A stretch of 64,000 nt of DNA. Origin: Haliclona indistincta. Taxonomy: Eukaryota > Porifera > Demospongiae > Haplosclerida > Chalinidae. Below the pieces are notes generated by a model. The model made no database searches, had not been told where the DNA came from, and saw only the letters and a list, made by a program, of their open reading frames with translations. The stretch is from contig OZ024790.1 of NCBI GenBank assembly GCA_964017065.1, positions 11,598,624 through 11,662,623 on the forward strand. Direction: 5' to 3'. Each line of letters starts with the position of its first letter. Position 1 is the first letter of the stretch. The position numbers were made by a program, and so were the translations under genes. Below are positions 1 through 64,000 of this stretch, piece by piece.

Positions 1-3000
1 GCTTACTTCTGATGGCGGAGTGTATACATGCACACAGAATGGGTCTTCTCCAGTATTTGACTTGAGAAGTGAGCAATACAATAAAACTCTTTAGCAAGCA
101 TGCAGGCATGCTATGGTAGCAACATGTTTAATCAATCCTTTTTTCTTAGTAATGTTGCCAAGTAGCAGTTACAGTGTATCTGTCAGTATCAATCAATCAA
201 CTCTGAATGGGATATTGTATGAAGCCACACCTGTGGACATCATCTGTGACGTAACAGTGAATAAAAGTTTGGTCGACACACCACTGAACATTGGAATAAA
301 TTGGTTGTTTGAACAAAACCTCATAATTTCTGGAGATGATTATGATATTAATGGTAGCACTCTCCGTATCAAGCAGCTTAACAGATCTCGGGACAATATC
401 ACCTGCCTAGTCAATCTGACATTCTCTTCACCATTTGTATTCAATGCTTCTGCTCTTGCGGCAATAGAGTTGCCTGTGGAAGGTATGAATACAAACATCA
501 TGTCTAAAATGTACAATTATATTCCTCTTATTATAGCACTCAACAGTAGCCTACTTGTTCCTACTCTCTTTTCTACTGACTCTATCAAACTAGCTGGAGA
601 GGATCATTTTGGAGTTTCCTGCTTTCTCCAGGATGGAGTGATTGAAAAACTGGCTGAAGCAACAGTGATGATGACTATAGAAAATTCACAAGGTGAAGTA
701 CTAGTTTCAAGGCAGGGCCGTTTTGGATATGCTGTACTGTTTTTCGATCCTGTGAGAACTTCAGAAGCAGGGGAGTACTCATGCAACTCAACAACAGTAA
801 CTCCAGTTGGTTCATTTTCAGCTACTGCTATACTCGAAGAGGAATTAGTACTGTTAGAAGTAAGGGCATTCCTTTATGCAGTTGCTATGCTTAACTTGTA
901 TTAGTTCCTTCTCCTCAGGTCAGCCTCAATGCTACCACTCCTGTGAGTGAAGGCTCTTCTGTCAACCTGACCTGCACGGCTACACTGAACACCACTGTAG
1001 TAAACACTGCTGTAACAGCATCTATTGTATGGACTGGTCCTAGTGGAGACCAGTTTATTAGTAACTTATCTCGTGTCTCCATCATTAACATGCTACAATC
1101 TCCACCTTATCAGAGTGTGATAGTGTTTGCTCCAATACATGACCAGGAAATTGGACAATATCACTGCAATGTGACTATAGAACAGGCTAGTGGAACTACA
1201 CAAATATTGCCAGCAGAAAGCAGTGCCAACATAGACCTCACCATGACTGTGACAGGTGAGTTACCCTTTTAATGCTCAATACTATTTTTGTTCTGTACTA
1301 TAGCGGCTGCTCCTACATTAAATCTGAGAACTCTTTACACTGGAAACATGTCTCTTGGGTCATTCTTTAGACTTGAATGTGAAGTAGAGCCGATTAATTC
1401 AGCAATTCAGCAAGACATATTTTGGATGAAAAGAGCTTATTCGACTGAGTACAACAACTGTTCTACTATCATCGGAGCAACATACACCAGTAATGATCAT
1501 AAAATTACTCTGACATTCAATTCACTCATCCGATTCGATGCAGCAGATTACACTTGCACTGCCACTGCTACACTGTCTGACAACAGTGTGCTCATGAATT
1601 CTAGCACAGTGGTAGTTGATCTCGGTGAAGGTAAGCACTAGCTCTGCTGTGCAGTTGCTGTGACTGATATCTTTTTCATTTTTGCAGCATTTTCTCCTCC
1701 ACTTACTCCGGTTTTCATCAATTTTACAAGAGTTACAAGAACATCTGTAACCATTTTTATTAGAATTTCCATGATAGTTTACAACAGAGAGACCTATCGA
1801 ATTTATTACCAAGGAGTCGATAGATCTGCACAATTGATTTCTGCGATTAGCAGTTCTAACCTTTCTCTCACTAATGCTACAATCGCTTTCAATATAATTG
1901 GACTAGAAGAAATGCTGTTGTACACATTCAACGTGTCTGCATCAAATTGCTTTGGAAGAACAGCTATTGATGAAATTTTGACTTTTAATACTTACTTTCA
2001 AGGTGAATATTTCTATAAAAATTTCGAATTTTATTATCTTTCATTTTCTAGGTCCTATGAATTGTACAAGCCCTACTGTCACAACACGTTATGTCATGTT
2101 AGGGTGGTCGTCACCTCCTTCTCCGTATTCAATGGAAACGTTAAAATACCTGCTGAATTGTCAAATTATGGATAGCAGTATTTCCCTTGAGACTCTTAAC
2201 ACCACTGCCAACATCACTTTTGATAATAACATTGTACTAGACAGAAACTACACGTGCTCTCTGAGAGCACAAACAACTACTGGCACCATTGTCACCAGCA
2301 GTCCTACTGAATGTTTATTTAGACTAAATAGTAAGTAAGTATAATAATTATACCCATATAAACTTTTGAAATTTGAACTTCACCCATTACTCACAGCACC
2401 GAGTGATGCTCCTCAAAATGTCAAATCCATAAGCAGTATGACATCCGTCATATTGCAATGGCAGCCACCAGCACAACCCAATGGCACTGTCATTGCATAC
2501 AGGATCACAGCACAGCAAACAGTGATTGTTAACAGCTCAATCACAAGCTACACATTTTGTGGTCTTCAACCTGGTCAGCGAGTAAGCTACACCATCAGTG
2601 CCAGCACTGAGGCTGGTGAGGGATCAACTGTGAATACAATAGCAACAACACAAGAAAAAGGTGAGTTTGCAACAATATTTTAATCGATGTAAAATAAACT
2701 GCAATTATTAGCAGCATTTTCTGGTGTTGGTCAGCTGCGAAAAGTAGGTAGCGAAGAAAACAGTCTTAACATCACATGGAGTCCACCAGCCACACCTCAT
2801 GGGTTCATTAATCAGTACATTGTTATAGTTGTGAACAATGATACTGAAGTGAGACCAGCTCAACACAGTGAGACCATGACAACATCATCTTATTATCATA
2901 TCACTGGGTCAGATATCAGTGAGCTATATATATGTGGTAAAATGAGTACTATTGTGTTCTCTGCAGTATTCGGTGTTCCATACTACATCACTGTTATTCC

Positions 3001-4325
3001 AATGGATGATTGCAATACCACTGGAGACCCTACAAGCACTGTGACCTTCATTAGACAACTCAGTCAGTTGATGCTCAGTCATGCATGGTTCTTGCATTTT
3101 CTTTGTATACAGGTCCTACAGTTGTTGTGATGTTCACTGCTGATCGTTCAAGTGATGGTACTGTGGACGTCATTGTTAGTTGGCAGCCAGTGACCCTGGA
3201 GCAAGCTCGTGGGTTCTTTGTATATCGAGTGATCATCACACCAGTTGTCACTAGTAACAAGAGACAGTCAGTAATCATGAGAACTGTATCTCGTAATGAG
3301 ACTAGTGTCGCTGTAAGTGGACTTGTCTCTAGTATAGAGTACACAGTCAATGTGATAGTAGTCAATGAGGATAATATGGCACTAGTAGGACCCACTGGAT
3401 CACCAATAACAGTGTCTGTCGTCCCTTCGTTTGTTAGTGACGATGTCGCTTACGCCGGTGAGTTTTGAGGTGGATAATTTAAGACTATAAGGATTTTGAA
3501 ATTTCACTGCAGCCATTGCTCAATTTTTTAGTACAACTACAATAGCTGGAGTGCTAGTCTTGATTTATCTTCTAGCTGTTTGTGTTGCACCAGTATCTGT
3601 GGTTGCATTGATAAGAAGAAGAAGGTCAAGAAAGAATGGGTAAATAATCTATATAGCTCTGGCTCATTATGTTTTGCTGTTATCACATAGTCTATCTCCT
3701 ACCTATGAAACACCAACTGTTATCGACAATAATGTGGTTCTGGAAGAACAGTGAGTGTACTGGTTTGCTTGCTCTCTTATTAGTTGTGCTGCTTCATGAC
3801 CTATAGCTACACTGGTTTATTTAATTTTCTTGCAGTTCACCACCAGTTTATGAATCACTAAATGATGCTATCGCTAATAGACCAAGCATACCAGAGGAAA
3901 CCTTGTAAGTGTGAAACATAACAATGCATTATCTGTTGTATATGCATGTATACAGAGAAAATGAGATAATAGAAATGAACGTGTGTGCTGCCTATGGTGT
4001 AGCTACTAGCATTGACAACAGGTATGTCAGTTAGATATAGTGTATTAGCTACTAGCTGATCTCATGCAGCAATGAGAATCACTTGGATTGCCTGTCCCAC
4101 AGTGAGGAAGAGATGGAGATGAGTGAGCACCAAACCACTTCTCAACCACAGCCTCTCGAAACTGACGGCTGTTTGACTAGTGATGGCAATGATCAAACAG
4201 CGAGTGGACCAACTCGAGAAGAATCAAGCTTTAAATATAGCTATGTGACTGTGGTACGAAATCCGATCCAACCAGTCCAAGCCACAAACACACAAATCAC
4301 TGATGATGATCCAGCATACATTTAG
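1..4325 (+). CDS. Ig/FN3 single-pass receptor (5' end outside window)
   Basis: Three-prime part of a cell-surface receptor. Predicted exons: <1-68, 150-482, 537-859, 919-1255, 1304-1630, 1688-2002, 2052-2330, 2397-2660, 2715-2918, 2967-3062, 3113-3457, 3513-3639, 3691-3750, 3836-3904, 3956-4021, 4070-4325. The frame stays open across all junctions. The first five exons each look like an Ig domain (for example Y-T-C and Y-H-C before the domain end). Exons from 1688 to 3457 give about five FN3 domains with W-x-PP and SYTISASTEAGEG-type strands. Exon 3513-3639 encodes one membrane helix followed by a basic stop (RRRRSRK). The cytoplasmic exons contain tyrosine motifs (SPPVYESL, CAAYGV) and end DDDPAYI. 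The likely role is adhesion or signalling at the plasma membrane; the ligand is unknown. The architecture resembles DSCAM, neogenin or RPTP ectodomains, but I claim no orthology. The tail is a diverged version of the cassette in the next gene. Confidence 0.85.
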
Positions 4326-4927
4326 CTAGAGCACCGTTACACTGCTTTGTTTTATTATGCACTATAATAGCTGCAGTTAATTTTGTCTATGCTATAATTA
4401 TTGTATTGTTATCTCACATTACACATGAAAATGAATGATATAGTTCATAATCTAAGGACTCAGTTCAAATCATGCGGTTTCCACTAGCAACTGTATACCA
4501 GGTATGACTTGATCAATAACACACATGATGCAGCATCACGTATGGTACCAAATTGTACTGACGGGCTATGGTCTGCTGTACATATAATGTTGGACTCAGA
4601 TCACCATATTGTAGCTATTTAAGCTCTAGAGTGTCTGCACTATGAATTTCATGATAAACCTGTCAATGGACCTTATCCTTGAATTATGTGGATATTGAAT
4701 GAGTCTTGCATGCTACATGGTATATATGAGTTCATGCATGTACAAAAATTTGTTTTACTGTTGACATAAATGGTTCTAAAGGACATGCTAATAACTGACT
4801 TCTAAGATGTATGTAGTGACACAATTTATCTTCATGTATGTGTACAACATGTAGTGGTACATATAGTCTTGTCTCAATGTACTTATAGGGCTGCCTGATT
4901 ACAAATTACTTACAAGTTGTATACGAT
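4326..4927. other. Intergenic, no gene seen
   Basis: About 600 bases between two receptor genes in the same orientation. It should hold the 3' UTR of the first and the promoter of the second. I see no convincing ORF, repeat or RNA gene. Confidence 0.5.
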
Positions 4928-7828
4928 ATGGCAGCACACAACATAGCTATGACTGCTGCTGGTTGGAAGATGCTTCTGATTTTTTCTGGACTACTTGGTG
5001 GAGGTAGGCAAGTTTGATATCCGTGACTGTATGCAACACAGCAATCCTCTGTAGCTAAAGCAGAGAGATGTAGTGCTGCTCATCCAGTTGATACGAGCAA
5101 TGTGGATAGCAGATATGTCTTCTCAATCTCCTCTGGTCGTGCATTGGTCATTTCCTACCAGACCATTCCCTGCAATGGTGAAATAGCTACATGGTCTGCA
5201 TCTGTGAAGGGAAAATTTAGACTAAGCTTCCTGGTCTGGGAGCAAAACACCACCTCAATATACAATTTGGTTGGACGGAATGATTTTATAGTCAACAGCA
5301 GTGATGAAATGACTACTGTAATGGATTTTGAACCACTCCCAACTGATAGAATTGCAGTAAAAGCTGGTCAAGTTGTTGGACTATTTTCTATAGTAGAAGG
5401 AACAGAAGCCGGTGTGACATTTGTCTTGGTATCTGTAACAGCTAATGGAATGCCCCAGAACGTTACTTACTCAGAACGTATCTTAGATGTGACCTCTATC
5501 AATATTTCCTCAAGTTCAACGACTACTGTTCCAAACATTAGACCATTGATTTCGGCAACAATAGAAGGTAAGAACGGATTATCATAGTTATCATGCACTT
5601 AAACAATGCTACAGCAAATTCTCGTCCATATATTCCGGTTGTGATCAATGTCACAAAATTAACCTCCACAAACTCAGCTGTCAGCATATTCATCAGAATC
5701 GCCAGAATAGCCGTCACTAGAGAAAGCTATTTCGTCACATACAAAGGAGTGGAAAGAGATGTGCAGGAGAGACAGACTACATCCATCACTGGTCCATTGA
5801 ATATTACAAGCTTAAACTCCACATATTCATTCAATATTACTGGATTGGAAGAAGGCACAACTTACTCATTTTCAGTAACAGCAGTCAATAGTGATGGAAA
5901 CACAACCAGTGGTGTAATGAACTTCACTACTGATCTTCAAGGTATGTGGAATATTTAGAGCAGGAAAAAATAATGGGCACTTTCTCGCTATTATAATTAT
6001 AAAGGACCCGTTAATTGTTCCAGTATCAATGTTTTATCACGTCAAGTTACACTAGAATGGTCTCCTCCGTCTTCTTTGTCAGAAACATTCAGATATAATC
6101 TAACTTGTAATCGTGTCATCACTACTGTCACTCTTAACACCACTGTCACTATCACTACTATACCGTACACAAACTACACCTGCACTTTGACAGCACAGAC
6201 CACAGTTGGCACCATTATTATCAGCACTCCTACAACATGTAACTTCGAGTCTTCACAAGACAGTGAGCTGTACATTTGTCAACTTATAAAACTCAATATT
6301 TCTCTTTTCATGCAGTCCCAGATGGTCCTCCTCAAAATTTTCGTATCGTGACCAGTATGACATCTGTTATACTGCAATGGCAGCCACCAGCACAACCCAA
6401 TGGTATCATCACTGCATACAAGATCACAGCAATGAACACTCTGTTTGTTATAATTAAAAGCTCAATCACAAGCTATAAATTTTGTGGTCTTCAACCCAAT
6501 GAGCTAGTGAGCTACACCATCAGTGCCATCACTGTGGCTGGTGAGGGACCTACAACTGTGGTTTTCATAGCAAGAACACAAAATGAAAGTTAGTTTGCTG
6601 CAAGAATAATTATTGATGGGTTCTGTTTTTTTCCGCAGTGTTTTCAGGTGTTGACCAACTAAGGATACTAGGTAATGAGCAGGAACACCCTCTTAACATC
6701 ACATGGAGTCCACCAGTCACACCTCATGGCTTCCTCATCACTAAGTACAATGTTATAGCTAGCAATGAAAACGGTTCAACTTACCTCAACGAGACCACTA
6801 CAGCAACATATTATATCATCAATTTGAATCTTGGTGAGTTAGCACAATAATGCTGATGCAACTAGAACTATATACCCCACAGTATTTGATGAGCAATACA
6901 ACGTCACTGTTATTCCACTGGATGATTGTAATACTTATGGAGATCCTGCGAGCATCAAGATCATGGTTTCGAATAGACAGCAATCGAGTAGGAGAATTAA
7001 TACTAATCTACAATACTTTCTTATTGTTTGTATTCAGCATTTATTCTCTTACTGATTGGAGCAGTATCAGGTTGTGTTGCTCTAGGATTGCTTGTGATTA
7101 TTAGTGTTTTTGTTGCACTGGGAATAAGAAGAAGCTCAAGATCAGTAAAAAAGACACAGTAAGCAATCTCCTAGCCCATGAATATCATGATGTACATATT
7201 GCAGCTCGCAAGTACCACCGGTCACCAATAGAACGGTTCTGCATAGTATACAAAATGGGCAAGAGCCAAGACAGAATTTGTAAGTATGCATGCTTGTACA
7301 CAGTTCAGCCATAACAATAATAATGCTTTTTTAATAAGTGGAGATGATATGGTGACAACTGAATGTGCTGCTTACGATGACAGGTACCATTGGTTACTAT
7401 ATACACCAAGTTCACTAGCTTGTGAAATGCACTGTTTGCTTGCAGCCCACCCTCAGCTGTTTATGAATCAGTGAATGAGGCTCTTACTAGCAGTCAAGGG
7501 TCACCAGTGTAAGTGATTTTGTTCCACTCATTCACAAAATTTGTTGTTATTTTCCTGTACAGAGACAATGGAATAGAGATGATTCAATGTCCTGCTTATG
7601 TTGCTAACTATATAGACAACAGGTAATGTATTCATTTGACTTGCAGCTCAAGGCATCATCGTAACAATTTTGATTTCATGCAGTGCTGAGATCGATATGA
7701 CTACCTGTGTTGCCTATCAGACTACAGCAAGTATGGCCACTACTGTACGATTGGAGAGCATGGACTCATCTCAAGCAGACAGACTCACACAACAAACCAC
7801 TAATGATGGCGAACCTTTGTACATCTAG
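4928..7828 (+). CDS. FN3 single-pass receptor with shared YES-type tail
   Basis: Complete gene with thirteen predicted exons: 4928-5003, 5064-5567, 5615-5941, 6005-6262, 6316-6588, 6639-6833, 6883-6987, 7038-7158, 7205-7279, 7339-7383, 7446-7508, 7563-7622, 7684-7828. They sum to 2247 bases, 748 residues plus stop. Exon 1 is a signal peptide (starts MAAHNIAMTAAGWKMLL). Exon 2 is a module of about 165 residues that I do not recognise and that replaces the Ig domains of the upstream gene. The next five exons carry four FN3 domains, closely matching those of the gene at 1-4325 (for example LQWQPPAQPNG, FCGLQP, SYTISA). Exon 7038-7158 is the membrane helix. The last three exons are the cytoplasmic cassette (PPSAVYESV, CPAYVAN, CVAYQTTA, C-terminal PLYI), almost identical in DNA to the tail exons behind the adhesion GPCR. 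The two receptors are tandem neighbours, suggesting local duplication. Confidence 0.85.
7446..7828 (+). other. Cytoplasmic tail cassette, copy 1
   Basis: Exons 7446-7508, 7563-7622 and 7684-7828. The cassette is entered in phase 2, and its introns and 3' UTR also match the copies at 26607-26990 and 33466-33848. Similarity begins only some tens of bases before the first cassette exon, inside the intron, as expected for intron-mediated exon shuffling. Conserved tyrosines are VYESV, CPAY, CVAY and PLYI at the C-terminus, the last fitting a class II PDZ ligand (hydrophobic at 0 and -2). Confidence 0.8.
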
Positions 7829-8217
7829 CTATCATGTGTGACTATTAGTGCTAGTATTATTAGCGGGTAAAGAATTTAGTGTTGACATCACAATTGCTAC
7901 ACCCAAAATTGTATTGCACCGTTTGGAGATTTTCTAAATTTGCCGAATCTGCCGGCTTCTCAATTTATAATTGCTCATGTACTCATCATTAGATTAATTT
8001 TTTGTTAATAATTTGGCAGTGCCAATACTATGGTTGCTATGGTTACCGCTGTGATTCAAGGTATTTTGAAATTCGCATATGTGTCTATATAAAAATTAAT
8101 GTTATCAACATGAAAAAATGTCATAAATCAGATAATAAATTTTCGAGCATCTTAACTGTAAAAAGACATAATAACTAAAAAAAGATTAGTATTATACAAA
8201 AATAACTTTAAAATGGA

Positions 8218-8520
8218 CTAATTGTTCACTGTCACTTCAAGCATTCCCTCATTTGTGATGGAGTAGCTGCAAAAGAAAATAATTATAACATCAATCAGTT
8301 GATAGTTGTTAAAAAATGACAATTATTTTGAAGGGTACACAAACAACTGCTACGGCAGGCTCGTAAAAGGTTGATGGTTTTTTGTGGGAACAATTATCAA
8401 GCCTTTTATGATCACCTAACTGAATCTGGCGACATCTCAAGTGACTGATAATGGCTGGCTTTATCTTAGCGTTTCCTTTGCTGTGACGTCCTCGGCCAGT
8501 AATGACATAGACACAGGGGC
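8218..8520 (-). pseudogene. Orphan last two exons of an N4BP2-like Smr domain
   Basis: On the minus strand, 8421-8520 and 8218-8266 match the two terminal exons of the N4BP2-like gene (compare 34401-34500 and 34238-34286). Exon 8421-8520 encodes the Smr core (CVYVITGRGRHSKGNAKIKP) and 8218-8266 the end (SITNEGMLEVTVNN-like, stop). No upstream N4BP2 exons are present, so it cannot make a protein alone. Similarity continues through the purine-rich intron to about 8634 and then stops at a foldback element. It lies tail-to-tail with the receptor tail cassette exactly as in the two large copies, so the two pieces moved as one segment. Confidence 0.85.
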
Positions 8521-8639
8521 CTGGAAGGTAGGGGGAGGAGAGAGGGAGGACTGAGGAGGAGAGAGGGAGAGAGAGAGGGAGGGAGAGAGGGAGGAGAGAG
8601 AGAGGGGAGAGATTATAATCAAGTTTTGTGCAAATCTGT

Positions 8640-8884
8640 GTAAAATAACAAGAAACAAGCATGGAATGGTAACACGATTGACTTACTAACAGACCATAGA
8701 TCTCTACATCAGTGGCTGCTGTGGCCTATGGCCTGACTATAGCTAGTTCAGCAAGTTGCTGTTGACTGCTGACACCTGACTTGCATTCAGCTTGCCGGTG
8801 ACAAAATATTAATCTTATGTACAGCCACTGATCATAGCAAGTCAATCGTGTTACCATTTCATGCTTGTTCCTTGTTAGTTTACA
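8640..8884. mobile_element. Foldback element with about 45-bp inverted ends
   Basis: 8640-8687 and 8838-8884 are imperfect reverse complements (core ATGGTAACACGATTGACTT), and further inward CATCAGTGGCTG pairs with CAGCCACTGAT. There is no coding capacity. It abuts the breakpoint of the orphan N4BP2 segment. Confidence 0.7.
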
Positions 8885-9605
8885 TTGTGGACCAGTGGTA
8901 GATTTCACAACCCTACATACTTTTGATTTCGATAGAAATCTTTTTAATTTTCTTGTTTGTGAAATTGTGTCCTTTTTACTTTTTTAGTGAAGTGTATCAT
9001 GCACATACTGAGCCGTCTTTGTTTCCACCATTGGTTTAGTTTTCCTGTTGTTGATGGCTTTTCTTTATTATTAACAATTTTAAACTTGTAACTAAAATAT
9101 TTGTTATGCCGTACATATCAGCTCGACTACGCATGCATGCAGAACATACGAGCCCCGCCCACACTTGTTTGTACGGCGGTTATAATTATCTGGCTAGTCA
9201 GGCGTGACTAGCATACGAGCTTACCGTCCTTCGAAGACTCCAGACAAATATGTGTTCTCCGTTATCCATACGGCGCGGATCGAGATACTCAAGCTAGTGC
9301 TTGGTCACGTGCGCTAACCACTGCTTGGTCACGTGCGTATAGCGCAATCACAATAATGGCGTCTAACACTTACAGTAGCTGACAATGGATCACGATCGAG
9401 AAATCGCGGAATTTATATGGCCGTTTCGCTAAAACATATTTCGACAGGCACTTGCCAGGAGAATTTCACGACTGTTCGTGGGTGTTTTTGTCTCGGCACT
9501 GCTCGCGTAAAGGCACTAGGCGCGCTAAAGAAAGAAGAAGAAAACTGACGAAGATGACGAAACTCGATTTTCACTGTTTCGAGGTTCGTCACTTTAGTAG
9601 TTAGG
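8885..9605. other. Intergenic, no gene assigned
   Basis: AT-rich to 9120, then more CpG-rich from about 9150 to 9600. Short ORFs only. I see no convincing gene; a promoter is possible but unsupported. Confidence 0.4.
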
Positions 9606-11332
9606 TGGCTTAGCAAAATTGTGGGGACGAAGCGGATAAAAGCACCAAACTTTCAGGATATTATCTATAGGCCTTATGAAGTAGTTTTAAGATGGGAGCC
9701 AACAGATCTTTTCTATTTTACCAGAGAAATTAATAGTAGAAGTTTGACCACAATTAATGAATATTCATTGAAAATGTAAGTGAATACAATTAAAATGTTT
9801 TGAATGTCATTAAAACATACATGAACAAGTAGTGAATTTGATTAATTGTACATGTACATGAATTGTTAATAAACTTCCAATTAGACTTCTGACAGCTAAA
9901 TCTATGTTAGAATTCATTCAATGGCTTTATAATGCATGCCCTAGCCAGTGACAATAGATTTGGTAATCCAACTTGGACAGACTTGGTTAAATTCCAGCTC
10001 AATCATAGCAAGCGAGCACAAGAAAGACCTATACTGGGGAAGGATTGCACCGGCTGTAGCAGCTCAATACTCCCCTAGTATTACTACACTGATGAGGTTT
10101 GGTCATCTAACCTGCAGTAAGATGTCAGTGCAGTAAGTCTTTCTTGTGACTATTTTTGTCTATGGCATAGTTATGCTTGTTGCTATAGAGCTGTTTGTAA
10201 CAAAATGGAGAGATTGCTATCACCACAAAGTAGTGCCGGCCCAAGTTTAAAGTTAGTCTCTATTGATTAGTTTTATGACTATAACTATCCAGTTATTGAC
10301 CTTTGTCTGATACTAACAATTAGAATGGAATTGAAAGAGTTTCTGCATAGTACAACTTTATCTGCTGTTGTACTGCCCATATAGCTTTTACTCATACGTG
10401 CGTGTGGAGCTGTAACTAGTAATTCATTAGTTCTATATAACTTTGGAGCATGTTCACTCCAGGATTAGTACTGTGATTAAAATTAATTTCAATGTAATCA
10501 GTCTTCATGAAAGTTCAATATTATGTACAACTGCTTAGTTTTAAAGTCTACAAGCTCTACAAACAATCTCTCTTGCTTCTGCTTCTAAACTGAGACTATA
10601 CATAGACTTTCTAACTATAGCTCGCTAAGGTATGTCTCTCAGGTTCTATGTAAAGCGATTCTGTATGATAAGTACAAGTCCTTTAGATAAAGAACTACCT
10701 TGTGGTGATAGCAATCTCTCCATTATGTTACAAACAGCTCTATAATAACAAGCATAATTATGCCATAGACAAAAAGTCACAAGAAAGACTTACTGCACTG
10801 ACATCTTACTGCAGGTTAGATGACCAAACCTCATCAGTGTAGTAATACTAGGGGAGTATTGAGCTGCTACAGCCGGTGCAATCCTTCCCCAGTATAGGTC
10901 TTTCTTGTGCTCGCTTGCTATGATTGAGCTGGAATTTAACCAAGTCTGTCCAAGTTGGATTACCAAATCTATTGTCACTGGCTAGGGCATGCATTATAAA
11001 GCCATTGAATGAATTCTAACATAGATTTAGCTGTCAGAAGTCTAATTGGAAGTTTATTAACAATTCATGTACATGTACAATTAATCAAATTCACTACTTG
11101 TTCATGTATGTTTTAATGATATTCAAAACATTTTAATTGTATTCACTTACATTTTTCGATGAATATTCATTAATTGTGGTCAAACTTCTACTATTAATTT
11201 CTCTGGTAAAATAGAAAAGATCTGTTGGCTCCCATCTTAAAACTACTTCATAAGGCCTATAGATAATATCCTGAAAGTTTGGTGCTTTTATCCACTTCGT
11301 CCCCAAATCAGCAAATTTGGCTGTTAATATAA
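9606..11332. repeat. Large inverted repeat, arms about 630 bp, spacer about 465 bp
   Basis: Arm 9606-10232 is nearly the exact reverse complement of about 10698-11332, and both contain the identical 62-residue ORF (MTIDLVIQLGQ...) at 9948-10136 (+) and 10790-10978 (-). A second open frame in each arm reads KAPNFQDIIYRPYEVVLRWE. In another frame the first stretch reads GNPTWTDLVKFQLNHSK. I do not recognise either peptide. The near identity implies a recent inverted duplication, arm homogenisation by gene conversion, or a foldback element. Confidence 0.85.
10233..10697. other. Unique spacer of the large palindrome
   Basis: Spacer between the inverted arms. No ORF of note and no recognised sequence. 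Confidence 0.5.
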
Positions 11333-11337
11333 GCCAC

Positions 11338-12128
11338 CTCACTATAGTAACAGTTTCGAGCAATCTCCTTACTACTGTAAGATGGGGCAACGCTAGATAG
11401 CAGGCTAAGTGTCTTTGGACGTATAAAATTCATCACCAGGCGAAATATCAGCGTTTGAACGCTAATACATTGTATGTAGCCGCTATCTTGTTTTTTCCAT
11501 TCAACCCCTACAGGCTACATCTATGGTGGATTCTTCTTATCCCGTACTGTAATATTTTATGTGTTAGACGCCATTAATTTTTTTTCTCCTTTGTCGATAT
11601 CATATTAAGGCCGGGAAAAGTACAATAAAAATAAAACACATAAAAGGCAGTACTGTCCCGTACTGTAATATCGTATTGTTACTCGTGCGTGTTTTCATTC
11701 TGCAGTCGCCACTAAAAAACTAAAACTTTGCGGACAGATACAATGTAGCACATAGATAAAGTTCCAGTACGCCGCTGTTGTTTTTGTTGTAGTAGGTTCT
11801 TCCGCTGTCGAAAACCAAGAAATGTGTTCGGAATTACCCCGTCTTATCCCGATCAAGCTGTCGTGAGTAATTATTGTTATCAATTTTGGTGTACAAACAT
11901 GTGTACAAATATTGTTTTTCTGTATCACGTGACAATCTTATTATCTTGCACGTGTTCTGGTATAAATTATGTTCTCATTTCATTTTGAGATCTCCTGACC
12001 TCAAAGCATTGATGTAGTAGCATGATAATTATTGTCTGATAACGTGACCGATCACTGCCGGCTGCTGCTGCTGTCATAGCTACCTGACCGCTCGTGATCA
12101 GGGCTAGCTGATACTGCAGGACCAGATC
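11338..12128. other. Intergenic upstream of the adhesion GPCR
   Basis: No gene seen. The phrase CCGTACTGTAATAT occurs twice (about 11542 and 11659). The segment should contain the promoter of the GPCR gene, but no motif can be assigned. Confidence 0.4.
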
Positions 12129-15100
12129 ATGGCGAATACAATGCTACTGGTCTCTCTAATAGTGAGTTGCAGTAGTTAGTGTGGTGATCTCGTGTGCGAG
12201 TTCGCTCCGGCGCATTCCGTTTAAATGTTTTGTGGAAATAGGTCATCTCCCTCTCGCGCTTGTTTTTTTCCTGTACATATACTGTTCTGTTTATGGTTGT
12301 GCGGCACACCAATGTGCTTTTCAGTAGTTGCATGGCTCTAACGCCATGTACTGCAGTAATACAGCAGTAGCTAGTAGTCCAGAGGGTTATATGCATAATA
12401 TTGTAGTAACGTGAACAGAGAACCCGACAAGAGAGGAATTCACTGGTACGTGTGTATCAAAATTCTATTTTTCAAATCACAATCACAACACACAGTATTT
12501 AAACAGAGAGAGGGTCTGTGTACTGTTTGTCCACTCTATTATAGTCATGTTTTATTTTATCATAATAATATTATTATTGGACAGTGCAACATTCAAAAAT
12601 TAAGAATACTCAGCTTATTTTCATGATAGTATTGCAGTGCATAGTTTGAAAAACAGAAAGTACCACCAATTTAGCAAAGAAGTTTGCTTATAATTATTAT
12701 GACCTCCAAACAATCACTAGACCACACCCTCTTTAGAATGCAAGGCTGAAATGGAAGGTGTGGTCTGAGAGATAGATAGGGTTCTTGAGCTTATTGTGCC
12801 TGGGAATTTCCGTGTGCTTATGTCAAGTAATTGGTTAGTTCAGACCAACAACCATGTATAATCACATAGAGCTGAGGTCAATGAGGCAGCTTGCAAGTCC
12901 AATCAAGTCTAAACATGCAAGTCCCCCAAAAATTATTACCTGCGTCACACATTTTGTGTACTCTCACTCCTCCTCCTGTCATACATTAATGTGTATTCAC
13001 TCCACTCTGTGTGCTACCACCCCACCCTTGTACTGACTGGATGTGTCCCATGATCATCATCTACTATTGTTAAGGTGACACCGATACCTGCAGTAAGAGG
13101 CACACTGTTGGTCCTCCTGCGAGTTCCTCAGGAGGTTCAAGGTCAGTTGTGCAAAGTGCCTGTCTACTACAATGGATCCGGCTAAATTGCTATAATATTT
13201 TTCTCTACAAAATCAGAATGATCCTACTTAAATTTTATTTTTATCTTTACCTACTCAGTTGCATTCCTATTATTAAAACTCTTGACCACATTATGATAAT
13301 AGATATGACAGCTTGTAGGACACACACACACACGCACGCGCACACACACACACACACGCACACGCACGCACGCACGCGCGCACACGCACGCACACACATG
13401 TCACTTGTTTTATTTGCTGCAAAGTGGTATGCAGGCCATGTACACCCCATACAGTTGGTTTTTCTTTAAAAATCAAGTACTAAGAATAAGATAAACATTC
13501 TGACACTCATCTCAAACATGAAATATCGGGGGACAAACAGTACCATACACAGAGATTTTAGCTGGTGATAGTATGATAGTTTATTCAGCTTAGAATTAAG
13601 ATACAGAATTTAGAAAATATTCTGAAATGTACATTTGTCAAACTGATACAAAACATGAAGAATGGAATTTTTGAACTGCTAGTTTCGAAATGAAAATCGA
13701 GTGGACAAACAGTACATACTGTTTTCCATAGCATAATGCCTGTCTAATGAATAATTTTGTTGTGTTTCTGACCAGTGTCAACTTTTGATGTTGTTAAAAT
13801 TGGTTTTCTCTCGTTTTTCGGCATAGATCACAGCAATGGCTGCTCTACTCTGCTCCAGTGTGCTGGCACAAGATGGCTGCCAGAGCGGCTTTTATCGGGT
13901 CTCTATTCCAGAAGACAGTGCGGTGTGTGCAGTATAGCGTATACCAGCATCTATTCAAAAAGCACACCACTGGTACTAGTATTGTAGAGCTTAAGATGCC
14001 TGTCAAAATCCTCTTAGAGAAGCTACATGTAGCTCTCACAATAATAAGTGTGCTTCATGATCAGCATATTAATACATTAGTGTGTTAGTGTGTGTCCAAC
14101 ATGTGTACAATCATGTTGTGCATACATGTGTCTCTTCTCACACACAGATTGGTACTCATCTTCTTCAGCTCCTTTCACCAACAGACGCCATGATTGTACT
14201 CAACAACACCAGGAGCTCATTCGCTATTCTTCCCAACGGTACTCTAGTTACTGCTGTGGTCCTTGATTGTGAGCAACAAGTCGACTATACATTAACTATT
14301 GTTAGTCAGGAAGAAGGACTGTTGGTACCACTAGCCGTCGTGTGGGTTACTGTGAGTGATGTGGCGGATACTGCTCCTGTCTTCAACCAGCAAGAGTACC
14401 AGGTGTCTGTACCAAGGAACCTCACTGTGGGCACTGTCATTGCAACAATTACAGCGACCACTATGGACCTAGCAACACCATCTTACTCTCTTTTTGCTGC
14501 TAGCACCACTGGGTTTTTCGCCATCGGCAGTCGTTCTGGTAACATCACTCTGCTATCTCTTCTCCCTCCTCGTGTGGGCTCACCTTATCGTCTAGTGATC
14601 GTGGCTACCAGTGGTACCAATGGACCATCTGCTGAAGCTGTCATCATAGTAACAGTGTCACACACTAACACACCTCCTTTCTTCTCGTCCTCCTCGCTGG
14701 TCCTGGGTGTTGCTACCACACCCACCGTAGGGTCAGTGTTTGGGTACGTACTAGCCAGTAACCATGATGACCCTAACACTCCAGAAGGGACTATTACTTA
14801 CTCTATTCCTGATAATGTGAGTTGTTGATCATATGATAATAATAGTTGTTTTTATTTTACTAACAGCGTCTGCCTGTGATAAGTGAGTGTTACTTCCCTC
14901 TTCTCTCTCTTTCTCTCCTTCTCTCTCTCTCTCTCTAGAGCCCGATCGGTGTACTGTCTAGCGGCGCTGTGTTCTTCAAGCAGTCATTAGCTTCCTCTCT
15001 CTCTACAACAGTGCTAGCTAGTGATGCTGGCAACCCTGCACTAACTGCCTCTCTGCTCCTCAATGTAACTCTATCTCTGCAGTCTCCTGTAATCAACCAG

Positions 15101-16023
15101 CTCGAGTATGCTTTCAGCGTCTCTGAGACTGCACCTTCCTCTCCTCTAGTGACTGTGGGTGTGGCTGGTGATAGTGAGGGTGTGATCTACGAGATCCTGG
15201 AGGGCAATACTAATGTGAGTCAACGAGTGAGTGTACAACTATGACTAGTTTTTCTATAATGCTGAAGTTAGTGTCACCTTCATGCACTAATGTGTTCAGT
15301 CTCTGATCATTCTCCATCGTGTGAATAGAGACAACAGTGACTACAGAGACTGAACACATTATTGAACGAAGGTGACGCTGCACACTGCACACTCCACACT
15401 TTTCACCTCACATTGCAAGATGACACCAACTCACTGTAGCATAGACTAGTTATGGTGTGTGATGTGTATGTGACTGGTCTGGTGGTTAGTACCAGCTAAT
15501 TTAGTGTGTGTGTGTGTTATTGAGTTGCACAGCTCATTCCTCCCAGCAGTGTAATCACAGCATACCATGCTGGTTATGTCTTCTCCTAAACAGGAGATAA
15601 TCAGCATTAATTCCAGTAATGGAGAGTTGTTGGCTGCTCAATCACTCAATCATGAGGGAGTTGCTATCTATAGTCTGCTAGTGGGTGCCAGGAGGTCAGG
15701 TCATCTAGCTACCTGCCTGGTGACTATCACTGTACTGGATGAAAATGAGCCACCTACCTTCAGCAGACCTGTTTACAAGGTACTGTTACCATAGCAACGA
15801 CGTGTTGTTGTCATACTTGAGCAAATGTTTACAACTTTGCATTATTGTTAACATTCTTTAAAAATATGAAATTGTCAGTAGACACTAGATAATTATTATA
15901 AAGCTGCTGTTGGTGTTGCTGGTGTTTTATTGTTCTTGTACCCACTGAGCTACAGCAACCCTCCCAACAGTGTGGTATTATAGTATAGATGCTACCATGC
16001 ATCCTGTATGACCCTCCCTTCCT

Positions 16024-16074
<51 letters not shown>

Positions 16075-19000
16075 CTCTCTTTCTCCATCCCTCCCTCCCT
16101 CTATCTCTGCTTTTCTCTCCATATCTAACGCTCTACCTCTCCATAGGTCACCATCCCGGAGAACTCTCCTTTGGGTAGCACTGTACTAGTCCTCACAGCT
16201 CATGATCAGGACGCGGGCCAGAATGGTGTCATCTCTTACTCCTCTCAGTCCCTCCCATCTCCCTTCTCTCTCACTCCACCATCCGCCATTATACTTGACC
16301 AGCCTCTTGATCGCGAGTCTGTTGCTGTCTTTAGCTTCACTGTCACAGCCAGTGATGGTGGTACTCCGCCTCTATCCAGTGAGGCAATGGTGATTGTTAC
16401 CGTGGGCGACATTAATGACCACACCCCTCAGTTCATTGGGCCTCTCTCAGCTGAAGTAATAGAGAACCTGCCCAGAGGGAAGCTTGTCGCCCAGCTGAAC
16501 GCAACGGATCCTGATGAAGATAGTAATGGAGCTATATCATTTTCTCTACTGGGCCCTCCTGTTGCCCTTCATTACCTTGTGCTGTCTCCTAGAGGAGAAC
16601 TGCTGACCAGGAGATCCATTGATAGAGAGATCATCCCGCTCATACTTGGTGAGGTAGAGGTGAGGGACAATGGCCGCTCTCCTCGCTCATCAAAAGCAAC
16701 CATTAGAGTCACAGTGAACGATGTAGGTGACACACCACCGGTCTTTACACAGCTTAGCTACTCCATTGAGTTCAGCCGACCCCTTACAGCAGGTGAAAGG
16801 GTGGACACCATTACAGCATACTCCCAGTCCTCTACGATAAGCTATGCAATTTCTGGCAGTGACTTGTTCTCCATCGACCCATCCACTGGTGCTCTCTCTG
16901 CTGTTAGCTCCCTAGCATTGGAGTCCATCCATCAGTTCAACATCATAGCAACGTCTAGCGATACCAGTGCCTTTGTATCTTATACTATCACCATCACTCC
17001 CTCCTCCCCTCCATATGTACGACCTCACTCCGTCTACCTGTCTGCTCCATCTTACCTTCTTCCTGATCACTCACTGATCACTGTAGGCACAGACCTGACT
17101 AATCCTTCCTCCTTCTCTCTCAATTCTTCCTCTCTCCTCGTGCGTGACCTCTTCTCCATCAATGCTACCTCGGGTCAGATCACTGCATCAAACAGTATTG
17201 ATAGTGGACGATACAATCTCAATGTGTCTGTTGATGGAGTGGGCGGAGTTGGTTTAGGGATTGTGATGGTAAGGGTGAACCTAGTGACGACTGAATCACT
17301 CGGCAATGCTGTCATTGTGTCTCTTCCCCTAATTCCGTTGGAACTCTTCCTGCAGCGATCAGTTGACCAGCTAGTAATGGCGGTGCAGTCATCTCTCTTC
17401 TGCTCTTCCTCTCAAGTAGAGTTCTTTGCTGTCCAGAGCACTTCCGAGGGTGGCACAGAGGTAGCCATTGCTGTACGAACTCCAGGCCTAGTCGACTTCT
17501 TCCCTCATGTCATGATACTCGATGAACTTCTTCGTAGCCATACCCAGATACAGCAACAGCTTGGTACAGCTGTTGTTCTTCAACCAGTGGATCCATGCTC
17601 CAGCAGCCCATGCAGTAACTATCAGCTGTGTAGTAACACTATTCAACTAGGCTTTAGCCTGCGTACCACCTCTACACCTCATGTGACCTCTCTATCAACC
17701 AGCTTCACTCCATCTTTTGTGTGTGAGTGTCCCAGAGGGTTCTTGAGTACTAATGGCTGCATTCAGCTAGCTAGTCACTGTGATACTGATCCATGCATGT
17801 TTGGCTGCATTCAGCTAGCTAGTCACTGTGATACTGATCCATGCATGTTTGGTGGAACATGTGTTGAACTACTGGGAGACTATCGCTGTAAGTGCCCTAG
17901 CTTCACTTCCGGCAAGAACTGCTCCATTGTGTGTCCCTCATCGTCCTGTGAGCTATGCTCTCCCAATCCTTGTCGTAATGGTGGCTTATGCTCCGATAGT
18001 GATGGCACTGTGTCTTGCTCCTGTCCTCCTGGACACACTGGTGATCGCTGTGAGCTTACCTCAGTTCAATTCTCTTCTCCATCATACGCTCGTCTTGCTG
18101 ACCTGCTCGAGCCCACTAACCGTCACACTATCACACTCTCCTTCTCTACCATCACACCCACTGGCCTCGTGTTGTATACTGGTGAGGGTTAACTTAGCAA
18201 CCACTCAGTGCCGCTGTATACAAACACTGCAGTATAATGACACACAACACAACTGATAGTTTCACCTTCACTGAACAATAATGTGATTACTATATTGTTG
18301 TTGCTTCATATCATAAGAGGGTTTGTTTCTCTCTTGCTGTAGGTTACCCTGGGCAAGGTGGGGAGCTGCTGGCTGTTGAGCTAGTACTGGGACAGATTAG
18401 AGTGACCTCTCACACTCGTGGAGTAATGGAGTCAGCACAGACTACAGCTGTACATACACTGAGCGATGGCCAATGGCACACTATCACCATGATAGTGACT
18501 GAACAGGTATAAGTACATTAGAAATTCTCCACGACAGCTAGTATACAGTCTACCTAAGCAGTATACATTACCTTTGTCTTTGTGCATATTCATTCATCCA
18601 TTCCTCTCTTCCTTCATCTCCATCCATCCATCCATCCATCCATCCATCCATCCATCCATCCATCCATCCATCCATCCATCCATCCATCCATCCATCCATC
18701 CATCCATCCATCCATCCATCCATCTATCTCTCTCTCTATCAGGCTATCTTGGTCACCATTTCTGATTGCTCCACAAGTGCTGTAAAACTCATAAACAACA
18801 ACGACCAGTGTACCCTATCCATCAATATTAACAGCTCTTCCACTAGGTACACGGCCACACATGTCAATGGCCTCTTGCCATGATCTTTTACTTCTATAGG
18901 TTGGTGAGTGGGCAGTACCCAGTGTATGTGGGCGGGGTCCCACCTTCTCCAGCTACCTTCCCTCTACTGAGCTCAGCGTTCAGTGGGTGTGTGAGAGATG

Positions 19001-22000
19001 TGATGGTGGACAATGTGATAGTCGACTTCTCAGCAGCCGATATGAGTGGTACCATAACTCACGGGTGTTCTCCACTGGAGATGTCATGTGACTGTGGAGG
19101 TGGGGCTTGTGACCTGGTATGGAACGGCTATATCTGTGCTGACAGCAGTGAGTCCACCTAATCACGTGACCTGTGTTGACCTCTCTTCCTATCAGGTGAC
19201 CCGCCTGCTGTTACCATGGATACTGGTCATGTCAACATCACCTCTGGTCTCCCGGTACAGCTCACTAGTCTCTCTATCTCTGTGAGGACCAGGAGCAGGT
19301 ATTCCCTGCTAGCACAGTTCGGACAAGATGCTGTCCTTGAGGTACATAAACACACATGCGCATACACACACACACACACACACACACATACACACACACA
19401 CATACACACATGTGCATATTAATATAGTCAATGCTTGTCTCTTACTTTAAATAGAAGAATTTTAATTAATAACTATTATTTTCTCATGAAATTTGTAAGC
19501 ATGTTAATGAGCTTGTGATAATTCTATCTAATCGTTTGTTGTCTCTCTCTCTTGTTTAGCTAGTCTATGGTAGCGTGGTATATCGTCAGAGTAGCTGCAA
19601 TGCTCCTATTATACAAGTAGATGGGCAGATCAATGACGGTCTATGGCACACCATCACACTATCACTCACTCCTACCATCTCACTATCACTGGACAATGGT
19701 CGTGTGAATATCACTCTCACAAACTCACTCTCCTACACCCTCACCCAACTCACTATCGGCAGTGACCACGCTCCCTACAGTGGGTGTGTCCGTGGTGTCT
19801 CTATCAACTCACAGTTCATTAACCTGACTGATTCTGATAATATGGCGACACCTGATGTTATCTCTGGATGTTCTAGTAACCAGTCCTGTCCCAGTAACCC
19901 ATGCCCTATGGATAGTACGTGTACTAATGATTTCGGTGACTTGGAGTGTACATGTGATATAAGGCGACGTGCTGAAGGTGGACAGTGTATTGACTCATGT
20001 GCCAGCATGCCGTGTGTCCATGGAGACTGCAGAATCAATACTGGCATTCTCTCCAAGTTCATCTGTGCTTGTACTCCACCATTTTTTGGACTCCTGTGTG
20101 ACCAGAAGACTCAGCTATGCGGTGCAGCTCATTATACGTCTAGTTGCTCCAGCTCAATGACATCATTCTGCCGACCGTGTGTGTGTGATCATGAGGGTGT
20201 GGTCAAGAATAATGTATGTGACACAACGTGTGGTAACTGCACCTGTGATGTAAGCTACAGTTATGATACACTCACTTGCTTACTCTCTCTCACTCTCTCA
20301 CTCTCCCTTCCTTCTCTCTCTCTCTCTCCCTCACCTCTCTCTCTCCCTTCTCTCACATAGTCTACACTCACTTGATCTCTCTCTCTCTCTTTCCAGTCTT
20401 CTCTGGGTACCTACTCTCCACCCGGTGACCTCCACTGTCAACTTTGCGACTGTGATCCTAATGGTTCAGTCTCTACTCGCTGTGGACTGGAGGATGGGCA
20501 ATGTGAGTGCCGTCCCAACATGGCTGGTCGACGCTGTGATCGCTGTAACACAGACTATGCTGGGTTTGAAGATGGCTGCAGAGGTAGAGCTAAATTTGTG
20601 CATGATAATTGATAAACAAACTCATTTTGTGATAACCAGCCTATAAATTATTTTGTGATACTTACAGTGTTTTAAATACTGTACTGTATTTTTACTGGTT
20701 ACTGTCACAATTTATTCCCTCCATCATGCAGTTGCTGTATCAGTGCAAGGAACCTTCAAGATGGTGGCACTAGACTCTGATTATAGTGTCTGTTCCTCTT
20801 CTCTCTCTAGTATCTCTGATGTGCTCAAGTCTGCTGTAAGCCATGCCCTCTCTCTGCTGCATTATCCTATCATTGTCTCTCACTAGATGCTGTTGCAACT
20901 ACAGAGGTTTGGTCTACCATGGAAGATAGTGATAGACCAGTTAACTATACATGACAAGTAAGCATTATAGTGTACATTGTTTATTACACCTCTCTCTCTC
21001 TCTCTCTCTCTCTCCCTCCCTCTCTTTCTCTCTCTGTGTAGTACTAGTGGTAACGTCACGTACAGGGTCCAGGCTTACTCAGTGTCTCCCTCCCTCGCTC
21101 TTCCCTCACTCCACACTCTTGCTGCTGTCATGCAGACTGTGGTGGCTAGAGGCCGTATAGCACTGTACGAAGTTGCTAATAATACTATCACTGGTGAGTG
21201 AGTGAGTGAGTGAGTGAGTGAGTGAGTGAGTGAGTGAGTGAGTGAGTGAGTGAGTGAGTGAGTGAGTGAGCGAGCAAGCAGGAGGGCAGGCGAGTGAGTG
21301 AATGAGTGAGAGTGAGTGAGCTTGTTCTCTCTCTCTCTTTCTCTCTCTATAGAGTCCTGTAGTACCAACCCGTGTTCTCCTGGTGCTAACTGTACTGATA
21401 GTGATGGTAGTGTAGTGTGTAGTTGTACCACTGGAGAGCAAGATGGAGTACTGTGCAGGAAAGAACTACCACAGGTAGTATGATATCTCACTCACTCGCT
21501 CGCTCGCTCACTCACTCACTCACTCACCCACTCACTCACTCGCTCGCTCACTCACTCACTCACTCACTCACTCAGCTCACTCACTCACTCACTCACTCAC
21601 TTAATCACTCACTCATCTGTCCTGCCTTCACTTCAGGGATGTGTTGGTACTGATATTGATAAAGATGGCATCCCTAATAGCTGTGACAACTGTCCTTATC
21701 TCTTCAATCCTGACCAGCGTGATCACGAGTGCCAGGCAGTAGATGGGTCTTGCCCATATGATCTCTCAGAGGGTCTGCTTTGGTCGCTCACTCCTGGTGG
21801 TGAGGAGGTGGAGCGACCATGCCCTGCACCTCGATCGGGTGTGGTGAGACGACAGTGTAATGGTTCAGGAACCTGGCTGAACACTAGTCTGGGTATGTGC
21901 CTGTCACCATCTGGTCGTCAGCTCAATGATACTGTGAGCTCGCTAACCCACTCCCTACCTCACTAACCTCCTCCTCTCCTCTCTCCAGCTAGCTGAGCTC

Positions 22001-22819
22001 AGTAGTACTGACATGTTCTTCTCCAGTGATGCTCTAGAGCATGTAGCTACACAGCTAGGCTCTCTGACTGCTTCTTCAACCACCACTGCTGATCTATTGG
22101 TTGCTGCTAGACTCCTCAAGGAGCTACTGTCCCCTGATCTACTGGACTCACTCACTCCCTCTCTCCTTCAGCCATTAGTGTCTGCTGTGAGCAATCTCAC
22201 TAACCCATCACGTACACAGCAATGGAGGCAAGTAGCTAATAACATGTTGCTGCTGACAATGGAGGCACTAGTGAACAGGTAAGGACTACTCACTCACTTA
22301 CTCATTCACTCACTCACTCACTCACTCACTCACTCACTCACTCACTCACTCACTCACTCACTCACCCACCCACCCACTCACTCACTCTCTTCCTTTACTT
22401 ATGATTCTCTTGTTGACCAGGTCCACTGAAGCACAGCAAGATGATGGTGAACTGACACTACCTAGTGAACACGCTAGCATGAAGGTGGCTCGTCAGAACC
22501 AGTTCAATGGAGTTGAGTGGAGCGTGCCTAATGGAGGGTCAGTGTATCTACCAGCTGGACTAGCTGATAGTGATGGTAGGTAGACTCACTCACTCACTCA
22601 ATCAATCACTCACTCTCTCTCTCTCCAGCTGGTGAAATACAGACGTCTCTTCTCTTCCTTTCCTCCTTCTCCCAGTCCCTTCCTGTGACCATACCCAACA
22701 CCATGGCTACCAGTCCGATCTGGGTGATCACCATCAAAGGAGGCGGAGTGAACCCTCATAATCTCACTCAGCCGCTATCAATCACCTTCCCTAGACAAGA
22801 AAACCAGGTATAGCGAGAG

Positions 22820-22858
<39 letters not shown>

Positions 22859-25800
22859 AAAGAACCATTATTCTAAGTTATCTTCTAGTACATGTGCATG
22901 TTACGGACCATTTTGCAACCCGGACCGTTTTAAAACGGGCCGCCGGCTTTAAAATGGGCTGGCCCGTTTTAAATCCAGCTGGCCCGATTTAAAACGACGT
23001 TAGCGGGTCAGCCCGTTTTAAAACCGCGGCATGATACATTAGCATATTATTTGATGTACTTATTTTTATAGAAGTGGCGTTCTAGCTAGTTCCATAGGCT
23101 CTCTGGCACATCAATGCTCTGCATGCTTACTCTACGTGTACATTTTGCACAGCCATGCGTGCTTTCTTTGTCAACTTTATGTTAATTTTTAACGCATGAT
23201 GCATGCTATAGGTACAATGAGTACATGCAGTGACTACAGTGCTTGTGAATTTGTGTTGGGATTCTTCCTCGTTAGTGCAAGAGTCATCACTTGCAGTGCA
23301 AGAAAATGTTCGGTACACCGTGAAAATTTTTACACGATTACTTCTTTCCAGCACGAATGTCAGTCCGCCTCAGTTTGGCGTCAGGAAGAACTTGAAGCAT
23401 TCGGTCGAGAACGAATTGAACGAATCTTCCATTACGGATCGTCGCCAGCAGTGAGAACTCTAGCCTAAGCTGCGTGTAACGATCTAACAATACTCACTCA
23501 GCTGCATCGACAACATGTGACAGGGCATTTCCATACGCTTGATCATCTATATCGCGCAGATACACTACTGCGTATATCGCGCAGTTAAATTGCTGGCCGG
23601 CTTTAAAACGGGCTAGCCGGCTTTGAAACAGGCCGGTCGGCTTCAAAACGGGCCAACGGTTGTAAATCAGTCCGTAACATGCATACATGTACTTAATTAT
23701 TATGTGCAAAGTGTAATCTGCTAGTGAGTTTGATAGTTTTTGTACATTGGACTCTTATAAACATGGTTTAGTGTATGTTGTGTGTGTGCCTAGGTATGAA
23801 TACATGACAGAAATAGAATATCTACAAATGTATTCTATTCAGTCGATGTATGTGTTGTGTTGCTGTGTGTGTTCCGGTAGTATAGCATCTTAGTCAAAGA
23901 CCCTTGTTATGTTCATAAACCAGTCTTACAACGAGTGTAGATGATGATTTAAATGTAGGTTACATACCACGTTAGCGGGATATAATGACCTGTTATATCC
24001 CGGAGAAAGGGCGCACTTCCCAGACTTTACGAGAGCTCTAGCCAATTCCTGAGGGATATAACAGGTCATTTGTCCCGCTAACATGTGATATAACTTACTT
24101 GTGCCATGCTAAAAGCTGTTCTGATCTTGGGCACATGACGCAGAGGGAGTTATGACCTGTTAATTCCCTCCAATACTGCAATCTAATTGGTCAGAATAGA
24201 CTTAGTATGGTATAAGCAGTGTTAGTGAGTGAGTGTTAACAATATAAAACACACATAAAACACACACCAGCTAGTAAAGACAAGGCAAGGCAAGTTGTGT
24301 TTGTAGTAGTATAGCTAGCTTGTGGTATGTGAGTGAGTAGTGGCTCCTACCTATGTGGTGCTAGCTAACTAACACACTACCAGAAACAGTAGTTGTTGAC
24401 CACTTCTGTCACGTGTGTGTAGAACGGAACAGCTGTCTGTGTGTTTTGGAACTACACCAGCAGTCGCTGGGACCTTAATGGCTGCCAACTAGTGTCTCCC
24501 TCTACCATTCAACCTGTGTGTCGCTGTAATCATCTATCATCCTTCACACTGCTAGTAATGGCTACCAATGACCAGGTCAGCTAGCAGCTAGGGCATGTCT
24601 CCTTCATAGTGATGCTGTATCTCCCTCTCTCTCAGGAAGATTCTCCATATGCTGTGTCTATATTCAACAGCCTAATACTTGGATTCACCAGCTTACTGTT
24701 GCTAGCTGCACTGTTTATGCTCTGCCTCAGAGAGTAAGTGATCTCTCTCGCTTGCTCTCTCTCTTTCTCCTTCCCTCCCTCCCTCCCTCCCTCCCTCGAT
24801 CCCTCCCTCCCTCCCTCCCTCTCTCTCTCTCTCTCATTGCTGCTCCTATTATTTGTAGGAAGAACAGGAAGAGTCAGTTCACAGTGGCTGGGTTCCAGCT
24901 AGTCCTTTCTCTGATGATACTCCATGTCTTGTTCCTTGTTGCTCAAAACTTCCTCCTAACTCTCGATATCCCATGTACTGTACTAGCTGTGATAATGCAG
25001 TACCTGTTGCTAACAGCACTTGTTTGGGTCCTCGTGCTATCATTCACTCTCCTCCTCATTGTGAGGACAGGAGACCATCCCAGACTAATGCTGTTCAAGA
25101 TATTCTCCTCCATCTTAGCATGGGGTACGTAAGCAGCTGTATAGCCCTGCCCCGCCTATCATGATGCTGGTCTCTTCTCTCTATAGTGACTCCACTAGCA
25201 TATACTGGAGTGTGTGTCATTGTTCAACTCACTCAGCCCTCTCTCCTCACAATGTACGGCACTCCACGATACTGCTGGGCTGCCCCTGGACTAGCTACCT
25301 ACCTAGCTGCACCTCCATTAGCCATTATACTGGTGAGCATGCAGACACTAGCATGATCACTCACTCACTCAATCAATCAATCAATCAATCACACTCAATC
25401 ACTTACTCGCACACTCACTCTTTATCTATCTCTCTGTGTAGCTACTGGTGCTAGTAGTAATGGTGGCTAGCACTGCTCTGTTGTATTGTAAAGCATCGTC
25501 ACCAAATGAGACTACTCCAAAGCACCGACTGAAGTGAGTCACATGTACTCACCGACTAGCTGTATAACTGTCCTCTATCACTAGGTTCTTCTTGCTGTTC
25601 TTGTGGTCAGTATTAATCTTGTTCTTCTCCACCTGGTCCTTTGGCTGGCTTGCTATAGCTGGCAGCCATTGGTCCCAACCTGTCCCCGAGGTACTGGATC
25701 ATCTCTTTGGCGGCAGCAATGTGCTACTAATAATACTGATTGTGGTCATAATGTCATTCGGTGATGATATACTGGAGTACTGTCAAGACAAGTCGCACCT

Positions 25801-26146
25801 TACTACCTCAGTGGAGATGGAGCTACGAACCACATCATCCTTCATTCGGGAGTCCCAGGGTTCATTCCGACAGCAACCAGACACGTCAAGACGCAGCTCA
25901 GCATCTTCATCGCCTGAACCGGAGTACGACTACATACCTGAACGTCAGGTAGTGACACTGCAGAGATACCCGAATGGAGAGGGAGAGAGTGTAGAGAGGG
26001 CTAGCATGGAGTGTGACAGCTACAAGATGGAGGATGACCTGAGGAATGCTGAGCCGGAGGAACCAGCATCGGAGGCTGGAGGACAGCCATGGTTTGCTAC
26101 ATCTGGTACACCGTCCCCACAGGGTCGATATTCGCCATGCAGTTAG
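12129..26146 (+). CDS. Flamingo/CELSR-type cadherin adhesion GPCR
   Basis: Seven-pass receptor for homophilic adhesion and signalling. Predicted exons: 12129-12161, 13827-13922, 14148-14816, 14939-15214, 15594-15779, 16147-18181, 18343-18506, 18743-18846, 18900-19147, 19196-19341, 19560-20249, 20397-20583, 20732-20835, 20887-20957, 21042-21193, 21353-21474, 21637-21933, 21989-22278, 22421-22575, 22629-22807, 24423-24575, 24636-24733, 24859-25124, 25187-25332, 25442-25533, 25585-26146; 7521 bases, 2506 residues. Order: signal peptide split over exons 1-2; about eight cadherin repeats ([17 protein letters not shown]); a ferredoxin-like/SEA-like stretch; EGF with the CELSR-specific pattern [10 protein letters not shown]; further EGF, laminin-G, laminin-G, EGF; two laminin-type EGF; SEA-like segment; EGF; a thrombospondin-3 repeat ([13 protein letters not shown]); hormone-receptor domain; GAIN; GPS with CRCNHLSSF (cleavage expected between L and S); seven helices. 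The stop at 26146 comes from a frameshift relative to copy B. Confidence 0.88.
12520..13715. repeat. Possible element in GPCR intron 1 with 17-bp inverted ends
   Basis: GTACTGTTTGTCCACTC at 12520-12536 has its reverse complement at 13699-13715, and GGACAAACAGTAC recurs near 13530. The interval also contains a CA/CG-rich microsatellite at 13319-13398. It may be an inserted element inside the 1.67-kb first intron; no target-site duplication was established. Confidence 0.4.
15268..15375. mobile_element. Small hairpin element in GPCR intron 4
   Basis: GTGTCACCTTC with TGTGTTCAGTCTCTG on the left is mirrored by CAGAGACTGAACACA and GAAGGTGACGC on the right. It is a short foldback, probably a MITE remnant, inside an intron of the GPCR gene. 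Confidence 0.6.
16028..16071. repeat. (CT)n microsatellite at a 3' splice region
   Basis: Pure CT tract upstream of the GPCR exon starting at 16147. It lengthens the polypyrimidine region. The ORF of S-L-S repeats across it is an artefact. Confidence 0.8.
17755..17850 (+). repeat. 48-bp in-frame tandem duplication inside an EGF domain
   Basis: Units 17755-17802 and 17803-17850 are identical. They duplicate sixteen residues ([16 protein letters not shown]) at the start of an EGF module of the GPCR, adding two cysteines before the intact EGF core. The exact identity points to a very recent event or a heterozygous allele. Confidence 0.9.
18621..18724. repeat. (ATCC)n microsatellite
   Basis: About 25 units of the tetranucleotide ATCC in the intron before GPCR exon 18743. 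Open reading frames of H-P-S-I repeats here are not genes. Confidence 0.95.
21194..21270. repeat. (GTGA)n array starting at a splice donor
   Basis: The donor of GPCR exon 21042-21193 begins a run of about 19 GTGA units, each reading GTGAGT in register, so the authentic donor is the first of many donor-like sites. Further (CACT)n runs occupy 21484-21600 and 22280-22385 in neighbouring introns. Confidence 0.85.
22888..23692. mobile_element. 805-bp foldback/MITE with AAAACGGGCC internal motifs
   Basis: Ends are inverted: GTACATGTGCATGTTACGGA at 22888 and TCCGTAACATGCATACATGT near 23671-23690. Subterminal regions carry many copies of AAAACGGGCC and CCGGCTTTAAAA in both orientations. An internal ORF (23196-23468) is not recognisable. 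The element lies in the 1.6-kb intron before the GPS exon of the GPCR. Confidence 0.7.
23965..24222. mobile_element. Interspersed foldback repeat, family member 1
   Basis: Shares long similarity with 60330-60626, including ATGTGATATAACTTACTTGT, CTGTTCTGATCTTGGGCAC and TTGGTCAGAATAG. An internal palindrome pairs GGGATATAATGACCTGTTAT with its complement about 80 bp later. Two copies in one window indicate a dispersed family. Confidence 0.75.
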
Positions 26147-26990
26147 TGGTGATTACATGCTTGATCAACCATACCAGCAGGGGCATGGTCCAGACCCTCC
26201 CACCTCCACACCCCTCCATGAGGATCCTCTATGGTACTCCGGTAACCAAAGCGTCATCTCTAAAAATAACGGCTTCACTGAGGCTGTTGCGATGCCTGAA
26301 GAACTCCATGCTGAGATCCATGACAACGACAACTCATTAACCCTTATACCATCACCTCATAAACCACATCTAATGTACGTGAGCCCCACATGCACACTAG
26401 CTAATGGACACGCCTCCTCTAGTCACATCATCAGGTGAATTACGATTCCTGTAATAGAAGAATAATTTACCTGATGAAAAATTTCACGTTTTGTCCAGTG
26501 TCAAAACGTACTCTATAATGCATGTTCATTACCCGAGTAATATTATTTTGCACTTCAAAAAGACTGGTACAATCACTTACTTGTGGAATGCTTTGTTTTC
26601 TTGCAGCCCACCATCAGCTGTTTATGAATCAGTGGATGAGGCTCATACCAGCAGTAATGGGTCACCAGTGTAAGTGATTATGTTCCACTTATTCACAAAA
26701 TTTGCTGTTATTTTTCTGTACAGGGGCAATGGAATAGAGATGATTGAATGTCCTGCTTATGGTGCTAACTATTATAGATAACAGGTAATGTATTGATTTG
26801 ACTTGCAATTCAAGGCAGCATCGTAACAATTTTGATTTCATGCAGAGCTGAGATCGAGGTGACTACCTGTGTTGCCTATCAGACCACAGCAAGTATGGCT
26901 ACTACTGTACGATTGGAGAGCATGGACTCATCTCAAGCAGACAGACCCACACAACAAACCACTAATGATGATGAACCTTTGTACATCTAG
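26147..26990 (+). pseudogene. Frameshifted GPCR tail and cassette, copy A
   Basis: Continuation of GPCR exon 26 to about 26374, followed by tail exons 26607-26669, 26724-26784 and 26846-26990. Relative to copy B, a 4-bp insertion near 26140 (CGCCATGCAGTTAG against CGCCAGTTAG) shifts the frame into an immediate stop. A 1-bp insertion in the second cassette exon (AACTATTATAGATAA) creates another stop after CPAYGANYYR. The splice signals are kept. Without correction the full-length GPCR would lack the shared tail. Confidence 0.8.
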
Positions 26991-27759
26991 CTATCATGTG
27001 TGACTATTAGTGCTAGTATTATTAGCGGGTAATGAATTTAGTGATGAAATCACAATTGCTACACCAAAATTGTATTGCACCATTCGGAGATTTTCTAAGT
27101 TTGCTTCTCAGTTTGCTTTCGGCTTCTCAATCTATAATTGCTCATGTACTCATTACTAGAATATTTTGTTAATAAGTTGGCAGTGCCAGTCATTAACAAT
27201 ACTATGGTTGCTATGGTTACCACTGTGGTTCAAGGTATTTTGAAATTCGCATAATTATGTGACTATAAAAGTTAATGTTATCAATGTGAAAAAATGTAAA
27301 AAAAGAAAAAATCAGTCATAAATAATGAATTTTCGAGCATCTTAACAGTAAAAAGACATAATAACTAAAAAAAGATTAGTGTTGTACAAAAATAACTTTA
27401 AAATGGACTAATTGTTCACTGTCACTTCAAGCATTCCCTCATTCGTGATGGAGTAGCTGCAAAAGAAAATACAAAATCAAATCAGTAATTAAAAAAAAAT
27501 TTTATCTGTTCATTTTTTTAATTTTAAATTAGCAATAGTTCAAAAATTGACACAATTATTTTGAAGGGTACACAAACAACTGCTACGGCAGGCTCGTAAA
27601 ATGTTGATGGTTATTGTGGGAATTGTCAAGCCTTTTATGATGAACTAACTGAATCTGTCGGCTTCTCAAGTGACTGATAATGGCTGGCTTTATCTTAGCG
27701 TTTCCTTTGCTGTGACGTCCTCTGCCAGTAATGACATAGACACAGGGGCCTGGAAGGGA

Positions 27760-28164
27760 GGGAGAGAGAGAGGAGAGGGAGGGGGAGAGGAGGAGGAGAG
27801 AGGGAGGGGGAGAGAAAGGGGAATGGGGAGGGAGAAAGAGAGAGGAGGGAGATAGGGGGAAGGGAGGAGAGAGAGAGGGGGGAAAGAGATAGAGAGAGGG
27901 AAGGAGGGAGATAGAGGGGAGGGAGAGGGAGGAAGGGAGAGAGAGAGAGAGGAGGGAGAGAGAGAAAGAGGGGGAGGGAAAGAGAGGGAAGGAGGGAGAG
28001 AGAGGGAGGGAGGGAAGGGAGAGATAGAGAGAGGGAGGGAGGGAGGAAGGAAGAGAGAGAGAGAGAGAGGGAGGGAGGAAGGAAGAGAGAGAGAGAGAGG
28101 GAGGGAGGAAGGAAGAGAGAGAGAGAGAGAGAGAGGGAGGAAGGAAGAGAGAGAGAGAGAGGGG
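27760..28164. repeat. Purine-rich (GGGAGA)n tract
   Basis: About 400 bases of G/A-only DNA in the last large intron of N4BP2 copy A. Shorter versions occur at 34505-34685 and 8525-8612. Long S-L-P-P ORFs on the opposite strand are artefacts. Confidence 0.95.
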
Positions 28165-28825
28165 AGAGATTATAATCAAGTTGTGTGCAGATCACATGCA
28201 AATAATGTGATCAACATGTACTCACTAGTGGAAGTAGACAGAGTCTTCTCTAGCTCCTCGATAGCTTCGTTCACGTGGAGACCATGAAGATCCAGAGTGT
28301 CAGCATCCAGAGCTTCATTTCTAAAAAAATGAAGAAAAGATCACTTCAGCAAGCTCAATTCAGTGGAGGAACAAACTTGGCTCTAAAAGTAGCTGCAGCT
28401 GCGTGCCTGTTAGCCTCTCTCATCTTCTCTGTGTGCAAATGTCCCTACATTGAGATAAAGAAGTGTTGTGCATTTGACAACATTTTGTTACCTGTTGAGC
28501 GTAATACTGGGCTACATCTGTCTGCTTCTTTGAGCGTGCCACAGCAGCTTTCTGGAAAAATTCTGCTCTTAACTTAGCGTGCAATGCTGCCTCAGCTCTG
28601 AAACTGTCATACAACTTGTCTGGTAAAGAAAGAGTGAAGTAACAGAGCAGTAAAGATAAGAATTCACCATCAGCTGACTGCCTGTCAGCAGTACTCTCTT
28701 GTATGCCGGCACCTGCCTTTTCTTCATTGCTGACTTTTTCTTGTGGCCTTGTCCTGGGCTTAGCCTAAACCACAAAAAACATTACTGAAATGCAGACCAT
28801 ACACCCACCCACCTACACTCATACA

Positions 28826-28828
28826 CAC

Positions 28829-28923
<95 letters not shown>

Positions 28924-28934
28924 CACACACACAC
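28826..28934. repeat. (CA)n microsatellite abutting an exon
   Basis: On the N4BP2 sense strand this is (GT)n beginning exactly at the donor of exon 29034-28935 (CATCGAAG then GTGTGTGT). Copy B has the same arrangement at 35914 but with an inserted element in the repeat. Confidence 0.9.
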
Positions 28935-30187
28935 CTTCGATGAAATATGGGTTCTTGGACGTAATGATTTAGGAGGATCTTTCATTTGGAAAACCATATC
29001 TCTCAGTTCTTGAACAGTCTTCTTAAAATTAAAGCTGCACAAGTAATAACAGAGTAACAACATCAAAATAGCGTAAAATCTAGGCTAGAAAGGTGGAGTG
29101 AAGATCAAGTATTATATGAATAGCTGTGTTAGCTGTTGACTCACTTGTGGCGCTTCACACAGCTGTCTATAGTGGAGGCACTGATGCCGTATCGCCTAAA
29201 CTGCTCTTTGAGATGATCAACCTGTCTCCTCCTCTCATACCGCGCAGAGTGCTCAGCTATAGCGTCCTGTGAAAAGAAGCAGTGACACCACAGCAAGTGC
29301 AAGTCGCATAATACAAGATGTACAACATAAACTTCTTGATAAAGAAACATACAGTCTTACGCTTTGACATTTCACACGTTACAGCGGTTTCACTACTTCT
29401 TGCAATCTAAAAGCGTCAACCGTAGAGCGTAAACCGTGTTCAATCTGAATCACGCAATTTAATAAACCTTCTAAATAAGGCATGGATCATGGTTTACGCT
29501 TTTGTGACTGTAATAAAACCGCTATAACAGAAATTATTATAGTTATTATGAAACAAAAATCAGCGAATGTAGCGCTGCAGCACACAACACTTCTTACCAT
29601 GTTCAGCCGTCTGTCATCACCATTCTGCTGATCAACAGGCACTGGATCATGCTGTTCAGTTGCTTCTTTCTTCTTTGGTCTTCTTCGGTTTGCCAAAACA
29701 GTGACAAATTCTCGATTCAGTACATCGCTTGCATCTATATCTTCGTCAATGCCGTTTGGAAGATCAGGAAGTTCAGGTTCGCCCGAGTCAGCAACTACGG
29801 AGACACAAAGAAGCTGCAAGTCTTCGAGATAAAGTGCTAGAAACTCACCTAGTTCACCTGACTGATATAAATGCTCGTATCTTCGTGCCTAAGAGGAACG
29901 ACAGATAAAATTGACAACACTTTCAAGACAGTATTGAACACACCTTGAGTGTGTCTATCCATTTTCTGTGAATTTCCTGAGCCGCTCTTTCGGAGAGCAA
30001 GACCACATAGTCGTCATTTTGAGGCTCACCTAAAAGACAGCAACAAATGCACAATGATGGAGAAACTCTTTGTAATAAAGTCAAGCTGAAGTGTTAATTG
30101 TAAACATTGGGCAAAGCCTTACGTAAGATAGTCTATAAGCAATAGGTGGAATGGTTTATGTACACATCCATGAGGGTGTGTGAGTGA

Positions 30188-30222
<35 letters not shown>

Positions 30223-31964
30223 TGTGAGTGAGTGTGTGAGAGTGAGTGTGTGTGTGAGGGTGTGTGAGGGTGTGTGAATGTGTGTGTGTGAGTGTGTGAG
30301 TGTGTGTGTGTGTGTGTGTGAGGGGATACCTCCAAAAAGCAGATATTTTTCCACCGAGCCATAAAGTCGCTGCAGTTGATCGCCTAGTGACACTGACAGT
30401 TTCAACTGGAGGTTGTCGTCAGGCATAAGGCGGGATCTGTCTTGACTGCCCTTCTCTGACAAACCCGCTCTGTTGTCATCAAAATCAATCTGATCCTGAA
30501 GCATCTGAGCATACTCCGCATCAGAGTAACCAGCTTCTTCAATAAACGTCCGTTTTCGTTTAGATCTTTCAACTTCGCCATCAACAGTCTGACCTTCTTC
30601 GGCAAAGTCCTCTTCGCTGGAAAAAGATTGGTCCAAATCGATAAACTCGTCCCAGCTTGAGTCGGTGAGTGATTGCTGATCCTCGCTGCTGATTGAGCTC
30701 TCAGTGTCTGACTCCATTTGAATATGAAGCGCATCTTCGACAGCTCTTGTCAAGTTGTTGTTTGAGTGTTCGTAGATGATTCTGAGTACGCCTGGTTTGG
30801 TGTGAGGAAAACAGTCAACTAAGAAGCTGAAATCGTCATCAGGATTAGATGTTACCACGTCAGGCGATATTGACTCCGACGAAGCAGACGGAAGCTCTAT
30901 TTCTGATGTTGTTGGCGGGAGCAATGGTGAACTGGCTCTGACCTCATTGGGACCAACAGCAGGGTTGAGCAACCTTTCATGAGAGGTAGGGTCAAGGCCG
31001 GTTGGATTCATAAGAAGCTCTGTCGGGAGCACCGTCTCGCTGTTGTCAATCGGCCAACAGTCCCACGGAGGTTGACTAACTTCCTGTTTAGGTGTAATAA
31101 GGTTACCATCTGGGCTGAGCAGGCTGTCTTCTTCACGCTCAAAAATGAGCGTTGTCTCGCTTGTCTTGTCTCCAGCAAAAGGCTCAAGGCGGCTGTCAGA
31201 AACAGTGCTACCCATGCCCACCTGTAGTTCAGCTGTGAAAACACCGCTATTGGTGTTCGCTGCTTCAGTATAGAAGCCATCTTTTGGAGCAGGCTCAACA
31301 GGTGACGGCTGCTTCGGCACGCTGGGCAGGTGCTGCGGGGTGCCGATCGGAGCTACCTTAGCGCCTTCAGTCTCTTCTTCATTGATTGGAGTCCCTCCTA
31401 GCATACTCACACCGACATTGTCATCACAATTCTTTGCCCCACCCAAGAACGGGAAAGACCAGAGCTTGCTCATAGGGTCGCTGTTAGCCTGCGACTCACT
31501 CATAATATTATTACTAGCAAGAAAACTGCTCAATGTTGTACTCACAGAGGGCTCAGTGAACCGAGAATTTCCATCAGCAGCACTGCTGGTGTATGGTAAG
31601 ATCTCCGGTAAGTTTTCATCGACTATCGCGCTAGGAAAGACAAGAGTTGCAGGTGGGTCTGCGCTGTGCTGGGAATGCTTTGTATCGTCCTGGATTGGGC
31701 TTGGAGGCAGCAGACTAGGCGTGAAGAGCGAAGACAACTGCGGTGGAAGGAGTGGGTCAGGGGTCGAGTTCCACTGTTGTAATTGTTCCATCTGAATCGG
31801 TTGTCCCCACACTTGGTCGTGCAACTGGTCCTGACGCTCACGATCTTTCTTCTCACGTAGTTCTTTTTCCAACTCCTCTCGCTCACGCATCAAGCGTTGC
31901 TGTCTCTTCTGCTCCTCCTGTTCACGTAGCTGCTGTAGCTGTCTAGCTCTCTCTTCCTGCTCAC

Positions 31965-32225
31965 ATATTCTCCTCCGTTTTAGCATGGGGTAAGCAGCTG
32001 TATAGCCCTGCCCCGCCTATCATGATGCTGGTCTCTTCTCTCTATAGTGACTCCACTAGCATATACTGGAGTGTGTGTCATTGTTCAACTCACTCAGCCC
32101 TCTCTCCTCACAATGTACGGCACTCCACGATACTGCTGGGCTGCCCCTGGACTAGCTACCTACCTAGCTGCACCTCCATTAGCCATCATACTGGTGAGCT
32201 TGCAGACACTAGCACGATCACTCAC

Positions 32226-32264
<39 letters not shown>

Positions 32265-33848
32265 CACTCAATCACTTACTCGCACACTCACTCTTTATCG
32301 CCCTTTATCTCTCTGTGTAGCTACTGGTGCTAGTAGTAATGGTGGCTTGCACTGCTCTGTTGTATTGTAAAGCATCGCCACCAAATGAGGCAAAGCACCG
32401 ACTAAAGTGAGTCACATGTACTCACTGACTAGCTGTATCACTGTCCTCTATCACTAGGTTCTTCTTGCTGTTCTTGTGGTCAGTGCTAATCTTGTTCTTC
32501 TCCACCTGGTCCCTGGGCTGGCTTGCTATAGCTGGCAGCCATTGGTCCCAACCTGTCCCCGAGGTACTGGATCATCTCTTTGCCGGCAGCAATGTACTAC
32601 TAATAATACTGATTGTGGTCATAATGTCATTCGGTGATGATATACTGGAGTACTGTCAAGACAAGTTGCACCTTACTACCTCAGTGGAGATGGAGCTACG
32701 AACCACATCATCCTTCATTCGGGAGTCCCAGGGTTCATTACGACAGCAACAAGACACGTCAAGACGCAGCTCAGCATCTTCATCGCCTGAACCGGAGTAC
32801 GACTACATAGATGAACATCACATAGTGACACTGCAGAGATACCCGAATGGAGAGGGAGAGAGTGTAGAGAGGGCTAGCATGGTGAGTGACAGCTACAAGA
32901 TGGAGGATGACCTGAGGAATTCTGAGCCGGAGGAACCAGCATCGGAGGCTGGAGGACAGCCATGGTTTGCTACATCTCGTACACCGTCCCCACAGGATCG
33001 ATATTCGCCAGTTAGTGGTGATTACATGCTTGATCAACCATACCAGCAGGGTCCAGACTCTCCCACCTCCACACCCCTTCATGAGGATCCTCTATGGTAC
33101 TCCGGTAACCAAAGCGTTGTCTCTAAAAATAACGGCTTCACTGAGGCTGTTGTGATGCCTGAAGGACTCCATGCTGAGATCCATGACAGCGACAGCTCAT
33201 TAACCCTTATACCATCACCTCATAGACCACGCCTAATGTGAGCCCCACATGCACACTAGCTAATGGACACGCCTCCTCTAGTCAAATCATCAGGTGAATT
33301 ACGATTCATGTAATAGAAGAATAATTTACCTGATGAAAATTTTCACGTTTTGTCCAGTGTCAAAACGTACTCTATAATGCATGTTCATTATCCGAATAAT
33401 ACTATTTTGCACTTCAAAAAGACTGGTACAATCACTTACTTGTAGAATGTTTTGTTTTCTTGCAGCCCACCATCAGCTGTTTATGAATCAGTGAATGAGG
33501 CTCTTACCAGCAGTCAAGGGTCTCCGATGTAAGTGATTGTGTTCCACTCATTCTCAAAATTTGCTGTTATTTTCCTATACAGGGGCAATGGAATAGAGAT
33601 GATTGAATGTCCTGCTTATGGTGCTAACTATACAGACAACAGGTATTGTATTTATTTGACTTGCAACTCAAGGCAGCATAGTAACACTTTTGATTTCATG
33701 CAGTGCTGAGATCAATATGACTACCTGTGTTGCCTATCATACCACAGCAAGTATGGCTACTACTGTACGATTGGAGAGCATGGACTCATCTCAAGCAGAC
33801 CGACCCACACAACAAACCACTAATGATGACGAACCTTTGTACATATAG
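31965..33848 (+). pseudogene. Headless adhesion-GPCR 3' end with intact tail, copy B
   Basis: Second copy of the GPCR C-terminal part: fragment of exon 23 to 31989, then exons 32048-32193, 32321-32406, 32458-33237, and tail cassette exons 33466-33528, 33583-33642, 33704-33848 (stop TAG). It encodes the later transmembrane helices and the cytoplasmic region. The frame is open from 32465 to 33237 and joins the cassette in phase 2 through a GTGAGC donor. Unlike copy A, no frameshift is present, so the tail reads through to VYESV, CPAYGAN, CVAY and a C-terminal LYI. No start, ectodomain or early helices exist here, so it is either a pseudogene or an alternative 3' end for the upstream full-length gene. 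Confidence 0.85.
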
Positions 33849-34237
33849 CTATCAATTATTAGTGGGTAATGAATTTAGTGATGACATCACAATTGCTACA
33901 ACCAAATTGAATTGCACCGTTCGGAGATTTTCTAAATTTGCTTCTAAACTGCCGGCTTCTCAATTTATAATTGCTCATTAATTATTATAATATTTTGTTA
34001 ATAAGTTGGCAGTGCCAGTCATTAACAATACTAACTATGGTTGCTATGGTTACCACTGTGGTTCAAGGTATTTTGAAATTCGCGTATGTGACTAAAAAAT
34101 TAATGTTATCAATGTGAAAAAAATGTAAAAAAAGAAAAAAATCAGTCATAAATAATGAATTTTCGAGCATCTTAACAGTAAAAAGACATAATAACTAAAA
34201 AAAGATTAGTGTTGTACAAAAATAACTTTAAAATGGA

Positions 34238-35850
34238 CTAATTGTTCACTGTCACTTCAAGCATTCCCTCATTCGTGATGGAGTAGCTGCAAAAGAAAAT
34301 AATTATTATTTTGAAGGATGCACAAACAACTGCTACGGCAGGCTCGTAAAGTGTTTTTTTTTTGTGGGAACAATTATCAAGCCTTTTATGATCAACTAAC
34401 TGAATCTGTCGGCTTCTCAAGTGACTGATAATGGCTGGCTTGATCTTAGCGTTTCCTTTGCTGTGACGTCCTCTGCCAGTAATGACATAGACACAGGGGC
34501 CTGGAAGGGAAGGAGAGGGAGAGAGAGGGGGAGGGAGAGAGAGAGGGAGAGAGAGGGAGGGAGGGAGAGGGGGAGGGAGAGAGGAGGGAGAGAGAGAGAG
34601 GAGAGAGAGAGAGGGGAGGGAGAGAGAGAGGGGAGGGCGAGAGATAGAGAGAGAGGGAGGGAGGGAGAAAGAAAGAGAGTGGAGAGATTATAATCAAGTT
34701 TTGTGCAAATTGCATGGAATAATGTGATCAACATGTACTCACTAGTGGAAGTAGACAGAGTCTTCTCTAGCTCCTCGATAGCTTCGTTCACGTGGAGACC
34801 ATGAAGGTCCAGAGTGTCAGCATCCAGAGCTTCGTTTCTAAAAAATGAAGAAAAGATCACTTCAGCTAGCTCAATTCAGTAGAGGAACAAACTTGGCTCT
34901 AAACGTAGCCGCAGCTGCATGTCTGTTAGCTTCTCTCATCTTCTCTGTGTGCAAATGTCCCTGTAATCAGAATAAAGAAGTGTTGTGCATTAGATGTCAT
35001 TTTGTTACCTGTTGAGCATAATACTGGGCTACATCTGTCTGCTTCTTCGAGCGTGCTACAGCAGCTTTCTGAAAAAATTCTGCTCTTAACTTAGCGTGCA
35101 ATGCCGCCTCAGCTCTGAAACTGTCATACAACTTGTCTGGTAAAGAAAGAGTGAAGTAACAGAGCAGTAAAGATAAGAATTCACCATCAGCTGACTGCCT
35201 GTCAGCAGTACTCTCTTGTATGCCGGCACCCGCCTTTTCTTCATTGCTGACTTTTTCTTGTGGCCTTGTCCTGGGCTTAGCCTAAACCACAAAAAACATT
35301 CCTGAAATGCAGACCATACACCCACCAACACAATCACACACACACACACACACAAAAGCAAAAGTAAAGTTTCTAGCTACCACAAGGGTCACGCGTACCT
35401 GGCGAAGCCAGGCCACCTGTGCACCAAGCAGGTACTATGTGCCGGTGCTGCGCAATCTCCTGGAGCCGGGCAAGGAACTCGCAGGAGCACCAACTGTGTC
35501 TCGCACTGCAGGTGTGGGCACCCAAAGTCCCACCGACGCCTTTAGTGACCAATGAGACACAGCCAGGTACCCGTTTTACAGATGGGTGGGCTGGTGGGCT
35601 GGAGTACTTGTGATGGTTTTTTTCCTCCCGCTCTGGGATTCGAACCAGTGTCCTCTGGGTTGTAAGCCCAATACTCTACCAGTTGAACCACCAGGGCACC
35701 CACTACACACACACACACACACCCACCCTGGCGAAGCCAGGGCACCTGTGCACCAAGCAGGTACTATGTGCCGGTGCTGCGCAATCTCCTGGAGCCGGGC
35801 AAGGAACTCGCAGGAGCACCAACTGTGCCTCTCACTGCAGCGCACGCACG

Positions 35851-35915
<65 letters not shown>

Positions 35916-38900
35916 TCGATGAAATATGGGTTCTTGGACGTAATGATCTAGGAGGGTCTTTCATTTGGAAAACCATATCTCTCAGTTCTTGAACAGTCTT
36001 CTTAAAATTAAAGCTGCACAAGTAACAACAATAAAATAGCACAATTATAATGTAAAATCTAGGCTAGAAAGGTGGAGTGAAGATCAAGTATAATAGCTGT
36101 GTTAGTTGTTGACTCACTTGTGGCGTTTCACACAGCTGTCTATAGTGGAGGCACTGATGCCGTATCGAGTAAACTGTTGATAAAGACGATCAACCTGTCT
36201 CCTCCTCTCGTACCGTGCAGAGTGCTCAGCTATAGCGTCCTGTGAAAAGAAGCAGTGACACCACAGCAAGTGCAAGTCACATAATACAAGATGTACAACA
36301 TAAACTTTTAAAAGAAACATACAGTCTTACGCTTTTGACATTTCACAAGTTACAGCGGTTTCACTGCTTCTTGCAATCTAAAAGCGTCAACCGTAGAGCG
36401 TAAACCGTGTTCAATCTGAATCACGCAATGTAATAAACCTTCCAAATAAGGCATGGATCATGCTTTACGCTTTTGTGACTGTAATAAAACCGCTGTAAAA
36501 GTTATTATGAACCAAAAACCAGCAAATGTAGCACAGCAGCACAGAACACTTCTCACCATGTTGAGGAGCCTGTCATAACCATTCTGCTGATCAACAGGCA
36601 CTGGATCATGCTGTTCGGTTGCTTCTTTCTTCTTTGGTCTTCTTCGGTTTGCCAAAACAGTGACAAATTCTCGATTCAGTACATCGCTTGCATCTATATC
36701 TTCGTCAATGCCGTTTGGAAGATTAGGAAGTTCAGGTTCGCCCGAGTCAGCAACTACGGAGACACAAAGAAGGTGAGAATCTTCAAGATAATGTGCTAGA
36801 AACTCACCTAGTTCACCTGATTGATATAAATGCTCGTATCTTCGTGCCTAAGAGGAACGACAAATAAAATTGACAACACTTTCAAGACGGTATTGAACAC
36901 ACCTTCAGTGTGTCTATCCATTTTCTGTGAATTTCTTGAGCCGCTCTTTCGGAGAGCAAGACCACATAGTCGTCATTTTGAGGCTCACCTAAGAGACAGC
37001 AACAAGCGTAATAATGACAAGCTGAAGTGCTAGTTGCAAAACATTGGGCAGAGCCTTACGTAAGACAGTCTATATAACCAATAGGTAGAATGGTGTATGT
37101 ACACATCCTTGAGTGTGTATGTGTGTGTGTGTGCGTGCATGTGTGTGTGCGTGTGTGTGAGGAGATACCTCCAAAAAGCAGATATTTTTCCACCGAGCCA
37201 TATAGTCGCTGCAGTTGATCGCCTAGTGACACAGACAGTTTCAACTGGAGGTTGTCGTCAGGCATAAGGCGGGATCTGTCTTGAGTGCCCTTCTCTGACA
37301 AACCCGCTTTGTTGTCATCGAAATCAATCTGATCCTGAAGCATCTGAGCATACTCTGCATCCGAGTAACCAGCTTCTTCAATAAACGTCCGTTTTCGTTT
37401 AGATCTTTCAACTTCGCCGTCAACAGTCTGACCTTCTTCCGCAATGTCCTCTTCGCTGGAAAAAGATTGGTCCAAATCGATAAACTCGTCCCAGCTTGAG
37501 TCGGTGAGTGATTGCTGATCCTCGCTGCTGATTGAGCTCTCAGTGTCTGACTCCATTTGAATATGAAGCGCATGTTCGACTGCTCTTGTCAAGTTGTTGT
37601 TAGAGTGTTCGTAGATGAGTCTGAGGACGCCAGGTTTGGTGTGAGGAAAACAGTTAACTAAAAAGCTGAAATCGTCATCAGGATTAGATGTTACGACATC
37701 AGGGGATATTGACTCCGACGAAGCAGACGGAAGCTCTATTTCTGATGTTGTTGGCGGGAGCAATGGTGAACTGGCTCTGACCTCACTGGGACCAACAGCA
37801 GGGTTGAGCAACCTCTCATGAGAGGTAGGGTCAAGGCCGGTTGGATTCATAATCAGCTCTGTCGTGAGCATCGTCTCGCTGTTGTCAATCGGCCAACAGT
37901 CCCACGGAGGTTGACTAACTTCTTGTTTAGGTGTAATAAGGTTACCATCTGGGCTGAGCAGGCTGTCTTCTTCACGCTCAAAAATGAGCGTTGTCTCACT
38001 TGTCTTGTCTCCAGCAAAAGGCTCAAGGCGGCTGTCAGAAACAGTGCTGCCCATACCCACCTGCAGTTCAGCTGTGAAAACACCGCTATTGGTATTTGCT
38101 GCTTCAGTATAGAAGCCATCTTTTGGAGCAGGCTCAACAGGTGACGGCTGCTTCGGCACGCAGGGCAGGTGCTGCGGAGTGCCGATCGGAGCTACCTTAG
38201 CGCCTTCAGTCTCTTCTTCATTGATTGGAGTCCCTCCTAGCATACTCACACCGACATTGTCATCACAATTCTTTGCTCCACCCAAGAACGGGAAAGACCA
38301 GAGCTTGCTCATAGGGTCGCTGTTAGCCTGCGACTCACTCATAATATTATTACTAGCAAGAAAACTGCTCAATGTAGTACTCACAGAGGGCTCAGTCAAT
38401 CGAGAATTTCCATCAGCAGCACTGCTGGTGTATGGTAAGATCTCCGGTAAGTTTTCATCAACTATCGCGCTAGGAAAGACAAGAGTTGCAGGTGTGTCTG
38501 TGCTGTGTTGGGAATGCTTTGTCTCATCCTGGATTGGGCTTGGAGGCAGCAGACTAGGCGCGAAGAGCGAAGACAACTGCGGTGGAAGGAGTGGGTCAGG
38601 GGTCGGGTTCCACTGTTGTAATTGTTCCATCTGAATCGGTTGCCCCCACACATGGTCGTGCAACTGGTCCTGACGCTCACGATCTTTCTTCTCCCGTCGT
38701 TCTTTTTCCAGCTCCTCTCGCTCACGCATCAAGCGTTGCTGTCTCTTCTGCTCCTCCTGTTCACGTAGCTGCTGAAGCTGTCTAGCTCTCTCTTCCTGCT
38801 CACGAAGTTGTTGAAGTTCACGTTGCTCCTTCTCCAAACGTTTCTGCCTCCTTTGTTCCTCTTGCTCACGAAGCTGCTGTAACTGTCTTGCCCGTTCTTC

Positions 38901-41633
38901 CTGCTCACGAACAAGCTGTTGCTGCTTCTCCAGCTGTTGTTGCTTCTCCAGCTGTTGCTGCTTCTCCAGCTCCTGTTTTTCTTTCTCTTCTTGTTCTCGT
39001 AGTTGCCGCTCTTTCTGCAGTTGCAGCTGCTGCTGATGCAAATGTTCGAGTTGTTGTTGTACCTGATTTTGTCTCGTATGAAGTTGTTTATTTCCTGGTG
39101 TTATTTGTGGTTGGAAAGAAGTTTGTTGCGTGTGAAACTGCTGTGGTTGGGATTGGGAAGTATAGTGTCTGTGTGGTGGTTGTAAAGATGGCAGAGTGTT
39201 TGATTGAAAACGCTGTCGTCCTCCATTACGACCCGAAGACTGTGGTTGTCTGAAACAGAGTGCACGAGGGTAACTATGATCTCTTCTCTCTGACTCACCT
39301 GTTGTTGTGCCTCCTGTCTGCTTGCAAAACGGCCTCTACTGTCACGTTTCGCTCGTACTGGTCAACCATACGTAGCAGACGATCTCGTGAAATTCCGTGA
39401 ATATTCATTCTAAAAGAACACTTACAATCAACCAGGACCACATGAACAGAAGGAGAGTGCAACTCTAATGCCTTCAGAATAAAAATTGATGACGTACTTC
39501 TGCTATTATGAATAATATATTTTGCGTCACAGCAGCGAGCGATTGCGAGTTGTACGCTGTTTTCGGCGCTTTGAAGGGTCTTACTTTGTTTGTGTAGTAT
39601 AAACTAGACACCAACAACTAGCCTTCTCAGTCCTTAAGCTCGAAGAATTCAGCTGCCAGCTTGTGACTTGTAGATCATACATGTACAGAAACATACGCCA
39701 TGCATAAATGAAGCACAGTAACTTCCAGATATTAAGCTGACTGCTGTGAAATTTAACTATACTCCGTTGGCACTCACGAACGATTGACAGTTACACGCTC
39801 GTTCTGTTCATACGCTCATGATTCAATATTATTTTTACATTCACACGCAATGGGTACCTTTCAAGTCTGTTTACATCAAACTTCCACGGAGTGTTGGGTT
39901 CTACGATCTCTATATTGTAATGAAACTCCCTCGCCTGAAGGAATAAAAATCAAGAAAAACAAAAAATGCATAATTATCATGAACAACGTAAAGCACTGAA
40001 ACTACAAGTGCCGGAAATGAAACAGCTTGTGTACCACACTTGGTACTATAGCAAACAAAAATGAACAGCATTTCCTTTTTTCCACACAGATGTATAATTG
40101 TGCATCTGGTTTGGCACAAGTACTTTAGCCAAACCATGTACTAAATTACAGGGGCAAACTCACCATAAGTGCGTATGGTTTCATCTGCCAAGCAGCACTG
40201 TTTGTATTATCGATAATGACAGGGGATTTCCCATTAGCAATCGCCGTACGAGCTGTAAATATACAAAGATAAACAAGGATATACTGGAATTTCCATAGAA
40301 TACCTTTATCCTGATTTTTCTGATGATATAAAGATAGTTTATCGGGCTCAAAGATGTATCGTCCCTTCACGACAAAGAAATCATCTGTGGAGCAAATGAC
40401 ACCATTTCTTCCAACCATACTCCTGTACAAAGCAATATAGAATTGAAAAGCTCTTACACGAGCATTGGAAAGAAACTCTAAAGATATATGAACCTTGCTA
40501 GAGTTGATTTTCCACTTCCAGGAAGTCCTCGAAGAAGAATCAGTGTTTTCCTCTGAGCAGGACTTGGCGCCGCTCTTGGTTCAGCAGTTACCAACATCGG
40601 CTATAACAATGAACGAGATAATAAAGCAAATCATCCAGTAAGCCCCCACTTGTGGACACCGCTAAATAAGGACTCCCATTTTACATACTGTAGATCGTAC
40701 TATTTTCGTGGACATAAATATTGCGATTTTCGCGAATGATCTTGTACTCACGAAAATTGCTGTTGAGAAATTTTCAGAATACTTGGAGTTGGCTTTAGCT
40801 CTGCCGCTCAAAGACGAAAACTGTTTTTTCCTCCAATTCGTGAAATATCCAGGCCGCGAAAATTATACTACATGTTATCGATACTTAGTATGACAACCCT
40901 TGAATTATAAACAGCTCTCTAATCAAGGGTGTCCAGATTAATTATAGGGGTTCCACTAGTATTTGTGAATAAGAAGTGATCAAATTTAATGTGTTAAGTT
41001 TGGCACCAAAACCAACTGAAAACAATTAATATTGGAACACAAGAAACAGGTACAACCCACAGATATGTACTACTCGGCAACAAGCAGGCATACTCTGGCA
41101 GTGAAAACCAATCAACTCGGATGTTTTGATCCGGAATACAAAAGAATAGATTATCATGCAAGTGGTCAAGCTACCAAACATAGGGTACTACCCCCTTCTA
41201 CAATTAGTTGGAACAAAAATGCTTCTGGGTGAATTGTAATTTTGTCCTAGCCGATCAATTCAAATCAAGATTGCTGTAGTGATGCTTGTTACCTGATACT
41301 GTGACGGTACGAACTGCTGGTGGCGAGTCTGGTTGTTGCTTGCTGTGGTGGTAGAGGGGGAGGACTGCGACCTTAGAGGTGGGTAGTCAGGCGAGCTGGT
41401 CTGCCGTGCGAGATTCGGATCACCGTTCCCCGTTGTTTCCACGTACGCCATCGTCAGCAGCTCATCGACGGCGCGATCGACTACAGATCACGAGAGAGCT
41501 AGAGAAGTGAGTGGGTTTGTACAGTTGAGGTCATACCGTTGTTTTGACAGCTTTCTAGGACAGCTGCAATCACGTCTTTGCCCATAGCTGGAAACATGGC
41601 GTGAAGTTCAGAGATCTGTCCAGCCATCGCCAT
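34238..41633 (-). CDS. N4BP2-like protein: CUE, polynucleotide-kinase P-loop, DUF1771, Smr
   Basis: Full-length gene on the minus strand. Predicted exons: 41633-41537, 41480-41293, 40600-40494, 40422-40304, 40252-40164, 39934-39858, 39409-39299, 39249-37169, 36988-36903, 36847-36808, 36753-36557, 36239-36118, 36013-35914, 35281-35185, 35136-35009, 34960-34893, 34837-34743, 34500-34401, 34286-34238; 3951 bases, 1316 residues. Residues 1-45 form a CUE ubiquitin-binding domain (LHAMFPAMGKDVIAAVLES). Next comes the N4BP2-type kinase: Walker A LRGLPGSGKSTLAR, then STDDFF, NGKSPVIIDNTN, MKPYA and EPNTPWKFD. Exon 8 has a Gln/Glu/Arg coiled coil, acidic serine-rich stretches and a second CUE-like segment. 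The C-terminus has DUF1771 and an Smr nuclease-type domain (LDLHGLHV, TGRGRHS). The family binds ubiquitin ligases or ubiquitin and has 5'-polynucleotide kinase and Smr nuclease activity in mammals; the role here is inferred. Downstream of MTG1 with 160 bases between. Confidence 0.9.
35356..35840. mobile_element. tRNA-related SINE-like insertion in copy B
   Basis: Inserted into the (CA)n intron repeat of N4BP2 copy B and absent at the matching site in copy A. Two 113-bp direct repeats, 35399-35511 and 35728-35840 (start CTGGCGAAGCCAGG), flank a segment containing pol III promoter boxes on the minus strand: A box TGGTTCAACTGG (35690-35679) and B box GGTTCGAATCC (35646-35636). The tRNA-like fold has a plausible D arm and an anticodon loop with TAC, but the T stem and acceptor stem are poor, so it is tRNA-derived, not a working tRNA. 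Confidence 0.75.
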
Positions 41634-41793
41634 GTTAGCTATAAGCAATCGGGGACACACCGATCAGAGTCTGACAAAGCTGCTGGGAACGAGCGGGAAA
41701 GGATCGAGTGTTCACGCTTCATACGTGGGCGTGGTCGTACAATTACATCATTATCACGGAACGTCCCCATAAAAGAATTTCATACAAAAATAA

Positions 41794-44852
<3,059 letters not shown>

Positions 44853-44894
44853 GTCGCCACGTGAAAAGGCGTAGCTATAGGGTGTGGTCTAGGT

Positions 44895-46605
44895 CATTAT
44901 GTCTCGGTGGGCGGAGCCACGGGGCATACATTAGTGTGTGTGTGTCATTATGCCTCGGTGGGCGGAGCCACGAGGCATACTGTAATCGCGTTGTCTGTCA
45001 TTCTGTCAGTCTGTCTGTTACACCTTTTTTGCGGCGCACGCTGAACGGTGAGCTCTGAAACTTGCAATGCAGGTATAACTCGACATTATCTCGGTTGTGT
45101 ATTAGCGAAAGTTCGATGCAAAGCTTTGTTCTAGAGTTATGGCGCGGTTTGCTTAGTTTGTTTACCGTTGCTGGCGATCTGGACTTCTCCAAAGGCAAAG
45201 CTGTCCACAGTTGACTGCCTAGAAGCTGATAGGTTAGAATTTCACTACAGGATAGCAGCGCAGGTCCAGAGAAATCGTGTAAGCAAGCTATGGAAGCTAT
45301 CTCGCTCGTGGTATGCGTTGATTGTAGACACGCCCAGTTTAATTGTGGTTAGCACTGATTGGCTTCTGATTGCATAACTAAAGCACTGCATTGTGATTGC
45401 TGTACAGAAATCCTGTATACATGCATATGCAGTTACTGTGTTTGTGGAATGGTGGATAGTGCACCGAGGCATCTGCACCTTAGGTGCTATTTTTCCGTCT
45501 GTTACTTCAGTTTTGCGGCGTACGCTGAAAGGTAAGCTCTGAAACTAGCAATGCAAGTAGAACTCGACATTATCTCGCTTTTGAACATGTGAAAATTGTA
45601 TACGAAGCTTCGTTCTCGAGTTATGGCGTGATTTGCCTACTTTGTTTACCGTTGCTGGCGATCTGGACTTCTCCAAAGGCAAATCTGTCCACAGTTGACT
45701 GCCTAGAAGCTGATAGGTTCGAATTTTACTACAGGATAGCAGCGCAGGTCCAGAGAAATCGTGTAAGCAAGCTAAGGAAGCTATCTCGCTCGTGGTATGC
45801 TGAACACTGTAGACACTCCCAGTTAAATTGTGGTCAGCACTGATTGGCTTCTGATTGCATAACTAAAGCACTACTGTACAGAAATCCTGTATACATGCAT
45901 CTGCAGTTACTGTGTTTGTAGAATGGTGGATAGTTATATTTGTAGCAGTATTCTCACAGCAATGAGTGCAGTAGCTAGTCTTGTTGCAGTATACTTTAAC
46001 TTGTTTCTACTGCAGCTTACATTGCATGCTTTCATATGATACTGTTTTGATCCTTCCGTGGATCTACTGTATGCATATATACGTGCTGTCATAATTATGC
46101 ATCTGCTAATTGAATGCCATACATGCTACATGTACTTGTGGTTGGCTTCTGATTGCATAACTATTGCTTTGTACAGAAGGTATAATAGCTGCAGTTTACT
46201 GTGTATGTTTTTTTGATGTCTTAAGATCATGAACAGCTTTTCAAGTTAAAGTTGGATGACTCCTATGATTAACTTGCTAGCATTATAATTATCTTCTTTT
46301 CTCTACTCCTTATATATCTCACTAGTATAATTATGTAAAATAATCCTTGCCATTATTGAATACCATGTCAGATTTAATGTCTCTCACATGAGGTGCAAAA
46401 TTAGGCATGATAAAACAGTAACTGTGGTTGATACTTTAATTTGTGAACTTCGTAATGATTTTATAAGTTGTCAACCAGTAACACAGTGTTCAACTAGCAA
46501 CAGCAGACTTTCATTACTGCTTGTGTATTTCAGTTCAGCGTATTTAGTCAGACAGGCATGTATGCATAACATTCCACCGAGGCATAAGCACCTTCGGTGC
46601 CTAGT
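44895..46605. repeat. Repeat block with 484-bp internal tandem duplication
   Basis: Begins with two copies of CTCGGTGGGCGGAGCCACG (about 44902 and 44954). It holds two direct copies of a roughly 400-bp sequence starting GCGGCG at 45031 and 45515, both containing TTACCGTTGCTGGCGATCTG. It ends near 46605 with CCGAGGCATAAGCACCTTCGGTGC, and a related CCGAGGCATCTGCACCTTAGGTGC lies between the copies at about 45464. It is probably a nested non-coding transposon between MTG1 and the next receptor gene. No coding potential seen. Confidence 0.7.
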
Positions 46606-46794
46606 TATGTCATGACTCCAGTCCTGATAGTCTAGTGACCCACCCTGCCCCAGTTAGTGAAGTCTTTGCAACAGTATTATTATTGGTACTTAAATAAACT
46701 ACAAAATAAACGACTGATGATCAATCCTGATATGCAACACCATGCTTAATATACTAATGCTTGGTATTGATGAGTGGCGCCGGCTGCATGCTAG

Positions 46795-49700
46795 CTAGTT
46801 CACCGTCTTGATGTCAGTTCCACTACAGCAAGAGAAGCAATTGCAACTCAATAATCATTAATGTTATTAAGATTTTTAAAGGTAGTATGCCTATGTGTAG
46901 ATCGATCACTTACTGAGTCTTGCTTTGTAACTGATGAGTAGTGTAGGCTGCACACTTTACCATTTTAATATCAACTTCACTGTTATGTAGCAAGAGAAAT
47001 ATTGTATTTTAACATGATAAAATTTTTATTATTATTGTAAAGATAGCTGAAGCAATACCTATGTGTCTGATGATTTTCATCACAAACTGTATCAGCAGAT
47101 TTGCTTGGCAAGTGATGAGTGGTGTAGGCTGTACACTTCACCATTTTAATATCAGCTTCACTGCAAATTAATAGAAAAATTATATAGATATCAGCAAAAG
47201 TGAGCAAATTAAACTATTTAAACCCAAACCCTGACTGTTCAATACAAACACAATGAAAAGACTACGTAGCTTCAAACTTGTTCCAGCTTTTGTGTTTTTG
47301 AATAACAATGCATAAAAGGAATTATTTGCTACATGCATCATTAACTTACCGTCGGGGCTCTTTATATAGTGGGATAAGACAAAGCCGTTTTGAATGTGAT
47401 CTTAAACCAACAAGAACAACAACAATAATGATAAACACAACTCCAAAAATGAAACCAGCTGTTGATACTACTATCACACCTGCTAGAAGACCTGCAGAAA
47501 CTGTAAATGCTTGCATTGTATGCTTCTGAATAATTGTGCAGATGACTAACTTGCAGTTGATGATGCAGGTAGTGTTATTGGTGGTTCAGTGGGTCCTACT
47601 AGTTCCATATTATTCTCATTGACCACTACCACATTGACTGTGTACTCTATACTAGAGACCAGTCCACTCACAGTGACAACAGTCTCATTACGAGATACAG
47701 TTCTTATGATTACTGACTGTCTCTTGTTATTAGTGACAACTGGTGTGATGATCACTCGATATACAAAGAACCCACGAGCTTGCTCCAGAGTCACTGGCTG
47801 CCAACTAACAAAGACCACAGTACCATTAGTTGAACGATCAGCAGTGAACATCACAACAACTGTAGGTCCTGTATGCAAAGTATAATGCAAGAACCATGCA
47901 TGACAGAGAATCAACTGACTGAGTTGTCTAATCAAGGTCACAGTGCTTGTAGGGTCTCCAGTAGTATTGCAATCATCCAGTGGTATAACAGTGATGTAGT
48001 ATGGAACACCAAATACTGCAGAGAATAAAATGCATGCATGGTGGATACTTTTTTGTTGTATAATATAGTAACACATTTTAATATGTTAATCAGTGCCGTA
48101 CTGAATGGGAACATAAGTGTGTGCTATTTTTGATGATTAAAAGTGCAAGCTGGTTTTTTTCAATGACACGAGAACCCAACTCACAACTGTATGTGTAAAT
48201 GCAAATAACCAGCAAATGCGGAAAAGGGTAACTAAAACTCATGATCTGACTGAAACTTACTAAAGTCCATCTCTGTTATATAATAAGATGATGTTGTCAT
48301 GGTCACACTGTGTTGAGCTGGTCTCACTTCAGTATCATTGTTCACAACTATAACAATATACTGAGTAATGAACCCATGAGGTGTGGCTGGTGGACTCCAT
48401 GTCACATTCAGACTAGGATAATCTTCACTACTCACTTTCAATTGATCAACGCCAGAAAACACTGCATTGAAATAACTGTTTCGAAACACGTCAGTTATTT
48501 GTTGTAAACTCACCTTTTTCTTGTGTTGTTGCTGTGATATTTACAGTAGGTCCCTCACCAGCCTCAGTGCTGGCACTGATGGTATAGCTCACTAGCTGAC
48601 CAGGTTGAAGACCACAAAATGTGTAGCTTGTGATTGAGCTGTTAACAATCACTGTTTGTTGTGTGTTCATTGCTGTGATCTTGTATGCAGTGATGATACC
48701 ATTGGGTTGTGCTGGTGGCTGCCATTGCAGTATAACAGATGTCATACTGCTTATAAATTGAATATTCTGAGGAGGACCACCTGGGACTGAAAACAAGTTT
48801 AGTACATGAATACAAGAACATTTTTCAAATGAGTACTTACTATCTTGTGGGGTTAGAAACATGCATGTTGAGAGAGGAATAATTCCTAAATTCGTTTGTG
48901 CTGTCAGAGTGCAGGTGTAGTTTGTGAAGGGAATGGTAGAGATGTTGACAGTACTAGTGGTAGCAGAAGTAGTGATAGCAGTGCCGTTTGGACAGCTTAG
49001 AGTGTATCCTGTAATTGTTAGATTCTGCACCATCAGCTGATCAAGCCAAACCCAAACGAGTGTAACTTGACAAGGTAGAACATTTACACTGGAGCAGTTA
49101 CCAGCATCAGGCCCTACATATTCATAGAGTTCATGTTTATATTATAATACACAGACATTAGTAACTAGCAACTAGCGACTATAGATAAGTAACTAAATGT
49201 GATGTGTTGTGATAACATGTCATTGAGATTGTGCAACAAGCATCAATGTTGAAAAGAAACCAAATTAATTTATGGATGGACTGAATAAACAATTCTGAGA
49301 GTTACAGCGATTTTGTTACTTCTTGCAAGAGTAAAGCATAAACTATATAGAACGTGGACCGTAATTCCGTAAAGCACTAATGCATTAAAATTCAATTAAG
49401 TCTTTCATCATGCTCCACTGTGTGAATAAATACCAGTGACTTGACACATTGGTGACTGCAAAGTGACGCATTATACTCAAATCTTTCTTGCAAGAAGTAT
49501 ATAAGAATCAGGGAAGAAAGCAAATTCACACTCAATAGTATATATTCCACAAAATTGTTGCTTAAGGTGCATATTAATGCAATGCACTTACTCAGCACTG
49601 ATACAGTGATCATTCTGGACCTAGTGCCCACACTATTGGTTGCTGTGCACTTGAGTGTGAAGCTGCCTCCTTGCACATTGTACAGAGCTAGTTGAGATTG

Positions 49701-50711
49701 GTTATTACCAATGGTCTCGACAGATGCTGACAGATCAGTGTTGCTTATCTCAGCTCCATTACTGAACCACTGAAAGGAGGGAGGAGGGAAGGCATGGTGG
49801 TCAATACAGGACAGAGTCAGGTTAGCGCCATGGAGCACTTCTATTGGTCCACTAGTTATGAGATCTGAGTTATACTCCACACTCAGTGACAGATCTGGTC
49901 GTGCTACATTAGGAATCACAAAGACATCACTTAGACTATAGTAATTTCATACCTCTTATCTGGACTCTCAAGCTGTCCATACTTACACCAGCTGAAGTGT
50001 TCACTATGCAAGTGTACTCACCAGCATGGACCAGAACAAATGCATCAAAGCGAAGAGCTCCAGTAGCTGTTACTGCTACACCAGGAGCGGAGCCCAACAT
50101 TGCACCATTAAATAACCAAGTCACGTTAAAAGGTGCAGGAGTAGGTATGCCAGACAAGAAGATACCTACTATGGTGCCAGTACCAAAATTGCTAGATACA
50201 ATGACTTCTCGATCAACAATAACGCTTGGATTGCCTGCAACAACAGAAAGAGTGGATCTGATGTGTAGAACACATATGCTCAGGCATGTGCCGTACCTTC
50301 TCTGACGATCAGAGTTTTGTTGTAATCTGAAGACGGTCGACAAGTGAAAGATCCCGCTAAAGTAGTGTCGAAATTACAAAATCTCAAAACCCAGTGATTG
50401 CTGTTGTCGACATCATCATTGTAGAACACCTCAGTTAGCGAGCTACTGCAAACAGCGCTTTCTTCTCTCTTTTGTACTGCAGAGCCGTCTTTGTACCAGC
50501 GTTGTTCAACACTGAGCCCAGGAACGTCGCCTGCTTTGCAAGTGATCTCGTAGGTCAGTCCAGTAGTGAGGTGAATGTCGCGCTGAGTTCCTGTCACATC
50601 AAAGCTACCCGGCAACACTGCTCCCTCCTTGATGATAAAGGAGCTACTTGGCACTGTAGACGCAGATGTATCGAAAAGAACACAAATCGTAATGGCGACT
50701 GCAGCAATCAT
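46795..50711 (-). CDS. Ig/FN3 single-pass receptor with repeated YTTH tail exons
   Basis: Complete gene on the minus strand. Predicted exons: 50711-50297, 50234-49953, 49903-49592, 49113-48841, 48786-48514, 48461-48261, 48015-47920, 47868-47551, 47491-47350, 47160-47059, 46979-46914, 46822-46795; 2508 bases, 835 residues. It starts with a signal peptide (MIAAVAITICVLF). Three Ig domains follow (YEITCKAG...SFTC; WLFNGA...YTCIV; LTLSC...FTLKC), then about four FN3 domains closely related to those of the two receptors at the left end of the window (LQWQPPAQPNG, SYTISASTEAGEG). A hydrophobic helix lies at 47491-47350. The tail consists of exons encoding EADIKMVKCTAYTTHH, then EVDIKMVKCAAYTTH, then a short GTDIKTVN with the stop, so one small tyrosine-bearing exon has been duplicated and a third copy truncated. 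These resemble the E-I-D-M-T-T-C-V-A-Y part of the shared cassette. Confidence 0.87.
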
Positions 50712-51091
50712 CCTCAGTAGCGATGTGCACTAAAAAGTTTAAACTGTCTGAATCAATTACTAGTTGTTTAGGTGGCTTCTGCTAACCTTTAGCAGCACAA
50801 AAATCTAAATTTCGTTAGAATCGGTGCTAAAATGGCTGAGTTACAACGGTTTTGTGGCGGTTACTGTGTGATTATGTTCTCCACTACATTGTAATTACAA
50901 AGCCGGCTTCCTGGTTACAGCGGCGCTGTTGCGCACTTTGTAGCATAGGTGCAAAACAGTAATCTTGAGTATGACACGACAGCCTGGGCTATGCTGACCT
51001 GTTCGGCATACTTATTGAAGCAAACTACGACCAGTCAGATCCACAACAATGGCTATAACGGACGCTCGACCAGTTATTTGCCTGTTACAGT

Positions 51092-51249
51092 CAGTGGCGG
51101 ATCTACAGGGGGGCCACGGGGGGCCAGGCCCCCCCTACATTGGCCAGGCCCCCCCTAAAATTACAATGGAATGTAAAGAAGCACTATACAAACTTATAAT
51201 ATGAATAAATTATGGCCCCCCCAAGCACCTCAGGCCAGATCCGCCACTG
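51092..51249. mobile_element. 158-bp hAT-type MITE with 8-bp target-site duplication
   Basis: Terminal inverted repeats CAGTGGCGGATCT and AGATCCGCCACTG. The direct flanks are GTTACAGT at 51084-51091 and 51250-51257, an 8-bp duplication typical of hAT transposition. The interior is short with runs of C and G and is non-coding. Confidence 0.93.
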
Positions 51250-51256
51250 GTTACAG

Positions 51257-51526
51257 TATACATGGTTTCGCGACAGAGGCGTGATGGAATGTTCGCGCTG
51301 AATATAATGAGAAAAACGCGCTATGACGAGGTGACCGCCTACTGGTGGACAGGGTCCACGGATGAAATTCGCGAACGTATGCGAAGCTGACAGTAGATCA
51401 GTATATTACCGCGAAATTCATCTGTGGACCCTGTCCACCAGTAGGCGGTCACCTCGTCATAGCGCGTTTTTCTCATTATATTCAGCGCGAACATTCCATC
51501 ACGCCTCTGTCGCGAAACCATGTATA
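51257..51526. repeat. Near-perfect palindrome, arms about 120 bp, spacer about 30 bp
   Basis: The left arm from TATACATGGTTTCGCGACAG is the reverse complement of the right arm ending CTGTCGCGAAACCATGTATA. The arms differ at very few positions. The palindrome directly follows the hAT MITE, whose right target-site copy touches it. Confidence 0.9.
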
Positions 51527-52614
51527 TGGCGAACAGGCCAGTTAGCATGACACTCCAGCTGTGCGCGACTTTGAAGCACGTTTGCACTTACCTAAATTGT
51601 CACCAATATCTTTGTAAGTGCTGGTCAGAGGTATTCTCCAAGTTTAACCAACATTGCAAATTGTTTGACTATGAAATAATTTTTGATTACCAAATTGCTG
51701 GTTTTTTTTAATCTAGCACTGATTGATCATAGCAAAACAGCATTGTTTCCAAGAATTACCCACTTAAATTTCATAATTCGTTGGAATCAGCGTATCTGAA
51801 AACCTTCGGGTGGTTTTTAGCCACTGAAACGGCACTCAGACGTCGCGCAAGACTATTTCCACTTAAAAACTAGGTGGAGACATTTCCGGCCGCATGATCA
51901 TGCCCACGCACATCGCTATCCTCAGTGCACACACAGGGTTTGTGTAAAATTAAAATCATTACGCGGAACGTGGAATCGAAACTGACGGCGGAATGGAACG
52001 GTCAATCGGTAAAAACCATCCAAATTCGACTAAAAAAAGAGAAAAGTACACTTTTTGTGACGCATAGAGTGTGTGGTGCGATGTTGCCAGACGGTAGCAG
52101 GCTGAGACTGGAATGAATCAGAGATTAAACTAGTTTGCTATTTTGTGTTTTCTTTGTTCATGCAATAACATACATGTATTATAAAAAAATAAGCAGAGTT
52201 TTCTAACTCACTCAAATCTTTACTCTGGATCTAAGTTCTAACAAGCTTTGCTATCATACTGCATGCTCGCTAACAGAGCCACACCCCCTGGACATGACGC
52301 GAGGCTAGCTGGAGTGCATGCTGTCGTTATGATGACCTAAGCTGTTCACTTGCTCTCTCTAATCTGTCACGACGAGAAATGCGGTAATAAAGACGATTTA
52401 GTCTCTACGACTGACTCTGCACACGATCGATGAGTCTGAGCGAGTGGTACTTAAGCTAGCTACACTGCAGAGCACAGATCAGAGTAGTGCACATTGCAGC
52501 ATTATATCATACAACAGATCTACTGAAATACTACACAATTTACAGCATTTTAGTACAACAATCACAATGAGAGTGCATCGTTGTATTCTCACACACTAGG
52601 TCCACTGAATTAGT
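51527..52614. other. Intergenic, no gene seen
   Basis: Only short ORFs with no recognisable protein. No repeat structure noted. Confidence 0.4.
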
Positions 52615-52950
52615 ATTCAACTTACTCTCAAGATCACTCTGAAGTAGCATTTTCTTCATTTCAGTGCTGTCACAGCATTTTTACACGTCAAGTCTACCAG
52701 ATTAGTTTGCTGCTTACTGCACTTTAGTCTCAAGATCACTATGAAAGGCATTTTCCGCTTCATTTCAGTGCTGTCACAGCATTCTTACCCATCAAGTCTA
52801 CCAGATTAGTATACTACTTACTGCACTTTAGTCAGCCATTTTTTTCATTTCAGTGCTGTCACAGCATTCTTACACATCAAGTCTACCAGATTAGTATGCA
52901 ACTTACTGCACTTTAGTCAGCTCAAGATCACTATGAAATGGCATTTTCCC
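52615..52950. repeat. Degenerate minisatellite, units about 85-105 bp
   Basis: Three to four imperfect copies, each containing TTTCAGTGCTGTCACAGCAT and TCAAGTCTACCAGATTAGT (about 52660, 52765, 52850). Confidence 0.75.
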
Positions 52951-53169
52951 TTAAAAGTATTAAACTACTCTGTACAGTAAAGCTACACTTGATCAGCAGT
53001 TTCACTCCTCATCAGAATCATCAGTATCGGCATCACTAGCTTTGTCTCTGATCACCTTCTGTACCATATCCATATTTTACATTAAAATGATTTTCAACAA
53101 TAAATTAATGTGATAAAAATAATGTCATTTAATGTAATGCCATTAATTTATTGCCAATCACTGCAAAAT

Positions 53170-53260
53170 TCTATGAATATAATTAGCGCTTACAAGGTTG
53201 CACGTTAATTATGAATATAATTAGCGCTTACAAGGTTGCACGTTAATTATGAATATAATT
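53170..53260. repeat. 38-bp tandem duplication
   Basis: ATGAATATAATTAGCGCTTA with CAAGGTTGCACGTTAATT occurs twice in direct succession, with a third partial ATGAATATAATTA. Confidence 0.85.
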
Positions 53261-53274
53261 AAGGTTTGGTACCG

Positions 53275-53945
53275 GTACGCGGTTCGCCTACTCCCAGTTC
53301 GCCTATTCCCATTTTGACTACTAAGGGCCTCAGGCGTTTTGTTTCGCCTACCAAAATTATAAAACTAAACCCTAAACCCTGAACCCTAAAAACCTTCTCC
53401 TAACTGTGCAAAGTCGGGAGGGTGTCCTAAACCGGGCCTTCGGCCCTTGGTAAGCCTAAGGATCGTCGGGAGGGTGTCCTAAACCGGGCCTTCGGCCCTT
53501 GGTAAGCCTAAGGATCGTCGGGAGGGTCGTCCTAAACCGGGCCTTCGGCCCTGGCTAAAGATCGTCGAGAGGGTCGTCCTAAACAGGGCCTTCGTCCTTC
53601 ACTGGATCTGCAAGCTGTCCCGACGATCGACTTAGCTAAAAAAACCTTAAGTTTTCTGGGAAAAAAATAAAAAATAAGTACTGAGCGGGAATCGAACCCT
53701 GAACATCTGCACTACAAGCTACTGCACTAAACCGCTGCGCCACCGGAACCAGCTGACCAAACAGTGCTATAAACAAGCCTTTATAGTGATTCTGTACGCG
53801 CGCGCGTAGATAATATAAGCCGCCGAAGGCGGCTTGCGCACGTGACTAGGCAAAACAGCACGCCTGAGCTTCGTAATAGGCAAAACGATAGTAGGCCAAA
53901 CGGGAGTAGGCAAACTGATACTATCCCATAATTAACGCTGCTGTT
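53275..53945. mobile_element. Composite element: inverted ends, 52-bp tandem repeats, tRNA-like region
   Basis: The left end, GGTTCGCCTACTCCCAGTTC, and right end, GGGAGTAGGCAAACTGATAC, are imperfect inverted repeats built from GCCTACTCCC units. Inside are about 3.5 copies of a 52-bp unit starting at 53413, 53465 and 53517 (CGGGCCTTCGGCCC hairpin core). At 53683-53750, on the minus strand, is a tRNA-like stretch with a perfect B box GGTTCGATTCC and an A-box-like TGGCGCAGCGG. It is probably a non-autonomous element. Confidence 0.65.
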
Positions 53946-54925
53946 TGCTCGTTGTTTTCCATAGCAAGCTGTCTGGTTTATTTCACCTCCCCACGGTAGG
54001 AAACAATGTTTGCATTAACAAGAGAGTGCGATCTCAACCTCTTGCCATCGTTCGGATGCTTGTGAACGGCCGCCATTTTGATTTTTGTTATCCGGACTTT
54101 TTAGGTTATCCGAACGTCTAGAAATTTTCTGTGGCCAAAGCTGTCCGGATAATCGAGGTTGCACTGTATTACAATTAGATCATGTGTGTTATGCACTTTT
54201 AGTGTGTTCATTGTTTCAATAAAAATAATTATTGTGATAATAATGTATAACTGTAATTGTTGTGACTGGGACTAGTAACTACTTAGCTATTATCTTCTTG
54301 TTACGATTCGCCAGACTATCACTTTTCAGTTGCACCTGTGGACATAACACCATCAAATCAAGCAGCACATTGTCACTCATTATGACAAACCTGATGTTCA
54401 TTCTACTAGAACAAAATTGGTATTTTGGTAATAACACATGTCCTCTTTCTGATTTTACAAAATTAATAGCCTGAGAGAGAGAGAGTAAGTATTAATTTCG
54501 ATAACATTAAGACGCTTGGCTACTCACAAAAACAACAGTCAACAATATGAACCAGAGATCCTATTACACTCATCATTAGCAGATTATACAAAACCGTAGC
54601 CAAGAATTTACGGAGAGGGTTCTTTTTCGTGTGGTGCAGAGTGCCGCTGAAAATTTTGTCTTATTAAAAATCAGATGGCCGTGTTTTTTTTGCGATAATT
54701 CTCGTGAACAGTTGCGTAGGACTACCTACATGCGCTATTTTCACTGCAATACTTTCGAGAAAACAAGCTGCTTCAATTTTGGCTAAGAAAGTGGAGCTTT
54801 TCATAAGAAAAGTGGACCTTTCAGGAGACTGGGTGGTTCTTCAGAACCCTGTTAGCTACGTGTGTCGTTAAGAGGAAGGCACTAAAAATTTTATATTTTC
54901 AAAAATATTTTTCTACTCATTTCGC
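53946..54925. other. Intergenic, no gene seen
   Basis: AT-rich with short ORFs only; nothing recognisable. Confidence 0.4.
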
Positions 54926-55493
54926 CAAGAGTATATAATCTAACAAGAGTATCGAACGCCAATTGCCACTGTAGAAACACTCTCGGGAAAGTAACATGAC
55001 AGAAACGTGATCTGATGACGTATACGCCCACACTGCAGGCTAGCCATCGACGTCATCGACGTTCAGCAACGATGCTAGCCAAGCTTTTTAGATGATAATT
55101 GGACTGTTGCAGGCGAGAATATAGCGATGTAGACACGACAAATGCTGAGAAAACAGAAACACGTGCTAGTTATGCTCTTTAATCGAAGAATAAGAGCAGC
55201 AGCGAGCTCGGTCCGTCAGAGCGCGTTCGTCTACAAAAATCACATTGTCGATGTTCGGCGACTAACGAACGCCTGCTTTTAGAGGTATCTTGTCAATAAA
55301 GAGCCCTGAGTAGCTGTATTTTCCATCATGGGCGCTTGCTTCCTGCAGGACACACCTTCATTGTGACATAGTCGTGGATTTGTGCAACACGCTTTCGTCA
55401 CAATGCGTAAAATATCTCACGTGCTGGTCACATTACTTTCCCGAAAGTGTTTCTACAGTGGCAATTGGCGTTCGATAAGATTATATACTCTTG
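54926..55493. mobile_element. 568-bp MITE with about 65-bp inverted ends
   Basis: Left end CAAGAGTATATAATC and right end GATTATATACTCTTG. The inverted ends extend through ATCGAACGCCAATTGCCACT. The flanks repeat ATTTCGC on both sides (54919-54925 and 55494-55500), a candidate 7-bp target-site duplication. No transposase ORF. Confidence 0.85.
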
Positions 55494-56978
55494 ATTTCGC
55501 TGCATTCACAATGCACCAGCAGCCCAAATTTAACTATTGTGCAACAGAGGCTAGCTAGCTATGCACGTGTGTGCTCGTTGGTACTACAGTACGTAGGTAA
55601 AGTGCTCGGTAATTTTTGTACAAGACAACCTTCTTTTCGGTTTGTGATTACAAGTGTGCTGTTCATGCAGGTAGCTTTGGATACGTTAACAAGACAAGCA
55701 CGAAACAAATTGACTGTCAACTAGAGTTCTAATAAACACATACCCGTGCGCTGATCTGAGCTAAGAGCTAAACACGACTACTCCAGCATTACTGCAACAC
55801 GTACGTTAAGCTAGCCCATAGACAGCTCCAGAAAAATAGATGATAGCATAATTATTATGCACTAACAGTCGATTGGCACATCACAGAAGGCCTCGAGATA
55901 GACTGATACCGTAGCTATAGCCTATAGGCCTCAAGAAATTTAATGGCTCTGACGTACGGTACATGTGAGACTGAGTGAGAACATCGACATGTGAGACTGA
56001 GTGAGGACATCGACATGGATAGGAGGTTGGGTGACACACCCACAATACCGTAAAGTGCTCTTACACGGACACGTAAAGCCATGGACATGGACTAGCCGCT
56101 TGAGTAAGGCTTGCCAGCATAGAAAACGTCTTCATAAGACTATAAATTCAGTGAAGAAGCTGCAGAGAGTGTTTTCGTGGAGATTTTCGAGCGGTAAGAC
56201 GCAAACAGGCGTGTTTTTTGACGACACACACACACACATAATTATCTATATATAGACGGACACGAACGCATAACCCTCGCGCATACTGCGCACGGGTAAT
56301 TAAAGCAGCTGAATGGGAGAGAGCTTACTCAGAGCTATAGCTAGCTGGCTTGCTCTAGATGTCATTTACAGGAAAACCAACAACAGTGCTACTCTTAATA
56401 CTCTTAATACAATCTGATCATCTCTACCTATTGACAGATTCACCAGTTCTACTCAGAGTTGTGCAGGTGCTCATCGGACCTTTAATTCACAAGCAAGCTA
56501 GCTATCACATTCAGCCGGTTCTAGCTGAGATTCCTCCTCGTTACAACTTACAACGCTTTTTAGTAACCTTAACTGAAGGCTGGTCCACTTGGCTCGTAGT
56601 AGAATAGGACGCCGGACAGCAGAACTAACTCGTCTTCAGTGGATTTTAATCGCCTTTAGGTTCCTACCAGCAGCAGCCATCTCCAATCGATTCAGCAATA
56701 ATGGGTTAGTCCCGATTATAATTAACATGATTGAATCCCAAGGTGATCAGTATCACATGTGACACGAAAGTTTCCGAACCGGATGTGACCAAGCATCCAC
56801 TCATGCTCAATAGGCGGGGAGGGGCAGCGGTCAGACTAATAATAGCCCTTGGTCTGACTTCCTTTACCAAGAAGACGTGCCACAGAACAGCAGAGACGTT
56901 TTGCGGGATTTCTTTTGATCGCTCGCGGCAACAGCTCGATCTGTCTCTTCAGCACAGTGGTCGAGGCGTTGGTGAGGT
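55494..56978. other. Intergenic upstream of the DUF3987-like gene
   Basis: Contains a 26-bp tandem duplication near 55961-56012 (ACATGTGAGACTGAGTGAG) and several short ORFs without recognisable similarity. Upstream exons of the next gene could lie here, but none is supported. Confidence 0.4.
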
Positions 56979-59900
56979 ATGGCCGGCGCTACACCAAGGG
57001 GCTCTTATTTCAAAACTTTAGCTGCGTCTACTAACAAAAGTAGACTAGAGCAGTGCTGGAAATCTGACATAAACTGGGATCTGTACCCTGATGTAATCCG
57101 AAAGGTCAGCAACATGACTACATGTACTTGCTTGTGCATTAACATACATTTTACTCTATAGGGCTGTGAGCAAATAGGCAAAGCTGTTAGTATGCCTCCC
57201 ACAGCAGTTCTGAGTGGTTTGTTGATACTCACTTCATTCTTTGTGAGTCATGGAACTGTCAGTATTCCAGAAACAGATTGGGTAGAACCTATTATTCTAT
57301 GGATTTCGATTGGAATGCCCACAGGCAGCGGAAAGTCACCACTCTACAAATTTTTGTTGGATTTGGTTCGCACAACTAAGACAAAAGTCGAGCTGACAAA
57401 AGACCATGTAAGCAAGAAAGACAAGAAAGGTCATTCCTGGCTGCTGGAAGAAGCGACGTTTGAGAAAATGGGAATAATGATGCACGAGAATTATTGCAAA
57501 CTGTTAGGACTCTATGATGAGTTATCATCATTTCTGACTCAAACAAATCTCTGCAATTCTAAGGGACTATCAGAATCACATCATCTCAACCAGTTTTTGC
57601 AGATCTATAACGGTCTTCCGTGGAACAAACGTACAGGTAAATCCACTGGGTATATCACATTATTTATGTATAATACTTTTTTGTTTACTAGTGACCAAGG
57701 GAGAGGCGAACTTTGAAATGGAGCGTACCAGCCTCACCGTTGGTGGATTCACTCAGCCTGCAGTAGCTCAATCACTAATAGAAATGTCTTCAAACAGTGA
57801 AAAGGGATTTTCCACGAGGTTTCTTTGGATTTTTCCAAAACCTTGTTATGCTAAATTTGATACACTTGAAATGGTTAAGCCAGAATTTAAGGATTCTCTT
57901 GGTTAGTTTATGTGAATTAACATTCAATTTCACTTTCTAATTGTTTATAGTTAGTTTATTTGCTAAGCTATGGAAGGATGAGAAAGAACCGGTTCACAAA
58001 TTCACCATTACCAATCCATGCTTGAAAATCTTTAGAGATAAGTATGATCATATACAGCAGCAGCTGGAAGAAATTTCTGGAACTGATGAATTATTGTCAG
58101 GTATGGCAATTGCTATGTTTACCTTATATGGCAATTTTGTGTCACAGGAATGCTTAGCAAGTCAAAAGGACTGATTCTCAGAGTTGCTGGAGTGCTCCAT
58201 GTCCTGTTTTGTCTCGATTCCACCACAAATGATTTCCCTACTAAAATATCTGATAGTACGTTAGAAGCAGCAATAAACTTTGTTGAAGTTTGCTGCCAGC
58301 ATGCAGCATTTATTGCTGGAAGAGGAGAGATTGAAGAAGAAATTCTGGATCTAATTGGTTGGTCATAAAGTTTTTCCTTTATTTAAGTAATCATATTCTT
58401 GTTTTTAGCTCAAGTAAAACATCAAACTGATGATATGGAAATTAAACAGGCTGCCTGTGTTCTCACTCAACAAGGAAGAACGCTATATCTTACTAAGCTC
58501 AATAATCAAAAAAAGTTCAGGAATATTGGAAATATAGAAGGAGCTAAGGCTGGTGCTCGTACACTAGAGGATGCTGACCTAGGAAAACTTGATATAGAAC
58601 CTTGCTATCGTGGAACTTCAGAGGTACAACCTTATTATGAAAGTTCATATTAATGCACGACAATTTCCATAATCATTAGGTATACATAATCTTGCTTTAG
58701 TGTTTGCTGAGCGCAATATTTGTTTTGATATAAGTTATAGTTAGAACATGCCTCCAAGGGGGGCATACAGCAGATACCTGAAATGATATTCATAATCCTG
58801 AGGGCATAGTCCTCAGGATTATGAATATCATTTGATGTATATGCACGAGGAAGGCATGTTCTGACTGGAGGGCACAATAGGCTGGTACAAAAGCAACTAA
58901 GTCAAAAATTAACCTTTGTTCTAGTAGTAATTGTCATGACAATAACATCACTTACCTGCATGGTTATGCCAGAGCTCATCATGATAATAATGTGATTTCA
59001 ACAGCCCTGAAATCATTTGGTTTCTAACTTAGTTACATTATTAGTTAAACCAACTAAAGTGACCTAAGTCAATTCTGTAATCTGATTAGTCAGCTATAAG
59101 GCGTGTCCGCACTAGGAAACCGGGTTGAATCCGGGTTGGATTCAAACCAGACTTACCCGGGTTGAACTCAGTTAGCGCGCGTCCGCACTCGACCCGGATC
59201 GATGCGAGTCGGGTCCATGCAGCAGTCTAAGGTAGCGTTCATAGCACTAGCAAGAGAGCTCCTAAGTCTTTCTCTAGCGCTTAAGCGCTCAGGGAACTAG
59301 CGCGCGTATTCCAGCGCGCGTACACGCGGCGGTGCCAAGATGAACCCGGTTTCAACCCACTTCAACCCACATACGTATGTGGGTTGAACCCGGGTTGGCT
59401 GAACCCGGGTTCAACCCGGATTCGCCAAAACCGGGTTAAGTGCGGACGCGCGCAACCCGGGTTCAATCCGGGTTGAACCCGGGTTCGCGCGCCAGTGCGG
59501 ACATGCCTATAGAGGTCAAATGGACACTCACTCTAAGTCACTATAATAACTAAATGGTTAACAATCACAACATATGGGGTTTATCAAAAGATACTCACAG
59601 GGATTATAAATTTTATACTGCCTCTGGTTAGCTCTCTACCTTTGGGTGCTTTGTTTGCTGAGTGTAGTTATACATTGGTCTCTATGTCAACAAAGTTTAG
59701 GTTGCTATGGAAATAGGCATCCTTGCACTCAAGATATCTATCTATACATCAGCAACTTAAAGTTCGCATACATTTCAAATCCATTGTCTAACATGTACAA
59801 TACGATACTTGACACATTATTATGAGGTCAATAAATGATTTTTTTCATATTTTTAGCGATACATATTCATAAAGGCACCAGTACCAGAGGACCCTGATGA

Positions 59901-60066
59901 GAGAAAAACATTTGGTATGACTCTAAATAGGTTTGGTTTGAAATTAGACAAGTACACGGAGCTACTTGAGTCACCTACCGAAATGTCAATCAGAAAACGA
60001 AACAGGGATGAGAGTGAGGCAGGTGAAAGTGATGAAAGAGCAAAGAGAACCTTGTTTAATTATTAG
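56979..60066 (+). CDS. DUF3987-like P-loop protein with nuclear-type C-terminus
   Basis: Predicted exons: 56979-57104, 57162-57636, 57692-57901, 57951-58100, 58148-58357, 58409-58623, 59857-60066; 1596 bases, 531 residues. The start is the first ATG in the open frame; an upstream exon cannot be excluded. Walker A motif MPTGSGKSP sits in the DUF3987 context (helical region, W-x-E-P, then the loop) with a Walker-B-like LLGLYDELSSFL about 75 residues later. The C-terminus has a basic, acidic tail (SIRKRNRDE...ERAKRTLFNY) suggesting nuclear localisation. DUF3987 proteins are mostly bacterial or phage primase/helicase-associated ATPases, with scattered animal members. The gene has six introns, so it is established in the eukaryotic genome. 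The last intron (1.2 kb) carries two foldback elements. Function unknown; it may derive from a mobile element or from horizontal transfer. Confidence 0.75.
58780..58832. repeat. Perfect hairpin, 23-bp arms
   Basis: AATGATATTCATAATCCTGA and its reverse complement flank a few bases (GGGCATAGTCC). It lies in the last intron of the DUF3987-like gene. Confidence 0.85.
59095..59515. mobile_element. Foldback element of AACCCGGGTT units
   Basis: Ends CTATAAGGCGTGTCCGCACT and AGTGCGGACATGCCTATAG are inverted. The interior is packed with AACCCGGGTT palindromes. It lies inside the last intron of the DUF3987-like gene. No coding capacity. Confidence 0.8.
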
Positions 60067-60329
60067 TTATTTATTATACATGTACTTTTTATAATAATAA
60101 TTATTATTAATTTTTATTGTTTTTGCAAACAGAGCATTATTAAATTGACAAGATTCTATACTCTTCCATGGATGATCCATGGATTGTCATGAATTCAATG
60201 TATTCCTGGAATACTTTCCACACATGCAGAGTTTAATTATATTCATTACCTAATAATTATTCATTGAGATAACGACAACAGTTTGTTTTCCGGTTGTGTT
60301 ACCAACTTGCAAACAGATAAATTATGTGT

Positions 60330-60626
60330 AGGTTATATATATACGACCAGTTATATCTCGCGGGAAAGGGCGCGCTCAAGTGAAGTCGAGGAAGCGCCGA
60401 GGGCGAAGCCAGAGGCGCTTCCGAGATTTCACGAGAGCGCTAGCCCTTTCCCGAGGGATATAACGGGTCGTACGTCCCGCCAACATGTGATATAACTTAC
60501 TTGTACCATGCTAAAGGCTGTTCTGATCTTGGGCACGTGACGCGGAGGGAAATACGACTCGTTATAATATCCCTCAAATAGCGCAATCTGATTGGTCAGA
60601 ATAGTCTTAGTATGGTATAAGCTGTG
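60330..60626. mobile_element. Interspersed foldback repeat, family member 2
   Basis: Second copy of the family at 23965-24222, sharing ATGTGATATAACTTACTTGT and TTGGTCAGAATAG. It has a stronger internal palindrome around CGCGCTC...GAGCGC and the pair GGGAAAGGGC/GCCCTTTCCC. Confidence 0.75.
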
Positions 60627-60971
60627 ATACCTGTTTGCTGGTTGGTTGTCATAGACCACAGCTAAACGCAATTCTCGAGCTGATTGGTCAACTGCAGAGT
60701 GTCTAAATCTATTCTGGTAACATGCTTTCTTCGAAAAATGCACGAAAATTAAACTTCCGTCGCGTTTAACAACGCCGGCCCGCCTTCGACTCTGGCGACT
60801 CCTGGTATTACCTTGAGCGCTTCGACGACTAAGCTGTGGTCTAAATAGGTTAGACGACAAATCTGTGGTAACTACCAAACTTAGAACGCCTCAAAAAACG
60901 AATCGTTGCCTACGCGCGTCGGAACGTCCACTCATTTTCACGACGTTCTATAGCCCGTAGGGGCAAGTGGA

Positions 60972-61628
60972 AAAGCCGGATGCGAAGGAAACGAACTCGA
61001 ACGCGGAAACGAACTCGAGCCCACGAATTCGGTATTGATTTAGCTAAATCGCTGTGATTGTAGATACTATTACCCCCGCGCACCATTACCCAACGGGTGT
61101 CCCTAATCGGTGGATCATGGACTGGACTGGACTGACCTTTTGTGCAGGAAACCGCACCCATAATTACTACTAAACCCTACACCCAAGACCCTAAAAATCT
61201 AGTCGCCTAACAGCGCCCAGTATGGACCTAACGGTGCCCAGTATTTGCCTAACAGCGCCCAGCATCGATCTAACGGCGCCCAGTATTCGCCTAACGTGCC
61301 AAAATAGTACTGGGCGCCGTTAGGTCCATACTGGGCGCTGTTAGGCGAATACTGGGCGCCGTTAGGTCCATACTGGGCGCTGTTAGGCGACTAGATTTTT
61401 AGGGTCCTGGGTGTAGGGTTTAGTAGTAATTATGGGCGCGGTTTCCTGCACAAAAGGTCAGTCCAGTCCACCGATTAGGGACACCCGTTGGGCACATGCT
61501 AATGGTGCGTGAGTGTAATAGTATCTACAATCACAGCGATTTAGCTAAATCAATACTGAATTCGGGGGTTCGAGTTCGTTTCCGCGTTATAGTTCGTTTC
61601 CGCGTTCGTTTCCTATCGTATCCGGCGT
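60972..61628. mobile_element. Large foldback element, arms about 320 bp
   Basis: The left arm begins GCCGGATGCGAAGGAAACG and is mirrored by a right arm ending CGTTTCCTATCGTATCCGGC. The centre near 61303 consists of repeated GCGCCCAGTAT and GCCTAAC units in opposite orientation. The arms differ by small indels. Non-coding. Confidence 0.85.
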
Positions 61629-61820
61629 AGTTACCTTGAAGTGGGTTGCTAGACCGTAGGCGTATGAGCAACATGGTGTTAACTGATGCGAGCCAAAGTG
61701 TCTGAGCAACTGCTCTCAACGTGTCATAAGGGTTACGGGAGTAATGACTTGGTCCGAGACAACTGCCTGACGATTGTGTTGTCACGGCTTAAAATTAATA
61801 GTAAATACACAGAGCACAGA

Positions 61821-62236
61821 TGAATAACATTAGAGGCCTATCTAGTGAGTTAACCAAATAAGGCAATGTTAGGATACTGTTCGACCAATCAAGATGGAGC
61901 ATGAGTCAGCACGGATGTAGTGGGTGAATAACATTAGAGGCCTATCTAGTGAGTTAACCAAATAAGGCAATGTTAGGATACTGTTCGACCAATCAAGATG
62001 GAGCATGAGTCAGCACGGATGTAGTGGGTGAATAACATTAGAGGCCTATCTAGTGAGTTAACCAAATAAGGCAATGTTAGGATACTGTTCGACCAATCAA
62101 GATGGAGCATGAGTCAGCACGGATGTAGTGGGTGAATAACATTAGAGGCCTATCTAGTGAGTTAACCAAATAAGGCAATGTTAGGATACTGTTCGACCAA
62201 TCAAGATGGAGCATGAGTCAGCACGGATGTAGTGGG
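61821..62236. repeat. Four identical 104-bp tandem repeats
   Basis: Unit starts at 61821, 61925, 62029 and 62133, each beginning TGAATAACATTAGAGGCCTA and ending with GTAGTGGG. I see no differences between units. There is no spacer/repeat alternation, so it is a minisatellite and not a CRISPR. Confidence 0.95.
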
Positions 62237-63771
62237 TGACGACCCGCTACAACCTCGGTACGTCGTCTAACCCGTGCACGCTTAGTGCCGAGTGTATGGA
62301 ACCTGTAGCCTATTTAACTCCAGCCCCTTACGCTGGCCAGTTGCCGTGTCTCGGTAATCTGACAGTCACAACGGTACCACAGGTCACATCGTCTGAGCTG
62401 CACACGCACCCTACACACAGCCCCTTCACGCAACTTTAAGCTTTCTATCTATCTAAGAGCCACACCCGCAATTGCTACAATTCGTGTAGCTCTTGAGTTG
62501 AAAACTGTGCTAAGGGGCTGTGTATATACAGGGTCTTGTTCAGAACCTGAAGATGAGTTTGTGAGTCTGCCTCGTCGTCTAGAAGACTTAGTGAGTTGTT
62601 TCGTCTACTAGATTCGTCAGTCGAACTTTAGACGGACAGTAGGCCAAAATGTGAACCTCAGTGTTATGTAACTCTGACGGAGAGGCACGGACCAGAGTTC
62701 ACTGCAGAGCAAGTGAAAGAAGCGTTTCCTTTCACGTCCAGAAGGTCACCAATAAAGGTGCGTGTGCTGCTCAGACGATGTGACCTGTCGTACCGTTATG
62801 ATTATCGAGACAACTGGCCAGCGCACGTTACAAACATGCCCAAAATGACGTCACCAAACTCCACCCACATCCTGCTACTAGCGAAGGCTTTAAAAACTTG
62901 CTGCACTCGGTCAGCAGCAGTCAGGAGCAGCCAGCAGGTAAAGGTAAGTAATAATACTGGTAGGCCTATAAGGGGGGAATATTTTAGGGGATTTTCCTGG
63001 GTATTGGGGCGTAGCAACTGGTCATCCCAGGTCATCGTTAGGCTTCACACTGTTTACGCTCGTTCTATACAGCGTTTTTTCAAGATCTTGCAACCGTCAA
63101 CGGCCAACCGTACAGGACTACGCATCATGATCTCAAGAGGAATGGATGCAGCTTTCATAGCTCTTGTGGCAGCTAGGCAGCTCAAATCACGGTGGAAGGA
63201 ATTAGTAGACGTCTACTTCCAACTTCTTTGCGGGTGTACACAGCTGTTATCTTCTCACAAGCAGAGTTACGAACATGCATGCGCGCGACACTTGACGCCG
63301 GGTACAGTATTGCGAGATCTCGGAACTATCATGAAGCAGCAACGATCGAACTTCCTCGGTTGCAAAGCAGGTTGCTCACAGCAGCTTTTCGTTCAGAGAG
63401 CCTGGAACTGTCTGCATAACTAGTTATGGTGCAATCGGACAGTCGGAATACGTAGGTGGCCGTATTTTACAGGTTCAGAATGTATGAGCGTAATTGGAAA
63501 GCGATTTGGGACTGCAGGTTAGCGTTCATTATAAGCAGGTGTCCACTTTTTCCAGTGTCTGCCGGGATAAACAGGTTCCGCTGTAAACGTGAGAAGGGAT
63601 CAAAAATGGTCACGTACATGTGCCCGGCAGTGCCAAGTTCTGAAACCACATGCTAAACACATGTTGAGTGCATGTGCACTTATGTGGTTGGCTTGAAGTG
63701 TAACCTGATACCCCAGAAGCGTAACAGACTAATGCTGAGTGGTTAGGCTATGCGGCGCGGGAAGTTCCGAT
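62237..63771. other. Unassigned region with unrecognised ORFs
   Basis: An open frame at 62713-63423 (+, 236 codons) has cysteine and basic residues but no motif I recognise, and composition changes along it. It may be a transposon remnant. I do not call it a gene. Confidence 0.35.
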
Positions 63772-64000
63772 TTGCTAATTAATATTCATGATATGCATAA
63801 TTGAGACGTTTCATACAGCAAGCAGACTGCCGTAAGTAGGCGTGACTGGGCAATAGTGAGCGTGACTAACTGCACGTGGCACCATACGGTACGAGTGGTA
63901 AAACATCCAGAATTTTCGTTAAACGTAGACGCGAAGCAGTCTGCTTGCTGTATGAAACGTATACATGTAAATTATGCATATCATGAATATTAATTAGCAA
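63772..64000. mobile_element. MITE with about 60-bp inverted ends at window edge
   Basis: Left end CTAATTAATATTCATGATAT and GTTTCATACAGCAAGCAGAC are repeated in reverse complement at the right end (63928-64000). The element reaches the window edge, so its target-site duplication cannot be checked. Confidence 0.8.

Follow-up and report, generated by a model that had tools for sequence, protein, structure and literature searches.

Receptor-tail exons behind a CELSR-like adhesion GPCR gene in the sponge Haliclona indistincta: a probable chimera of segmental duplication, apparently in decay

Background

Mammalian immune receptors such as the relatives of CEACAM1 reportedly exchange tails among themselves. 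Seven-pass receptors have also gained intracellular parts, and the GPCR-TK and GPCR-TKL/K proteins are GPCRs fused to C-terminal signalling domains (PMC12716839). Chimeric genes can form at segmental duplications, as in human read-through fusions (PMC6764479). Among the open-access papers listed on tail sharing or receptor fusion, no title concerned a seven-pass receptor that shares its tail with a single-pass receptor.

Here we describe a locus that appears to catch exon shuffling between receptor classes with both parents still present, one being a cassette-free GPCR paralogue and the other the donor receptor. It lies in a 64,000-nucleotide stretch of the genome, called the window below. The features of the locus are collected in Table 1.

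Table 1. Features of the locus, in window coordinates
Feature	Position	Strand	Description
FN3 receptor A tail, cassette-type, diverged	3836..4325	+	
FN3 receptor B	4928..7828	+	13 exons, 748 aa, FN3 domains, tyrosine-rich tail ending PLYI (gene model)
Left copy of duplicated block	7412..8636		End of FN3B intron, cassette, 3' flank, orphan Smr-type 3' end (self-BLAST)
Tail cassette of FN3 receptor B	7446..7828	+	Exons 7446-7508, 7563-7622, 7684-7828; intact
Orphan 3' end of Smr-type gene	within 8309-8725	-	Weak sub-threshold Smr match
CELSR-like adhesion GPCR	13836..26146	+	22 body exons (last ends at 25124), followed by unit-1 exons 25187-25332, 25442-25533, 25585-26146
Tandem unit 1	25100..31964		GPCR 3' end, cassette, 5'-truncated Smr-type gene (self-BLAST, gene model)
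4-base insertion, unit 1 only	26137..26141	+	Puts stop TAG 26144-26146 in frame (alignment with unit 2 and paralogue)
Surviving native donor of GPCR penultimate exon	26427..26434	+	ATCATCAG then gtgaat; phase 2 in native frame
Junction	26559..26572		GPCR last-intron homology to 26558; FN3B-intron homology from 26573
Unit-1 cassette	26607..26990	+	Exons 26607-26669, 26724-26784, 26846-26990; frameshifted in exon 2
Tandem unit 2	31965..38803		Same content as unit 1; Smr-type gene runs on past unit (self-BLAST, gene model)
Unit-2 GPCR 3' exons	32048..33241	+	32048-32193, 32321-32407, from 32459; no stop before ATG TGA (33236-33241); donor possible after 33237
Unit-2 cassette	33466..33848	+	Exons 33466-33528, 33583-33642, 33704-33848; intact, in frame with donor after 33237
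Smr-type gene, unit-2 copy	34417..40634	-	Gene model, exon ends uncertain

The tail cassette and its duplicated block

A first-pass annotation of this DNA had reported three near-identical tail cassettes with phase 2 entry, the first of them part of an FN3 receptor, and a diverged relative upstream; all of this was borne out. Each cassette has three exons with AG/GT boundaries and is entered in phase 2, and the exons are 93-94% identical among the copies (differences at 19/268, 18/268 and 17/268 sites in the three pairs). The first cassette ends the gene model of FN3 receptor B, which has one transmembrane exon (7038-7158) and four FN3 stretches recognized by Pfam. The diverged relative (36% protein identity) forms the tail of a different FN3 receptor. 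Further genes of the FN3 cluster also have cassette-type motifs, and the cassette is a tail type that belongs to a cluster of Ig/FN3 receptors; no cassette-like tail was found in the window's third FN3 receptor, which lies on the minus strand at about 47.5-50.7 kb. The strict ITIM consensus is I/V/L/S-x-Y-x-x-L/V/I, from which the VYESV motif of the cassette departs by having A two places before the Y.

A search of the genome for further genes with the cassette, which the first-pass annotation had proposed, reported only the three full copies. The DNA search of the 144-Mb genome with 7412-8300 gave these and three short matches (84-98 bases, 74-76%) to the downstream part, and a protein search reported the same three copies and nothing else, both counts being lower bounds. 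The resemblance of the copies is thus not due to chance. Protein searches beyond the genome found nothing at E up to 1 in 776 candidates for the transmembrane segment and tail of FN3 receptor B, and ten distant FN3 proteins among 7990 scored candidates for the full receptor. For the seven-pass region of the GPCR with tail and cassette, 4322 candidates included two distant animal proteins, which leaves no close homologue outside the genome to show the ancestral tail. A blind check against a phage collection gave no match.

The cassettes sit in a 1.2-kb duplicated block that is colinear in its three copies (self-BLAST) and also carries the 3'-terminal sequence of a convergent Smr-type gene. That the cassettes are nearly identical was rejected as proof that their function is conserved, because the copies resemble each other about as closely in introns and downstream DNA as in exons. 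Noncoding divergence of the block is 8.5-8.6% between the receptor copy and the GPCR-side copies and 5.3% between the two GPCR-side copies; the corresponding exon divergences are 6.7-7.1% and 6.3%. A poly(A)-hexamer scan, only partly informative, found AATAAA 3' of the FN3 receptor B cassette and weaker variants 3' of the unit-1 and unit-2 cassettes. The unit-2 copy of the Smr-type gene, presumably N4BP2-like, has a Pfam Smr match above the cut-off in a hand-joined end piece.

The adhesion GPCR and its replaced terminal exon

With its unit-1 end, the GPCR gene is a single open frame of 2492 aa in 22 + 3 exons. Pfam places its domains in CELSR/Flamingo order (cadherin, EGF, LamG, GPS). Like Flamingo/CELSR (PMC4818920), it has cadherin, EGF, LamG, laminin-EGF and GPS domains followed by seven hydrophobic segments, here at residues 2118-2362, with an eighth, weak one at 790-808. 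It differs in having five cadherin stretches by Pfam, which may miss divergent repeats, where full Flamingo has nine (PMC4818920). It also differs in that Pfam recognizes neither 7tm_2 (E up to 0.01) nor a hormone-receptor domain. The best CELSR match to the region has 24% identity over 30% of its length.

The GPCR has a paralogue at a distance of 5.5 Mb that carries no cassette and ends in its own last exon, and we therefore rejected the idea that the cassette is native to the GPCR. Compared with this paralogue, the GPCR body has a dN/dS of 0.35, with no stop in the 1914 of 2226 codons compared. Homology to the paralogue stops within the last intron of the GPCR, and homology to the FN3 receptor B intron begins shortly after. 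The native last exon of the GPCR is missing from the window, where its best match is only at chance level (E 0.057). Exons of two genes thus lie adjacent in one orientation with the join inside introns, and in the native frame the native GPCR donor and the cassette acceptor share phase 2. Because homology switches inside the last intron (26558/26573) and both introns are phase 2, replacement of the GPCR terminal exon by receptor-tail exons, that is, exon shuffling at the DNA level, is well supported. The first-pass annotation had suggested such shuffling between two receptor classes, and the cassette-free paralogue lends it weight by showing which last exon was native and within which intron FN3-receptor sequence sets in.

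The GPCR gene copy sits between FN3 receptor B and the convergent Smr-type gene and is flanked on both sides by the 1.2-kb block. On the right, the last intron of the GPCR runs into the FN3 receptor B intron before the cassette, the GPCR's own last exon being gone. A 6.9-kb piece that spans the 3' end of the GPCR, the cassette and a large part of the Smr-type gene was duplicated in tandem; the resulting units are 92.6% identical over their first 2.4 kb. Because of this tandem duplication the two GPCR-side cassettes are not independent, and we rejected two independent fusions of GPCR and cassette.

Reading frames across the join

From the sequence, we consider it likely that exon shuffling via segmental duplication made a once splice-compatible chimeric gene that is now decaying, while the open unit-2 copy is most likely left over from the tandem duplication. 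In unit 1 the frame across the join is closed twice: the in-frame TAG precedes any donor to the cassette, and one extra base in cassette exon 2 leads to NYYR-stop (TAA 26779-26781) before CVAY and PLYI. In unit 2 the frame is closed with the native donor and open with the alternative phase 2 donor after 33237. The first-pass annotation had assigned a compatible donor and phase to both GPCR-side cassettes and had regarded the tyrosine motifs as kept. The former holds for the 33466 cassette with this alternative donor and fails for the 26607 cassette because of the 4-base insertion and stop; the latter holds for the 7446 and 33466 cassettes and fails for that at 26607, in which CVAY and PLYI are out of frame.

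Since the GPCR has lost its own end, its pre-mRNA probably continues into the cassette block, and cassette exons may well be in the mRNA. No poly(A)-type hexamer among those scanned was found between 26147 and 26606. With the unit-1 stop ahead of the cassette, the gene is predicted to make mainly a GPCR that ends in its own, truncated tail, the cassette being at most untranslated.

The GPCR could instead skip unit 1 and use unit 2 as a functional alternative 3' module, splicing exon 24859-25124 into it, so that the seven-pass receptor would bear the whole tyrosine tail of the FN3 receptor. The unit-2 tail and cassette read open for 2652 aa through PLYI only when the splicing omits three exons and uses a donor that overlaps a stop; the splice scores of this path are good, at 2.4 for the donor after 33237 (median of the 22 body donors 1.6) and 4.9 for the cassette acceptor. 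The intact cassette also has 4/8 nonsynonymous changes (P 0.08), which, with pairwise cassette dN/dS values below 1 (0.47, 0.29 and 0.51), hints at constraint and counts against decay. However, unit 1 comes first and retains usable splice sites, the unit-2 donor overlaps a stop codon, and the unit-2 tail (11/12 changes nonsynonymous) and transmembrane part (3/5) show no sign of constraint. Overall, 18/25 unit-2 changes are nonsynonymous (P 0.35), close to the neutral share; in the unit-1 transmembrane exons the count is 2/6 (P 0.04). Constraint since the tandem duplication is not established for the unit-1 and unit-2 copies, and we think it unlikely that unit 2 serves as such a module.

Unit 1 might also be translated into part of the cassette by an unusual in-exon splice, from 25948 to 26178, yielding a tail whose only motifs would be VYESV and perhaps CPAY. 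This is the top-scoring path of a gene predictor run on the GPCR region, which passes round the unit-1 stop into cassette exon 1, and upstream of the native donor lies a stretch that stays open when read in the native frame. The predictor is crude and was trained on the window itself, however, the paralogue and unit 2 read through that stretch as coding, and cassette exon 2 would still end in NYYR-stop, all of which makes this splice very improbable. Least probable is an assembly or haplotype artefact, in which two alleles were strung together as units 1 and 2, or the indels are sequence errors: there is a single assembly, and very heterozygous animals might reach several percent allele divergence, as seen between the units, but no N run lies at the unit join in the sequence read, the units have different flanks, the join cuts the Smr-type gene, and the receptor-to-GPCR duplication is older and independent of this question.

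We favour a decaying chimeric gene made by segmental duplication. Because the cassette copy adjoining the GPCR is broken, a working tail common to both receptor classes is possible only. The proposal that the two classes are functionally coupled to the same partners is not supported, as the in-line cassette is frameshifted, the intact one can be reached only by skipping exons across 6.9 kb, and constraint is not established for the GPCR-side copies.

Relation to described systems

If a fused isoform is made, signalling would have been rewired by one duplication that put the tail of the neighbouring Ig/FN3 cluster on an adhesion GPCR. If not, the locus is an example of phase-matched fusions arising and decaying.

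As is said of the CEACAM1 relatives, tail exons with tyrosine motifs have moved here by duplication within a cluster; those receptors are of one family, whereas the sponge donor and acceptor differ in class. In GPCR-TK and GPCR-TKL/K, too, a seven-pass receptor gains an intracellular signalling part from another class; those carry kinase domains and form families (PMC12716839), whereas the sponge has a short tyrosine tail at one locus, with the in-line frame broken. The segmental-duplication chimeras (PMC6764479) differ in that the sponge join, known from DNA, lies inside introns and replaces a terminal exon; in both, duplicated DNA unites two genes, and one joint transcript is possible.

Replacement of the GPCR terminal exon

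The terminal exon of the CELSR-like adhesion GPCR was replaced, intron to intron and in matching phase, by a three-exon tyrosine-rich receptor tail (the cassette). In the GPCR's cassette-free paralogue, the tail is predicted to end NGHASSSQVV-R-YPDGSQIAIVESLC, with the last piece on its own exon, which has phase 2 entry. Homology between the window and the paralogue reaches 26558, within the intron leading to this native last exon, and from 26573 into the cassette the sequence is that of the FN3 receptor B (FN3B) intron. A search of the window for the native last exon gave a chance-level match only (best E 0.057). The native GPCR donor survives after 26434, scoring 3.2 against a median of 1.6 for the 22 body donors; for the acceptor of the cassette at 26.6 kb (U1) the score is 4.3. 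A paralogue stretch just upstream is missing in the window, fusing two exons. The rearrangement is real, and it is the exon shuffling between receptor classes proposed in the first-pass annotation. Because the GPCR has lost its own end, its transcripts likely run into the cassette block.

The cassettes, one in FN3B and two on the GPCR side (U1 and, at 33.5 kb, U2), are as first described, each having three exons and phase 2 entry. Homology extends past them: 7412-8610 is colinear with 26573-27835 and 33432-34593, fading near 8636, and the block includes the 3' end of a minus-strand, Smr-type gene. For the unit-2 copy of this gene, an end piece joined by hand exceeded the Pfam Smr cut-off; an orphan piece (8309-8722) alone matched weakly, below it. 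Coding differences per 268 sites (receptor-U1 19, receptor-U2 18, U1-U2 17), set beside those in introns and downstream sequence (44/513, 41/485 and 27/511 sites, respectively), show that the cassettes' similarity is mainly that of a young duplication. In the 144-Mb genome, a DNA search reported no further block copies, only three matches of 84-98 bases, and a protein search reported no cassettes beyond these three. The Smr-type gene also contains a dispersed repeat of about 130 bases (29379-29511), 93-95% alike at many genome places.

Since the block also lies beside FN3B with the orphan Smr piece, the simplest history would be that a GPCR-bearing segment ended up between FN3B and the Smr-type gene, the junction block being doubled meanwhile; we infer the order of these steps. 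The tandem duplication of units 1 and 2 is later, as noncoding difference is 5.3% between U1 and U2 versus 8.5-8.6% between the receptor and either.

Reading frame and selection

A working tail common to both receptor classes, also proposed initially, is at most a possibility, and for the unit-1 copy, which adjoins the GPCR, the reading frame contradicts it. Unit 1 has a 4-base insertion at 26137-26141 that neither unit 2 nor the paralogue shares and that puts the stop TAG 26144-26146 in frame; in U1 cassette exon 2, a single additional base leads to NYYR-stop. The gene predictor did find a way past the first stop, splicing within an exon (25948 to 26178) and entering cassette exon 1, but we consider this path improbable because the paralogue and unit 2 read the removed stretch as coding. 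The unit-2 tail is open up to ATG TGA (33236-33241). A donor after 33237 would give RLI-PPSAVYESV through PLYI in one frame (2652 aa total); this path requires skipping unit 1, which retains its splice sites, and the native unit-2 donor sits beyond the stop.

Nonsynonymous/synonymous changes since the tandem duplication, by branch, with one-sided P (neutral nonsynonymous share taken as ~0.74-0.78; counts are small and P is uncorrected for several tests)
Part	U1	U2	Receptor or shared branch
Transmembrane part	2/4, P 0.04	3/2, P 0.38	
GPCR tail	8/2, P 0.71	11/1, P 0.96	
Cassette	7/2, P 0.62	4/4, P 0.08	5/5, P 0.049

Overall, 18 of 25 changes are nonsynonymous in unit 2 (P 0.35) and 17 of 25 in unit 1 (P 0.20). 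These small counts favour unit 1 as carrying the transmembrane exons in use; the unit-2 cassette may or may not be under constraint. Pairwise cassette dN/dS below 1 speaks for some constraint: receptor-U1 (0.47) and receptor-U2 (0.29) include the working receptor's branch, and U1-U2 is 0.51 without it.

The FN3 receptor cluster

Related FN3-domain matches cluster at 11.56-11.79 Mb of the contig, around the window (150/722 candidates scored), and four stretches beyond the window were modelled. Cassette-type motifs in FN3 receptor A and three of these stretches show that the cassette is native to the cluster, though not to every member. The fourth (L059) gave no convincing receptor.

Cassette-type tails and clustered receptor genes (C8, contig OZ024790.1; others, window positions)
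Feature	Position	Tail
FN3 receptor A	3836-4325 (+)	diverged cassette version, 36% identity
L056	C8:11558500-11568499	IEMKPCPAY motif, YETP repeats (four)
L057	C8:11584500-11594499	IEMKPCLAY motif, YETP repeats
L058	C8:11786000-11795999	ISECVAYQVT
Third FN3 receptor in window	47546-50729	no cassette-like tail found

Ig/FN3 genes with tyrosine-rich tails cluster in L056-L058 and window 1-7828 and 47546-50729; by appearance they are candidate recognition or immune-type receptors. Elsewhere in the window, 61821-62239 is a perfect tandem array (period 104 bases, about four units).

The GPCR and its paralogue

The 22 body exons and three unit-1 exons form a single open frame of 2492 aa with Pfam matches to Cadherin, EGF, LamG, laminin-EGF and GPS; the scores for GAIN and TSP_3 do not reach the respective cut-offs. 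Pfam gave no 7tm_2 match in the GPCR; residues 2118-2362 hold seven hydrophobic segments. Within the EGF region (17760-17850), about 17 residues are duplicated in frame in the window GPCR but not in the paralogue model. Directly upstream (12519-13717) are copies of a dispersed repeat family, and between FN3B and the GPCR is an inverted repeat (9622-11305; 614 bases, 98%, spacer about 460 bases) that could be a fold-back element.

The paralogue lies at about 6.10-6.115 Mb of the contig, its main blocks 86-92% identical, with an N run at the expected place of the GAIN/GPS/TM1 exons. The bodies differ by dS 0.104 and dN 0.036 (ratio 0.35) with no stop (1914/2226 codons comparable), and the introns at 231/2152 sites. 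With dN/dS below 0.5, the GPCR has been kept, probably in both places. Short introns, clustered Ig/FN3 receptors and a CELSR-like receptor may be in keeping with a sponge genome. Full Flamingo proteins are reported from the homoscleromorph sponge Oscarella (PMC4818920).
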